The notes below the pieces were generated by a model. That model saw only the letters and a program-made list of their open reading frames with translations, was not told the DNA's origin and made no database searches. Below, piece after piece: positions 1 to 64,000 of a stretch of 64,000 nucleotides of DNA. The DNA is taken from contig JABYQN010000011.1 of assembly GCA_022606135.1 (NCBI GenBank), positions 744,001 through 808,000 on the forward strand. The letters are read 5' to 3'. Every line of letters begins with the position of its first letter. Position 1 is the stretch's first letter. The translations under genes were made by a program, and so were the position numbers. This DNA comes from Fomes fomentarius (lineage: Eukaryota; Basidiomycota; Agaricomycetes; Polyporales; Polyporaceae).

Positions 1-600
1 GCGGTCCTGTGTACCACTTCCATCGCACCCCTCAAGTTCGTTTGACCTTCTCGGCCCTGGTGGCTGACCGTTCTCCATGGTCGTCGACTCGTCTTCGAGA
101 GGCCCTATGGCGGTGATGTGCGGAATGGCGAACGTGTATCCGCCTACTGGGAACTCGAACTCGAACTCGTGTCCGGGTCAGAGGTTTCCTCTCGACGATA
201 TATGCGCACGCATGTGATTCTTTTCCTTCTTGCGGACAACATCTTAGGTTATCTTTATTTGTATCACGACACTGTCACTCCTTCCATTCTCTCATCTCCA
301 CTCTGCTTTACCCCTCTATCGGATACACTCGTTAAAGTCTCTGTTGTTGTGTTCTTATGCCAGTGTTGTACGTTGCTTGCTGTACACGCATAGAATTGTA
401 TCTCCGTTATTAATCTGAAGCGTGTAGCTGTAACAGCCATATCCTAAGTTCAAATTAAGGAACTGGAGAAGAGGTGAATCGCTTTTTTTCCTGCTGGCGC
501 GGTGACTATGAGGGATGCCACACGCGCTACCCCGGTTGAGCTTGGGGATACTCGACGCATTCCGAGATGCAGCCTTGAAAGCTTCACGGCCTCGTCGGAC
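1..600 (+). repeat. 3' flank of a zinc-finger paralogue lying left of the window
   Basis: No gene is supported here. The stretch around 60-230 resembles DNA downstream of zinc-finger genes A (9750-9900) and C (22900-23040): a 'ggctgaccgttctccatgg' type block, then 'tgtccgggtc' and a 'cgatatatgcgcac' block in the same order. Inference: the window opens just after another A/C-type zinc-finger gene on the + strand. Positions 600-890 hold nothing recognisable apart from the probable promoter of the following glycosyltransferase. Confidence 0.45.
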
Positions 601-890
601 GTCGATCGCCAATAACGCCACAAAGTCGTGCATTTGATGCTTACATACGTATACATATATGACAAGGGCGTAACTGCGATGGGTGTCAGATTAGAGCGCT
701 TAGCGCTCAGTGACGTCCCTCGACGGCGGCATCACCCACATCCACTGTACTATACCACACATACATTTACTGCTGAACCCTCACACGTTCTACCATCATC
801 TAGCGAGGGTGAGTCCCCCCTACGCATACTATACACGCACATCCCCTATACCCAGTTCTAACTGCGCCTAACCGTGTACAGTTTCAACAA

Positions 891-3068
891 ATGGTTGTGA
901 TAGAGAAGCACGTCGTATGCTACGCCACACAGGCATGGGGTATGATCAAGTGATAAAGAGGCTTCATCCCAGATAATTGATACTAGTTCACGATAGGCCA
1001 TCTACGCCCTCTTATCCACCTCTCCGCACGATTCGTCAAGCTCCGCCCAGTCGTGGTCACGCTACTCGTCTCGAACGGCTACTACGATCGCATCAACACC
1101 GAGCTCTCCCGCAGCTTCGAGGAGGACGATGAAGAGCATGCCAAGCGCATTAGGCGAGCGTTCCCCAATATCGTGACTTACGCGCTAGGTTAATTGACGA
1201 GAGATGCCCCTAGAGTCATCGCAGTGGGCGATATCCAGGGCTTCTCATCCGAGGAGTTTGACCGGCAGTTCGAAGCTGCATGGAAGGCGCTCGATGGGGG
1301 AAGCGAGCTCATATGTTCTCATACCGGTGCACGCCATTCAGCGCTCCCGAAACCGCAGGCTGCAATACTAGATGTACGGCCTCCCGATCGTGAATCCGCT
1401 GTGGTGCTTATGCAAAGCTGTGTCTCTTTCGAAGTGTTTTGCTGCTGATGGCGTCAACTCAATCAAGGCCGTCAGCGGGGACACCGTGAAGATCTATGGC
1501 TGGCACCCTGGCTTGACGTATGCGCTCATCAACCTCTTCGCGCCAGAGAGATATGGCGGGAGGGGCAATCTTCGTCTGAAGGCTGAAGAGAAAGCACGTC
1601 TCACTGGGAGGCCGTATGAGGAAGTAGCCATCGAGGTATGAGCTTCGCAGATTCCATCTCCTCCGAGCTCGACTCACAAGTAATGACTGATTACGACGGA
1701 TTGCTGTTACAATCAACTAGCTCACGTTCAGACCGGGTGACAACGTTGTGCGCCTGTCCGGGGTCCCGCCAATGTACGAGTATGAACACTGGCCCCAAGA
1801 TGTGAGCTTCACTCGCTAAACTACTCCAAGCTCACAGTGGGCCGCCGCGATGGAAATGGAATTGGCTGAATGCTCTGTAGCTGATGTTGCCGCCGGGAAT
1901 TGGGGCGAAACTGTTTCCGCGCGTATTTGAGTGGGTCGTGTCTCTCCTTCGAGAGGGCGAGAAAATGCTCAACAAGGCTTGTCCCAGGACTCTCGAGAAG
2001 ACGGACGGTGTGTTCCTGTTCACGCCCGAGTCCTACGAGCCCGAGGCGGTCGCAACGGTGAGGCGTTGGTATGGAGAGACAGGTCGCCCCGCGTATGCGG
2101 TTGGGCCGCTTCTTCCTGCCGCGTCGAAGGCTGCGGCAGCCTCGAAGGAGAGAAAGCTGTCGAGCGAGTCGGACGGCATCCAGACGTTCCTCGATGATAC
2201 GCTCAAGAGCTGCGGAGAGCAATCTCTAGTCTACGTGAGTCGATATCATGCATTATGGCTGATGGCTTGACAGGAAGTCATGGAGTCTGTGTCAGATTTC
2301 ATTCGGGTCGATGTTATGGCCTGCGAAGTCCCCGGAGAAGATCTGGGCATTTGTGGACGTCCTTACAGAGCTCAACATTCCTTTTGTATGTCTCATGTCA
2401 CCATTTGCGTCCGATTTCTGCTCATAGTGTCTGCATCTCGTCATAGATTCTGAGCACTGCGTCGCCGACGGCGGTTGTGTCGGACGAGATCAAGGCAAAG
2501 GTCAAGGCATACGGCAAAGGGCTACTATCACCCTGGACGCCCCAGCAACTCATTTTGGACCACCTTGTACGCCGAAGCTTCCAAACACATCGGTTAGAGG
2601 GTCGCTCACTGGTGTATACAGGCTACCGGCTGGTTTGTAGCACACGGTGGACACAACGGTGTCACCGAAGCGATCTCGGCCGGTGTTCCTCAGTGCGTCC
2701 CTCGTCTCTCTCATCTTGTACTGCGCACATTCGTATAACTTCGTTCCGCATACAGGATCCTATGGCCCTTCGGCGGCGACCAGGCTCTTAACGCTGTCCT
2801 CATCACCGACATCCATAAGATCGGGTACGAGCTGCTCGAGGTGCGGACTGGGAGCGGGCTCAAGCCGATCTATCGCACCGGATTTGTACCGAAAAACACT
2901 GTCGACGCGCTCAAGGCGGAGGCGCGTGAGGTGCTCGCAAAGGCGTTTGGCGAAAACGGGAAGGAGAAGCGGGCGAGGCTGGAGGAGGTGAGGAAGGGTG
3001 TGACGGCTGCGTGGAAGGAGGGTGGGTCATCGTGGCGGGATGCATCTGGGTTCTTGGACAGTCTGTAG
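891..3068 (+). pseudogene. UDP-glycosyltransferase GT1 (disrupted copy)
   Basis: This is a family 1 (GT-B fold) UDP-glycosyltransferase, which moves a sugar from UDP-sugar to a small lipophilic acceptor; the acceptor cannot be predicted. Nine exons can be read: 891-939, 997-1373, about 1418-1635, 1721-1801, 1881-2234, 2296-2385, 2447-2566, 2622-2692 and 2756-3068, with introns of about 45-80 bp. Exon 1 gives MVVIEKHVVCYATQAWG and joins in frame to HLRPLIHL. The donor-sugar motif WFVAHGGHNGVTEAI (a fungal form of the plant PSPG box) spans exon 8, and WPFGGDQALN follows in exon 9. The expected length is about 500 residues. An in-frame TAA at 1191-1193 interrupts exon 2 after VTYALG, where the 50.9-53.1 kb copy reads TCA (Ser). 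The exon 2/3 junction is uncertain. Confidence 0.88.
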
Positions 3069-3597
3069 CTTTGCAGTGGTGGGTTCTGACATCTCGATTG
3101 GTATCACAATTTTGACCTTGTTTTTTATGCTGCACAGCAAACTGTGAAGCGATGCCGAGGCGATATTTCCGCGCGATACCGACCATCATCTGTTCCGGCG
3201 TCTCACATCGCTCCGTGTTCAGACATGCCAGACCCTGCTCGTATAACAGCGACTGAGTCCCAAATGCTATTACTATCACCGACTTCCACAATGCCAGCTG
3301 CGATCTTCTCCAGGACCACCGCTTATACAATTTTCCCCTGCCAACCTATAGGAGTCCTGCATCGTCGCCTACTACCTACGACAGACTCCACTCCGCAGGT
3401 CTGAAATCTTTCTCATCAACCTTGTGCACTGATACTGGTACACTTCTAGTGGACAAGGTTAGCGCTATATCAGTGAGGAGTGCCTCTTGATTGTTCGCCA
3501 GGACCATATATAAGCAATCTCGTCAGCACAGTATCTCAAGCACATGTACTGTCTCCACGCCTTCGTCTCTCCATCTTCATTACCTTCATCAAGCAAA
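3069..3597. other. intergenic region with no recognised gene
   Basis: This stretch lies between the GT1 stop and the DUF6533 start. Short open frames occur on both strands, but none has family similarity or sensible splicing. It probably holds the GT1 3' end and the DUF6533 promoter. Confidence 0.5.
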
Positions 3598-5249
3598 TGG
3601 AAAGTTTCACTGACCAAGAAGACATCATAATCGATGCATACAAAAAGTGTATACCTCCCTCTAGCTAGGTGTATATGTGCTGATGTGCACTGTTAGGTGG
3701 ATCTCGCTAGCGCTCTACACCGGCGCGACCGGTACGCACAACGTCTTTTCAAATGGGGCTTTCAATCTCATCTCGTTCAGCTCTATTCTGCTTCGACTAC
3801 AGCATAACCATAGGTTCCGAAGTTAGGCTGATTTGGCCCCGTCGGCTGTCGGGACCCTCCATTCTCTTCTACACAGTCCGCTATCCAGCCCTCCTCAACA
3901 CGCTCTTTGTCATACTCAATGAAGTACTTTGGAGAGGTATCAGCAATGAGGTAAACTTCTGTATGATGTATGGGTCTTATCTGGGTCATATCTGATCAGT
4001 CTGTGTTAACTTAGAGGTTAAAGAGTGGTATTCTGATGCTTTACACTGGTTACTAACCTCGTTTCCGCTAGCTGTTCTATCTTAATTCGGATACAAATGT
4101 TCTTAGACGTGCTACTGCTCACATCGGCGGCAGGTTTGTGTTGTCTTTCTACTCCGTGGACGGGTCTGACCCCCCAAAATGAACAGTTTTCTCCGCACTC
4201 CGAGCATTTGCGTTGACACAGTGCAATCGTGTCATATTGGTTCTACTTCTCCTGATTGGACTGATCAACCCAGCAATATCGACGGTGAGTAGCTGTACAC
4301 TCAAGGGCTCACGGTGGCTCATGTATGAGGACAGTACAGCTTTGTTCAGTCAGTCACATATCTCATCACATCTCCTATCGAAGTATGTGGTTTCCATACA
4401 ACCCTGAGTGAGGTGAACTTCGAGAAGTGAGTGGCACAAACTTACTGGAGATCATGTCATGATAAACTGAACAGAGTGGCGGTTGTTCAGCTGTATGCGT
4501 CTCGTGATGAATGTTCGGATGTGAACGATGTTTATCTCATTTGACAACATAGGGATGATCGGCGCGCGCACAGCGTCAGTTTTTGCTGACAGCCTGGTGC
4601 TCTTGATTACTTGGCGAACAACGTGGTCTGTCAGCGTAGATGCATCCCAGCTCGGGATACGATCTACAGTGTCTAGTGTCATGATGACAGATGGTGAGCT
4701 TTCACCAGTGGCAGTCGCTCTTAGCAAAACTAGTCTCTGACTCTGGTGTTGTGTATATTAGGAACACTCTACTTTGCGTGAGTCTGTTTTGTATGTTACA
4801 TTTTTCTGATCTAAAACAGTATATTGTCAGCATTCTCCTGGCTGTCAATTTAGCCGCGCTTGGTCTCAGCAGAATTGTCGACGTAAGGGTCATATGATGT
4901 TCTAGCAACTCCGCCCCTCGCTCATGATAATATCTTGTAGTATATCGAAGTCATCTCGACATGGATCGCTGTGTAAGCAAGCTTCCTTGCAGCAAGCACG
5001 AGCTGGATGCACTAACCGAACCTCTTCTCTAGCTTCAGTGCGATCATGATGTCTCGGCTTATCATTGACCTACACGATGTGTGCTACTCTGCCGGAAGCA
5101 CAACCACACCCTCGATCGTTTCGAACCCCGTCTTTGCCAGTCAAAATGCTAGTACTACCTCTCATCACCGGGCCGCACTTGACCCGGTGTATGGTATCCT
5201 CGAGTCGCAAAGGAGTGCATCACAGGTCGATGATGACAACAACGTCTGA
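3598..5249 (+). CDS. DUF6533-type multi-pass membrane protein
   Basis: This is a fungal multi-pass membrane protein of unknown function. The likely start is ATG 3598 (MESFTDQEDIIIDAYKK). Later exons give the family signature: FDYSITIGSEVRLIWPRR with FYTVRYPALLNTLF (near 3780-3920), FSALRAFALTQC followed by a hydrophobic VILVLLLLIGLINPA segment (near 4190-4270), ASVFADSLVLLITWRTTWSV (near 4570-4640), YIVSILLAVNLAALGLSRIVD (near 4820-4880), and FSAIMMSRLIIDLHDV with a polar tail ending at 5249. About eight or nine short exons are needed and the boundaries are approximate. The section near 3650-3750 is hard to splice, so partial decay is possible. There is no counterpart between the split glycosyltransferase and R2' in the right arm. 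A paralogue lies at 57.9-59.7 kb. Confidence 0.72.
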
Positions 5250-5608
5250 GGGCAACCAGGTAGGCATGCTATCTCATACTAGTGACTCTGCGTTGAGGCC
5301 AACTCGCATGCAGGCATACAAGAGCAGTCACTGTCTTTCATTGCAACAGTTAATGGGACTCGTTTGGCAGTTCAGGATGACTATGGCATGCCTTTACACA
5401 AAAGTCTACATACAGTAGACACTGAATCTGTTTGCTCTCTATATGTTTCATAGACTGATGACTCGTCTTCACTTGGATGGGTTTTCGCTTCAGTAGTGCT
5501 GCTATATATATGAGCTGGACGCACTGGGATGTTTACTCTCGCCTGCTAAGAAGCACATCACAAACAGGGATCGTCCCTCTGCACTAGGAAACTATAAGTC
5601 TACGGTGC
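5250..5608. other. spacer before repeat R2
   Basis: No gene is recognised. It lies just outside the point (about 5609) where inverted homology with the right arm begins. Confidence 0.45.
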
Positions 5609-7700
5609 ACGTATTTCGATATGTTCTCAGCAGCAGAGTCCTCTCGAAGACGAGATCTCGATTGATCGTGGCTGTCTCTCCTTCAGTCACGTGATCAAAT
5701 TGGCCAAACAAGAATCTCAGTGAGACAACATTGAGGAGGACCAGGACCTACATGGTCATCGCAGATTCGTGATCGAGAGGTAGGCGATGCGGTAGGGGTG
5801 CAAGCGCCATGCATGTGTCATGAAAGCTGTGCACAGGTAAGCCGATTGCAACAAGACAATGCGCGAAAAGCCTCCCTTCGCGCATGTCTTCCACCACAAA
5901 CCCTCACTGCCTGATCTGTCTCGCCTCCGTCTTGCCCTTCATCCATGCTACTCTAAGTTGCTCTGTCTACGCTCCGCTCTGATCTAGAGCTGGTATGGCG
6001 AGCCGTGCTGTGATCTCGTAATACCCCTGTTCGGGTCTGGCCACCAAACCACTGCGCCGTCGTGTTCCTTGAAACTGGCTCTCTGTGGAATCTGGGATGT
6101 GTATCAGATTTGATCCGGCTACTCGGCTTCAAATACCCTAGAAGGACTCACCATCGCTGCCACAGATGTCTGACTACTCCCGAGATGTCGCTACCCCTAT
6201 TGAGGCGGATGAGGGATGGATCAGCTGGTGTAAGTAGAGTAAACCAGGTGAGTGTTCACCGTCTTCCGAGTTCTCAAGCATATGCTGCCGGCCACCAACT
6301 AGCCTCCGCCGGATGGCCACCCGTGCTAGTCTAAGAGCTCCTACGGTGGTCACGGGCGAAAAGTGGCCTTAATCGGGCTCATATATCCTATATCCGGGTA
6401 CGCGTCGGGCTCGCGTCGCAAACAACTGCCCAACATCCTGTACTGCGAGCCATCGACTTGGCTTTCAGATTATGGTAGGTGGCTCACTCTTTGCTCCGGT
6501 TTCATACCGAGTTGTGGTTATGGTCGCTCTAGCCTAGAACCTGCATCTCAGCCTGAACCCTGGACGGCATCTGGATATCCATCCCTATCTGGTCTATCGG
6601 CTCTAGGAATCTCAGTCCAGCTATCAAACTCGAGGTACTCCGCGGCCACTCTCTGTGCTCATCACCTTCAGACGCGAGGCTTGAGGGTTCGCTCTGCACG
6701 TTCCACCAATCAAACCGGTGTTCTACGAATGCAGCATGTCAGCCGCTGGACATCGACAGCGAATCACAGGTGAGTACTTGCTTACGATCTTCCAGTTCAT
6801 TCGCGCCTCCTCACCGGCCTGATGGCGAGCTGGGCGTGTTAGTTCGATTCAGAATCATTGAGTGGTCGAAAGGGCTAGCCTCGTTCCAATGTCTCTCCAG
6901 CACCCCCTCGAACCTGCAAAGGCCCATGTAACAGTGACGCACGACGCAAATTAGAGGTGATCTAACTCACTGTCTGAAACCCCGGAGCCGAGGGGAGATA
7001 TCGCCGGCCATACATATAGTGATCCGGCGTGCGCCTTGCCTGCACGTGCTGGGTTCTCTTCCAAGGCCAGTGTCGCACCTGTACGTTGGAGTGATGTTGA
7101 CCCACCACTCGAGACCCTTACTGCACGCCCGTCGTATCCGATAGATCAAACGAGGTGGTGGTTGAGGGTACCGAGTGGCGTGACTGGCACGCTTAAGACA
7201 CTCGCGGATGTTGTGACATCTCCAGCGAATTATGGCGACTGGTGAATATGCAGGTCGTCAGATCGCTGGAGATGACACCTTACCAATCAGTCAAGCTGGG
7301 TTACCACGAAGACGTCTGTGTTGTCTCAAAACTGACTGTGAGGGAAACGCTCAGTCGTCAGGGTTGGGCAAGTGACTCACTCGAGATGCGATCTGAGTAT
7401 CACCGCGGCCTCTACTGCTTTCTCGACGCCATGAAAGTCTATATGTGCGCTCAGTCGTCGTGAGTGGGATGATGATGCAATGTACTGCTCAATCGTGTAG
7501 AGGATGAGGGATGTCTTGTCCAAGTGCATCCGTAAGCGGGACTTAGATGTCGGGTAGGCAGTATTGCCTCCTGCCGAGGACATCCCCACATCTCCACCGC
7601 ACCCACAAAGCACGTATAATTGTCAATCGCCTCTTGACGACGAGATTGAACACAGAGTTGGATGAAAGGAGCACTATGCTTCCCGAGTCATCTAACTCGT
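5609..7700 (+). repeat. dispersed non-coding repeat R2, left arm
   Basis: This block of about 2 kb is present inverted at 44.4-46.5 kb; for example, the block at 6355-6390 matches 45730-45765, and 5921-5990 matches 46118-46190. It is also a diverged relative of R1 at 10.6, 18.85 and 39-41.3 kb. The same succession of blocks recurs: a CACGTG hexamer (5688-5693), a pyrimidine-rich 'accacaaaccctcactgcctg' type segment near 5890, a GGTGAGTG(T/C)TCACC near-palindrome at about 6247, and a 'cggccaccaact' block near 6290. No reading frame stays open across copies. It precedes zinc-finger gene A, as R1a precedes B and R1b precedes C. Its end is uncertain. Confidence 0.65.
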
Positions 7701-7959
7701 CGTTGCGGAAAAACTCACATGAGGGTGTAGCTAGGGCCTTTCATCTCGCGAATCGATCCGAGCACATCATCTGCTAGGGTAGTGGTCCGCTGCTCCTCGA
7801 GCGATAGACTCTGGACGTCGATTCCAACCCGTTGATTTCGTCCAGCCCAGCAGCGGTCACTCACCAGATGCTCCTGACAGACAAATAGCATGCGCGCGAG
7901 CCCCTCACAAGTCTCTGGATCAGACTACAGGTCCTTATGGCAAGAAGGAAAGGTCGCGA

Positions 7960-8528
7960 AGATATAGGATGTGCAGGTCATCGAGTACGGGGTGGCTCAG
8001 ACGATGAGCGCGCTCCCGACAGCAGTGCTGGCAGCGACGCGCGCGATGTTCTGCGTGGAGGTCACGTGTGACGCGACGCGGATCAGCGTTTGGCCATCCG
8101 ATTCGATGGCCTCGCTCGAACTCTCTCAGCTCTCCTTCGTCTTCGTCCTCCTCGCTCTCGTCTGCCCTTCTGTTCACTGTACACTCTACTCGAACTCCAC
8201 GTTCTAGCAGGTCACCGTCGTCTTCGTCGGCATGGCTCTCAGCACGCATCCTCATATGCTACCGTGTCGCGGATCCGTCTCTATGGCTCTATCTGGGGAC
8301 CTAGCCTGGACACCCGCCCTTCTGCGCAAAGCAAGGTCCTTCCATGCTTCATACTGCTCATTGCTGTGGTCATGCACAATTGGCTGGGGATGCGGCACGA
8401 CAAGGGCAAAACAGACGAAAACAACGCGTCTATTTCACGGTCCGTAACGCGACTCGACGCAACCACAGAGCTTCAATTCACAACCACTCCTCCTTCCTCC
8501 CCTACACGACACTCCGCATAGTACACTC
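7960..8528 (+). promoter_or_regulatory. shared upstream module of zinc-finger gene A
   Basis: DNA upstream of A is homologous to that upstream of C and D. A distal block 'ggggtggctcagacgatgag' starts at 7989, and a proximal block 'acaacgcgtctat' holds ACGCGT at 8424-8429, 105 bp before the ATG. ACGCGT is the MluI cell-cycle box bound by MBF in yeasts; a role here is inference from conservation among paralogues. The mirror copy lies at about 43415-43960. Confidence 0.6.
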
Positions 8529-9584
8529 ATGCACACCTACCACCAATACTTCACTATCCCATTTGGTTTCGCTAGACGCGATTCGAGTGAAGACTACGGC
8601 GCCGAGAGCCAGGACCCTGTTGTCGAAGAGGCCGCTCGCTACGCATTCAATACACCCCGTTCATGCATGGGCTGGTTTCCCAACATTGACTTCTCGGGCC
8701 CTGCTGGTTCCGGAATCGTTCAAAATGGCGTCGCGCAGACTGGGTCCCCCTCTTTGGTTCTTGCAGACTCCGGGAACCCGTACCCACTCGAGCCACGGGC
8801 GTTCTCCTTCGGCGCCCAACAGCACTGGGGCCCGGACCGCGCATTTCAACATCCACTCAATGACGGAGCTCGGCCTTCTATCGCTCAAACGTCGACTTCC
8901 TTCGACTGGACGTCCGAGTATGGCCAACCACCGCCAGCCCAGACGTCTGATCCATTTGCTGCGATGGATGCTATGGCCGCCTACATGCAGCCCATGACAG
9001 ACGTTTCTAGCTTGGCTAGTGGAAGCTCTGTCCAACCAACGCACGCGGATGTCACCAGCACAGCGCTGACACAAGCCACACCAGAGATGCTCCAACCAGT
9101 TTTCAGCCATCTCGATGGCAGGGCTACACTCGAGAAGGACAAGGCTAAGCCCAAGGGCAAGGCTACACCCAAGGGCAAGGCTAAACCCAGAGGCAAGGCT
9201 AAATCCAAAGGCGATGCTCAAACTACATGGAAGGCTAAATCGAAGGGTGGCAAGGTTAGACCCGATCACCGGAAGTTCCCCTGCACATGGACTGGCTGCT
9301 CCGAAAGTGCGTATCCCGTCGTTCATGCCCTCCCCAGATGATGAGCTGACGGTGCGTATGATTTAACAGCGTTTACGAGAAAGTGCAACATGACAAGGCA
9401 CGTCAAGGTCATACATGAGAAGATCAGAGAGTTCCAGTGCGATAAATGCAAGCACGCGTTTGGCACAGAGAACGACTTGGCGAGACATGCCGGGGAGGCT
9501 AGTCGATTCAAAGGAGGGGTGCATGTATTCAGTAACTCTTGCCCGGGTGAGCCAAAGTGCGGGGAGCGCAATCAGACGGATTGA
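8529..9584 (+). CDS. C2H2 zinc-finger protein A
   Basis: This is a probable nuclear DNA-binding protein of about 330 residues; the target is unknown. Exon 1 is 8529-9306, the intron 9307-9369 (GTGCGT...CAG), and exon 2 9370-9584. The long N-terminus is Ser/Pro/Gln-rich and disordered-looking. It is followed by a basic Lys/Gly/Ala repeat (PKGKAT type, about 9145-9215) and then finger 1, which is made across the splice: FPCTWTGCSE joined to TFTRKCNMTRHVKVIHEK (C-x4-C-x12-H-x4-H). Finger 2, QCDKCKHAFGTENDLARH, lacks a normally spaced second His; a Cys-Pro follows 17 residues later. The 3' end could contain a further intron (GGTGAGCC near 9544). The mirror copy is A' at 42.3-43.4 kb. Confidence 0.85.
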
Positions 9585-10579
9585 AGAGTTCTCGGTACGT
9601 GCGCTCTCTCGACACTTGTGTGCTAAACGTGTCTTGCTAACGACGTCCTGGGGATGTGCAGACAGACAGACGCCCACGAGTCGCGTGCGCTACCAGTATA
9701 TCATCCCTCAAGCCGACCTCCCTCCTCGTGTGCTCAGCTCCGGAAGCTGGATACTCGATGTGGCCGCCGACTCTCGATGGAGAGATGTTCTACCGGTGAT
9801 GAACGAGGTTAGATGAGGTCATATCGTCGCTTGCATCGTCTATTGGGAGCCCGTCTCCGGGTCGGCCGGAGGGGTCTCCCCCTCGGCGATGTATGCGCAA
9901 AGAATGGGCTTGCCGTCATCTCTCTTTTATCACACTCCGTTATGACTATTTTCGTTACGTTGATAGATTACCTTGATTTCGTTCAACTTTGGATTTTGCG
10001 CAATTTGGATGTTAGACGCTGTGTTGTACTACTTGCCTTGACTCATGCCTACTCTCCACTACGATCTTGGAATCTCGCTGCGGTGTATGTTGCCGTATCA
10101 TGTATTGTTGCGTCATGTAGACCAAATTGTATCAAAGCCGTCTCATCTGCTCCAACTCGTTGCATCCGTCGCGAGGCTGTCAGGACTCTGTACATCTCGT
10201 ATGTCTCAGATGCGCTTACTTCTCTGCCACTCTCAACAATCTGTGAACATGGAACTGACCGCTCCATCCTCGCTCGTCGTGGACAAGGTCAATACGAAGT
10301 CCTATTACAGATCATCTTTGTGCGCCGCTTGGAGGAAGAATTTCACAGGGTGCTCCTACTCAGCGATCTGTTTGCTCCACCTGTTGATCGAACGTACAGG
10401 AGGAGAAGTGTCACTCGAGCCCCATGGCTGCCGCAAGTTGCATGCACGGGCATAAATGTATTCAGTGTCGCACGGCTACACCAAACGGCGTTGTGAATGC
10501 TGTATCGAGGAGTACGGCCGAGTAAAGCTTAAGTGTTTTACCGTGCATCGTAGTTCGAGTAAATGGAGAAAAACAGTGC
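9585..10579 (+). other. 3' flank of zinc-finger A
   Basis: No gene is supported. The flank is homologous to 22768-23150 downstream of C ('accggtgatgaacgag' and 'tattggga' blocks at about 9793-9850) and to the right-arm mirror at about 41320-42306. Long open frames here are not conserved as proteins. Confidence 0.55.
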
Positions 10580-12511
10580 CGATAGACCTCACTGAAGACA
10601 GAATGACCTAAAGCAGCTAGCTAATGACAGCCTCCAGCGCGACGCGTCGTCGGCTGTAGTAGTCACGTGACCGCGACACCGGACAAGACCCTCGAATCTC
10701 GATGACCGCGATAACAATTAGGAGTGCAATTGCCGCAGCAACGCAGCAACAAGTACTTGTTAGCGTGCAGTAGCCGGCGAGGTGAGAGCGGGCAAGCGAT
10801 CAGATTCAAAACAGAGACAAAGGGTGAAAGGAGAGACTCGCCTGCTGCATGTCATACACGCCTCTCATCCCACATTTCCTGACCACGAACCTCCACTCTG
10901 CCTGGCTTGTCTCCCTTCCGTCTGAGCCTTTGTCTTCCATGATGCGTCGTCGTATGCTTCTGTCTCGTCCACCAGATCTGGTGCTGCATGCCTCTGTAAC
11001 TCGTTGGGACTGCTGTTTTGATTCTGGATACCGCCACGCCGTCTTGTTCATGAATAGTGACTCTCCCTGACATTGGGCGCATCTTAGGAGCTTCGTCATA
11101 AAGACACTGAACTGTATTACCGTGGCTATGATGATTGTCTGTAACGTCCAACGTCCGACACTCTGAGCTTGGGTGCTCCCACTGGTCAACTTGCACCGCT
11201 TGACAATACCCCTCTGCGACCAACAGAGGGGATCAGCTGAGCCTATAACGAAGCAAGAACGGACGAGGTGAGTGCTCACCGCCCCGTATTTCCCCCCCTC
11301 CTCTGTCTCCCCGGCCGCCAACCTATCATGTCAAAGTTAGGTAGCTGTCGCTAGAGCACACCTCCGTATATCCTTGCGTGAGGAGCGCATGACGGCTTTC
11401 AGAGTCGTTGCTTCCTGCTTCCTCGAGATCGGTCGCTCTCGTGGCATTTTTGCCATCTATCGCAGGTAGCAGTACTGCCTCAGCAGTGTGAAGGGCTCTG
11501 GGCTATGCAATCACTCACTCTGGGTCGACACTCGCTGTCCGTGAGGCGCGAGCGTTGTAGCTCTAAGGGGACCAATGATGATCTCTTTGGGTGCCATCGA
11601 CTGAAATGACAATCTAGCTACGAGATTCGATAACGGACTGCAGGTGAGTACGCACCACATGTTCTCAATGGAGAAATTGCGTGTAAGGCCCGCGTCGTCA
11701 GCGCCGGGGTGATACAGAGAGGAGGTATTCCATCCTATCAATAGTGTACGGATGAACAGCCAGTGCAGAGTCGTCGCGATGGGCCTGACATAACTTAGAG
11801 TTGGATCTATAGCCGCATCAACAAACGTGCACGGCGCGGTAGCATCATGGGAATCCGTTCGTACCTTTGCTGCTTCGCGTACATATTGACTTCAAGTCCA
11901 GAACTCGAGCTCTAGCCAGCCATGAGGGAATCACGGAACTCTGGTGAATGAGATCTATACTTATCTCTACCTATGCTGTCCACTCCGCAGCTTCTCGCAG
12001 TCGCGCGCTTTGAGCGCAGTGTGGATCCCTGCGCAGCGTGTCAGACAGATTAGCTCAATAACGAGGGTGCGAGAAGACCCGAATATTGAACCACGCGATA
12101 TAGGGCGCAGGGGTTTGAGTATCGATGGCACCCCGCCAGGGATCTAGTCAGGAAAAGGCTGGCTTTGGCCGAACCCACTCCATCGTTCTCGAGGATAGTA
12201 CTCGCAGCTGGGCATGTGAAACGAGGCTCTGGCAGTGTAGAGCTCGACCACAGGCATAGTCATGCATGAACTACTGAAAGGTGGTTATGAGGGAACCGTT
12301 CATGGGTCAGAGTTCTCCGAAGCGACTCACTAAGAGGTCGTGATAGGGTTTCGAGATTCTCTACCACTTGCTTCTACTCAGTGACAGACATCAATGAAGA
12401 TGTATGATTAGTCCGGGTCGGGGGGCAGAAGATAATTTCACGACGACTTGTGTGGAGGATGGATGCGGGGCGTTATATTGTTGGTCAGTCGTTGAGAGAA
12501 CTTGAAGTCGC
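10580..12511 (+). repeat. dispersed non-coding repeat R1a
   Basis: A repeat of about 1.9 kb that recurs at 18848-20926 (same strand) and at about 39030-41330 (inverted). Conserved markers in order are ACGCGT (10642-10647), CACGTG (10664-10669), 'gatcagattcaaaacagaga' near 10799, 'accacgaacctccactctgc' near 10881, a GGTGAGTGCTCACC near-palindrome near 11268, and a terminal 'gttatattgttggtc' block near 12470. All three reading frames are broken in every copy. No target-site duplication or terminal inverted repeat was found by eye. It precedes zinc-finger B. Confidence 0.75.
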
Positions 12512-12533
12512 GATAGTATCCCTGCCTGGCCGT

Positions 12534-13163
12534 TATCTCACTTTATCTCACTTTGCCTCACTTTGTCTCACTTTGGTCTTACTCACTTCATCTCACTTTC
12601 GCTTACTTCATCTCATTTACGACTACAATTCATTCACTTCTTCCCCTGTATCTGCCTGTATGCTCAGTCGACCTCCATCCACGACGATGTAGCAAGTATC
12701 AGTCTCCCTCCCTTGTCACCGCACTCTCGGCAAGGAACCGTAATCAGGGCAAAGACTCACCCGGTGTTATTACAGCTGTTCTGTGCCCTACAGAGCGATG
12801 TACTATTGTGTGACTTCTCATGAGCTTGAGCAACCAAACATCCCAGTGAAACGTCGGTCAGTGGCCTAGTACGATCACTAGGTACCACAAGGATAGCGCT
12901 AGCCCTGTAAGCAGTTTGGTCACCGTACGATATTCTACATCTACACAGTCAAATTTCAAGTCCCGTTCGAGGACGAAATGAGTGAACCGAACGTAAAGTG
13001 AGTATCATCGACGCTCACTGTACATAACCATGTTGAGACCATCAGGCTGCTCAAAGTGAAAGTGAGCGAAAGTGATCGAAAGTGAAAATGTTCACTTTCC
13101 TGTGTAAAACTAACTTAAGTGAGCTTACGTGAGAAAGGTTAGCTGAAATGAAAATGTGAAGTG
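12534..13163. mobile_element. foldback-like element with inverted (TCACTTT)n / (AAAGTGA)n ends
   Basis: The left end (about 12534-12625) is a degenerate tandem of TCTCACTTTG units. The right end (about 13050-13163) carries the reverse complement, AAAGTGA units. The intervening 420 bp shows no gene. Homology between the upstream DNA of B and B' begins at 13164 ('cagccatcccgcag'), exactly where the right end stops, so the element appears to be an insertion about 115 bp upstream of the B start codon. Target-site duplications could not be fixed. Confidence 0.5.
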
Positions 13164-13280
13164 AAGCAGCCATCCCGCAGCCGCCAGCGCCCGAGTAATC
13201 GGATGATCAAGCTTCCTCGCCCTCACTGCATCTATCTACATATACCCCAACCTTCCGTCTCTGTCCTCCTTGCGATCACC

Positions 13281-14345
13281 ATGTCTTTCTATCCCTATGA
13301 CTCTGAGAGCTCCGTCTTCTATGCTGACTTGGAGAGCCCCCTCGTCGACGAGGCTTTTGCGACCGGCCTCGCAGGCGAGGGGAGCTCCTTCGCCTTCGAT
13401 ACCGACATCGACGCGATCGACACGTTTTCGGTCTACTCGAGCTCCGCCGAGGTTATCGACTGGACTTGCTTGAGCAATCCCTACCCTTCTGCGCTCTCCG
13501 CGTACTCCGACACACCTTCGAGCGTGGACACCGCCCCACCTCCGTTATCACCTCTATCCGACCATACTCTAGTCGGCTCCCCTTCCCTATGGAACGACTT
13601 CAAGATCTTCGACGAGGAGGAGGAGTTGGACCTCAGCTTCATTGATGCAGCACTAAGTCCTTCAACTGACTTCGCCTTTACGTTCGAGTATCATGCCCCA
13701 GCGGTAATGTCCCCCTTCCCGCCTGAGCTTCCGTTAGAGCTCGTCGACATCGGCTGTGAGCAGCCGACACCGCAGCAGAACGAGGTCGTCGCTGCGAGTG
13801 CATCTGTTCATGGCCTTGCTGCCCGGGGTGTGGAAGTGAATGCGGCCCGGTTCGCGTTCACTTCCACGACCCCGACGTCGCCACTTTCCCCTCTAGCCTC
13901 AGCCTCGCCCGTGGTCGTCGAGCCCATGGAGAAACTGAAGGTAGTGAAGAGGATCAGGACCAAGGCCGACCCCGAGGCCCCGTCGCAGCAGGCATCGCCG
14001 ACCAAGCGTCCTCGTCGTCAGGACACGACGCCGAAGTATCCGTGCCCCGAATGCAACGCCAGTAAGTACTCGTTCTGTTTCCGCCCCAATACGCAGTGCA
14101 TATAATGGACGAAACGTTGATGTCTCCGCTCTCGTTGTCCAGGCTTCGCCCGTACGCACAACCTGAAAGTACACGTCAGCTCCGTGCACAAGGGAGAACG
14201 CCCCAACAGCTGCACGCACCCCGGCTGCGACCGCAATTTCAGTCGCAAACACGACTTGATGCGCCATCAGCAGTCCAAGCACACCGACCTGGGGTCGCCG
14301 CGTCGCAAGGTGAAGACCGAGGGTGTGCACGGACCCGAGGAGTGA
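13281..14345 (+). CDS. C2H2 zinc-finger protein B
   Basis: This is a probable transcription factor of about 327 residues. The start is ATG 13281 (MSFYPYDSESSVFYADLE), the position conserved in B'; the frame stays open further upstream but is not conserved. Exon 1 is 13281-14061, the intron 14062-14142 (GTAAGT...CCAG), and exon 2 14143-14345. The N-terminal 220 residues are acidic and Ser/Pro/Thr-rich, as in activation regions. A basic stretch (VVKRIRTKADP, PTKRPRRQ) resembles a nuclear localisation signal. Two canonical fingers follow: CPECNASFARTHNLKVH-x4-H, and CTHPGCDRNFSRKHDLMRH-x4-H (C-x4-C), with a short basic tail. No frame breaks are seen. The next gene downstream is GT2. Confidence 0.9.
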
Positions 14346-15110
14346 ACGACCAACGTCGTGATTCCCAGTACGTCATTTCTGCCCTGTCTCCCCCATAAAG
14401 CATGTGTGCCGCCCAGTTCGCCTTCGGTCGCTTGCTTGTCGAACGAATATCGATACTGACGCACCACTGTGCAGGAATCGCGCGCTCTAGTCTTATGATA
14501 TCTCTCGAGTTGGGCGCCCCCACGGAAAAGACCCGCCGGCGTGCCGGTCTTGTCCTTTTGGCGTTCGACTCTCGACGAGAGATGTCATATGGCTCGTTCA
14601 CGAGAGGAGGTCAAAATGCGCGTGTGTCAGTGAGTGGGGCGCGGGTCCCTTGGCGTTCGGTGTTGGGTGGGCTCACGACCGTGTCCACCGATCCCGGGTA
14701 GTGCTTTGGGGCTCGCGCCCGTCGCAGATGCACGCGCGTGGTCGAGGGATATGTTGGTTTGTTTTGTGTCATCTGCGTCTCTGTGTCTTGTGTTAGATAC
14801 GTTCGTGTGCTGCTGTTGGATCGTCTCTGGGTCCGGTATTGGAAAAGGCTCGCACTTCGTTCTGTACGATTACGTCGCATTTTCGTATGCTCTCTGTCCA
14901 TTAGACTGCTTGCTTGTCTCTCTTTCCCTCCGCTTGTCCCCGCTGCTTGTCTGTGTGCAATAGTGTCTCTACGATCTGGTGTTCTATCGACGCAGTGCGC
15001 TCGCTTGTACACTATCGCCACCACCTTCCTGACTCCTACTGTGCTGCGTCACTTTGCTCTTGATGATACAAATGTGCTCCATCTCCTTTATTGATGTCTT
15101 GTGTGTTGCC
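14346..15110 (+). other. 3' flank of B, nearly identical to that of B'
   Basis: No gene. This probable 3' UTR and downstream DNA match 54780-55449 (inverted) more closely than the N-terminal coding parts of B and B' match each other. A GC-rich hairpin-like sequence lies near 14527-14550. Confidence 0.55.
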
Positions 15111-15175
15111 CGCCACCTCTCTTGGAGTTTGACAGTTGTTTGACAGTCGGCTTACCCGAACCACCATGTTCTCAC

Positions 15176-15603
15176 TATGGTGCCGGGCGCCTAGTCACCG
15201 CTTCAATTGTACAGTGGCAAAATCAGCGGCGGGTTCGGGCGCCTATACGAATGAACGAGAGCTTCCCTTCATAATGATCAAAGGTTGCTAGGTGGATGTG
15301 TACCAGCATCTCTGTACCATTTTTAAGACATCATCTGGGTTGTAGCAAGGAATACAACAGTCTCCGCCGAGTCCTTCTGGCGCTTGTTACGGCGCCTATA
15401 CTCCATATACGGAAATTGGCAAAATCGAGAAATCCCATCTCGGTCATTTTTGGGGTTTTTGACAAACGGTTTGACAGTTTGATTCCCGTAATAAAACGGA
15501 GTAGTTTGGTCAAGTTTTTAAGGACAATGACAAAAAATGCGCCACTGGTAGCCGCAGAGGTTGGTTGTACAAACGTAGCGGTGACTAGGCGCCCCGCACC
15601 ATA
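15176..15603. mobile_element. MITE with about 33-bp terminal inverted repeats and TA target duplication
   Basis: The element is 15178-15601 (424 bp). Left end TGGTGCCGGGCGCCTAGTCA pairs with the right end (15569-15601), which reads inward as TGGTGCGGGGCGCCTAGTCA; both continue through CCGCT to TTGTACA. TA dinucleotides flank it at 15176-15177 and 15602-15603, as expected for Tc1/mariner-type non-autonomous elements. The homologous locus near 53785-53800 lacks the element, giving an empty site. It encodes nothing recognisable. Confidence 0.8.
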
Positions 15604-16341
15604 CGTTGCAATATCGAGGATGTATGCTGTGTTTTCAAGCACTGTGGTACCCGCTTGAGCTTGGTACAACTTGACGCGCTCCGACATGTAGCCTTCACAG
15701 CCTCAGTAGACTCGACTGTGTGTCAATCACCCAAAAACAGTACTAGTACTTACGTCAACCCCACAAAGCCGCCCATTTTCTGATTGCTCACATACGTATA
15801 CAAGTTGGACAAGGCCGCCATCCCATGCACACATCCTAGCGCGTACCAGTTGAACAGCCCGCATCCTGAGCTTCCCCGACATCGGATTCAAGGAGAGCTG
15901 ATCAAGCAACACGACTTGAGCTGAGAGGGCGGGATAATGCGCATGACGCGGTGGGAACGATCTACGAGAGTGGCTTGCATAAGCTGCGAGGTGAGGGCAT
16001 TCTATCCTTTGATATCAGACGTCGTGTGCGAGTGGAATTTGACAATGTCATGCTGATTACCATCGCTCAGGCGTTACAGGACAATGTGTTGGCCCTGGAA
16101 GTGGATGTTTGGCATACCACCCCGTGTGCTACAGTCAGCGGCGACCTTTGTGCTCGGAGCTATGTCGACGTGGATTCGGGAAGCTCATGGTTAGACGGCG
16201 GAGAACCAGGAGCGTGAGCGCGCATAGTGTGGGATATAAGAAGAGCGTCGGCGTATGTTCTTCCACCAGAACTCCCGCGTTCGTTCACTCACCAGTCACA
16301 GCACCGTCACTACGCCTAAGCAGGAGGGATTTCGTACTGTA
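15604..16341 (+). other. GT2 upstream region, homologous to 53058-53790
   Basis: The region matches the reverse strand upstream of GT3 block by block, for example 'gctgatcaagcaac' near 15896 and 'gcatgacgcggtgggaacg' near 15941. Open frames are not kept between copies. It may be a remnant of an older gene, or simply promoter DNA. Confidence 0.5.
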
Positions 16342-18525
16342 ATGGTTTCGATAGAGAAGCACGTCGTATGCTACGCCACACAGGCATGGGGTATGATCAA
16401 GTGATAAAGAGGCTTCATCCCAGATAATTGATACCACTTCGATGACAGGTCATCTACGCCCTCTCATCCACCTCTCCGCACGCTTCGTCAAGCTCCGCCC
16501 AGTCGTGGTCACGCTACTCGTCTCGAACGGCTACTACGATCGCATCAACACCGAGCTCTCCCGCAGCTTCGATGAGGGCGATGAAGAGCATGCCATGCGC
16601 ATTAGGCGAGTGTTCTCCAATATCGTGACTTACGCTCTAGATTAATTGACGAGAGATGATGCTCCTAGAGTCGTCGCAGTGGGCGATATCCAGGGCTTCT
16701 CGTCCGAGGAGTTTGACCGGCAGTTCGAAGCTGCATGGAAAGCGCTCGATGGGGGAGGCGAGCTCATATGTTCTCACACCGGCGCACGCCATTCAGCGCT
16801 CCCGAAACCGCAGGCTGCAATACTAGATGTACGGCCTCCCGATTGTGAATCCGCTGTGGTGCTTATGCAAAGCTGTGTCTCTTTCGAAGTGTTTTGCTGC
16901 TGATGGCGTCAACTCAATCAAGGCCGTCAGCGGGGACACCGTGAAGATCTATGGCTGGCACCCTGGCTTGACATATGCGCTGATCAACCTGTTCGGGCCA
17001 GAGAGCTATGGCGGGAGGGGCAATCTTCGTCTCAAGGCTGAAGAGAAGGCACGTCTCACTGGACGGTCGTACGAGGAAGTAGCCATCGAGGTAAAATCTG
17101 TGCAAATTCCTTCTCCTTCTTATCAACAATCGCTGATCAAGCTGAATCGCTGTATACGATTGACTAGCTCACGTTCACACCGGGTGACAACATTGTGCGC
17201 CTGCCCGGGATCCCGCCAATGTACGACTATGAGCACTGGCCCCAGGATGTGAGATCTGTTTGCTCCATCTGCTTGAAGTTCGTAGGGGACAGCCGTGATG
17301 GATAATTGAGCTCACACAATGCTCTGCAGTGGGTCTTGCCTGCGGGAATCGGGGCGACACTGTTTCCGCGTGTATTCGAGTGGGTCGTGCTCTCTCCTTT
17401 GAGAAGGCGAGATGATGCTCAACAAGGCTTGTCCCAGGACTCTCGAGAAGACGGACGGCGTGTTCCTGTTCACGCCGGAGGCCTACGAGCCCGAGGCGGT
17501 CGCAGCGGTGCGGCGTTGGTATGGAGAGACAGGTCGCCCCGCGTATGCGGTTGGGCCGCTTCTTCCTGCTGCGTCGAAGGCTGCCGCAGCTTCGAAGGAG
17601 AGAAAGCTGTCGACCGAGTCGGACGAGATCCAGACGTTCCTTGATGATACACTCAAGAGCGCTGGCGAGAAATCTCTGGTCTACGTGAGTCATCATGCAT
17701 TATTATGGCTCATGCGTGGGCGGTGATTTATGGGGGACTTGTATCAGATTTCTTTCGGGTCGATGTTCTGGCCTGCGAAGTCCCCGGAGAAGATCTGGGC
17801 ATTTGTGGAGGTCCTTACAGAGTTCAACATTCCCTTCGTATGTCGCTTGTCAACGTTCGCGTCCGCTTTCTGCTGATTGTGTCTGCATCTCGTCATAGAT
17901 TCTGAGCACTGCGTCGCCGACGGCGGTTGTGTCGGACGAGATCAAGGCAAAGGTCAAGGCATACGGCAAAGGGCTACTATCACCCTGGACGCCCCAGCAG
18001 CTCATTTTGGATCACCCCGTAAGCCGAAGCTTCCAACCACGTACGTTGCAGGTCCGCTCACTGTTATATACAGGCTACCGGCTGGTTTGTAGCACACGGC
18101 GGACACAACGGTGTCACCGAAGCAATCTCCGCTGGTGTTCCTCAGTACGTCCCTGATTTCTCTCATCTTGTACTGCGCACATTCGTATCTTTGAAATCTG
18201 TGACGCATACAGGATCCTATGGCCCTTTGGTGGCGACCAGGCTCTGAACGCTGTGCTCATCGCCGACATCCATAAGATCGGGTACGAGCTGCTCGAGGTG
18301 CGGACGGGGAGCGGGCTGAAGCCGATATATCGCACCGGATTTGTACCGAAAAACACTATCGACGCGCTCAAGGCGGAGGCGCGCGAGGTGCTCACGAAGG
18401 CGTTTGGCGAAGACGGGAAGGAGAAGCGGGCGAGGCTAGAGGGGGTGAGGAAGGGTATGACGGGCGCGTGGGAGGAGGGTGGGTCGTCGTGGCGGGATGC
18501 ATCTGCGTTCTTGGATAGTCTGTAG
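16342..18525 (+). pseudogene. UDP-glycosyltransferase GT2 (disrupted copy)
   Basis: This has the same nine-exon family 1 UDP-glycosyltransferase architecture as GT1. Exon 1 is 16342-16390 (MVSIEKHVVCYATQAWG); intron 1 is 16391-16448. The donor-sugar motif region WFVAHGGHNGVTEAI is near 18085-18130, then WPFGGDQALN near 18220, and the C-terminus ends ASAFLDSL at 18525. Two lesions are visible: TAA at 16643-16645, homologous to the GT1 stop and so inherited from a shared ancestor, and an extra C near 17390-17396 that shifts the frame after FEWVV. Transcription cannot be excluded but a full-length enzyme is unlikely. It follows zinc-finger B on the same strand, as GT3 follows B'. Confidence 0.88.
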
Positions 18526-18847
18526 CTTTGGAAGTGGTGGGTTCCATCTCTTATCGGTATCACGATATTGGGCTTGTGGATTCATGATGCACAGCTCGGA
18601 AGTGTGAAGGGATGAGGAGGCGAGATTGCGGTGACTGTAGATGTTGGGACTGAGGAGTTTCGTGAAGCGGCAAGTCCGACTCGCCGGGTTAAGTGTTTGT
18701 CTCTGGGATTGCATCAAAGCAGACTACACACTTGCAGTTTCTACTTGTTCATCCACCGAATGTATTGGAGAAGTATGTGAAGGGGTTAGATACAAGCCCT
18801 GCTCTGGAGAGTCAATGCCACGACCTGCGGTCGAGCACGAGCACTTG
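18526..18847. other. GT2 3' flank
   Basis: Nothing recognisable between the GT2 stop and the start of repeat R1b. Confidence 0.5.
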
Positions 18848-20926
18848 AGAGACCTAACTGAAGACATAGTGACCTAGAGCAGCTAGTGACAGCCTGCAGC
18901 GTGACGCGTCGTCGGTTGATGATCTGCAATAGTCACATGACCGCGACACCGACAAGACCATCGAATCTAGATGACCGCGATAATATCAACAGTTATACTA
19001 AGAAGAAATTGCCGCAGCAACGCAGTAGCAAGTGTCAGCGTGCAGTGACCGGCGAGGTGTGCGCGGGCCAGCGATCAGATTCAAAACAGAGACAAAGGGT
19101 GAAAGAGAGACTCGCCTGCTGTATGCACACGCCTCTCGTCAGAGACTTCCTGACCACGAACCTCCACTCTGCGTGGCCTGTCTGAGGTCTCCCGTCCGTC
19201 TGAGCCTTGGTCTCCCATACTGCGGCGTCGCTCGTACTCCACATCTAGTTCTGCATGCCTCTGTAACTCGTCGAGACTGCTGTTGATTCTGGATGTCGCC
19301 GCGCCGTCTTATTCTTGCGAAGTGGCTCTCCCTGGCATTGGGAGCATCATCTTAGGGGCTTCGTCCCAAAGACACTGGCTGACTCACCATGGCTATGATA
19401 GCCGTCCGTAACGTCCAGCGTGCGACAGTTCGAGCTCGGGTGCTCCCACTGACTTGCGCCGCTCGACCCAACAGAGCGGATCAGCTGAACTTGCAAAGCA
19501 GAACGGACGAGGTGAGTCCTTACACCCCGTATGACTCGACAATAATGTCCCGCCACCAACCTGTCCGCTGGCCATCCCTAGAGCGCACTTCCAGATATCC
19601 TTGCGTGAGGGGCACATGACGGGTTTGGTTTCAGAGTAAGCAGTGTCTTTTAGTGCTTGTCTTGCCTGGAACGCGTGCCGCAGACCGCCTTCTGATACCT
19701 TGGAACTGCGGATCGACTGTCGGTTGTGAATGTACCGTTGTTTCCTGCTTCCTCCGGTCCCTCTCGCATTGAACTATGATCTATCGCGCATAACAGCGTT
19801 ACTCCAACACTCCGAGGGGCTCTGGGCCTTGCAATTACTCACTCTAGGTTGACAGCTGCCGTTGTAGCTCTGGAGAGGTAAATCGCGGGTGCGATCGAAC
19901 ATTTTCAGATTGGGAGAGTGGATTAATCGGCGCGTGGAACCCCCTTTCAATATGCTCGTTCTCCCTAGCAAAAGCGCGTCTTCAGCGTCGGGTGATACAG
20001 AGAGGGCGTATTCCATCCTATCAGCATTAATCATTGCACTGATGAACAGCCGGTGCAGAGCCATCGCGGTCGGCCTGACACGACTCAGAGGAGATCGACT
20101 TCGATCTAAAGTCACGTCAACAAACGTGCACGGTGCGGTAGCGTCGTGGGAAACCGTTCGTACCTTTGCTACTTCGTGTATTGACTCGAAGTCCAGAACT
20201 CGAGCTCTCGCCAGCCATGAGGGAACCACGGGACTCTGCTGAGTGGGATCTATACTGGCACATGAGGTTGCCCCTGAGGGTGTATCTCTACCTACGCTGA
20301 CCACTCCGCAGCCTCGCAGTCGCACGGATGCGCAGTGTGAATCCCTGCACAGCTGTCGGATAGATTAGCTCAATAACGAGGGTGCGAGAAGACCACTCGA
20401 GTATTGAACCACGCGATATAGGGCGCAGGGGTTTGGGCACGAATGGTACACTGCCAGGAATACTGGTCAGGAAGAAACTGGCCTTGGCCGAGGCTGACGA
20501 TGGGCTGAACAGATTGGGTTTTTAGGGAGAAATGCAGTAGCTGCCTTTGAGCTCAATTGACCTAGATTGGCCGTAAGCCTACTCCATATTGACCTCGTCC
20601 CCCTCCTTCTGGAGCTCGCCGCTGGGCGCGTGAGTAGAGGCTCTGGCAGTGTAGAGTTCGACCACAGGCATAGCCATGCAAGGTTCTCTGACAGGTGGGT
20701 ATTAGGAAACCGTTTATGAGTCAGAGTGGCCCGAAGTGACTCACTTTGAGGTCATGATACGGTTCCGAGATGCTCTACCGCCTGCTTGTTCTACCTGAAA
20801 GACATCGATAACGATGTATGATTAGTCCGGGTCAGGAGGCAGAAGATGATTGTACGACGGCTTGTATGGACGATGGACGCAGGGTGTTATATTGTTGGTC
20901 GGTCGTTGGGAGAGCTTGCAGTCCTG
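18848..20926 (+). repeat. dispersed non-coding repeat R1b
   Basis: Second direct copy of R1, with ACGCGT at 18904-18909 and CACATG in place of CACGTG nearby. The shared blocks occur in the same order as in R1a, and the repeat ends in 'gttatattgttggtc' near 20888. It precedes zinc-finger gene C. No stable reading frame was found. Confidence 0.75.
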
Positions 20927-21299
20927 CCATGAATAGGGCACATCGCACAGGCACCTAGTATATTTGCTCACCGCCGGTTACGCAGTTGAAGGGCAGGATA
21001 TATCGGACAGGCACATGCGCTCACACCTCGTAACCGATCCGAGAGCGAGTATCTGGCTAGCTGTTGACGAGAGTGCAGCTCACGAGTGTGTGGGATGTCG
21101 ACCTCAAACCGTTGTCCACGTCCCTCTTCAAGCTTCACACATATCCATCTTCTAACCTCGCGCATATCCAAGAGTGTGTTGTGTCCAGGTCGTGGACTCA
21201 CCAGATCCCGTTGTTGTTCAACGCAGACGCGTGCCAGCTCCTCACGCTCGCTGATGGCAACGAAGAGACTTTCAGGACAGAATGAGAAGGTTGCGAAGA

Positions 21300-21900
21300 G
21301 ATGGCGTGTGTCACTGTACATTGTCGGAGTGGGTCAGACGATGAGGGCGTCAGCAGCATACGTTGCCAGCACAGTCACTGGGCAGCGACGCCGCACGCGT
21401 ACTACTATGACGCGAGGCGGATCAAAGTTTTCCCTAGAGCCCGATGCGCCTCAAGTGCGATGCTAGATACAGATCAGATATGTTTTGCATTTTCTCTTGA
21501 ACTGTGAACGCCGATTTCTCTCGCTCGCTCTCTTGACTTTCGCTCGCTGTTTTGTGCAGACGGCCCCTCTGAGCTCGCTGCGACATTACTCTTGGTACCC
21601 ATTTTCTCGACCGTTGCCCATCGCGGCCAACCGCGACACGCTCGCTCGATGCGCAGACTGACTATGGGCATAGGCAATGGCTACTCTCTGCTGCAAAGCC
21701 AGGCTCTTCCTCGGATCGCATGGTATACGGCTGTGCGCAGTAAGGTTCAGGTCGCGGCACGAGAAGGGCACAACAGGCGATAACAACGCGTCTACTATTT
21801 CAAGCGACTCGGACTCGACCACAGAAAACACTCAACTGCTCCTCCATCCCCACCTGCGCCTCAAGCTCCTACCAAACACCATACTGCGTATATCACTGCC
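21300..21900 (+). promoter_or_regulatory. shared upstream module of zinc-finger gene C
   Basis: The distal block 'gtgggtcagacgatgagggc' starts near 21329. The proximal 'gataacaacgcgtctac' block carries ACGCGT at 21786-21791, 115 bp before the ATG. It is homologous to the upstream DNA of A and D. Confidence 0.6.
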
Positions 21901-22767
21901 ATGGACTCCTTCCTCCCTCCATTCACCAACGTCGCCGCTGCTGGCTATTGTCCCGGAGACGGTCGCGGTTCTCCAGCCACATTTAACGGCGTGAGGATCG
22001 ACGAGAACTTCGTTAGGATGTTTAAGGAGGTCGTCAGTACTCCAGACGTCATTGCTGATGTTCAATGGAGAACCTCCTTGGAACATCCGTCTGATATCGG
22101 TCCCGTAACAGTCGCTGACCACGGGTCCCCATGGTCGTCGGCCGCTACGACGCCGTCATCGGATGGCACAGGTCCGTCTACTCGGACCCCTTCTGCCACC
22201 CGAGACTCCGCATCTCCAAAGATCAAGGCGTCCCAGACACGACGCCCCCGTGAGCGTCTTCCGACGATGGCGGAGATGTGGGAAGGTCCCCACTTCCCCA
22301 ACGTGGACAGGAAGCACGGCGCGGTCTACAAACGCGAGAAACTCCAGCTCATCGACGACCCCTCGCTAGACCCGCTCGACCTCCCGCTCCGGTGCGTGGA
22401 GGGGGTGTATCGGTGTTTGCTGCAGACGTGCAGCTACAAGGGTGAGTGGGTCCAACCCTTGAATGGAGAATACTGGTATTCTACCGCTAAACGCTGCACA
22501 GGATCCAAGAAGAGGGACAATGTGAAGGAGCATGTCTGGGGACAGCACCTGGACTATCGCCCTTACATATGCCCCTACATGTGCCAGGGCTTCACGCGCA
22601 AGAGGGATCTTCGTAACCATTTCATGTCCTTCCACACGCACCTCGGTTCTGCCCGTCAATACGGAAGGTCTCAGTCTGCGGGTGAATCCAACAGCACGTC
22701 CGAGGACGTCGAAGAATCCGACAGCGACGACACCCCCAACTTGGAGCAGAAATCTCTCCTTCGGTGA
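21901..22767 (+). CDS. C2H2 zinc-finger protein C
   Basis: This is a probable DNA-binding protein of about 268 residues. Exon 1 is 21901-22441; a 60-bp intron 22442-22501 (GTGAGT...ACAG) is in frame, so the unspliced reading is also open; exon 2 is 22502-22767. Finger 1 forms across the splice: CLLQTCSYKGSKKRDNVKEH-x4-H (C-x4-C, slightly long loop). Finger 2 is CPYMCQGFTRKRDLRNH-x4-H with an unusual C-x3-C. The tail is acidic (EDVEESDSDD). The N-terminus lacks the acidic stretches of B. The near-identical mirror copy C' is at 37.2-38.0 kb. A further intron after 22767 (GTGAGTAAGC near 22770) could alter the C-terminus. Confidence 0.85.
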   Translation: MDSFLPPFTNVAAAGYCPGDGRGSPATFNGVRIDENFVRMFKEVVSTPDVIADVQWRTSLEHPSDIGPVTVADHGSPWSSAATTPSSDGTGPSTRTPSATRDSASPKIKASQTRRPRERLPTMAEMWEGPHFPNVDRKHGAVYKREKLQLIDDPSLDPLDLPLRCVEGVYRCLLQTCSYKGEWVQPLNGEYWYSTAKRCTGSKKRDNVKEHVWGQHLDYRPYICPYMCQGFTRKRDLRNHFMSFHTHLGSARQYGRSQSAGESNSTSEDVEESDSDDTPNLEQKSLLR

Positions 22768-23740
22768 TCGGTGAGTAAGCTGTGGTCCTATCTCTCTGCT
22801 CCCTGACCTATGATTCTGTCGTTGTAGGCCTTTACTGGTCGCGTGCACCACCACTATATCACCTCTCAAGTCGATCGCCTTTCTCGAGTGTTCAGCCGTA
22901 ATAGCTGATCACCCTCTATGGCCGTCGACTTACGCTGAGGGGTGATATACCGGTGATGAACGAGATCGTATGCATCATCTATTGGGACCCTGTCTGCCGG
23001 TCGGACGAGTTCCCTGTGGGTGATGTATGCGCGTATCTAGGCTTCATATCGTATTGTTGGACTGCGTTCTGCATGACTGTTACTCGTATCGGTTCCGTTT
23101 CTCGTTCGGCATGTTTTGTTATGTATATGATCACATCCCGTGCACTGCTCTCGTCCATCACTTGTCCTCCCTCGCTTTGAAGATTTACATGTTGTGTTCT
23201 GTTAGTTACGTTTATATGAAGCTATGTTGCTGTTACTTGTTACTAGAACGTGTATCCGCTCCGTCGTTGTACATATATACATACTTGAGTATCGCACGTC
23301 AGTTTACGATTGCTTGGTCAACACTAGTTCCTCAACCGAGGGCACGAGTATCGGCAAGTGATTGGCTCATCTCAGAGAAGTCGCTTTCTGGAACCAGACC
23401 GCTATCTGACTTGTACAAAGGCATGAGGGCACACACTGTTCAAGTTGGTGCCTCAGGGGAAGCTAGGACAGTAGACGATATGAAAGAGACAACAGCATTG
23501 TCGATCAGAGAACCATATTATTGAGTGTGCAAAGAGATATTGCAAGCCTGTTTAGTAGCATGTAAAATGTCCTGAATCTTCAGACGTTCAGACGTCCATG
23601 GCTCAACCCTGTTGCGATTATGCCATACTGTATGGTTTCGATACTGCGGACTCACTATTGCGCTCAGTGCAGCCAACTCAAGCCAAAACAGAAATACTCA
23701 TAGCTGGTACACTGGCAGCAGAGCTTTCAGGTACATATCT
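22768..23740 (+). other. 3' flank of C
   Basis: No gene. The DNA is almost identical to 36370-37170 inverted, including non-coding parts, so its open frames are matched in the other arm without coding evidence. Confidence 0.55.
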
Positions 23741-24352
23741 TGTACGTCGTCGTGTGCGGGGTGGCTCAGACGATGAGCGCGCTGCCGACGACGGCGTCGG
23801 CAGAAAGAGACGCGATGAGCATCCCAGCCAGATCGGCGTTTCGCACCGCGATCTGCTGATGACGCGTATGTCCGCTTCATGCCCGCGTCTCCTTCTGCTG
23901 CTCATTTTCCCCTTCGTTCTCAACATCGTCCTTCATCTCGTCGGCTTTCTTGGCTAACTTCCGCATCCAAATTCTGTTAGACCGCCCCTCGTTGACACAT
24001 GGCTTCGAGCACCTCTCTTCCGGCCTCGCGTGTCGTCGATGCCCTTGGCTATCTTCACACTGACTCTGGGTACTGTTCGGTCCTCTTTGCAGAGCGCGGC
24101 TCCCTTGTAGCTCTGGGATCTCGTCCGCATGACTCTGGAACTTGAACAATGGGTAATCGGTGGGAACGAGGCAGGACACCGGCAAAACAGAGGACAACAA
24201 CGCGTCTATGCCGTCTATGCAAGTGCGTCACCGCGAGTCGCGACTTCGACCAGGACCACAGAACACACTCGCAACTCCCGCTCATCCCTCCCCTCCAATC
24301 GTCCTCAAACTCACAGCCAAACGTCACATACTCCAGTGCGTATACGACTAGA
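23741..24352 (+). promoter_or_regulatory. shared upstream module of zinc-finger gene D
   Basis: The distal block 'ggggtggctcagacgatgag' starts near 23758 and matches A over 20 bp. The proximal 'acaacaacgcgtctatg' block has ACGCGT at 24200-24205, 153 bp before the ATG. It is homologous to the modules of A and C. Confidence 0.6.
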
Positions 24353-25207
24353 ATGTCCTCTTTCCATGCTCCCTCCCCCATGGTCGTCAACTTCGACCGC
24401 GGTTCGGTACCACCATGGAATGCGCCGACCCCAGACATGGATGATGGTTCGTCCATCCGCACTCTGTCTAACACACCTTCGTCGGACAATTCGGGACCGT
24501 ATACTCCATTCCCATCCTCACCCCGACTCTTTGGGAGCCCCGTCGTCGTCGATGCTTCTGGCAGTGGTAGCATCGCGCTCGCCCAGGCAGGACCTTCTGG
24601 GGTCTGCCAGGCCGGGCTCGGAGTAGGCGCCGGCGGAGTTTCCAATTACCACCCGGACTCTCAGTACCCGCCCGTAGAGCTCGATGGTCCGGGACCATCG
24701 AGCTCTGCCCATGGGCACCCATTCATGCTGGCTTCGGCCTATGGGCCGCATCATGCTCAGCTCCCGGAGTCGCAGGGCGCGAGTGTCCCTTTCCACCCCA
24801 CGGTGCCGCAGGACGCGTGTCCTGACTGGTACGGGCAGTTCTTGTACGCATACCATCAAGCACTGGCTCAAAATCTGGGAAGCGCTCTGCCCGTCGCGCG
24901 TCCTCCTCAAGCGTCCCCCGTGAATGGGAATAACTCCACGGCCGAGAACGGCGTCACCGCGCCTTCGTCGGAACAGTCGCGTCCCTATGTGTGTCCTTAC
25001 TGCAATCGTGGTTGGACCAAGAAACACGACCTCAAGCGACATACCGGGGAGGCCCCTCGGAAGATTCCTGGGACGAATAAGCTGAGGTATTCGACGCCTT
25101 GCCCAGTGCTTCGGTGTGTGACCCTACTTGCACCGTTAACCTGCCCCGGCTCACGATGTCATGGAACATACAGACGCTTGAAGGCGGCGCGAGCTGACTT
25201 TGAGTGA
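24353..25207 (+). CDS. zinc-finger protein D
   Basis: This is a protein of about 265-285 residues with one finger. The likely start is MSSFHAPSPMVVNF at 24353; an in-frame ATG at 24380 is an alternative. A frame open to 24149 runs through the shared promoter block and is unlikely to be coding. The N-terminus is rich in Ser, Pro and Gly. The finger YVCPYCNRGWTKKHDLKRH has C-x2-C-x12-H, but the next ligand is missing at its normal place; a Cys-Pro follows 19 residues after the His, as in the second finger of A. An optional in-frame intron is 25114-25173 (GTGTGT...ACAG). The mirror copy D' is frame-broken. Confidence 0.78.
   Translation: MSSFHAPSPMVVNFDRGSVPPWNAPTPDMDDGSSIRTLSNTPSSDNSGPYTPFPSSPRLFGSPVVVDASGSGSIALAQAGPSGVCQAGLGVGAGGVSNYHPDSQYPPVELDGPGPSSSAHGHPFMLASAYGPHHAQLPESQGASVPFHPTVPQDACPDWYGQFLYAYHQALAQNLGSALPVARPPQASPVNGNNSTAENGVTAPSSEQSRPYVCPYCNRGWTKKHDLKRHTGEAPRKIPGTNKLRYSTPCPVLRCVTLLAPLTCPGSRCHGTYRRLKAARADFE
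24677..24705. repeat. 29-bp palindrome inside the D coding sequence
   Basis: GAGCTCGATGGTCC and its exact reverse complement are separated by one base. The sequence is conserved in D' at 35235-35263. Confidence 0.8.
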
Positions 25208-25580
25208 TTGGCTGCAAGACCTGCTCTCTCGATATGGACGTCGACTGTCCACCGAGAGATGCTATACCAGTGGTGGACAAGAATAATAATACGTACTCTA
25301 TCTCTCTCTATATGTTGTCTCTGCGGACTGAGTTTTGGTGTATATGTTGATGTTGTATACTTACTGTCTCGGTCCTATGTTGTTGTTGTCAGTTGTCGGA
25401 CAGATCTATAAGTTTGTTGCTCTGTATTTTGTATGGTGTCTCGTAACGCGATCGGAGTTGTACACAGTCCAATGATTACCAATCACTGGACGCTTCTTGT
25501 TCAGTGGAGGACTCCGAGAGTCTCGGAGCGGTTCACGATGGCGTGGGAGTTTACCGTTATGTAACTCAGCGGCTCTCAGC
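25208..25580 (+). repeat. innermost part of the left inverted-repeat arm
   Basis: The 3' flank of D. The inverted match to the right arm ends at 25580, paired with 34364. No gene. Confidence 0.65.
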
Positions 25581-26240
25581 TCTTCGCCCCTCACCCTCCA
25601 TTCAACGCGGTGCGCCCTCACCCTCCGTCGAGGGCCATCACAGCCCATCTCACGTCGTGTTCGCTCGTCTGCATCCTGATAGTAGCGAGCAGGCCGCTGG
25701 ACCATCTGTGACACGGGCACAGGCAGTCAGTGACTTCTCGTCTACACTGCAGAAGGGTCAGACACCGTGCAGCGAGAGGCACGGTCCAGAACCAGAAGGT
25801 TCAAGAAATTGTCTGCATGCTATCCTTGAGGAGGCTCAAGAAGTAGAATCCGCTGTGAGTGGTCTCTCTCTCTCACACAGGCTGTGCGTGGTATATACTG
25901 ACGTCCGTCTTCGCTCGCAGTCGCTTCCATCGTCGCATGCAGTGTCAATCTCCCTTATGCACTTTCCCCATGTACGTCGCATCGTTTAATGTCGCCGTTA
26001 TTCTCCCTCAGACTATCTGCACGTGGTCGTCGGCATCCCTCCTCTCAGCTTTGCCACCGCAATCACTCGCACACTTTGACGACTTGCTGTCCCGCTCGTT
26101 CTCTGTCTCTCCACGTCGTTCTTCTGTGCTGTGTCACGACGGTATGTATTTGTCTCAAGCATACCGGTCATCGATGTACGTATCCCTTTAACAACATTGA
26201 AGATCATCTACCAGGTTGCCCATGGTGATCGATGGTCGTC
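25581..26240 (+). pseudogene. truncated coiled-coil gene fragment with its 3' flank
   Basis: The fragment reads FARLHPDSSEQAAGPSVTRAQ in one frame, matching FARTYPDSSEEAGPSVTQAQ of the complete gene at 33.2-34.1 kb. The frame then decays, but DNA similarity continues through the 3' flank to about 26230 (paired with about 32790). The 5' half, with the heptad region and promoter, is absent. About 0.9 kb was therefore lost here, or gained in the right arm. Confidence 0.65.
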
Positions 26241-27539
26241 CCACATCGTGACACTGCTGCACAGTTGTACTTGTAAGCTATCCATCTCGGACGTTAGTGC
26301 GTTGTGCTTCTTCTCCACCATCGGTCTGAGCACAGCACCACGGCATCTCTGTACTGGAGCTCTACTTCGCCAGTTGTGTCAATACAGCTAAGGAGGATGT
26401 GTGATGGCTGGAGGAGGGCGTGCTGGATGTGCAGTGGGATGGAATAGACACTGCGAGCCAGAAGAAGAACAAGAGGAAGGATCAGAGGAAGGGTTTTTCG
26501 ATGTAGACTTCGATGAGTGAGATCGACAACCACAGCACACTTTGGTGATTCAGATGCTGTTGCTCTATGCTGCCTTGTATCTCTCACTCCGTCTGCTAAT
26601 CTGTTTGACCTTATCTGTTTTTTCCTGCAGCCCGTCAGAAGACCCATACTGTACAGCGTCTGCCACAGGCACTGGCACTCTTTTGTGGCCAATTACCGCT
26701 AATACTCGCCAACTGTAACACGCATACTTTGTCAGCTTATCGAAGGTTTTGAATTACTTCCGCGGTCGTAGCGCAACAGGCTTACCCAACACTATTGTCC
26801 GTTATAAAGAAACGTGTTGAGCGTGCCTTAGCACGATCAGAGCTGTATACAAACCAATTATTGCGAACCACTCGACGTCCCTGCATTGCTTGGCGGTGCT
26901 CAGTAGGCGGCCAGAAAAGGAACAAGGGCTCCGCCCGAGGGAGCGCCTTTTGCTACCATTAGACAGTCATCCAGTGAAGTGACAAATCTACTGGTCTAAG
27001 TGCAGTGCAATAGGAGGATAAAAGAAATCCGCCGCGCGAGAATCTATACCGAGCGTGCATAGCAAAAAGGAGAAAGAGGTCATGGTCAAGTCTCGCGAGG
27101 GACGAGAGGAAATAGCTCACATAGCAGGCGTGCGCGAAATAAATAAGAAAGAGGTGAATCCTTTTTTGCTGCTCCCGCGGCAACTCTGAGGGCCCGAACC
27201 CGCGAGGGCGGCTGTCGAGGCGTTGCGGGTCATTATGCACTCGAAAAGGAGAGTGGCCGACGGAGAGTCGGCGTCGCACACAGTGAACGAGTCCCCACAC
27301 TTGGGCGCTGCTCAGACGCGCATCTTGTGAGTTCTCACATAATTATCCAGACTTTGAGACGACTATCCGACAGACAAAAACCAGAGCTAGATTTACTGAG
27401 GATCCCGAGACCGTACCGCGTGCCTGACATTCAAGTTGTGAATATATAACATTACATCTCCTTCCTCTCGTCGTTACTTTTGCTAATGTATCACTGCAAG
27501 AGCGGTACATACCACACGTTTAGGTAGACCGTTGCACAA
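26241..27539. other. spacer without a recognised gene
   Basis: Start of the unique loop between the arms. Several open frames on both strands lack introns at sensible places and resemble nothing known to me. Confidence 0.4.
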
Positions 27540-27836
27540 ATGGAGGCGATGCACATCAGGCGACTCCGGGGGTGCACTCCGGGCTTGGAGAAAGTGCTCC
27601 ATCATACTCAGAAGAAGGTCGGTGCTTACTCTCTGAAGCCAATGAGGAGACAAACGTGCTCACAATCGGGCATGGAAGCACTAGAGCATCAAAGCTTGGC
27701 CGGAGGCATTCCAGCAATTTGCCAGAGAGTAGTAAGTGTGCAATCTCTTTTGAGAACCTCAGACTCCCATTTGATGCGAGCAAGAGAGTATTGGTAGGGT
27801 TCTGCCAAGGAATTGGGCTGTGAGCGCGGGAGCCAC
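27540..27836 (+). repeat. degenerate direct repeat upstream of gene E
   Basis: It matches 29640-29950 in the same orientation, with shared words 'ctccatcatactcagaag', 'ctctgaagccaa', 'ccagcaatttgcc' and 'atttgatgcgagc' in the same order. It suggests that E and F arose by tandem duplication. Not evidently coding. Confidence 0.6.
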
Positions 27837-27961
27837 TACTTTGGAGACCGGCCGGTACCAAAATGTCGGAATGTCTCAAAAGTATGAATAGCTGGGTGTT
27901 TGAACAAGAGAAGAACATGCGGTAGCGATACCCGCCTTGTATGATTCTGTGCAAGGCCGAT

Positions 27962-28757
27962 ATGCTCCCAGATACCGTGAATCAGCTCGCTCGCGCTATT
28001 TCCGGGATTTCCACTACTGAGGAACAGCACAGTGGTGAGGCGGCGACCACCTCCGGGGCCACGATGAGCCCTCAGCAGACGGTGACGACAGCAGAAACCT
28101 CTAGACAGTGGGAGGTTCCGGGCGACATCCTCCTCGATGCCGGACGGGCGCTCTTCCCTTCCGTTTCTCACGGCGAGAGCTCCCAGATATCCAGATATCC
28201 AGCGTCCCAGCCAACGCCGTCCACCAAGGCAGCCATCTCTCTGGTCTCACCCCTTCATCAGACTTGTCCCAACAGATTCTTGCACCCCCGGCACCATTTC
28301 CAGTGAATTATACAAATCCCTTGCCGGCAACGCCTGTTACGACTCCAGACCACCCTTCACCTGTAGCCCACGGTCGAATCCGGTTGGCACCCCACTCGGC
28401 CATCCCACTTCCAAGCGCGACCCAGACACTCTGGTACTGTGACCTGTGTGCTAATTGTAAGTCCGTTCTCATGATGTGTGTTGATTTGTACTCACGCATT
28501 GATTTGCCCGCCGCCGACTCAACCGCGCAGCGTACCGCCAGAGAAGGAACCTACAGAGACATCTGAAGACGAAACACGCTACTTCTCTCACTCTTTATTG
28601 CTGCTGTTGCTTGGCGCCATTTGGCCGCAAACACGACTGCCTGAGGCATCTGATGAACATTCATGGTGCGTATTTTCCAATGAAAGCGTGTTTGCCATCC
28701 CCCTTCCTCAAACCTCCTCGTGTCTTACGGCCCGGGCAATTCATGCACTGGAACTGA
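27962..28757 (+). pseudogene. C2H2 zinc-finger protein E, frame-broken by an 8-bp tandem duplication
   Basis: Start 27962 (or 27941). The first part reads MLPDTVNQLARAISGISTTE in frame 2; from 28201 the sensible reading is frame 1 (SVPANAVHQGSHLSGLTPSS). The switch coincides with a tandem CCAGATAT duplication at 28183-28198. Exon 1 ends at 28456, the intron is 28457-28530 (GTAAGT...CGCAG), and exon 2 runs to TGA 28757. Two fingers are read: CDLCANSYRQRRNLQRH-x4-H across the splice, and CCCCLAPFGRKHDCLRH-x4-H. Without the duplication the product would have about 235 residues. The intact fingers suggest recent inactivation, or a variant of this haplotype. Confidence 0.75.
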
Positions 28758-29639
28758 CTGCACTTGCTCTCATTGACGGATAAATGCGGACGCAATAGGT
28801 GCTTCCGCTGATCAAGCGACACATTTAGTGTTGTAGTGGCTGGGAAGTGCTAGGCTAGTGCTTTGAGTCGTCGGATAGGTAGCTATATAGGAGACTGTTG
28901 CGTGATAGGATAAAAAGAACAGTGCTGTTCTTGAGTTCATTCGGAACGCTACTACAAGTGGTCCTCCTGTTGAGGTTCACCTCGGACCTGGACTGAGATG
29001 ATGTTATTTTTCTATTGCGACTTTGTCTACACTCTCAATCGTTGTTGATCAATGCATGTCAGAATGCAATATAGTCATTGTGTTGATGGATCTCAGCACA
29101 TGGCTGAAAACTGGGGCAAGGAAAGACGTAGACGTGCTTCACCACGAGCCGGGGAAAACCAGAGCATATGCCAGACACCATGGACCTCTAGTTTCTCAAC
29201 ACAATCTCTTTTTGTAAGGACGAGCGCTTCGACTACTATATCCGGACTGAAGAATAGCCGACGCCTCCGGCGTCGACACTACCGGTTCTCTTACGATACT
29301 TTAATTACTTTCTACTCCTTTCTCTTCTCCTATTCTTACTCAGCTTGACTCCTAATCTCACTCAGCTTGTCATGTGATTCCTTTAGCCTACTAGTATATA
29401 AGACATGTACTCTACAGGGACTCTCGCTAGGTTCAGTTGAATCGAGACTCCTACCTACTCTGGTTCTGGTTCGACAACCTCTATCTCGTGTTACTCGACC
29501 ATCCGACGTATACGCTTCAAGACTCAACGCCTAGAAGCCGCTTCGGACAGCCGAGGTTCTCACACTTTTCCTCTCATCCTTCTTCCGTAACACAGCACTG
29601 CAAGCTGCAAGAACGATAGGCACACTGTGCCATACGTTT
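28758..29639. other. spacer without a recognised gene
   Basis: Contains a small GC-rich hairpin (cgacgcctccggcgtcg, about 29258-29274) followed by pyrimidine-rich DNA. No coding evidence. Confidence 0.4.
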
Positions 29640-29950
29640 AGGGCCAACCGTTACGCCAAACGCAGGCAATTCACGTACTCCGGGCTCAGAGCGAGCCGCA
29701 GCGGGTCCTCCATCATACTCAGAAGGAACTCGGTGTTTTGGTTGCTCTCTGAAGCCAACGAGATAGAGAGAGTAGACAAACGTTTCTCACACCTTGGGAT
29801 GGAAGCACTGCTTCGCCGAAGGCCCTCCAGCAATTTGCCTTAAGTGTCTCTTTTGGGAATCTCAGACTCAGATTTGATGCGAGCGCGGAGTATCGACAGA
29901 GTCCTGTCGATGGAACGGACTGTAATAGCGCAGGAGCCTCGCTGGCTGGT
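29640..29950 (+). repeat. degenerate direct repeat upstream of gene F
   Basis: Partner of 27540-27836 (see there). It lies almost exactly on the symmetry axis of the large inverted duplication (about 29972). Confidence 0.6.
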
Positions 29951-30366
29951 GCCGTGTTTTTTGCCCTCAACTCACAGGCTAGGAAAGCTTTTACGTTATC
30001 CTCCTATCCTTGGGAAAGGGTGAGTGGGTAACGTATTATAATATTAATCAGTTGCGAAGCATAATTGTCCGTATCCCATTCGAGGGTGTGACAGAAACGC
30101 TCCTGCATGCGGCGGCGTTGCCGTGCGTATTTGTGACCATGGCGGTGAACTTTTGAAGCCGCTATGCCCGGTCAGTGAATGATGACCCCTTAAACTTTAC
30201 AAGCTTCATCTAGGCCATGCACTGTGGCCAAATTGGGCAGGGATCGTGCTGAATTTGTGCGGACGCACTGGGTGAAAAAAATCTCTGGCGGCAGGGTTTG
30301 TTTGTATCCGCATGCTATTTGCATCCGTACGCCAATAATATGATAATATAAGCTGAATTGTGACCC

Positions 30367-31101
30367 ATGACAGCTGCGTCGTCACATCCGACTCCCATCA
30401 AAATCCGAGTATTGTCCAGAATGGATATCTGGCCTCTTGACCTCAACTTCACCGACGACCATGACTCAGCGGCTGCAGCCGATGTGACGCCTGGTTCCGC
30501 ACAGGTAGGAACGTCGAGCAGCAACGACTTTATAGAAGAGCTCTGGCAAGACCTCCCATATCCTGCTGATCCTCACTGGCTAGAATCGTCGGACCACCCG
30601 GCCTTTTGCTCATGGTTCTCTGCATCAGCCCCCCTCCCCGTCTGCTTACACTGTGGAAACCGCGCTCCCTGTCCAAGGCACCGACTACCCGGTTCATCTC
30701 CTAAGTTCGGCGACGGACGTTTCAGACGTCCCCGACTTGAGACCGACCATCCCATTCCGGCAGCTCACTGTCGTTTTGGATCCCCCGCTGACCTCCGTAC
30801 TGGCTCCGACGGGCTCTCAAGCGGGGCCTTTGGCCGGACCTGTTGTTGGATCTAGCTGCGCTCACCCTGCGTTCGCATGCTCTGAATGTGCTCGAGGTGA
30901 GTGACGCTCTCATTGGGGCGCTTCCAGATTGAGGACGTTCTCTTGATGCATGCCGTCAGTTTTCACGCGCCTCCACAATTTGAGGACGCACATCAACGAG
31001 AAGCATAACCCGGCGTTCGTGCCTTACTCCTGCCCGAGGTGTCACGCGACGTACAAACGCAAGAACGATCTTAAGAGGCACAGGACCCGGAAGAACCATT
31101 G
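30367..31101 (+). CDS. C2H2 zinc-finger protein F, with a probable frameshift
   Basis: Start 30367 or 30421 (MDIWPLDLNFTDDHD); an AT-rich TATA-like stretch lies near 30340. The first frame runs to about 30600. From 30608 the sensible reading (AHGSLHQPPSPSAYTVETAL) is one base further on, so one base in the T-run 30604-30607 looks extra. Exon 1 ends just before the GTGAGT near 30898; the intron ends CCGTCAG near 30959; the stop is 31101. Fingers: CSECARVFTRLHNLRTH-x4-H across the splice, and CPRCHATYKRKNDLKRH-x4-H. The expected length is about 225 residues. It lies in the spacer and, like E, has no mirror copy. Confidence 0.75.
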
Positions 31102-31745
31102 AGTTCTCCCTACCTCGTTTTCACGGTGCGTCTCCTCAGCAATCTTCATATCCCTTCTCTCAGTCGTCTTACGCCCCCCGTAGTGAATTAGGGCCACGTA
31201 CGAGGATCGCTTTGTCGGGTGTTCCCTGCACCAAAAGGTCACTATGTTTTGCATCCATCAAGATCAGGTTCGTACGGTCCACGGCTTCCCATCATTTGTT
31301 TCCTCCATGAGCTCCGCATCAACTTCCATCCAAGAGTTTCTTGCTCAGGATGATTGTGGAGGTAGTGGTTGGGTGAGAGAACCGATGCACAGTCAACCGT
31401 TGTCAATGCTCTCTATCGGCGGTGGGTTGGCTCATTCATGAGACGAGTGAGGGAGTATGCTGGGGGGTCGTCTCATGTCATGTGCTATTTGCCCTCCATG
31501 ACTTTCGTTTGTTCACTATATGCGTCCCATTCTCAGTATTGAGCTCTATGCTCCTCACCTTCCACCTCTTCCACTGAATGAGCTCGTAAGATATCATGTA
31601 ACAACCGCGCTTGCTTTCAGTATCAGAATAGAGTTAGCGCACACTGCACCTCGATTCATCCACAGCTGGCATCACGCGGACATGCAACTTGAATGCCACA
31701 TGATACCTCAACGATGTTCCCGCTCTGAGATCCGTCTGAGATAGG
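31102..31745. other. spacer without a recognised gene
   Basis: Region between the ends of F (+) and the decayed coiled-coil copy (-). Nothing supported. Confidence 0.4.
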
Positions 31746-32563
31746 TTAGCACGTGGTCAAGCGGAGCGAAATTGACGGTGCCGTGGCAGGATACAGAATC
31801 GGAAGAGGGTATGTGTTTACACGCCAGATCCAGGGGTACCGGGAACGATGGAATGCGACGGATGAGCTTAGCTGCTCACTGATGGTCTGTGCCCGTGTCA
31901 CGGATGGTCTAGCGGCCTGCTCGCTACTATCAGGATCGAGACGAGCAAACACGACGGGAGATGGAGCTGTGGTTTGCCCTCGACGGCGAAGGGTGAGGGC
32001 AAATTGCGTTGGACTGAAGCGGTCTCGATGGAGGATGAGTCTTCGGAACCGCGATCGGAGTCGGAGGATGAGAATAAGTAGAGCACCCTGGACGGGGGAA
32101 GGGGCTGCTCCCCTCCCCAAGGTTGCGATCTCTGCACCATCAAACTCATGATCATAGTTTCCAATTCGGCGACTTGTGTCCTGAGGGCTTTGACGTCATG
32201 ATACCTTGGACTTCTTTCTCGAGACCATGGATCAGTATCCTTCTGCAGCTGGTCAAGTCCGCCACGAGTCTTCAGCGAACCCCCGTTTGACAACCAGCGG
32301 ATCCACGTAGCCAGGAATACAGAACATGTCGCTTCAACTGCGAGCTAGGGAAGGGACCTTCTAAGGATTGTCAGAGACGAAGGAAACCAGTCAGCTGAAG
32401 TTGCTCACTCTGCGGACGTTTCACGCCTGTAGTTGTCGTGGTGAGCGAGAAGGTGACGGTGTTTCTGGATGTGGAGGGAAGGGTGCGGAAGATGAAATGG
32501 GGTTGGTTACCTTGGATGCAGCTTATCGATGGTATCGTCGGTATATCTTGTGCGAGGAGCCAT
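31746..32563 (-). pseudogene. decayed coiled-coil gene copy
   Basis: Paralogue of the gene at 33157-34107. Exon 1 (32563-32511) gives MAPRTRYTDDTIDKLHP and ends at a proper GT donor. Downstream, similarity continues (GGLDQLQKD, ALRTQVAELETMI, then FARLDPDSSEQAARPSVTRAQ) but in two frames; the exon 2 start after the CAG at 32338-32340 meets an in-frame TGA. It sits directly downstream of the complete copy on the same strand, which indicates tandem duplication and decay. Confidence 0.65.
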
Positions 32564-33156
32564 TCTGGCCGCATGCAAATAGATTGCCGTTGACAAAACG
32601 GTATGATGACTCGAAGTGCGGAAAACAGGAGGCAGCGAGAGAGGGCGCCGTGTGAGCAGGGGCCAAAAGACCACGACCGAATTCCAAGGCGGCGGTGATA
32701 AGTGGTACCAGAGTGATACCAAACCCGGAGACATCCCACGCCATCACACATTGGAGCACCCATCTTGTCTATGGTACTATTAATGCTCACCGTGGGTAGA
32801 TGATCTTCAAAGTTGATAGACAGATACGTTGAACGATAACAAGTAGCATTTACACGAGTACAGACGCGGTTGGAGCACAGCACAGAAATCATGACGGAGA
32901 CAAAAGACAGCAAACGAGCGGGGGAGACAACACATCGTCGAGGTGCGCGAGTGATTGCAGTGCAAGGCAGAAGGAGAGGAGTGACGACGACCGTGGACAG
33001 AGAGTAGAGAATAACGGCGACATGAAGCGATCTGACGTACATGGAGAGAGCGCATTATGGATGATGACACAGCATGCGAAAATGCAGGCGACTGCGAGCG
33101 AAAGACGAACGTCAGTATGTACCACACACGGAGATAGTGACCACTCACGCCACATG
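32564..33156 (-). other. 3' flank of the coiled-coil gene and promoter of its decayed copy
   Basis: DNA similar to 25860-26230 of the left arm; open frames are not conserved as protein. Confidence 0.5.
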
Positions 33157-34107
33157 CTACTTCTTGAGGCTCTTCAAGGATAGCATGCTCGCAAGCTTCT
33201 TCAGCCTTCCGATGCTCGACTCTGTGTCTCGCTGCACAGTGTCTAACACTTCTGCCGCGTGCAGAGCGATAGCGGGAATGTCACCGATAGCCTGTGCCTG
33301 CGTAACGGAAGGGCCAGCCTCTTCACTACTGTCAGGATAGGTACGAGCAAACTGGACGGGAGATGAGCTGTACAAGCCCTCGACGGAGGATGAGGGTGAG
33401 CTGGCTTGGACGGAGGGTAAACGGCGTTGGACGGATGATGAGGAGCGTGGGACGGAGGGCGAGGGCGAAACATGCCCAGAATCGGGCACAACGGAAGATG
33501 GGGGCGGACCGTCTTCAGAACCGTCGGAGAGTGAGGATGGAGCACTCTGGACGGAGGGAGGGGCTGCTCCAGCAGGTTGCAGAACCTGCACGCCCAATGC
33601 CAGAATCATGGCTTCCAGTCTGGCGAAGCCCGTCTGGACTTGTGTCTTGAGACCATCGACGTCCTTCTGCATGTTGTCGAAGCGTTCGTCGACCTCTTTC
33701 TTCAGACCCTCGACCTCTTTCTTCAGACCCTCGACGCTCTTCTGCAGGTTCTCCTCCAACTGGTCAAGTCTACTATGCACATGAGTAAACTCCTGGTTCA
33801 CAACCGCCGGATCCCCGTAGTCTCGAACGCCGAAATCGGCGGCCAAACTGTGACGTAGGGAAGGCGCGTCTGCTACTTGTCAGATGAGATGGACGAAAAG
33901 CGACATCTCGACCTACTCACTCCGCGGAAGCATCACATCTGCAGCAGCCATCGTGAACGAGAAGGTGACGGTGTTCGTGTTCTTGGAGGAGGAGAGAACG
34001 AGAGGGGTAAGGGGAAGGAGAAGGGTACGCGTGTGGAGGATTATATGCGGTCGCCTTGGGTGCAGCTTATCAATCATATCTTGAGCATCTTTTGTCCGAG
34101 GAGCCAT
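33157..34107 (-). CDS. coiled-coil protein of unknown function
   Basis: Two exons give about 247 residues. Exon 1, 34107-34055, encodes MAPRTKDAQDMIDKLHP. Exon 2, from 33847, continues in phase with LAADFGVRDYGDPAVVNQEF and ends at 33157. The 207-bp intron would use a GC donor (AG|GCGACC), where the decayed paralogue has GT; phase and the paralogue support it. Residues about 40-95 form heptads: LDQLEENLQKSVEGLKKEV, a repeated GLKKEV unit and VDGLKTQVQTGFARLEAMI, a likely coiled coil for oligomerisation. A Ser/Pro-rich middle and a basic tail (LKKLASMLSLKSLKK) follow. I do not recognise the family. Confidence 0.65.
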
Positions 34108-34733
34108 TCTGGGCGCACAAAGACACGGATGTCCGTCGACGAAATGGGAAGGATGACTCGAGGTGCGGAATACACGAGGCACAGGTTGTTGCGGACGACG
34201 TTAATCCTTCCCCTAACACCGCGTTGAGTATATCAGCTCCGTCTGTTGTAGCCGCGAGTGAGATGCGTGTGGGCAGAAGTTAAGCAGCCTGCAGGACAGT
34301 GGAGAATGAGGAGAACGTTCACGACGTGGCACTTGGGGAAGAAGGTAGAGTGCCCGACATACGGCTGAGAGCCGCTGAGTTAACGGTAAACTCCCACGCC
34401 ATCGTGAACCGCTCCGAGACTCTCGGAGTCCTCCAACTGAACACGAAGCGTCCAGTGATTGGTAATAATTGGATTGTGTACAACTCCGTTCGCGTTACGA
34501 GACACCATACAAAGTACAGAGCAACAAACTTATAGATCTGTCTGACAACTGACAACAACAACATACGACCGGTATACAACATCAACATATACACCAAAAC
34601 TCAGTCCGTACCCAGTCCGTAGAGACAACATATAGAGAGATAAAGTACGTGTTATTATTCTTGTCGACCACTGGTATAGCATCTCTCGGTGGACAGTCGA
34701 CGGCCAGATCGAGAGAGCAGGTCTTGCAGCCAA
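34108..34733 (-). other. promoter of the coiled-coil gene and 3' flank of D'
   Basis: The right arm of the inverted duplication begins at 34364, paired with 25580. No gene. Confidence 0.55.
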
Positions 34734-35586
34734 TCACTCAGATTCAGCTCGCGCCGCCTTCAAGCGTCTGTATGTTCCATGACATCGTGAGCCGGCGCAG
34801 GTTAACGGTGCAAGTAAGGTCACACACCGAAGCACTGGGCAGGGCGTCGAATACCTCAGCTTATTCGTCCCAGGAATCTTCCGAGGGGCCTCCCCGGTAT
34901 GTCGCTTGAGGTCGTGTTTCTTGGTCCAACCACGATTGCAGTAAGGACACACATAGGGACGCGACTGTTCCGACGAAGGCGCGGTGACGCCGTTCTCGGC
35001 CGTGGTGTTGTTCCCATTCACGGGGACGCTTGAGGAGGACGCGCGACGGGCAGAGCGCTTCCCAGATTTTGAGCCAGTGCTTGATAGTATGCGTACAAGA
35101 ACTGCCCGTACCAGTCAGGACACGCGTCCTGCGGCACCGTGGGGCGGAAAGGGACACTCGCGCCCTGAGACTCCGGGAGCTGAGCATGATGCGGCCCATA
35201 GGCCGAAGCCAGCATGAATGGGTGCCCATGGGCAGAGCTCGATGGTCCGGGACCATCGAGCTCTACGGGCGGGTACTGAGAGTACGGGTGGTAATTGGAA
35301 ACTCCGCCGGCGCCTACCCCGAGTTCGGCCTGGCAGACCTCAGAGGGTCCTGCCTGGGCGAGCGCGATGCTACCACTGCCAGAAGCATCGACGACGACGG
35401 GGCTCCCAAAGAGTCGGGGTGAGGATGGGAATGGGGTATACGGTCCCGAATTGTCCGACGAAGGTGTGTTAGACAGAGTGCGGATGGACGAACCATCATC
35501 CATGTCTGGGGTCGGCGCATTCCATGGTGGTACCGAACCGCGGTCGAAGTTGACGACCATGGGGAGGGAGCATGGAAAGAGGACAT
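34734..35586 (-). pseudogene. zinc-finger gene D' (mirror of D), frame-broken
   Basis: Nearly identical to D, but two C-runs are each one base shorter. One, at about 35561-35564, moves MSSFHAP out of frame, though the next ATG (MVVNF, 35560) could restart. The other, at 35022-35025, gives a TGA at 35020-35018 before the finger. The finger region itself (YVCPYCNRGWTKKHDLKRH) is unchanged in the following frame. As sequenced, no single product joins the N-terminus and the finger. Both lesions are homopolymer changes and need read-level confirmation. Confidence 0.75.
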
Positions 35587-36220
35587 TCTAGTCGTATACG
35601 CACTGGAGTATGTGACCTTTGGCTGTGAGTTTGAGGACGATTGGAGGGGGAGGGATGAGCGGGAGTTGCGGGTGTGTTCTGTGGTCCTGGTCGAAGTCGC
35701 GACTCGCGGTGACGCACTTGCATAGACGGCATAGACGCGTTGTTGTTCTCTGTTTTGCCGGTGTCCTGCCTCGTTCCCACCGATTACCCATTGTTCAAGT
35801 TCCAGAGTCATGCGGGCGAGATCCCAGAGCTACAAGGGAGCCGCGCTCTGCAAAGAGGACCGAACAGTACCCAGAGTCAGTGTGAAGATAGCCAAGCGCA
35901 TCGACGACACGCGAGGCTGGAACAGAGGTACTCGAAGCCATGTGCCAACGATGGGGCGGTCTAACAGAATTTTGAGCTCGAGAGGGATGCAGAAGTGAGC
36001 CAAGAAAGCCGACGAGATGAAGGACGATGTTGAGGACGAAGGAAAAAATGAGCAGCAGAAGGAGACGCGGGCATGAAGCGGACATACGCGTCATCAGCAG
36101 ATCGCGGTGCGAAACGCCGATCTGGCTGGGATGCTCATCGCGTCTCTTTCTGCCGACGCCGTCGTCGGCAGCGCGCTCATCGTCTGAGCCACCCCGCACA
36201 CGACGACGTACAAGATATGT
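35587..36220 (-). promoter_or_regulatory. shared upstream module of D'
   Basis: Mirror of 23741-24352. ACGCGT is at 35735-35740, and the distal 'ctcatcgtctgagccacccc' block is near 36177-36196. Confidence 0.55.
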
Positions 36221-37196
36221 ACCTGAAATATATGCTGTACCAGCTGTGAGTATTTCTGTTTTGGCTTGAGTTGGCTGCACTGAGCGCAGTAGTGAGTCTG
36301 CGGTACTACCGAAACCATACAATATGGCATAATCGCAACAGGGTTGAGCCATGGACGTCTGAACGTCTGAAGATTCAGGACATTTTACATGCTACTAAAC
36401 AGGCTTGCAATATCTCTTTGCACACTCAATAATATGGTTCTCTGATCGACAATGCTGTTGTTTCTTTCATATCGTCTACTGTCCTGGCTTCCCCTCAGGC
36501 ACCAACTTGAACAGTGTGTGCCCTCATGCCTTTGTACAAGTCAGATAGCGGTCTGGTTCCAGAAAGCGACTTCTCTGAGATGAGCCAATCACTTGCCGAT
36601 ACTCGTGCCCTCGGTTGAGGAACTAGTGTTGACCAAGCAATCGTAAACTGACGTGCGATACTCAAGTATGTATATATGTACAACGACGGCGCGGATACAC
36701 GTTCTAGTAACAAGTAACAGCAACATAGCTTCATATAAACGTAACTAACAGAACACAACATGTAAATCTTCAAAGCGAGGGAGGACAAGTGATGGACGAG
36801 AGCAGTGCACGGGATGTGATCATATACATAACAAAACATGCCGAACGAGAAACGGAACCGATACGAGTAAAAGTCATGCAGAATGCAGTCGAACAATACG
36901 GTACGAAGCCTAGATACGCGCATACATCACCCACAGGGAACCCGACCGGCAGACAGGGTCCCAATAGATGATGCATACGATCTCGTTCATCACCGGTATA
37001 TCACCCCTCAGCGTAAGTCAACGGCCATAGAGGGTGATCAGCTATTACGGCTGAACACTCGAGAAAGGCGATCGACTTGAGAGGTAATATAGTGGTGGTG
37101 CACGCGACCAGTAAAGGCCTACAACGACAGAATCATAGGTCAGGGAGCAAAGAGATAGGACCACAGCTTGCTCACCGATCACCGAAGGAGACATTT
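36221..37196 (-). repeat. right-arm DNA between D' and C'
   Basis: Near-identical inverted copy of the left-arm DNA between C and D (about 22768-23740). Open frames match between arms only because the DNA matches. Confidence 0.6.
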
Positions 37197-38045
37197 CTAC
37201 TCCAAGTTGTGGGTGTCGTCGCTGTCGGATTCTTCGACGTCCTCGGACGTGCTGTTGGACTCAACCGCAGACTGAGACCTTCCGTATTGACGGGCAGAAC
37301 CGAGGTGCGTGTGGAAGGACATGAAATGGTTACGAAGATCCCTCTTGCGCGTGAAGCCCTGGCACATGTAGGGGCATATGTAAGGGCGATAGTCCAGGTG
37401 CTGTCCCCAGACATGCTCCTTCACATTGTCCCTCTTCTTGGATCCTGTGCAGCGTTTAGCGGTAGAATACCAGTATTCTCCATTCAAGGGTTGAGCCCAC
37501 TCACCCTTGTAGCTGCACGTCTGCAGCAAACACCGATACACCGCCTCCACGCACCGGAGCGGGAGGTCGTGCGGGTCTAGCGAGGGGTCGTCGATGAGCT
37601 GGAGTTTCTTGCGTTTGTAGACCGCGCCGTGCTTCCCGTCCACGTTGGGGAAGTGGGGACCTTCCCACATCTCCGCCATCGTCGGAAGACGCTCACGGGG
37701 GCGTCGTGTCTGGGACGGCTTGATCTTTGGAGATGCGGAGTCTCGGGTGGCAGAAGAGGGCCGAGTAGACGGACCTGTGCCATCCGACAACGGCGTCGTA
37801 GCGGCCGACGACCATGGGGACCCGTGGTCAGCGACTGTTACGGGACCGATATCAGACGGATGTTCCAAGGAGGTTCTCCATTGAACATCAGCAATGACGT
37901 CTGGAGTACTGACGACCTCCTTAAACATCCTAACGAAGTTCTCGTCGATCCTCACGCCGTTAAATGTGGCTGGAGAACCGCGACCGTCTCCGGGACAATA
38001 GCCAGCAGCGCCGACGGGGGTAGATGGTGGAAGGAAGGGGTACAT
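37197..38045 (-). CDS. C2H2 zinc-finger protein C' (mirror of C)
   Basis: Start 38045 (MYPFLPPSTPVGAAGYCPGD). It has the same architecture as C: an exon 1 ending CLLQTCSYK, a 60-bp intron near 37446-37505, finger 1 ending DNVKEH-x4-H, and finger 2 CPYMCQGFTRKRDLRNH-x4-H. By eye the proteins are about 95% identical, with differences clustered in the first 15 residues and the tail. A CAG-to-TAG change (37199-37197) ends C' six residues before C; both fingers are intact, so it is probably functional. Confidence 0.82.
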   Translation of the reverse strand: MYPFLPPSTPVGAAGYCPGDGRGSPATFNGVRIDENFVRMFKEVVSTPDVIADVQWRTSLEHPSDIGPVTVADHGSPWSSAATTPLSDGTGPSTRPSSATRDSASPKIKPSQTRRPRERLPTMAEMWEGPHFPNVDGKHGAVYKRKKLQLIDDPSLDPHDLPLRCVEAVYRCLLQTCSYKGEWAQPLNGEYWYSTAKRCTGSKKRDNVKEHVWGQHLDYRPYICPYMCQGFTRKRDLRNHFMSFHTHLGSARQYGRSQSAVESNSTSEDVEESDSDDTHNLE

Positions 38046-38640
38046 GGTAGTGATATACGCACTATAGTGTTTGCTACGCGCAGGTGGGGATGGGGGAACA
38101 GTGCAAGGTTGTGAGTGTGTTCTGTGGTCGAGTCCGAGTCGCTTGAAATAGTAGACGCGTTGTTATCGCCTGTTGTGCCCTTCTCGTGCCGCGACCTGAA
38201 CCTTACTGCGCACAGCCGTATACCATGCGATCCGAGGAAGAGCCTGGCTTTGCAGCAGAGAGTGGCCATTGCCTACGCCTATAGTCAGTCTGCGCATCGA
38301 GCGAGCGTGTCGCGGTTGGCCGCGATGCGCAACGGTCGAGAAAATGGGTACCAAGAGTAATGTCGCAGCGAGCTCAGAGGGGCCGTCTGCCAGAGATGCC
38401 GAAACAGCGAGCGAAAGTCAAGGGAGCGAGCGAGAGAACCGACGTTCAAAGTTCAAGAAGAAATTGAAAACATATCTGACCTGATCTGGCGTCGAACCTG
38501 AGGCGCATCGGGCTCTAGGGAAAACTCTGATCCTCGCGTCATACGCATCTCCGAGCTGCCCAGTGCTGGGCCTGCTGGCAACTTATGCTGCTGACGCCCT
38601 CATCGTCTGACCCACTCCGACAATGTACAGTGAGATACGC
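38046..38640 (-). promoter_or_regulatory. shared upstream module of C'
   Basis: Mirror of 21300-21900. ACGCGT is at 38155-38160, 110 bp before the ATG, with the distal 'cctcatcgtctgacccac' block near 38597. Confidence 0.55.
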
Positions 38641-39029
38641 CGACCTTCTCATCCTGTCTTGAAAACCTCTGCGTTTCAATTAGCAAGCTTGAAGGAGCTG
38701 GCACGCGTGTGCGTCGACCAACCACGGGATCTGGTGATTCCACAACCTGGACACTACACACTCCCGGATATGCGCGAGATTTGAAGATGGATATGTGTGA
38801 GCTTGAACAGAGGCGTGGAAAGCGGTTCAGGCATGTCATACACTCGTGAGCTGCACTCTCATAGATACTCGCTCTAGGATGGGTTACGAGGTGTGCGCGC
38901 ATGTGCCTATCCGATCCTTCCTGCCCTTCAACTGCAACAGGGAACACGCTCGCTCCAGGCATATCCAACGGCGAGCAAAGAAGGGTGCCTTTGCGGTGTG
39001 CATTTAGCTCTGATCTTGGCAGGCAGGGA

Positions 39030-41330
39030 TATATCCCGACTTCAAGTTACCTCAACGACCTGCGTCCGTTGTCCACACAACCCGTTGCCAAATCATCTTC
39101 TGCCTCCTGACCGGGACTAGTCATACATCGTCTTTGATGTCTGTCAGGTGGAAGAAGCAGGCGGTAGAGAACTCATCTCAGAACCCTATTACGACCTCAA
39201 GGTGAGTCACTTCGGGGGACTCTGACTCATAAACGGTTTCCTCATACCCGCCTTTCAGAGAATCCTGCATGGCTATGCTTGTGGTCGAACTCTACACTGC
39301 CAGTGCCTCGTTCCACGCGCCCAGCAGCGAGTGCTGCCCTCGAGAACGATGGAGTGGGCTTTTGAGCTCAAAGGTAGCTATCGCATTCATCTCTGAAACC
39401 GCAAATGGTTCAGCAGATTCGGCCATAGCTAGCTTTTTGCTAATCAGATTCCTGGCGATGTACCAGTCATACTGAAACCCCTGCGCCCTATATCGCGTGG
39501 TCAAATATTCGAGTGGTCTCGTTATTGAGCTATTCTATCCGACACGCTGCGCAGGGATTCGCACTGCGCTCACACCGCGTGACTGCGAGAAGCTGCGGAG
39601 TGGACAGCGTATGCAGAGAGAGGTAGAGATCGATCCCTCTGGGGCAACCTCGTGTGCCAGTACAGATCCCACTCACCAGAGTTCCGCGGTTCCCTCATCG
39701 CTGGCTCGACTCGGAGTCAATACACGAAGCAGAGAAGGTACGAACGGTCCCCCACGAAACTACCGCGCCATGCACGTTTGCTCACGGGGCTGATCCAGCT
39801 CTAGATCGAAGTCAATCTCCACGAAGCCAAGACAGGCCCTCTGCACCGGCTATTCGTCAGTACAATGCTGATAGGATGGTATGCCCCCTCTCTGTATCAC
39901 CCCCGACGCTAACGACGTGCTTTTTCTAAGGGAGAGCGCGCTTTCAAGTTTCAGGTGATATTGAAAGGGGGTCTGCGCGCGGATTAACCCACTCTCCCAG
40001 CCCAAAATGTCCGATCGCACCCGCAATTCACCTCGAGCAACTTCGTTGAGAGCAGCTATGCGCGATGCGATTTCGACCTCCCATCCACGCGGATCCAAGG
40101 GCTGCACTCGTCGCCAGTCCGGTCGTGGTACGAGACCGATGGTCGAATACGCGCACATATGGCGCGCACTCACCTGCAGTTCGTGATTGAATCTCGCGGC
40201 TCATGCGCTCGATTGTCAGGACTCAGCATGGGAGCATCTAAGGGGATCCTATCCAACGATGGTCTCCTAGAGCTACCAGTCTCGTGCCTCGCGGACGGCC
40301 GCTGTCAACCCACAGTGAGTGATCACATAGCCGAGAGCTCTTCGGACTGTTGAGGTAACGCTGCTACGCGCGATAGATCATAGTCGCGAGAGCTCGAGGA
40401 AGCAACGCTAGCTTCGTATCTGACAGTCGATCCGCAGTTCCAAAGGTATCAGAAGGCGGTCTGCGGCACGCGTTCCAAGCAAGACAGAAGCACTAACAAA
40501 CGCTACTCTGAAATCAAACCCACCATGCGCTCCTCACGCAAGGATATATGGAAGTGCGCTCTAGCGATGGCCAGCCGATAGCTCGGTGGCCAGGGACACA
40601 GAGAAGGGGATGTCGAGTCATACATGGTAGGTGAGCACTCACCTCGTCCGTTTCTGCTTCGTTACAGGCGCAGCTGATCCGCTCTGTTGCTCGCAGAGGG
40701 GCATCGTCGAGCGGCACAAGTCAGTGGGAGCACCCGAGCTCGAGCTGTTGGACGACGGTTATCATAGCCTCGGTAAGTCAGTCTAGTGTCTTTGGGACGA
40801 AGCCCCTAAGATGATGCTCCTAATGCCGGGGAGAGCCACTTCGCAAGAATAAGACGGTGTGGCGGCATCCAGAATCGACAGCGGTTCCAACGAGTTACAG
40901 AGGCATGCAGCTCCAGATCTGGTGGACGAGACAGAAGCATACAAAGACGCAGCATGGGGACCAAGGCTTAGACGGAAGGGAGACAGGCCAGGCAGAGTGG
41001 AGGTTCGTGGTCAGGAAATGTGGGATGAGAGGCGTGTGCATGGCAGCAGGCGAGTCTCTCCTTTCACCCTTTGTCTCTGTTTTGAATCTGATCGCTTGCC
41101 CGCGCACACCTCGCCGGCTACTGCACGCTGACAAGTACTGTACTTGTTGCTGCGTTGCTGCGGCAATTGCACTCCTAATTGTTATCGCGGTCATCAAGAT
41201 TCGAGGGGTCTTGTTGGTGTCGCGGTCATGTGACTACTGTCGACCATCGACCGACGACGCGTCGCGCTGCAGGCTGTCACTGGCTGCTCTAGGTCATTGT
41301 GTCTTAGTTAGGTCTATCGGTACTGTTCTT
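39030..41330 (-). repeat. R1c, mosaic inverted copy of R1
   Basis: Inverted R1. Its upstream end (near 41330, next to A') continues into DNA like that before R1a, and its downstream end (near 39030, next to C') into DNA like that after R1b. Internal signature words alternate: 'cccctctgcg' and 'cccacatttcctg' as in R1a, 'attcttgcgaagtggctctc' as in R1b. ACGCGT is at 41257-41262. Nothing codes. Confidence 0.7.
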
Positions 41331-42306
41331 CTCCATGCACTTGCACTGCGACCCACAGTGGAACACTTAACTTAAGCTTTACTCAGCCGCACTCCTTGAT
41401 ACAGCATTCACAATGCGGTTTGGTGTAGCAGTGGGACACTCACTACATTAATCAACTAGCAAAACGTATGTCCGTGCGTGCAATCTAGAAGTTTGCCGCG
41501 GCGCTGGTAGAGTTCCGGTGACACTTCTCTTACTGCATATTGAATAAGCGTAGGCAGATGACCGAGTAGGAGGACTCAGTGCAATTCTTGACCACGACGA
41601 GCGAGGATGGAACGGTTAGTTTCATGTTCACGACTTGGAGAGAAGTGGCCTAGAAGTGAGTGCGTCCGCTAGTGGGACATATGAGATATGCAGGTTAGAC
41701 CGTTGCGAGGCCGGTAGAATTCAGTGTATTCGCGACGAGTTGGAGCAGATGAGAGGGCATTGATACAATTCAATCCATATGAAGCAACGATACATGATAC
41801 GCCAACATACACCACGGTGAGATTCTAAGATCGTACTGGAGAACAGGCATGAGTCGAGGCAAGTAGTACAACACAGCGTACAATATCCGAACTGTGCAAT
41901 TAGAACGAAATCAAGGTAATCTGTGAACGTAACGAAGATAGTCATAACGGAGTGTGTGGTAAAAGAGGGACGACGGTAAGTCCATTCTTTGCACATACAT
42001 CGCCGAGGGGGAGACCCCTCCGGCCGACCCGGAGACGGTCTCCCAATAGACGATGCACGCGACGATATAACCTCATCTAACCTCGTTCATCACCGGTAGA
42101 ACATCTCTCCATCGAGAGTCGGCGGCCACATCGAACGATCAGCTTCCGGAGCTGAGCACGCGAGGAGGGCAGTCGGCTTGAGGGATGATATACTGGTAGC
42201 GCACGCGACTCGTGGGCGTCTGTCTGTCTGCACATCCCCAGGACATGTCGTTAGCAAGACACGTTTGGCACCCAAGTGTCGAGAGAGCGCACGTACCGAG
42301 AGCTCT
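41331..42306 (-). other. 3' flank of A'
   Basis: Mirror of 9585-10579. No gene supported. Confidence 0.55.
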
Positions 42307-43414
42307 TCAATCCGCCTGATTGCGGACCTCGCCCTTGGGCTCACCCGGGCAAGTACTGATGTATACACGCCGCCCATATTTGCGTGGTCGAGATGATATG
42401 CCGAGGTGTCTGTTCAATTGGCATTTTTGCCCAAACGACTCCTTGCACTGGTCGCACTGGTACGGTCTGATCTTCTCATGTACGGTCTGAACGTGCCTTT
42501 CCATGTTGGATTTGCTGCCAAACGCTGATATATATATCATAGGCACTGTCAGCTCATCATCTGGGGAGGGCATGAACGACGGGATACGCACTTGCGGAGC
42601 AGCCAGTCCATGTGCAGGGGAACTTCCCATGATCGGATTTAGCCTTGCCACCCTTGGATTTAGTCGTCCATGTAGGTTGAGCATCGCCTTTGGATTGAAC
42701 CTTGCCTCTGGATTTAGCCTTGCCCTTGGGTGTAGCCTTGCCCTTGGGTGTAGCCTTGCCCTTGGGTGTAGCCTTGCCCTTGGGTGTAGCCTTGCCCTTG
42801 GGCTTAGCCTTGTCCTTCTCGAGTGTAGCCCTGCCATCGAGATGGCTGAAAACTGGTTGGAGCATCTCTGGTGTGGCTTGTGTCAGCGCTGTGCTGGTGA
42901 CATCCGCGTGCGTTGGTTGGACAGAGCTTCCACTAGCCAAGCTAGAAACGTCTGTCATGGGCTGCATGTAGGCGGCCATAGCATCCACCGCAGCAAATGG
43001 ATCAGACGTCTGGGCTGGCGGTGGTTGGCCATACTCGGACGTCCAGTCGAAGGAAGTCGACGTTTGAGCGATAGAAGGCCAAGCTCCGTCATTGAGTGGA
43101 AGTTGAAATGCGCGGTCCGGGCCCCAGTGCTGTTGGGCGCCGAAGGAGAACGCCCGTGGCTCGAGTGGGTACGGGTTCCCTGAGTCTGCAAGAGCGAAAG
43201 AGGGGGGCGCGACGCCATTTTGAACAATTCCGGAGCCAGCAGGGCCCAAGAAGTCAATGTCGGGAGACCAGCCCATGCATGAACGGGGGGTATTGAATGC
43301 GTAGCGAGCGGCCTCTTCGACAACAGGGTCCTGGCTCTCTGCGCCGTAGTCTTCCCTCGGATCGCGTCTAGCGAAACCAAATGGGATAGTAGAGTATTGG
43401 TGGTAGGTGTGCAT
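42307..43414 (-). CDS. C2H2 zinc-finger protein A' (mirror of A)
   Basis: Exon 1 is 43414-42592, the intron 42591-42525 (GTGCGT...ATCAG), and exon 2 42524-42307. The N-terminus is close to A. The basic repeat is expanded, with about four extra-regular KGKATP units against one to two in A. Finger 1: FPCTWTGCSA spliced to TFGSKSNMERHVQTVHEK. Finger 2: QCDQCKESFGQKCQLNRH, again without a normal second His and followed by Cys-Pro after 18 residues. The final Cys of A (PGEPKC) is Gly in A'. Finger residues at DNA-contacting positions differ from A (TRKCNMTRH against GSKSNMERH), so the two may read different sites. No frame break. Confidence 0.85.
42712..42815 (-). repeat. 18-bp coding minisatellite in A'
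   Basis: A near-perfect tandem of 'ccttgcccttgggtgtag' units on the + strand (four complete, with degenerate edges), encoding PKGKAT repeats. The same position in A holds one regular unit and degenerate neighbours. Confidence 0.85.
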
Positions 43415-43990
43415 AAGTGTACTATGCGGGGTGTCGTGTAGGGGAGGAGGAGGAGTGGTTGTGAATGAAGCTCTGTGGTTGCATCGAGTCGCGTTACGGA
43501 CCGTGAAATAGACGCGTTGTTTTCGTCTGTTTTGCCCTTGTCGTGCCGCATCCCCGGCCTATTGTGCATGACCACAGCAATGAGCAGTATGAAGCATAGG
43601 AGGACCTTGCTTTGCGCAGAAGGGTGGGTGTCCAGGCTAGGTCCGATAGAACCATAGAGACGCGTCGACGCGGTAGCATATGAGGATGCATGCTGAGAGC
43701 CATGCTGACGAAGACGACGGTGACCTGCTAGAACGTAAAGCGCGAGTAGAGTGTACAGCGAGCAGAAGGGCAGACGAGAGTGAGGAGGACGAAGACGAAG
43801 GAGAGCTGAGAGAGTTCGAGCGCGGCCATCGAATCGGATGGCCAAACGCTGATCCGCATCGCGTGACACGTGCCCTCCACGCAGAACATCGCGCGCGTCG
43901 CTGCCAGCACTGCTGTCGGGAGCGCGCTCATCGTCTGAGCCACCCCGTACTCAATGACCTACACATCCTATATCTTCGCGACCTTTCCTT
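43415..43990 (-). promoter_or_regulatory. shared upstream module of A'
   Basis: Mirror of 7960-8528. ACGCGT is at 43512-43517, about 100 bp before the ATG; the distal 'ctcatcgtctgagccacccc' block is near 43928. Confidence 0.55.
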
Positions 43991-44379
43991 CTTGCCATCA
44001 GGACCTGTAGTCTGGTCCAGAGACTTGTGAGGGGCTCGCGCGCATGGGATTTGTCTGTCAGGAGCATCTGGTGAGTAACCACTGTTGGGCTGGACGAAAT
44101 CAGCGGGTGAAATCGACGTCCAGAGTCTATCGCTCGAGGAGCAGCAGACCACTACCCTAGCAGATGATGTGCTCGGTCGATTCGCGAGATGAAAGGCCCC
44201 AGGTGCACCCTCATGTGAGTCTTTCCGCAACGATGAGTTTAATAACTCGGGAAGCATAGTGCTCCTTTCGTCCAACTCCGTGTTCAATCTCGTCGTCAAG
44301 AGGCAAATTTTACATACTGTGCAGGTGCAATGGTGATTTGGGGCTGTCCTCGACAGGGTGCGATACTGTCTACTAGACA

Positions 44380-46495
44380 TATCTGAGTCCCGCCTATGGA
44401 TAGGCCGTGGTGCTCCTCAAACTCGCATCTCGAGTGAGTCACTTGCCCAACTATGACGGCGATCGTTCAGCTCACAGTCAGTGCATTGAGACCACACAGA
44501 TGCGTGATTACACCACTTGACTGATGTTTATTCGTCCCTTGTAGAGTGCTATCTCTAGCGATCTGACGACCTGAATGGTGATCAGTGGCCATAACTCGGT
44601 GGAGATGTTCCATCATCCGCGAGTGTCTGCAAGTGTCCCGGTCGCGCCACTCGGTACCCTCTACCACCAGTTCGTTCGATCTATCGATACGACGGGCGTG
44701 CGGCAAGGGTAGCCCGAGTCGTGGGCCAACATCACTGCAACGTACAGGTGCGACTCGGGCCTTGGGAGAGAGACAACCAGCACGATTCATGTTCATGAGT
44801 TCGATGTGGTTAGATCCACATTACGAAATCGAACGCCCGCATGAAATCAGTAGATCTCTCCACGAAGAGTACACGGATCTGTGAAGGCTGGCAAAAACGT
44901 CACGACCTTTGCAGACTCGGTGCTCCGTCGAGGAGGCCTGTGCTCATCGGCTCAGGTATCCGTGGGAGGAGGATGGGTCGTGCAGCGACGCGCACGCGTG
45001 ATCACTGTACGGCTGGTGATATCTCCCCTCGGCCCCGTTCTCAGACAGTGAGTTTGCTCTTTGCGTCCTGCATCATTGTTGATCGGCTTTTGCATGTCCG
45101 AGTGGGTGCTAGGAAGACATTGGAACAAGGCTGGCGACCGTTCAAACCACTCACCCAGATTCCAAGTCAAACTAAACAGGATCAGAGTTGGGGCAGTAGA
45201 CCCGGCCCAGCTCAGCGTCAGGCCGGCAGAGGCGCGAATGATCTGGAAGAGGGTAAGTAACACACCTGTAGATCGCTGTCGTTGTCCTGCGGCTGACATA
45301 CCGCGTTCGTAGAACACGGTGTTGAGTGGTGGAACGTGCAGAGCGGACCCCCAAGCCTCGCGTCTGACGGCGATGAGCACAGAGAGTGACTGCGGAATAA
45401 ATCGAGTGTGATAGCTGGGCTGAGTACCCCGAGTTTGATAGGTAGGGTGAGATTTCTAGAGCCGATAGACCAGATAAAGAGATACTATCAGGAGAGGACG
45501 CAGCGGTGCCGTCGTGTCACTGATGCGATATGGTAAGTATCCAGATGCCGTCGTCGTGCTCAGACTGAGGTCTGGGTTCTAGGCTAGAGCAACCATAACC
45601 ACAACTCGGAATGAAATCCGAGCACAGAGTGAGCCACCTACCACAGTCTAGCCAAGTCGGTGGTTCGCAGTACAGGATGTTGGATGGTGGTGGTTTACGA
45701 CGCGAGCCCGACGCGTACCCGGACATAGGAGATATGAGCCCGATTAAGGCCACTTTTCGCCCGTGACCACCGTAGGAGCTCTTAGACTAGCACCGGTGGC
45801 CATCCGGCGGAGGCTAGTTGGTGGCCGGCAGCATATGCTTGAACGGTGAGCACTCACCTGGTTTACTCTATCTATACCCAGCTAATCCATCACTCACTCG
45901 CCTCGATAGGGGTAGGGACATCTCGGGCAGTAGTCTCGAAGGGAGGACGTCTGTGGTACCATGGTGAGTTCCTCAAGGGGGTGTTTCAAGCCGAGTAGCC
46001 GGATCAGATCTGATACATATCCACAGAGAGCCACTTCTGAGGAACACGACGGCACAGTGGTTTGGTGGCCAGACCCGAACAGGGGTATTACGAGATCACA
46101 GCAGGGCTCGCCTCATGAGCTCTAGATCAGACCGGAGCGCAGATAGAGCAACTGAGAGTAGCATGGATGAAGGGCAAGACGGAGGCGGGACAGGTCAGGC
46201 AGTGAGGGTTTGTGGTGGAAGACATCTCGTGGGACGCGCGAAGGGCGGGCAGTTGGTCAAATCCCTTTTCGCGCTTTGTCTTGTTGCAATCGGCTTACCT
46301 GTGCACAGCTTTCATGACGCACGTATGGCGCTTGCACCCCTGCTACCGCGTCGCCTGCGATGACCATGTAGAGCCTCCTAATTGTTGTCTCACTTGAGAG
46401 CAAATTCGATCATGTGACCGAAGGAGAGACAACCACGATCAATTGAGATCTTGTCATCGAGACGACTCTGCCTGCTGAGATCACATACGTGCACC
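44380..46495 (-). repeat. R2', inverted copy of R2
   Basis: Right-arm counterpart of 5609-7700, with several small indels. The homology stops at 46495 ('gtgcac'), a few bases before the glycosyltransferase remnant. Confidence 0.65.
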
Positions 46496-46502
46496 CAGCA
46501 AA

Positions 46503-46745
46503 AAGCTACAGATTGTCCAAGAACGCAGACGCATCCCGCCGCGATGATCCACCCTCCTCCCGCGCACCTGTCACACCCTCCTCACCCCCTCTAGCCACTC
46601 CCGCTTCTCCTTCCCGGCCTTTCCAAAAGCCTTCGTGAGCACCTCGCGCGCCTCCGCTTTGAGCGGGTCGAAAGTGTTGATCGGCATACATCCGGTGCGA
46701 TAGATCGGCTTCAGTCCGCTCCCAGTCTGCACCTCCCATTGCGGG
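46503..46745 (-). pseudogene. C-terminal remnant of a fourth glycosyltransferase
   Basis: It reads VQTGSGLKPIYRTGCMPINT then LKAEAREVLTKAFGKAGKEK, matching the last exon of GT1-GT3 but more diverged. A one-base deletion after LEGVRR shifts the frame; the end reads SSRRDASAFLDNL in the next frame. No upstream exons are present: the homology stops at the 3' end of the DUF6535 gene. Confidence 0.8.
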
Positions 46746-46752
46746 TATTCTA

Positions 46753-49301
46753 CTAGATGGCGATGCATAAAAACCGACTTACCAGAATGGACACAGAAGG
46801 AACATCACTCACAACTGTTTGAGATTGAGAGGGCTCCGACTCGGAGGCAGACGGCAATGATTGATCCACCGGCTGCAAGGGAAGTGGCTTGAGTTGATTG
46901 ATCCACTGTTAGTCTAGAGGTCAACCGCACCTTCCCCTTATCTATAATCCATGCCTTGACCATTGGCCACTGGTATGAGTCTTCGTGTTTCTCTTCGTAC
47001 GCCTTGATATACTCTTCCAGTTTGCGGAAAAATTCAGCAGGAATGACCTGCATGCCGTCTTCGTTGTCGCGTTGTTTGTAGAGTGAGAAGACAAGTGCGT
47101 CAACCTCTTCCCGCCAAGTCTCTTCTGCTACCACTTTCTGCGTAAGGGCGGGGAGCTCCTTTTCAAGGATCATCATAGTATCCTTCGTGGTTTTATATAT
47201 GACCTTGCGGACATCCGAGTCGAGCTCCCGGGATGAGGGGATACAAGCAATGAGAATGCATAGAGCAGCCGCGAATTTCTTGAAAGATGCCGGCTCGGAC
47301 ATCGCTGCGTTCTTCATCAGCATCTGCGCCACCACGCGGTATACTAGAAGGTGAATCAGTAAGGATAGGACCTGCTCGAAATGCCAGCCTACTCACGGCG
47401 TTGGTAGGATGTTTTACTGAGAGAGATGTGATGCCATGAAAAGCTATCTCGAGCCCATAGTAGCGGCTGGCCGCCTGCCTCTAGGCCAGTCGCGCTCGAT
47501 ATGTTCAGTGAGTAGTAGTCTCCCAGGGTTTTGTCTTCCGGAATGTGAGACCATGCCAGATACTGTCCGAGGTTTTCTTCCGCTACTTTCAAATTCACCC
47601 AGCTCTTTTCTCGATCCACCAACTTCTTTTCTAGGTCCTCCATTCTCTTTTCTACATACGTCCTTTCTTTTTCGTCATCCTTCGTTACCTTTAGAGTCTC
47701 TGTTATTGCTTCTAGCTCGTGCCGTATTGGTTCAAGTTCTCGATTCTTCCTTGCTTTCTCCAAGTGTACCGCGAGCGATACGTCGCTCCATATGTGGGCC
47801 GGCATCTCGGCGTAGACCCACTTGGCTTGGTGCCAATGGCGGACGTGCTCGGCGTGCATCCGGGAAAAGCAATGAACTGCATGCTCTGGAGAAAGCTCGG
47901 CGAAGCAGAAGGTGGCCCCGCCCAGGTAGCTTGGATCCATGGTGGTCGTGTATGCGACTGCCACCATCTCTGCATCGAGTGTGCGCATCGACCTCCCCAC
48001 CTGATCTATCTCCCAGCTTCGCAACGACGTGTATGGATAGTCGCTCTCAGGCTCCGACGTCGTCCAAATCCACAGCGATATCTGCCAGATCATGTCGGGG
48101 TAGCCGCAGGGGAAGCGGGTGAAGACATAATCGAGGCCGTCTGACAACGCACGGCGGAACCGGACCACACACTGGCAAAGAGCCACCTTCAACTTGATGA
48201 CGGGACCCTTTAGTGTGAAGAAGGCGTAGGCAAGAGGTGACAGATAACAACAGTCGGCTTTGATTGCTGGTAGCAGCGCCGTGCCCACGTTAACGATGAA
48301 GAAGAGGATGATGAGAGCTGATGAGAAAATGGCGACAACATTGTGGAGATGCCACAGGAGGACGAGTAGTCCCGCGAAGAATAGCAGCGAGGCAATCTGA
48401 AGGAGGATTGGAAGCAGAGCCACGATTGTGCCCACTCGCCATCTGTGCAGGTTATCCAAGCGATACTGGCGGATTCGAGCGATCTGGCGAGAAGTTCCAG
48501 ACAGACCGTCGTTGTACTCGTTAAGCCACTGCTTGACTAGGATCCCCAACGACGCTGCTGACAGACTGAAGATGAGACTTGAGAACCATAACACGTTCAA
48601 AATGACCGCCCATCGTGTGGCCGGGGGACCAGCGTCCGCCTGCGAGAGGAGGGGGGGTTGCGTCGAATTGACGAAGGGAGGGTTGACCGAGAAACTGCTG
48701 AGCTGTGCCGATATTTGTTGTAGTGTAGCGAGGACGGGATCAGGGGGATCGGGAGTGAGGAGCTGATACGTTTGGACGTTGAACGCTGTGAGAATTGCAG
48801 AGAACAATCCCGCCTTTTGGCAGACTCTGGTTGGCTGGGCGTTAAATTATGGAGGAGGCAAGGACGTACGTATACCAGTAGAGTATCAATTTCTCCGTTC
48901 CAGCGTTTAATCAGACTCTCGCTGTAACCCTCCACGTTTTTTGCGGTCTCGTTCCATGCGTCGCGCCTGTCCTTCTTATTCGTGAAGTCTTTCTTACGTT
49001 CTTCCCAGCGTTCCTGTGATGTGACCGTAGTCAATACGCCAGGTGATGAGATGTGCATGTTCTATATGTACGCACCTCCACAGTTGGAAGTTTCCAAGCG
49101 GGAGGTATTTTGGGCCAGAGTCCTGCAACTGACGCTTCTAAATTCTGTGCAAAAGAGCCTTGTTGAATATCGCATCACTGCACATCCTGCCCAGTTTTGA
49201 CCACCCACCTCTGCTGGATCTGTAGCTCTGCTTTGTGCGTGGTTTGAGGGTTGGATGCTTGACGAAGCAGATACAGATTCATTCTGCGGGTGATCGGACA
49301 T
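46753..49301 (-). CDS. DUF6535 membrane protein
   Basis: This is a basidiomycete-specific membrane protein of unknown function. A coherent model is: exon 1 49301-49209 (MSDHPQNESVSASSSIQPSN); exon 2 49144-49076 (ending PPAWKLPTVE); exon 3 49013-48870 (ERWEERKKDFTNKKDRRDAW, then IKRWNGEIDTLLVY); exon 4 48813 to about 47396; exon 5 from about 47347; and a last exon after a 58-bp intron near 46930, ending at TAG 46755-46753. Introns are about 50-65 bp with GT-AG. The hallmark GLFSAILTAFNVQTYQLLTP is at the exon 3/4 junction, followed by hydrophobic segments near residues 170-195 and 225-285, then a charged, helical C-terminal half. The total is about 740 residues with no break seen. It sits between two pieces of a glycosyltransferase. 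Confidence 0.82.
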
Positions 49302-50239
49302 TCTAGTACGCAAGCGATAGGACGCAGGTCCGTGAGGAGGGGTAGGAGAACACTCGGAAGCTCACTATCCAGGCTATATAACTCCGTGAATGCATGCCTT
49401 TCTCGAAAGCCGGGGCTAATTGCATTCCATCTGTCGCTCGGCCGGTGGCGGAACCACATTCTGACACTTGCGCGTGTGACAGCCATCAGCTGATGATTTG
49501 AAACACGTTCCTCCTACAGATCGGCAGTGCTTCACCCATTATCTCCGCGTTAGCGTTACGTGTTATAGCTTGAGAGGTTTACGCCACTGGCACACGCAGC
49601 AGGAGCTCAAACGTTGTAAGACACCACACTGTCGTCTGTCAGTTCTGTTGGAGCCCCACGAGCGCCAGAATCCCGCCCGAACCCGACAAACCAGTCTCCA
49701 TATACACTGCAGATCACGCTGTTTCCGCGCTTGGACATTCTTTGCATATGCTCAATGACAAAATTTCGTTGGCATAGACATGGAACATATGCCCAGAAGG
49801 GCGAAGATGAGATTCAGAAGATTCTCTCATGGTCTGAACCTGATCTGGCACCCTGGCCAGCGAGAGAAAGCTATAACGTTGCTGGCCGAACAGGGACTCG
49901 GATTGAGCCGCACTCGTACCTCTGACGCAAGCCGTGGGCTCCGTGAAGACTTCACAATTACGCGAGCCTCCGTTAGGGCAGGGAAGAAGCGGATATGAAC
50001 GTGCCGGAGCAGCCATATGATCATTGAGCGCAGGTGCCACCTGGAAAGATGCTCACACCCTTGCGTTGCATTAGTTCGCGTGAGTTTGCTTGAACTCTCG
50101 AGCAGTAAATGAGTCCATTCTCCTCCCTCTGAGTAGCAAAAACGTACCATAGTAACGACTGTCGAAGACCGCACCAATGAAGGTGGATATTGGTTTCAAA
50201 TGGCACTAACTCTGGAAACACTGATATCCCGCGAGTCAC
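49302..50239. other. upstream region of the DUF6535 gene
   Basis: No gene recognised; presumably the promoter and the left junction of the inserted block. Confidence 0.45.
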
Positions 50240-50465
50240 TGGATGAGTCCCATGAAAGGTGTAAGGTTACTAAGTACCTTATGCGCTTCCCATGTTCCTC
50301 TTCACGCTCCTCAAAGTTGCGCGAGAGCCGGCGTTGATGGGGTCCCGAGTCGAAGTAGCGGTGTACGTGCGGCGAGACGAGCAGTGTGGCCACAAGTGGG
50401 CCGAGACCCACATATCGCGCACAAAGGCCGATCAGAGGACGTAAATGACCTATGAAAAGCATCAA
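50240..50465 (-). pseudogene. N-terminal remnant of the fourth glycosyltransferase
   Basis: After a CATAG acceptor it reads GHLRPLIGLCARYVGLGPLV, then LSRNFEEREEEHGKRI, matching exon 2 of GT1-GT3 (GHLRPLIHLSARFVKLRPVV, LSRSFEEGDEEHAKRI). Similarity ends near 50240, and exon 1 is not evident. With 46503-46745 it forms the two ends of one broken copy, in the same orientation. Confidence 0.75.
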
Positions 50466-50901
50466 CCAAAGGGCTCACAAACTCGAGACCAGCTGTAGGC
50501 GGGAGAGACCATGTCAGACCTCCGCGCCAGTACATAGTGGGAATTTTGACGCACAGTCACAACTTCCGTGTAAAGACGAGGTGGCCCGTGTCTTGCAGCC
50601 GTGTGTCACATCATGTAAATCTTGGTGCATCTCTCAAGTAGGGCTTGTATCTAGCCCTCTTTGATACACATGAAGAAACTGCAATCATAAAGTCTGCTTT
50701 AACGCAATCCCAGAGACAAACACTTGCCCGGCGAGGAGCCGCTTCACACAACTCCCAGCCCCAACGTCGAGTCCAGTCCGTGCAATTCGGTCTAATTTGG
50801 CGCAATCTCGCCTCTCTATCGTTTCACACTGCGCTGCGCAGCATACATCGATAAGAACGATAACGTGATACCTCTAAAGATGGAACCCACCACTGCAAAC
50901 C
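50466..50901. other. GT3 3' flank
   Basis: Short spacer between GT3 and the following glycosyltransferase remnant; no gene recognised. Confidence 0.4.
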
Positions 50902-53057
50902 CTACAGACTGTCCAAGAACGCAGATGCATCCCGCAACGACGACCCACCCTCCTCCCACGCACCCATCACACCCTTCCTCACCCCCTCTAGCCTCGCCCG
51001 CTTCTCCTTCCCGTCCGCTCCAAGCGCCTTCGTGAGCACCTCGCGCGCCTCCGCCTTGAGCGCGTCGACAGTGTTCTTCGGTACAAATCCGGTGCGATAG
51101 ATCGGCTTGAGCCCGCCCCCAGTCCGCACCTCGAGCAGCTCGTACCCGATCTTATGGATGTCGGCGATGAGCACAGCGTTAAGAGCTTGGTCGGCGCCGA
51201 AGGGCCATAACATCCTGTATGCGTGATAGGAACAGACGGATGAGCACATTGCAATGGGAGAGAAATTAGGGACGTACTGGGGAACACCAGCCGAGATCGC
51301 TTCGGTGACACCGTTATGTCCGCCGTGGGCGACGAACCAGCCGGTAGCCTGTATATAGCAGTGAGCGGACCTGCACCGTACGTGGTTGGAAGCTTCAGCG
51401 TACAGGGTGATCCAAAATTAGCTGCTGGGGCGTCCAGGGAGAGAGTAGCCCTTTGCCGTATGCCTTGACCTTTCCCTTGATCTCGTCCGACACAACCGCC
51501 ATCGGCGATGCGGTGCTCAGAATCTATTACGAGATGCAGACACAATGAGGGGAGATCGCACGTGAAGGTGATAGAATCCCGATGCGACATACGAAGGGAA
51601 TGTTGAGCTCTATGAGGACGTCAAGGAACGCCCAAACCTTCTCCGGGGACTTCGCAGGCCAGAACAGCGACCCGAATGAGATCTGACACGAGCCCCATCA
51701 ATCACTGCCCACACATGAGCCATAATAATGCATGATGACTCACGTAGACCAGAGATTTCTCGCCAGAGCTCTTGAGTGTATCATTGAGGAACGTCTGGAT
51801 CTCGTCCGACTCGCTCGACAGCTTCCTCTCCTTCGAGGCCGCAGCCTTCGACGCAGCGGGAAGAAGCGGCCCAACTGCATACGCTGGGCGACCTGTCTCT
51901 CCAAACCAACGCCTCACCGCTGCGACCGCCTCGGGCTCGTACGACTCGGGCGTAAACAGGAATACCCCGTCCGTCTTCTCGAGAGTCCTGATAAAAGCAT
52001 TGAGCATCATCTCGCGCTCTCGAAGGAGAGACACGACCTACTCGAATACGCGTGGAAACAGTCTCGCCCCGATTTCCGGCGGCAAGACGAACTGCAGAGC
52101 ATTCGGTCAACTCGAGATCCATCACGGCTGCCACTGCAAACTTTAAGCAGCGTCGCAAACAAAGCTGAGGCTCACATCCTGGGGCCAGTGTTCATAGTCG
52201 TACATCGGCGGGATCCCGGGCAGGCACACAACGTCGCCGCTCGGTGTGACCGTGAGCTAGTCGATTGTAACAGCAATCAGTCAGAAGGAGAAAAAATCCG
52301 CAGAGCTCATACCTCAATGGCTACTTCCTCATACGGCCGTCCCGTGAGACGTGCCTTCTCTTCAGCCTTCAGACGAAGATTGCCCCTCCCTCCATAGCTC
52401 TCTGGCCCAAACAGGTTGATGAGCCCATACGTCAAGCCAGGGTACCAGCCGTAGACCTTCACGGTGTCCCCGCTGATGGCTTTGATTGAGTTGATGCCGT
52501 CGACGGCAAAATACTTCCACAGAGACGCGACTTCGCATCAGCATAACAGCAAGTTCATGGCTGACAGAACGTACGTCTAGGATTGCAGCCTGCGGTTTAG
52601 GAAGGGCCGAATGGCGTTCTCCGGTATGAGAACATATGAGCTCGCTTCCCTCATCGATCGCCTTCCATGCAGCTTCGAACTGCCGGTCAAACTCCTCGGA
52701 TGAGAAGGCCTGGATATCGCTCATTGCGATGACTCTATATGCATCTCTCGTCAATGAACCTAGCGCGTAGGTCACGAGATTGGAGAACACTCGCCTAATG
52801 CGCTTGGCATGCTCTTCATCGCCCTCCTCAAAACTGCGGGAGAGCTCGTTCTTGACGCGATCGCAGTAGCCGTTCGAGACGAGTAGCGTGACCACGATTG
52901 GGCGGAGCTTGACGAAACGTGCCGAGAGGTGGATGAGAGGGCGTAGATGACCTATGGTGAACTAGTATCAATTATTTGGGATGAAGCATCTTGATCACTA
53001 GATCATACCCCATGCTTGTGTGGCGTAACATACGACGTGCTTCTCTATTGCAACCAT
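50902..53057 (-). pseudogene. UDP-glycosyltransferase GT3 (single nonsense change)
   Basis: The best preserved copy. Exon 1 is 53057-53009 (MVAIEKHVVCYATQAWG), intron 1 53008-52952, and exon 2 from 52951. It keeps Ser where GT1 and GT2 have TAA (VTYALGSLTRDAYRVIA). The donor-sugar motif WFVAHGGHNGVTEAI is near 51300-51345 and WPFGADQALN near 51200; the stop is at 50902. One lesion is seen: TAG at 52040-52038 in FPRVFE*VV, where GT1 and GT2 read TGG. A single G-to-A change makes this the likeliest copy to be functional in another haplotype. It follows B' as GT2 follows B. Confidence 0.88.
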
Positions 53058-53830
53058 CGCGGTACGAAGTTCCCCTCCTTGCGCGTAGTGGGTGATGTGA
53101 CCGGTGAGTGTACGAGCGCAGGAGTTCTGAAGGAAGAACACACGCCGACGCTCTTCTTATATTCCACACTATGCGCGCTCAGGCTCCTGGTTCCTACCCA
53201 TCTAACCATGAAGTTCCCGAATCCACCTTAATATAGCTCCGAACACGAAGGTCGCCGGTTACCCTATCTATACACGGGGTGTTACGCCAAACATCCACTT
53301 CCAGGGCCGATACATTGTCCTGTAACGCCTGAACGATGATAATAAGCATGACATTCCACTCGCACAGGACGTCCAACAAAAGATCTAACGCCCTCACCTC
53401 GCAGCTTAGGCATGCTAATCTCGTATAACGTTCCCACCGCGTCATGTGCATTATCCCCCCCTCTCAGTTCGATATCTCGTTGCTTGATCAGCCCTCCTCG
53501 ATACGATTGTCGGGGAAGTTCTGAATGCTGGCTATTCGACCGGTAACGCGCTAGAACGTGTGCACTGGAGGGCGGCCTTGTCCATTATGTATACGTATGG
53601 AAGCACCAGAGAATGGAACGCTTTGTGGCGTTGACGTACTGTTTTTGCGTGACTGACGGCCGACGGCGCCCGTCCGCCTCGGCCGTAAAGGCTGCATGTC
53701 GGAGTGCGTCAATGATAACCAAGCTCAAGCGAGTACTTGCAAAGTGCTTGTAAACATTGCATACATACACCTCGATATTGCGACGGAAGAACATGGTGAA
53801 GAGCATGTTGTGAACGCCCACTGCAAGTGA
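53058..53830 (-). other. GT3 upstream region with the empty MITE site
   Basis: Block-by-block homologue of 15150-16341 in inverted orientation. Near 53785-53800 it reads continuously ('ttgcgacggaagaacatgg') where the left copy has the 424-bp MITE. Confidence 0.6.
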
Positions 53831-54779
53831 CTTATCTTGTCCACGCGAACTGACGTGGAGCGCCGCAAACAAGCGCCCTACGCGAAGCCCCGATGACTGC
53901 AGCTTGATTTGAAATCAAAGTGGGGTTTGAACTACGTCCCGTCATAAGAGGTAGATACCTTGACTTACCCGCATGGATGAGCAAGAGACACTCGGAGAGC
54001 GAACAAGGATATGATATAAAATGAGATAGGCTAGCTTCTATATCACAGTAAAAGCATCGCTGTGGCATGTTCTAGGAGATTATAATATGGTCTACTCACT
54101 GACGGCGAGAAGTACCGTATCCTTGATGTCAATAGCATAGGACTTTGAGCGTATTGATAAGAATTCGAAGATGTAACAGCACTTACATGTTTGTATCACT
54201 TGTAAGTACCGGGACACCCACCATTATATGCGACCCACTCCCTTGAATATTTGTGCCAGCGCCGCGACCCAGCGGCGAGTGAGAGGCGGCTGAGCGCGAA
54301 GTGTGCCGCGACCCGGCACGAGAGTCACAGTGAAGTTAAGTGTGACGTGACTGAGCCGCGCGAGGAGTGACGTGACGCGCCTCACACACACACACACATG
54401 TTGACATCAGCAGTACTGGTTTTGACTGGTCTGACAATACATAGTTACCATGATAGTAACACCATGCGATCTCTGAAGAAGTGAGATGAATTGCGAGTGA
54501 GTTGGAGTGAGTACTTGACACGAAGGTGCCGCGGAAAGCGCCGCGCCGCGTCGCGGCGGGCTGCGTCTATTTACCTGCGCCTTCTTTTCCACCATCAAAA
54601 CAACTGTCAAACTCAAAAGAGAGCAGACGGATGGGACAGAATCACATAAGACACAGTAGCACAAGTCAAGTAGAAGCTAAAACACGCCTACAAGACATCA
54701 GATCACAGATACGGATACGGAGCACAAGAGTTTCACCAAGAGGGAAGTGACGCAGCACAGTAGGAGTCAGGAAGGTAGT
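53831..54779. other. region between the GT3 flank and the B' 3' flank
   Basis: No gene recognised. Near 54240-54360 there is a GC-rich stretch with short palindromes ('gtgccgcgacccggcac'). A (CA)n run lies at about 54382-54398. Confidence 0.4.
54382..54398. repeat. short CA microsatellite
   Basis: An uninterrupted run of CA dinucleotides, about eight units. Confidence 0.8.
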
Positions 54780-55449
54780 GGCGGTAGTGTACAAGCGACC
54801 GCACTGCGTCGATAGAACACCAGATCGTAGAGACACTATTGCACATAGACAAGCAGCGGGGACAAGTGGAGGGAAGGAGAGGCAAGGAGTCTAATGGAGA
54901 GAAAGCATACAAAAATGCGACGTAATCGTACAGAACGAAGTGAGAGCCTTTTCCAATACCGGACCCAGAGACGATCTAACAGCAGCACACGAACGTATCT
55001 AACACAAGACAAAGAGACACAGACGACACAAGACAAACCAACATATCCCTCGACTACGCGCATGCATCCGCGACGGGCGCGAGCCCCAAAGCACGATCCG
55101 GGATCGGTGGACACGGTCGTGAGCCCACCCAACACCGGACGCCAAGGGACCCGCGCCCCACTCACTGACACACGCGCATTTTGACCTCCTCTCGTGAACG
55201 AGCCATATGACATCCCTCGTCGAGAGTCGAACGCCAAAAGGACAAGACCGGCACGCCGGCGGGTCTTTTCCGTGGGGGCGCCCAACTCGAGAGATATCAT
55301 AAGACTAGAGCGCGCGATTCCTGCACAGTGGTGCGTCAGTATCGATATTCGTTCGACAAGCAAGCGACCGAAGGCGAACTGGGCGGCACACATGCTTTAT
55401 GGGGGAGACAGGGCAGAAATGACGTACTGGGAATCACGACGTTGGTCGT
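54780..55449 (-). other. 3' flank of B'
   Basis: Near-identical to 14346-15050 downstream of B. The 185-codon open frame here is broken in the B copy and is not considered coding. Confidence 0.55.
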
Positions 55450-56505
55450 TCACTCCTCGGGTCCGTGCACACCCTCGGTCTTCACCTTGCGACGCGGCGA
55501 CCCCAGGTCGGTGTGCTTGGACTGCTGATGGCGCATCAAGTCGTGTTTGCGACTGAAATTGCGGTCGCAGCCGGGGTGCGTGCAGCTGTTGGGGCGTTCT
55601 CCCTTGTGCACGGAGCTGACGTGTACTTTCAGGTTGTGCGTTCGGGCGAAGCCTGAACGAGAGCGGAGATGTCAACGTTCCGTCCATTCTATGCTCTGCG
55701 TATTGGGGCGGAAACAGAACGAGTACTCACTGGCGTCGCATTCGGAGCACGGGTACTTCGGCGTCGTGTCCTGACGGCGACGACGCTTGGTCGGTGATGC
55801 CTGCTGCGACGGGGCCTCCGGGTCAGCCTTGGTCCTGATCCTCTTCACGACCTTCGGTTTCTCCATGGGCTCGGGCGAGGCTGAGGCTGATGGGGAAAGG
55901 GGTGACGCCGGGGTCGTGGAAGCGAACGCGAACTGGGCTGCATTCACGTCCACACCCCGGGCAGCAAGGCCATGAGCAGATGCACTCGCAGCGACGACCT
56001 CGTGCTGCTGCGGTGTCGGCTGCTCATAGCCGATGTCGACGAGCTCTAGCGGAAGCTCAGGCGGGAAGGGAGACATTACCGATGGGGCATAAAACTCGAA
56101 CGTGAAGGGGAAGTCAGATATTGACGGACTTGGGGCCGTATCAATGCAGCCGAGGACCAAATCCTCGTCGAATATCTTGCAATCGTTCCATGAAGGGGGC
56201 GAGCCGACGAGAGTGTGGTCCGACAGAGGAGAAGACGGAGGTGGGGCGTTGTCCACGCTCGAAGGGGTGTCGGAGTATGTAGAGAGCGCAGAAGAGTGGG
56301 GATTGCTGAAGCAAGAGGTCCAATCGATTTCCTCCACGGAGCTCGAGGGGAACGGCAAGGCCCTGAGCGCGTCGATTCCGTCGATGTCGATATCGAACGC
56401 GAAGGAGCTCCCCTCGCCTGCGAGGCCGGTCGCAAAAGCCTCGTCGGCGAGGGGGCTCTCCCAATCAGCATAGACAGAGCTCTCACAGTCATAGGGATAG
56501 GACAT
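55450..56505 (-). CDS. C2H2 zinc-finger protein B' (paralogue of B)
   Basis: A probable transcription factor of about 325 residues. The start is 56505 (MSYPYDCESSVYADWE), at the same 'gatcaccATG' context as B. Exon 1 is 56505-55731, the intron 55730-55653 (GTGAGT...TTCAG), and exon 2 55652-55450. Fingers are CSECDASFARTHNLKVH-x4-H and CTHPGCDRNFSRKHDLMRH-x4-H; exon 2 looks identical to that of B, while the acidic Ser/Pro N-terminus carries many substitutions and small indels. A possible 5' UTR intron starts at GTAAGTACCC near 56598. No frame break. Confidence 0.88.
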
Positions 56506-57930
56506 GGTGATCGCAAGGGCAATCGAGTGGAAAGAGACGAGAGGTCGGGGGGGGGATAGATAGATGTGGGGGCGAGGACGACGTGGGTACTTACTTAGCT
56601 GGATGATGGGCGCTGTCGGCTGCGGGATGGCTGCAGGCAGTGACTTCTTTCCTTCTCTCGTCCCGTCTGCCCCCGCGCTCCAGCCATTCCGGCATCCTGT
56701 GGGAGTCCTCCTGCAACACGAGGCCGCGATCCCAGGCGTACCTGCAGATCTTGCGGCGAACGGTGCCACAACGTGGGACGCCTCGAGCCCAAGATGCTAG
56801 GCTCGTCGCCTGCAGATCTCCAAATCGGAGTCCTTCGCAGGACAGACTAGCTCGAGTTTTTGCAAACATGGACGGGTTTCCGAGATCTGAGAGCTTGAAG
56901 AGACCAGGGTCATGGAGAGCGGAGAAGACACGAGTACGAGGACACTAACGAAGATCGATAAGAGCAGGATTGAATTGAAGTTGAAGCAGTTGAAACTTGG
57001 CGCTGGCTGCAGCAACGCGAGGCTGTCTCATCTGCGGTCCTTCTTCCGCTTCTGTCCTCATACCTGCTCTTCGCATTCTACTACGAACATCCAACAGGGT
57101 ACATCCTCAAGATCATACGATTCCTCATGCCCTACCGAATTCGGCGAATTCGCAAGTACTCCTCCGCCGAGTCTCGATGCAGTTGATTTACAGCTTGTCG
57201 TCATCACGGAACGTGGGTGGTAGATTAGATTAGATAGGCGCCCAATGTAGGATGCCACGAGTGAGAGTCTCGAGCTGACACGCACGCTCTCGTGGACTCT
57301 GCTCAGGTGAGCCTCCTCAACCGCACGACCAACTGACGTATTCGAGTCAGTTACATGACACCAACGCACCAAATTCGACCAAGTATTGCGCGTGACCTAC
57401 AATATCTCTCCGACGTATCCTATCAATACATCCGTACAGTCGAGAGGCTTTTGCACAGTGAGACAGTATCTACGACTACTGGTCGACGGTGGAGTTGAGG
57501 ACGGAGGCTGTCGAGAACCAACGTATCATCTACAATGGGATAATGACTACAATCTCCACCTAGGGGCATATCCGCTGAGCTGTGAGTATGCTGCATACTT
57601 ATCAGGAATGCAACCACCAGAGACTCACTGTGAGCCAGATCACACCTCCGCATCATGTCCGGGCCGAGAGAGGGAGAGGGAAGGCATATGACACGCTGAG
57701 CCCCTCCGCGCGGTAGTTTCCCAAGCGAAACTATACTTCTACAAAATGCCTAGGACTCGGAAGCGATCGTGCTGGGGAGCCATCTTGTATGTCGTGTTGT
57801 AAAATCTATGTCAGTCACAATTTGCTCTTCGAGGACTTAGTGGATTAGATTGTGGTCTACTGTAGTTCTTATGTTACAGGGTCAAGTAGTACAGATGATT
57901 ATACGGCCAGTATTCCGGGACAGTCAGCGC
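56506..57930. other. region upstream of B'
   Basis: Homology to the B upstream DNA ends near 56640. The long open frame running into B' from 56769 is not conserved in B. Nothing else is recognised up to the DUF6533 gene. Confidence 0.45.
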
Positions 57931-59669
57931 TCACGCATTATCAAGCGAAGAGTGGGACATGCGGACATGAGGTACTTCATATTCCAGTGTCTGTAGTGAG
58001 TGGTCTTCCCTAGAACGAGTCTGGATAGTGTCGGACTCGAAGTCAAACACCCCATTCGAGCCCGTTGAACTGCTCTCGTCTGGGTCAATGGACGATGCGA
58101 GCGACCCAATCACTCGCGCGAAGTTGAGCGTAGTCCCACCACCCGGCGGACCATGCTCGTTCCCGTTCGCCCACGTCGTCGTCAGGTTGAGCGGATCGTC
58201 TGAGTTGAGCTTGAGCGTGCGCCGATTCGCTGCCTGCAGGTCGAGGAGGAATCGCGACACAAGTACGCCGACGACTCTATAGAAGTGTACAATCAGCACT
58301 AAAACGAGAGAGAGGCTCGCATAGGCTCGGAGGACGTACTCGTTACTGAAAAGGGAGATGTTGCTCAAGAGGTGCCCAAAGACCTTTCGTTAGCCAATCA
58401 GCATATTCCTCGTCCACTTGACGAAAGCTTGCGCTTACTGAAGAAAGGGTGAAGGCGAGATGGAGAACGTTTAGGAGCAAGAGTATACTGAAACGCGCAC
58501 ACGAAGACGTCAGCAAGTGAAGGTGGTAGAAGATATGACTGAGATCAGAGATCTTACATGAAGTAGATCATTCCTGATAGAGAACCCAGTCAGAGGTGCA
58601 AGTGCAGGATGACCGTCAAGAACATACCATCGCGTAATAGCACACTCGATAGTGTCCACCGTGACCTTGCCCTGCGACGGGCGATCTCGGCGAGCGGGAG
58701 CCTCTCCGCTAACGTGGCCCAAGTGATGACTACGAGGATGAAGTCCCCAGTAATGATGCACGTCCTAGAGACTATCACCACTGGCGGAGAAAAGCGGTGA
58801 GCATATTAAGCTCTAAAACATGAGTGGCGGAACGTACGTCTACAAGCCAATATCAGCAATCTGATGAATATGCCCCACGCGAACAACTGACTTTCGAGCA
58901 AGGACACGAGACATACTCGTGTCGGATATGCATCCTAGGATGGGATCATTCTCTCCGGTAAGTCCGAATGCAAATTGTACCTGAGTGGGAGTGTCGTTAC
59001 ATCAGCACTCGAACTACATATCATAGCGAAGGATAGACCTACTCCATAGTTGACTGCTGCCGGAACGAGCATGAGGAGGAACACGAAAGCAGACAGCGGT
59101 CGGTGTCTACTGAGTGCATAGGCTCGTAGCCCAGAGAACGCTGCAAGACTATCAGCCCTAGCCCGGCATGTATGTGATTTGGGATTCGTACGAACCGGCC
59201 CAGATGACGTATTGGAAATACGAGACGCCCCCCAGGGCCCTGGTGAATGATGCGCAGCTTGAACTTTGGTCAGCGTTCTCCATATGTGCTTGTCCAAAGT
59301 ACTGCAAAGTACCTCTGATGGAATTCGGTGAGTCACTGTGTGCTTACAGAAAGGGGGCGTGAACGCACGTACCTGATTAGACGAAAACGGCGCGAGGGCG
59401 GCAAGGCCCATTATGTTGAAAGTCAGCGTGATGTACCGGTTCGCGAAGAACAGCACAGAGGCCCCGGTCAGCTTCATTGTCCAGAACAGTTCGACTTCTT
59501 GACCAAACGTGATGACGTAGTCGTAGATCAAGAAAGCTGCAACTTGCAATGAGCTCCGGGTACTAGCAGATGTGCGGCTGTGAACATACTGGACGATCCC
59601 ACGATACAATGTCGTGCGATATACCTTCGTAGATATAGGTGGTAGTGAGCCATGATGATCCCTCGGCAA
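57931..59669 (-). CDS. DUF6533-type multi-pass membrane protein
   Basis: A fungal multi-pass membrane protein of unknown function with about eight to ten short exons. In order: YDYVITFGQEVELFWTMKLT with SVLFFANRYITLTFNI (near 59400-59540), FSGLRAYALSRHRPLSAFVF and LLMLVPAAVNYG (near 59050-59145), VQFAFGLTGENDPILGCISD (near 58920-58985), SRTCIITGDFILVVITWATL (near 58700-58785), ILLLLNVLHLAFTLSS (near 58440-58490), and LVSRFLLDLQAANRRTLKLN with a Ser-rich tail to 57931. These are the usual family motifs in the usual order, and no break is evident. The exact first exon is uncertain. It is better preserved than the paralogue at 3.6-5.2 kb. Confidence 0.78.
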
Positions 59670-59814
59670 GATCAGGAGAAAGAAAGATGCTCACATCACC
59701 TGGGCGAGCGCAACAAACGGCGAAGACATGCTGAGAGACGTACAAGTCCGTTTCGCTGTTTTCCATCATATCGGACCAAGAATGCGAGGGAACGAGTATA
59801 TATCCTTCGTGCAA

Positions 59815-61216
59815 ACCTTACATAGCCAAGTTCCGACCACGCCCGGTGCCGCCTCAGAGTGTAGACTCGCCTGAGGCTCACGCGTATGCACTATTATGAT
59901 TTGTCCATGTCAACCTCAAGCGTCTCTAGGTGAGGTTCTAGTGTCCGAGCTACTAAGCAGGACGAAGTGTGATGTACCGCACTGCGCGGATCAGATGGAG
60001 GAGTGCGGTTATGGACTCGGAGCCCGACCCGGGGATCCCATTGCAAATTGTGACGGTGGCACGGTGGGGACGATCCTTTCCTGATAACGTTTATGCTGCC
60101 ACACAGAGGGCGTTGGTGCGAATCCTAGCTGACCTCCAAGTGCGTGTCGGGCCAAACACCAGCCGGTCAGTCGTAAGTCCGCCATGTCCAAGGATTCAAG
60201 CTTGCAAGGACAGAGTCTGGCAATTTCAGGAACCACCATCGAGGTCGGAGGGTTCTGGCCACGTCTGCGGAATATGAAATGAATGACACTCTTTAGCATG
60301 TGGTTTGTCGATACTCGCTAGTCGCTAGCAACAGCAGCTAAATCCTGCAACACCGTGCACCCCGAACGTCCGAGTCTCACCGGATCTTGGTCGATCATCG
60401 ATGGGCGTCTTGAGAACACTAATCGAGACTGGTACCACCTAGCACCACCAAGTCAATCTGAGACGGGGACCTGCTGCCCAGCGCATCAATGAGACGAGTA
60501 AGTGATACGTACATACACTGCACACGACTGCCACTGTTTGCCAATGGGCGCTACACAAAGACGCACATCTTGCTGTGTCGCGCGTCTCCGAGGATCCGCG
60601 GAATGACGTCCTTTCTTAGAGAGCTCGACCGGCGGAGGACGACCAGCATTTCCGCCCACGCGTCAATGTCGCCAGTCTACGTGCCTGCGATGTAAGCGAG
60701 TCTATGCACTCACTGAGAGTCACAGAAAGTGTCGTAAGTTCCCGGTCACTAGGGCAGGCACCGCAGCTCGCCTTTAGGATCCCTTGATGTCGTTAGTAGA
60801 TCATACCTCCAAGAAGAGTGTAGTACGAATGTGAAGATTAGGCACCACAGGAGTACCGAATTACGACAATCAATGGTATGACCGACATTATCTGACACAG
60901 AGTACCGGTCAGACATCGTACACGACACTCTTGTCCAAGTCGGCAGCCTCTTGCCAGTCTGCAAGGACACCAACATCAGCACTCGGTGTAACCTGACCTC
61001 GCGTCGGAATGAGGGTCGAGATGCACCTCCAGCATACCCGCCAACCGTAAGGTAGTTATTGCTCCCTTTCTTCTTCTTGAATGTGACCGTCAGCGGCATA
61101 AAGGTGGTTTCTAGCTAACAGAGCCCAGGCCGAGCAACCGGTGTCTGTGACATGAAATACGATCATGTCATCAAAATTTGGTGTCTGATGGGGTTCACTG
61201 AAGACTGACCTGTTCG
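59815..61216. other. intergenic region between two membrane-protein genes
   Basis: No gene recognised. Short open frames occur on both strands without family similarity. Confidence 0.4.
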
Positions 61217-63215
61217 TTAGTGGTAGGAATGTGAAGTGTTGGCCCTATATATTCTGTCCCCTAGGTGAGCAAGGATCGTCTCGCTGTTAAGTTCAATTCC
61301 TAACACAGACCATAAGGGACTCACCGGCACAAAGGAGACCTCCCGCATGCCGTTCGTGACGGTGGTAGAACTTTCGGTCGAGTGGCTTCCAGGAACGAAG
61401 GCGAAGAAGGAGGACTTGGGCTCCAGCTGCTCGCTGGCATCTACCACTTTTCTCAGCGAATGGCGCACATTGAGTCTAATGGGATAGAATCAAGAATTCG
61501 TAAGATGCGTCGGCGGCCGAGGATAGCTTCGTTTGTTTGAAGTCGGGACTCACGTCACAAGGAGGGTGTTACAGTACACTGTATGCAATGATTCTCACGA
61601 AGAGCGTGCGGTATTGAAATGACAGATGACTTACGCTTCCCTTGAATGACTTGGAAGGGGAGATAGTACCAATCGGTTGGAGCCGCCACCGACTAAGAGC
61701 GCAGAAACTTCAGGTCAGCACGAAGGGTCCACCTTCGGGGATTGGTTTGATCATACATACGTACCATAATCAAAACAAGAGTTTGACAGGCAAGTAGGAT
61801 TAGAGTCGATCTGATAGATATCATACAATCCCGACGCACGCGGTCAACCCACCGCATTGGATGGCGTATACTATGAGTCGATCGATGATATTGTTCGTGC
61901 TTTCCAGTCCGAAAAATGTGATTGTCAGCATGTGAAGTCTCCCCCGGCAGATACCCAGATGAGTCCACCCTACCTTGCGAAACTAGAGCGCTCGTTACGT
62001 AGGTAATAACAGAGTGCTCCAGCGGCGATGAGGTCGCACAGCGCACTCATGGATATTGAGATCGCAGAGACGACATCGAAGAACACTGTGCTGAGCGACA
62101 GGACGGTGGACCCGCATAGTCTGATCGAACATCGAGATCAGTATGCTGTCGGACGTGAATAGTGAACAAACTATACACTGACATATATATTGACTGTGCT
62201 GCGGTATGGAAACGTGCAGTTAGGATAGGACGGAGCTTGACGTTCTACACTGCCAGGCTGCATGATACAAGATTACTCACCTAGGCCTGTGCCGAGACCT
62301 CCGAATGCAAGAAAGAGCTAGGTGGGTTGAACAATGAAAGCACATCCTGTGGAACACGGTACCGTCACTCACTAGCATGCCAATAAGTATCTTATTCTTG
62401 GCGACTATATAACATTAGATACGGTTGGTGCTTGGTGATGCAGAGGCCCAAAGAACTCACCTGCCCAGAGTCGCCGTGCGTAGAAGCTAACACAGTGTGG
62501 ATTGAGTGTAGTCTTGTGTCCTAGGGCGGCTCTGACTCACCATTGAGTGATGCAGCCGATAACAAGCTAGAGGATAGAGAATTAGATAGGAACTCTCATG
62601 CACGAACCACAATAACCTCACAGTGATAGTATTCTCCGCCTGGAGGCGGTACCGGAACGTAGCACCGGTTGATTATGTGTTTGAGACATGTACAGACTCA
62701 CCATGAGGGATCTACAGTATTCACATACATCTCAGCCATGCCACAAACGTCAGGTTACAGCTGTGCGACTTACGGCTCCATGGCGAAAGTATGTTCGGTG
62801 TTGCCGAACTCTATTACAGCATACTTGTAGAAGGACGAGGTCACAAGAGCTGAGGACGCTGTATCACAGACACTGTCGATGAGACAGATCAGTGAGACAT
62901 CGGCAACAGAACGAATACTAGGACAAGTACACACATCACGATCCCGACCTGACAATGTAATGAGTCAAGGTGAAGTGATATATACATACTGTACACGTCA
63001 CACACACCAGGATTCTTAGCCAACGCCCATCTTCCGGGTATCTCTTGTAGTAGATGTAGACTTGAAGAAGGGTGATTCCATCTATTCTGTGGTGCGCTTC
63101 AATCTCAACGGACCAGACTGAGAAAATAAAATGTGGCATACGCTGCGCTGATGATTGCACCAATTGTGAAGCAGGAAAGCATGTCCCGATACCGGTCCAC
63201 TGTCACCGTACCCAT
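61217..63215 (-). CDS. DUF6534-type multi-pass membrane protein
   Basis: A fungal multi-pass membrane protein of unknown function, split into about ten very short exons. The start is likely 63215 (MGTVTVDRYRDMLSCFTIGA). Then ITLLQVYIYYKRYPEDGRWL (near 63010-63070), LIDSVCDTASSALVTSSFYK (near 62800-62885), small exons near 62290-62580, ISMSALCDLIAAGALCYYLR (near 61990-62060), a segment with NNIIDRLIVYAIQCGGLT (near 61840-61895), and NVRHSLRKVVDASEQLEP (near 61420-61465) with a polar tail ending at 61217. The order follows DUF6534 proteins. In the exon at 61785-61915 the frame appears to break: the reading from GGLTACVGIV meets TGA at 61823-61821, while the sensible continuation MISIRSTLILLACQTLVLIM is one base off. 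It is either inactivated or miscalled. Confidence 0.68.
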
Positions 63216-64000
63216 TGTGAATGTCATTGTGAGCAAGAAGTCGAGTTAGAAGACCAATAATGGTCGACAGGATAAGAAACAAACACTCGCGAGCAGACAG
63301 TGGATGTCGTGGTACTTGTATCCCGAGCAGTGCCAAGTGGCGTATTTTGAGTGGCTCAATGAGCGGCATCACCGGCTCATAAGTATTCGCCGTCTATCTT
63401 CTTCCTGACGAATCACGATGGGCGCACCTCTACATCACCGCCCGTGAAGTATAACGCAGACTTTGTTATGTAGATATCTTCAGGAGCGCGACTATCGGCA
63501 TAGGGTGTTGACTTCAGGCGAAAGAAGTTGGCGATGAGAATAGGAACATTGTTTGCTACCTAGAAGGTGCACCTGTTAAATGATATGTTTCAAGAATACG
63601 TCTATGTATCAGCGATATCGTCCGTGAGCGCGTGATCGAGAAGTTATAGAAAGACTGCACTGCTCCCTCTCGAGCGGTTGAACGCTTCGGCTCCGACTGC
63701 AACAAGCCGACAGAAGCTCTACTCTTGCCAAAAAGCTCCGCTGGTATAACAAGCCTCGACTCGGAGCCCGGTATCCGACTAAGGTTCAACTCGAGCAATT
63801 TCGTGATGATGATCAGTGTTATTGTTACCCCGTAGGATCTTTGTTACACTACACTCAAGCCTGACAGCGAACTCGTATGGAATGTCGTCATCCCGACAGT
63901 TCTAGACTAGTACAAGAAGCTGTTGAAACGTACCGGGAACTTTTAAGTCAGAACTAAAAGTAGGAGTGGTGCTGGTGGCACATACCTGCCCAGGGGCAAT
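63216..64000. other. right edge, no gene supported
   Basis: An 80-codon minus-strand frame (63556-63798) could be the 3' end of a gene continuing beyond the window, but shows no motif that I recognise. Confidence 0.35.

Follow-up and report, generated by a model that had tools for sequence, protein, structure and literature searches.

Candidate gene conversion between the arms of an inverted C2H2 zinc-finger gene cluster in Fomes fomentarius, with an island of divergence in one finger exon

Converted duplicates and their divergence peaks

In the human red/green opsin pair, the duplicates are homogenised by conversion, introns included, and a sharp divergence peak stands over exon 5, the exon that sets specificity, an arrangement treated in the model of Teshima and Innan (PMC3924837). 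The GOT1 enzyme paralogues of Tigriopus, a pair for which population data exist, likewise keep divergence islands under ongoing conversion (PMC3728101). Gene-bearing inverted arms exchange sequence in the gene-conversion palindromes of sex chromosomes (PMC7023750, PMC6790999), and in the het-d/het-e NWD family of Podospora, concerted evolution is combined with diversification of a recognition surface through the exchange of WD repeats, both inside single genes and among the 10 genes of the family (PMC1805685).

The locus of Fomes fomentarius analysed here shares a feature with each of these systems and departs from each. Unlike in the opsin pair, the copies are inverted, the peak lies on an exon that encodes zinc fingers, any difference in function is putative and an exchange with a third locus is possible; unlike GOT1, it is a putative DNA-binding cluster in one fungal genome. 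As in gene-conversion palindromes, the inverted arms carry near-identical tracts across non-coding DNA, but they are not near-identical throughout around a short spacer, being mostly ~85% alike (background 83–86%) and separated by 8.8 kb. Instead of WD repeats shared within a family, unique two-finger exons are involved, and the apparent tracts are gene-sized and run between the arms. By analogy, the locus would belong with the known converted duplicates that have a divergence peak, and its peak may likewise be a selected one. No homeodomain, pheromone/receptor or NLR/WD gene was found among the 10 reading frames given to Pfam, in a window (the whole 64-kb stretch of DNA analysed) with 121 open reading frames of at least 100 aa. 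Among the open-access literature matches listed, no title or abstract opening mentions this locus or a cluster of this kind from Polyporales, and the term "C2H2" does not occur in the main text of a Fomes co-expression paper.

Architecture and genes of the inverted cluster

An earlier note on this DNA had described an inverted duplication about 41 kb across with genes in mirror order. Block pairing by BLAST confirmed the duplication and enlarged it: paired blocks lie between ~890 and 56634, inside a 2.3-Mb contig, with E′, E and F in the added extent. The inverted partners match over many kilobases at 71–89% (BLAST), which excludes chance, and the E-values of the long ones print as 0 in genome searches. 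Positions 25580 and 34364 are exact block ends, the ATGs of gene C (21901 and 38045) and gene A (8529 and 43414) are starts of open reading frames, and those of gene D (24353 and 35586) were confirmed by direct reading; paired positions sum to 59939–59946 in the inner part and to 51943 (A) and 52108 (R2) in the outer part. Genes A, C, D and F point toward the axis in both arms, in agreement with the note.

Outward from the axis, the left arm, on the forward strand, reads D-C-x-E-F-x′-A-R2-E′: gene D (24353–25207), gene C (21901–22767), block x (18847–21514; 84.5% to the right arm), block E (15604–18748; 86.1% to the right arm, without sharp patches), block F (13166–15086), the second x copy, x′ (10452–12528), gene A (8529–9584), block R2 (5604–7046) and the outermost block E′ (890–3167), which is 88.7% identical to E in direct orientation (16341–18627) and 84.5% to E″ in inverted orientation. 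The right arm, on the reverse strand, reads D-C-x″-A-R2-(E fragment)-E″-F: gene D (starting at 35586, with two 1-base gaps in C runs relative to the left copy), gene C (37197–38045), x″ (38439–41452), block A (41587–44401, with gene A at 43414–42307), R2 (44979–46495, the partner of left R2; 86.4% over 5604–7733 in a global alignment), a fragment of block E adjoining it (46502–46735), E″ (50668–53785, the partner of E) and block F (54713–56634). The 8-kb difference that the note placed between C and A is real as an offset, and it is no simple insertion, because blocks E, F and the second x copy sit between C and A on the left, whereas E and F lie outside A on the right. Since x and E are also tandemly duplicated on the left, the duplication comprised more than one event. 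Shared sites among the E copies support all three groupings (23, 20 and 8), and no single branching order emerged for the x and E copies. In genome searches, x and R2 were not dispersed repeats, the matches of R2 being confined to this locus except at its E-derived end; no Rfam family reached its gathering score in the 64-kb window. The arms have no tight palindrome centre and are separated by a spacer of 8783 bp (25581–34363), which contains two more C2H2 reading frames on the forward strand (fingers at 28599–28664 and 31031–31099) and the coiled-coil gene G on the reverse strand (33157–33846), and at its two edges lie short stretches related to G that are ~72% alike (BLAST).

Gene A is a two-finger C2H2 gene, deposited as C8Q74DRAFT_214172 on the left (355 aa; the deposited start lies further upstream) and as C8Q74DRAFT_215598 on the right (353 aa). 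The exon-2 reading frame of the right copy scores 25.4 bits against zf-C2H2 (PF00096; gathering score 25.2), and the precomputed domains are PF00096 for the right copy and PF21816 only for the left. The right copy of the zinc-finger gene F, identified by its sequence as C8Q74DRAFT_215911, carries a precomputed PF00096; the left copy begins with an ATG at 13281. Genes C (288 aa on the left; no Pfam match among the 10 reading frames) and D (zf-C2H2_4 score 15, cut-off 27) are putative C2H2 members, judged by eye from their Cys/His spacing. The 20 fingers that a PF00096 search of the genome returned include none from this cluster, whose fingers probably score too low, and the search gives no family count. 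A putative transcription-factor role is suggested only by the fold of the encoded proteins. Genes A, C and D have in common a 27-bp leader motif, with sites at 8407–8433 (left gene A), 21769 and 24183 on the forward strand and at 35731, 38151 and 43508 on the reverse strand, and 7 occurrences genome-wide.

Mosaic identity and the divergent exon of gene A

The arms had been thought almost identical from the axis to gene C, non-coding DNA included, and less alike outward. The first part stands, with 97.2% across C and D and their intergenic DNA; the second does not, since identity forms a mosaic, running outward from 97.2% (C and D) through 84.5% (x), 95.8% (A), 86.4% (R2) and 86.1% (E) to 95.3% in F, which is outermost on the right. 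The background of 83–86% is seen in x, E, R2 and the start of F (83.0% over 13166–13701), and three sharp patches of high identity, non-coding DNA included, stand out from it: 21516–25580, paired with 34364–38438 on the reverse strand (C and D); 7734–9350 (gene A: exon 1, the DNA upstream of it and most of the intron); and 13702–15086 (F).

The reading that we favour, with a probability of about 0.7, is an old inverted and tandem amplification followed by arm-to-arm conversion, with exon 2 of gene A most likely kept apart by selection. In this reading, segmental duplication, inverted as well as tandem, would have multiplied a cluster of small two-finger C2H2 genes at an early date. Later, ectopic gene conversion from arm to arm would have patched the three stretches centred on zinc-finger genes, together with their non-coding flanks, leaving x, E, R2 and the start of F at the older divergence. 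In gene A, the tracts would end on either flank of most of exon 2, an exon that was most likely kept apart because the A proteins of the two arms recognise different DNA sites and selection removed converted recombinants.

This exon, coding from ~9370 on the left, carries the DNA-contacting helices of both fingers. Most of it falls in an island at 9351–9537 that is only 66.3% identical to 42547–42354 of the right arm, between stretches of 95.8% and 93.5% (the latter at 9538–9984); 63 of its 187 positions are mismatched, compared with 96 of 2045 in the flanks (p = 1.3e-30). In exon 2, dS is 0.49 and dN 0.38, compared with 0.05 and 0.04 in exon 1. Because dN/dS is 0.77 in both exons, the rates do not by themselves show positive selection, and exon 2 could instead be a chance unconverted relict or have been too diverged to convert.

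Alternatively, another zinc-finger locus may have exchanged sequence with part of the left exon, which would make the island an import and not a protected relict, with arm conversion standing elsewhere; we consider this a serious possibility, though improbable on present evidence. In favour of an import, the island exceeds the non-coding background in divergence (p = 8.8e-11). A fragment at C9:1457879-1457954 is 78% identical to the left exon 2 over 76 bp; only 2 of the first 36 bp, which correspond to finger 2, differ, and the right arm aligns poorly over this part. The fragment reads CKWHAFGAENDLARH where the left A protein has CKHAFGTENDLARH (tblastn E 1.1e-5 within a 3-kb locus), and the right A protein has no comparable match in that locus (best E 0.33). 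However, the fragment matches finger 2 of the left exon only, no donor was found for finger 1 and the tail, and C9 may be the recipient rather than the donor. Protein searches with both exons returned no closer intact gene among the matches listed, the next relatives being C4:894885 (38% to the left and 44% to the right copy; query residues 1–49) and C1:2654188 (39% to the right copy), and the right-arm exon 2 has no DNA match in the genome other than the left arm. By plain comparison of the counts, the synonymous divergence of the exon (15.2 of 42.2 sites) also lies near the value for the unconverted coding part of F (27.5 of 93.7). Because exchange with another locus may account for part of the left exon, selection on exon 2 is proposed with moderate to weak confidence.

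Origin of the high-identity patches

Gene conversion as the agent of homogenisation is strongly suggested by patches with abrupt borders and low dS, by the homogenisation of non-coding DNA and by phylogenetic incongruence within gene F; this part of the earlier note is thus well supported, without its qualifier "palindrome-driven", as ordinary ectopic conversion between nearby homologues would suffice. Change-point analysis gave log-likelihood gains of 173.2 across x, C and D (at most 7.2 in 200 shuffles), 34.3 in F (8.6 in shuffles) and 18.1 across A-R2 (6.5 in shuffles), a modest break in x′ (17.8, against 12.1) and no accepted break in E (6.9, against 6.7). In gene F, the comparison was made with protein P0006, an independent F protein, likely from a relative. 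At the 31 sites of the first part where the arms differ, P0006 agrees with the left copy at 24, with the right at 2 and with neither at 5; at the 11 such sites of the second part, the counts are 5, 5 and 1 (Fisher p = 0.010), a pattern consistent with an old duplication and later ectopic gene conversion. In gene C, the arms are 94.3% alike, but each is only 80.4–81.9% identical to protein P0002, which may come from a different organism than P0006.

The note had also offered stepwise growth, in which segments of different age were added and the C-D pair is a recent duplication near the axis. C and D are indeed the most alike block, which runs up to the end of the arm, and more than one duplication is attested by the tandem x and E copies of the left arm. 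The inner border of this patch is structural, because it falls at the arm end and the left sequence beyond it resembles a spacer copy more than it does the right arm. As a cause of the identity differences, however, stepwise growth is unlikely: young patches recur far out, in A and in the outermost right F, with older colinear sequence alongside; the C-D patch meets colinear x without a gap at 21514/38439; and the first and second parts of a single gene, F, relate differently to P0006.

The conversion reading draws on a single genome assembly, and the arms could in principle be two haplotypes joined head to head. This is very improbable given ~15% divergence outside the patches, different block orders, extra tandem copies, the spacer and the position of both arms inside one 2.3-Mb contig; moreover, the 40 kb on either side of the window have only a repeat family in common (~64–78%) and no long inverted match of near-identity, and the left F is closer to P0006 than to the right F. 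Slower evolution of gene regions under purifying selection after a single arm duplication would place the patches on genes, where they are, but it scarcely deserves credence, being contradicted by synonymous, intronic and intergenic sites that are equally homogenised: dS between the arms is 0.031 in C and 0.052 in exon 1 of A, compared with 0.373 in the unconverted codons 1–140 of F; the C-D intergenic windows are 96.2–99.6% identical; the non-coding DNA of gene A is 95.1% identical on the 5′ side, 93.8% in the intron and 95.7% on the 3′ side; and the zinc-finger exon of A is its least alike part. Least credible of all is that the low-identity blocks were driven apart by RIP-like mutation of the kind that affects repeats in some fungi (PMC1805685), as these blocks have no transition excess, with ts/tv of 1.40 in both x and C-D and CpG-context shares of transitions of 28% and 20%, respectively.

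Under the favoured reading of old amplification and later conversion, arm identity at this locus is no clock for the age of the duplication. If selection on exon 2 were confirmed, the locus would offer a fungal case of conversion and selection opposing each other within one gene and a handle on how putative DNA-binding proteins acquire new targets; since the two A proteins differ mainly in exon 2, comparing their binding sites would come close to a natural exon-swap test. More speculatively, and with considerable doubt, the inverted cluster may act as a device that diversifies DNA-binding specificity, in which arm-to-arm conversion maintains the likeness of upstream region, leader and protein scaffold in paired regulators while the finger exon is shielded by selection or refreshed with pieces from other finger loci, such as the C9 fragment; the leader motif common to A, C and D would hold the set under joint control. 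One regulatory input would then lead to two different DNA-reading outputs.

Arrangement of the inverted duplication

The window (C11:744001-808000) belongs to a 24-contig genome of 40.9 Mb, probably that of CIRM-BRFM 1821, one sequenced French isolate named in the literature (PMC8876124). Deposited Fomes fomentarius proteins correspond to three from the window: C8Q74DRAFT_214172, C8Q74DRAFT_215598, and C8Q74DRAFT_215911. Self-comparison of the window identified the blocks R2, A, x, C+D, E, and F as inverted pairs, bearing out the inverted duplication with zinc-finger genes described in the earlier note, and the left arm also carries direct copies (E′/E and x′/x). The order outward from the axis is D-C-x-E-F-x′-A-R2-E′ on the left and D-C-x″-A-R2-(E fragment, 46502-46735)-E″-F on the right. 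The 8-kb offset previously noted between the arms is present and is accounted for by the extra E-F-x′ segment of the left arm. Informative sites among the E copies, which bear on whether inverted or tandem duplication came first, divide 23, 20, and 8. Blocks x and R2 are confined to the locus, except for one short match on contig C5 and E-derived matches.

The spacer (25581-34363) contains two further C2H2 reading frames, one coiled-coil gene, and a dispersed element roughly 350 bp long (29209-29569), which recurs at 70-96% identity on C8, C2, C4, and C5 and is matched in part on C5, C14, and C6. A DUF6535 protein gene (47389-48807, minus strand; E = 7.6e-45) lies in the right arm between the R2/E fragment and E″, and the window self-comparison revealed no left-arm counterpart. 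In the left arm, a MITE-like repeat of about 430 bp (15176-15603; inverted ends of about 38 bp) separates F from E and has nine other genome matches, one of them shorter; by eye, the right-arm E″-F interval is unlike this left-arm interval. Outside the window, both flanks carry another repeat family, whose members share mostly 64-78% identity and occur in either orientation. A second inverted and tandem duplication was found at C20:130001-160000 (tandem 75-97%, inverted 73-91%), with F-like stretches that contain many stops and are oriented toward its axis.

Mosaic identity and probable conversion between the arms

The earlier note described arms that become less alike outward; segmentation of the aligned sites (borders on the left arm) instead revealed a mosaic of patches. 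From the axis outward, identity to the right arm is 97.2% in C+D (21516-25580), 84.5% in x (18847-21514), 86.1% in E, where no break was accepted, 95.3% in most of F (13702-15086), and 83.0% in its first part (13166-13701); x′/x″ comprises two segments (89.7 and 78.9%). Around gene A, the values are 79.0% (9985-10287), 93.5% (9538-9984), 66.3% in an island within the gene (9351-9537), and 95.8% (7734-9350), followed by 86.4% in the R2 segment (5604-7733). In each of the five blocks, the best change point surpassed anything obtained in 200 site shuffles, barely for E (gain 6.9 vs. 6.7) and modestly for x′ (17.8 vs. 12.1); since site shuffling takes no account of natural rate variation, the case for a mosaic stands on C+D, A, and F.

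High identity extends to non-coding DNA, with 96.2-99.6% in the intergenic windows of the C+D patch and 95.1, 93.8, and 95.7% in the 5′ side, intron, and 3′ side of gene A. Gene C has dS 0.031 and dN 0.027 between the arms, and dS in F is 0.373 (dN 0.119) in codons 1-140, outside the patch, vs. 0.140 in exon 1 beyond codon 140. In codons 1-140 (133 columns), an F protein from another source, P0006, is closer to left F (88.0%) than left F is to right F (76.7%; right to P0006, 71.4%), and in codons 141-255 (112 columns) all are equidistant (left-right 90.2%, each to P0006 91.1%). At arm-differing sites, excluding gapped columns, positions beyond codon 255, and sites matching neither arm (5 and 1, respectively), P0006 agrees with left and right at 24:2 in the first part vs. 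5:5 in the second (p = 0.010). For gene C, identity is 94.3% between the arms and 80.4-81.9% from either arm to the protein P0002, which equals the left at 10 and the right at 6 of 16 scored arm-differing sites. A third copy of D and part of C at C18:172-180 kb is about equally distant from both arms (D: left-right 97.5%, left-C18 89.7%, right-C18 88.9%). Together, these data argue strongly for ectopic conversion between the arms, and the earlier proposal of gene conversion was right in kind.

Besides D and the 3′ part of C, the C18 copy (172202-179572) includes the coiled-coil gene G; BLAST identity to both arms is mostly 81-87%, and the 80 kb examined contain no inverted partner. Right D differs from left D by two 1-base gaps, both within C runs; these could be genuine breaks or errors in the reads. 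No RIP-like bias was found among the arm differences, and ts/tv is 1.40 in x and in C+D alike.

Relatives and a shared leader motif

A search with the F protein, in which the 7995 candidates with the most shared words were scored, identified 19 proteins at E <= 0.001, one being the genome's own right copy; the others include proteins of the polypores Daedaleopsis, Lentinus, Ganoderma, Dichomitus, and Trametes. Apart from the right copy in the window itself, the search with C retrieved one protein, and nothing beyond the proteins of the two arms came up with A; the method requires shared 5-residue words and similar length and can thus miss distant relatives. The cluster proteins might regulate transcription.

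The A, C, and D proteins hardly align outside the fingers. Their genes share a 27-bp motif (8407, 21769, and 24183, plus strand; 35731, 38151, and 43508, minus strand) that begins 122, 132, and 170 bp, respectively, before the left-arm start codons used. Allowing <=3 mismatches, the genome contains seven occurrences: six precede the A, C, and D genes of the two arms and one precedes D on C18. The reversed pattern has none. The motif may function as promoter or leader RNA; the deposited A proteins treat it as coding. It includes ACGCGT, the core sequence of the MBF site (MluI cell-cycle box) in fungi. Several hundred bases upstream, A and D also share another short conserved stretch (91%; 7977-8020/23746-23789).

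A divergent zinc-finger exon in gene A

The two copies of gene A, whose splicing is confirmed by deposited proteins, are nearly identical to the end of the intron and again beyond a difference-dense block, which covers most of exon 2, the exon that carries the finger 1 helix and the whole of finger 2. Mismatches number 63/187 in this island vs. 96/2045 in its flanks (p = 1.3e-30) and 1074/7479 in x, E, and R2 combined (p = 8.8e-11). Between the arms, dS and dN are 0.490 and 0.378 in exon 2 (70 codons) vs. 0.052 and 0.040 in exon 1 (256 codons); dN/dS is 0.77 in both exons, and hence there is no rate signature of positive selection. What the values show is that exon 2 took no part in the homogenization. 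An 18-bp tandem repeat in exon 1 (9135-9247/42700-42817) has 4.3 vs. 6.6 copies, and at this repeat the open frame as read is 18 aa longer than the right protein on deposit.

One result tells against simple retention of old divergence in exon 2: part of the left exon might have been exchanged with another locus, which we consider the less likely alternative. A fragment at C9:1457879-1457954 matches the left exon (59/76 identical, 8 gapped columns), with 2 differing positions in the first 36 bp (CKWHAFGAENDLARH on C9 vs. CKHAFGTENDLARH in left A), so that a left-type half of finger 2 is present at a second locus; the right exon has no comparable match there, but the C9 match spans only part of the island. 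Among the matches listed in protein searches with both exons, no intact gene was closer to either: the nearest, C4:894885, has 38% identity to the left and 44% to the right exon (query residues 1-49), and C1:2654188 has 39% to the right. For right-exon DNA, the left arm is the sole match in the genome.

The island resembles, as a pattern, the divergence retained by selection in the homogenized human opsin duplicates, according to part of a review (PMC3924837), and the divergence islands described for GOT1 (PMC3728101). The unconverted zinc-finger exon, absent from the earlier note, is the most interesting element of the locus. It may reflect selection against conversion, and on one reading it is an old divergence kept by selection for different DNA targets.
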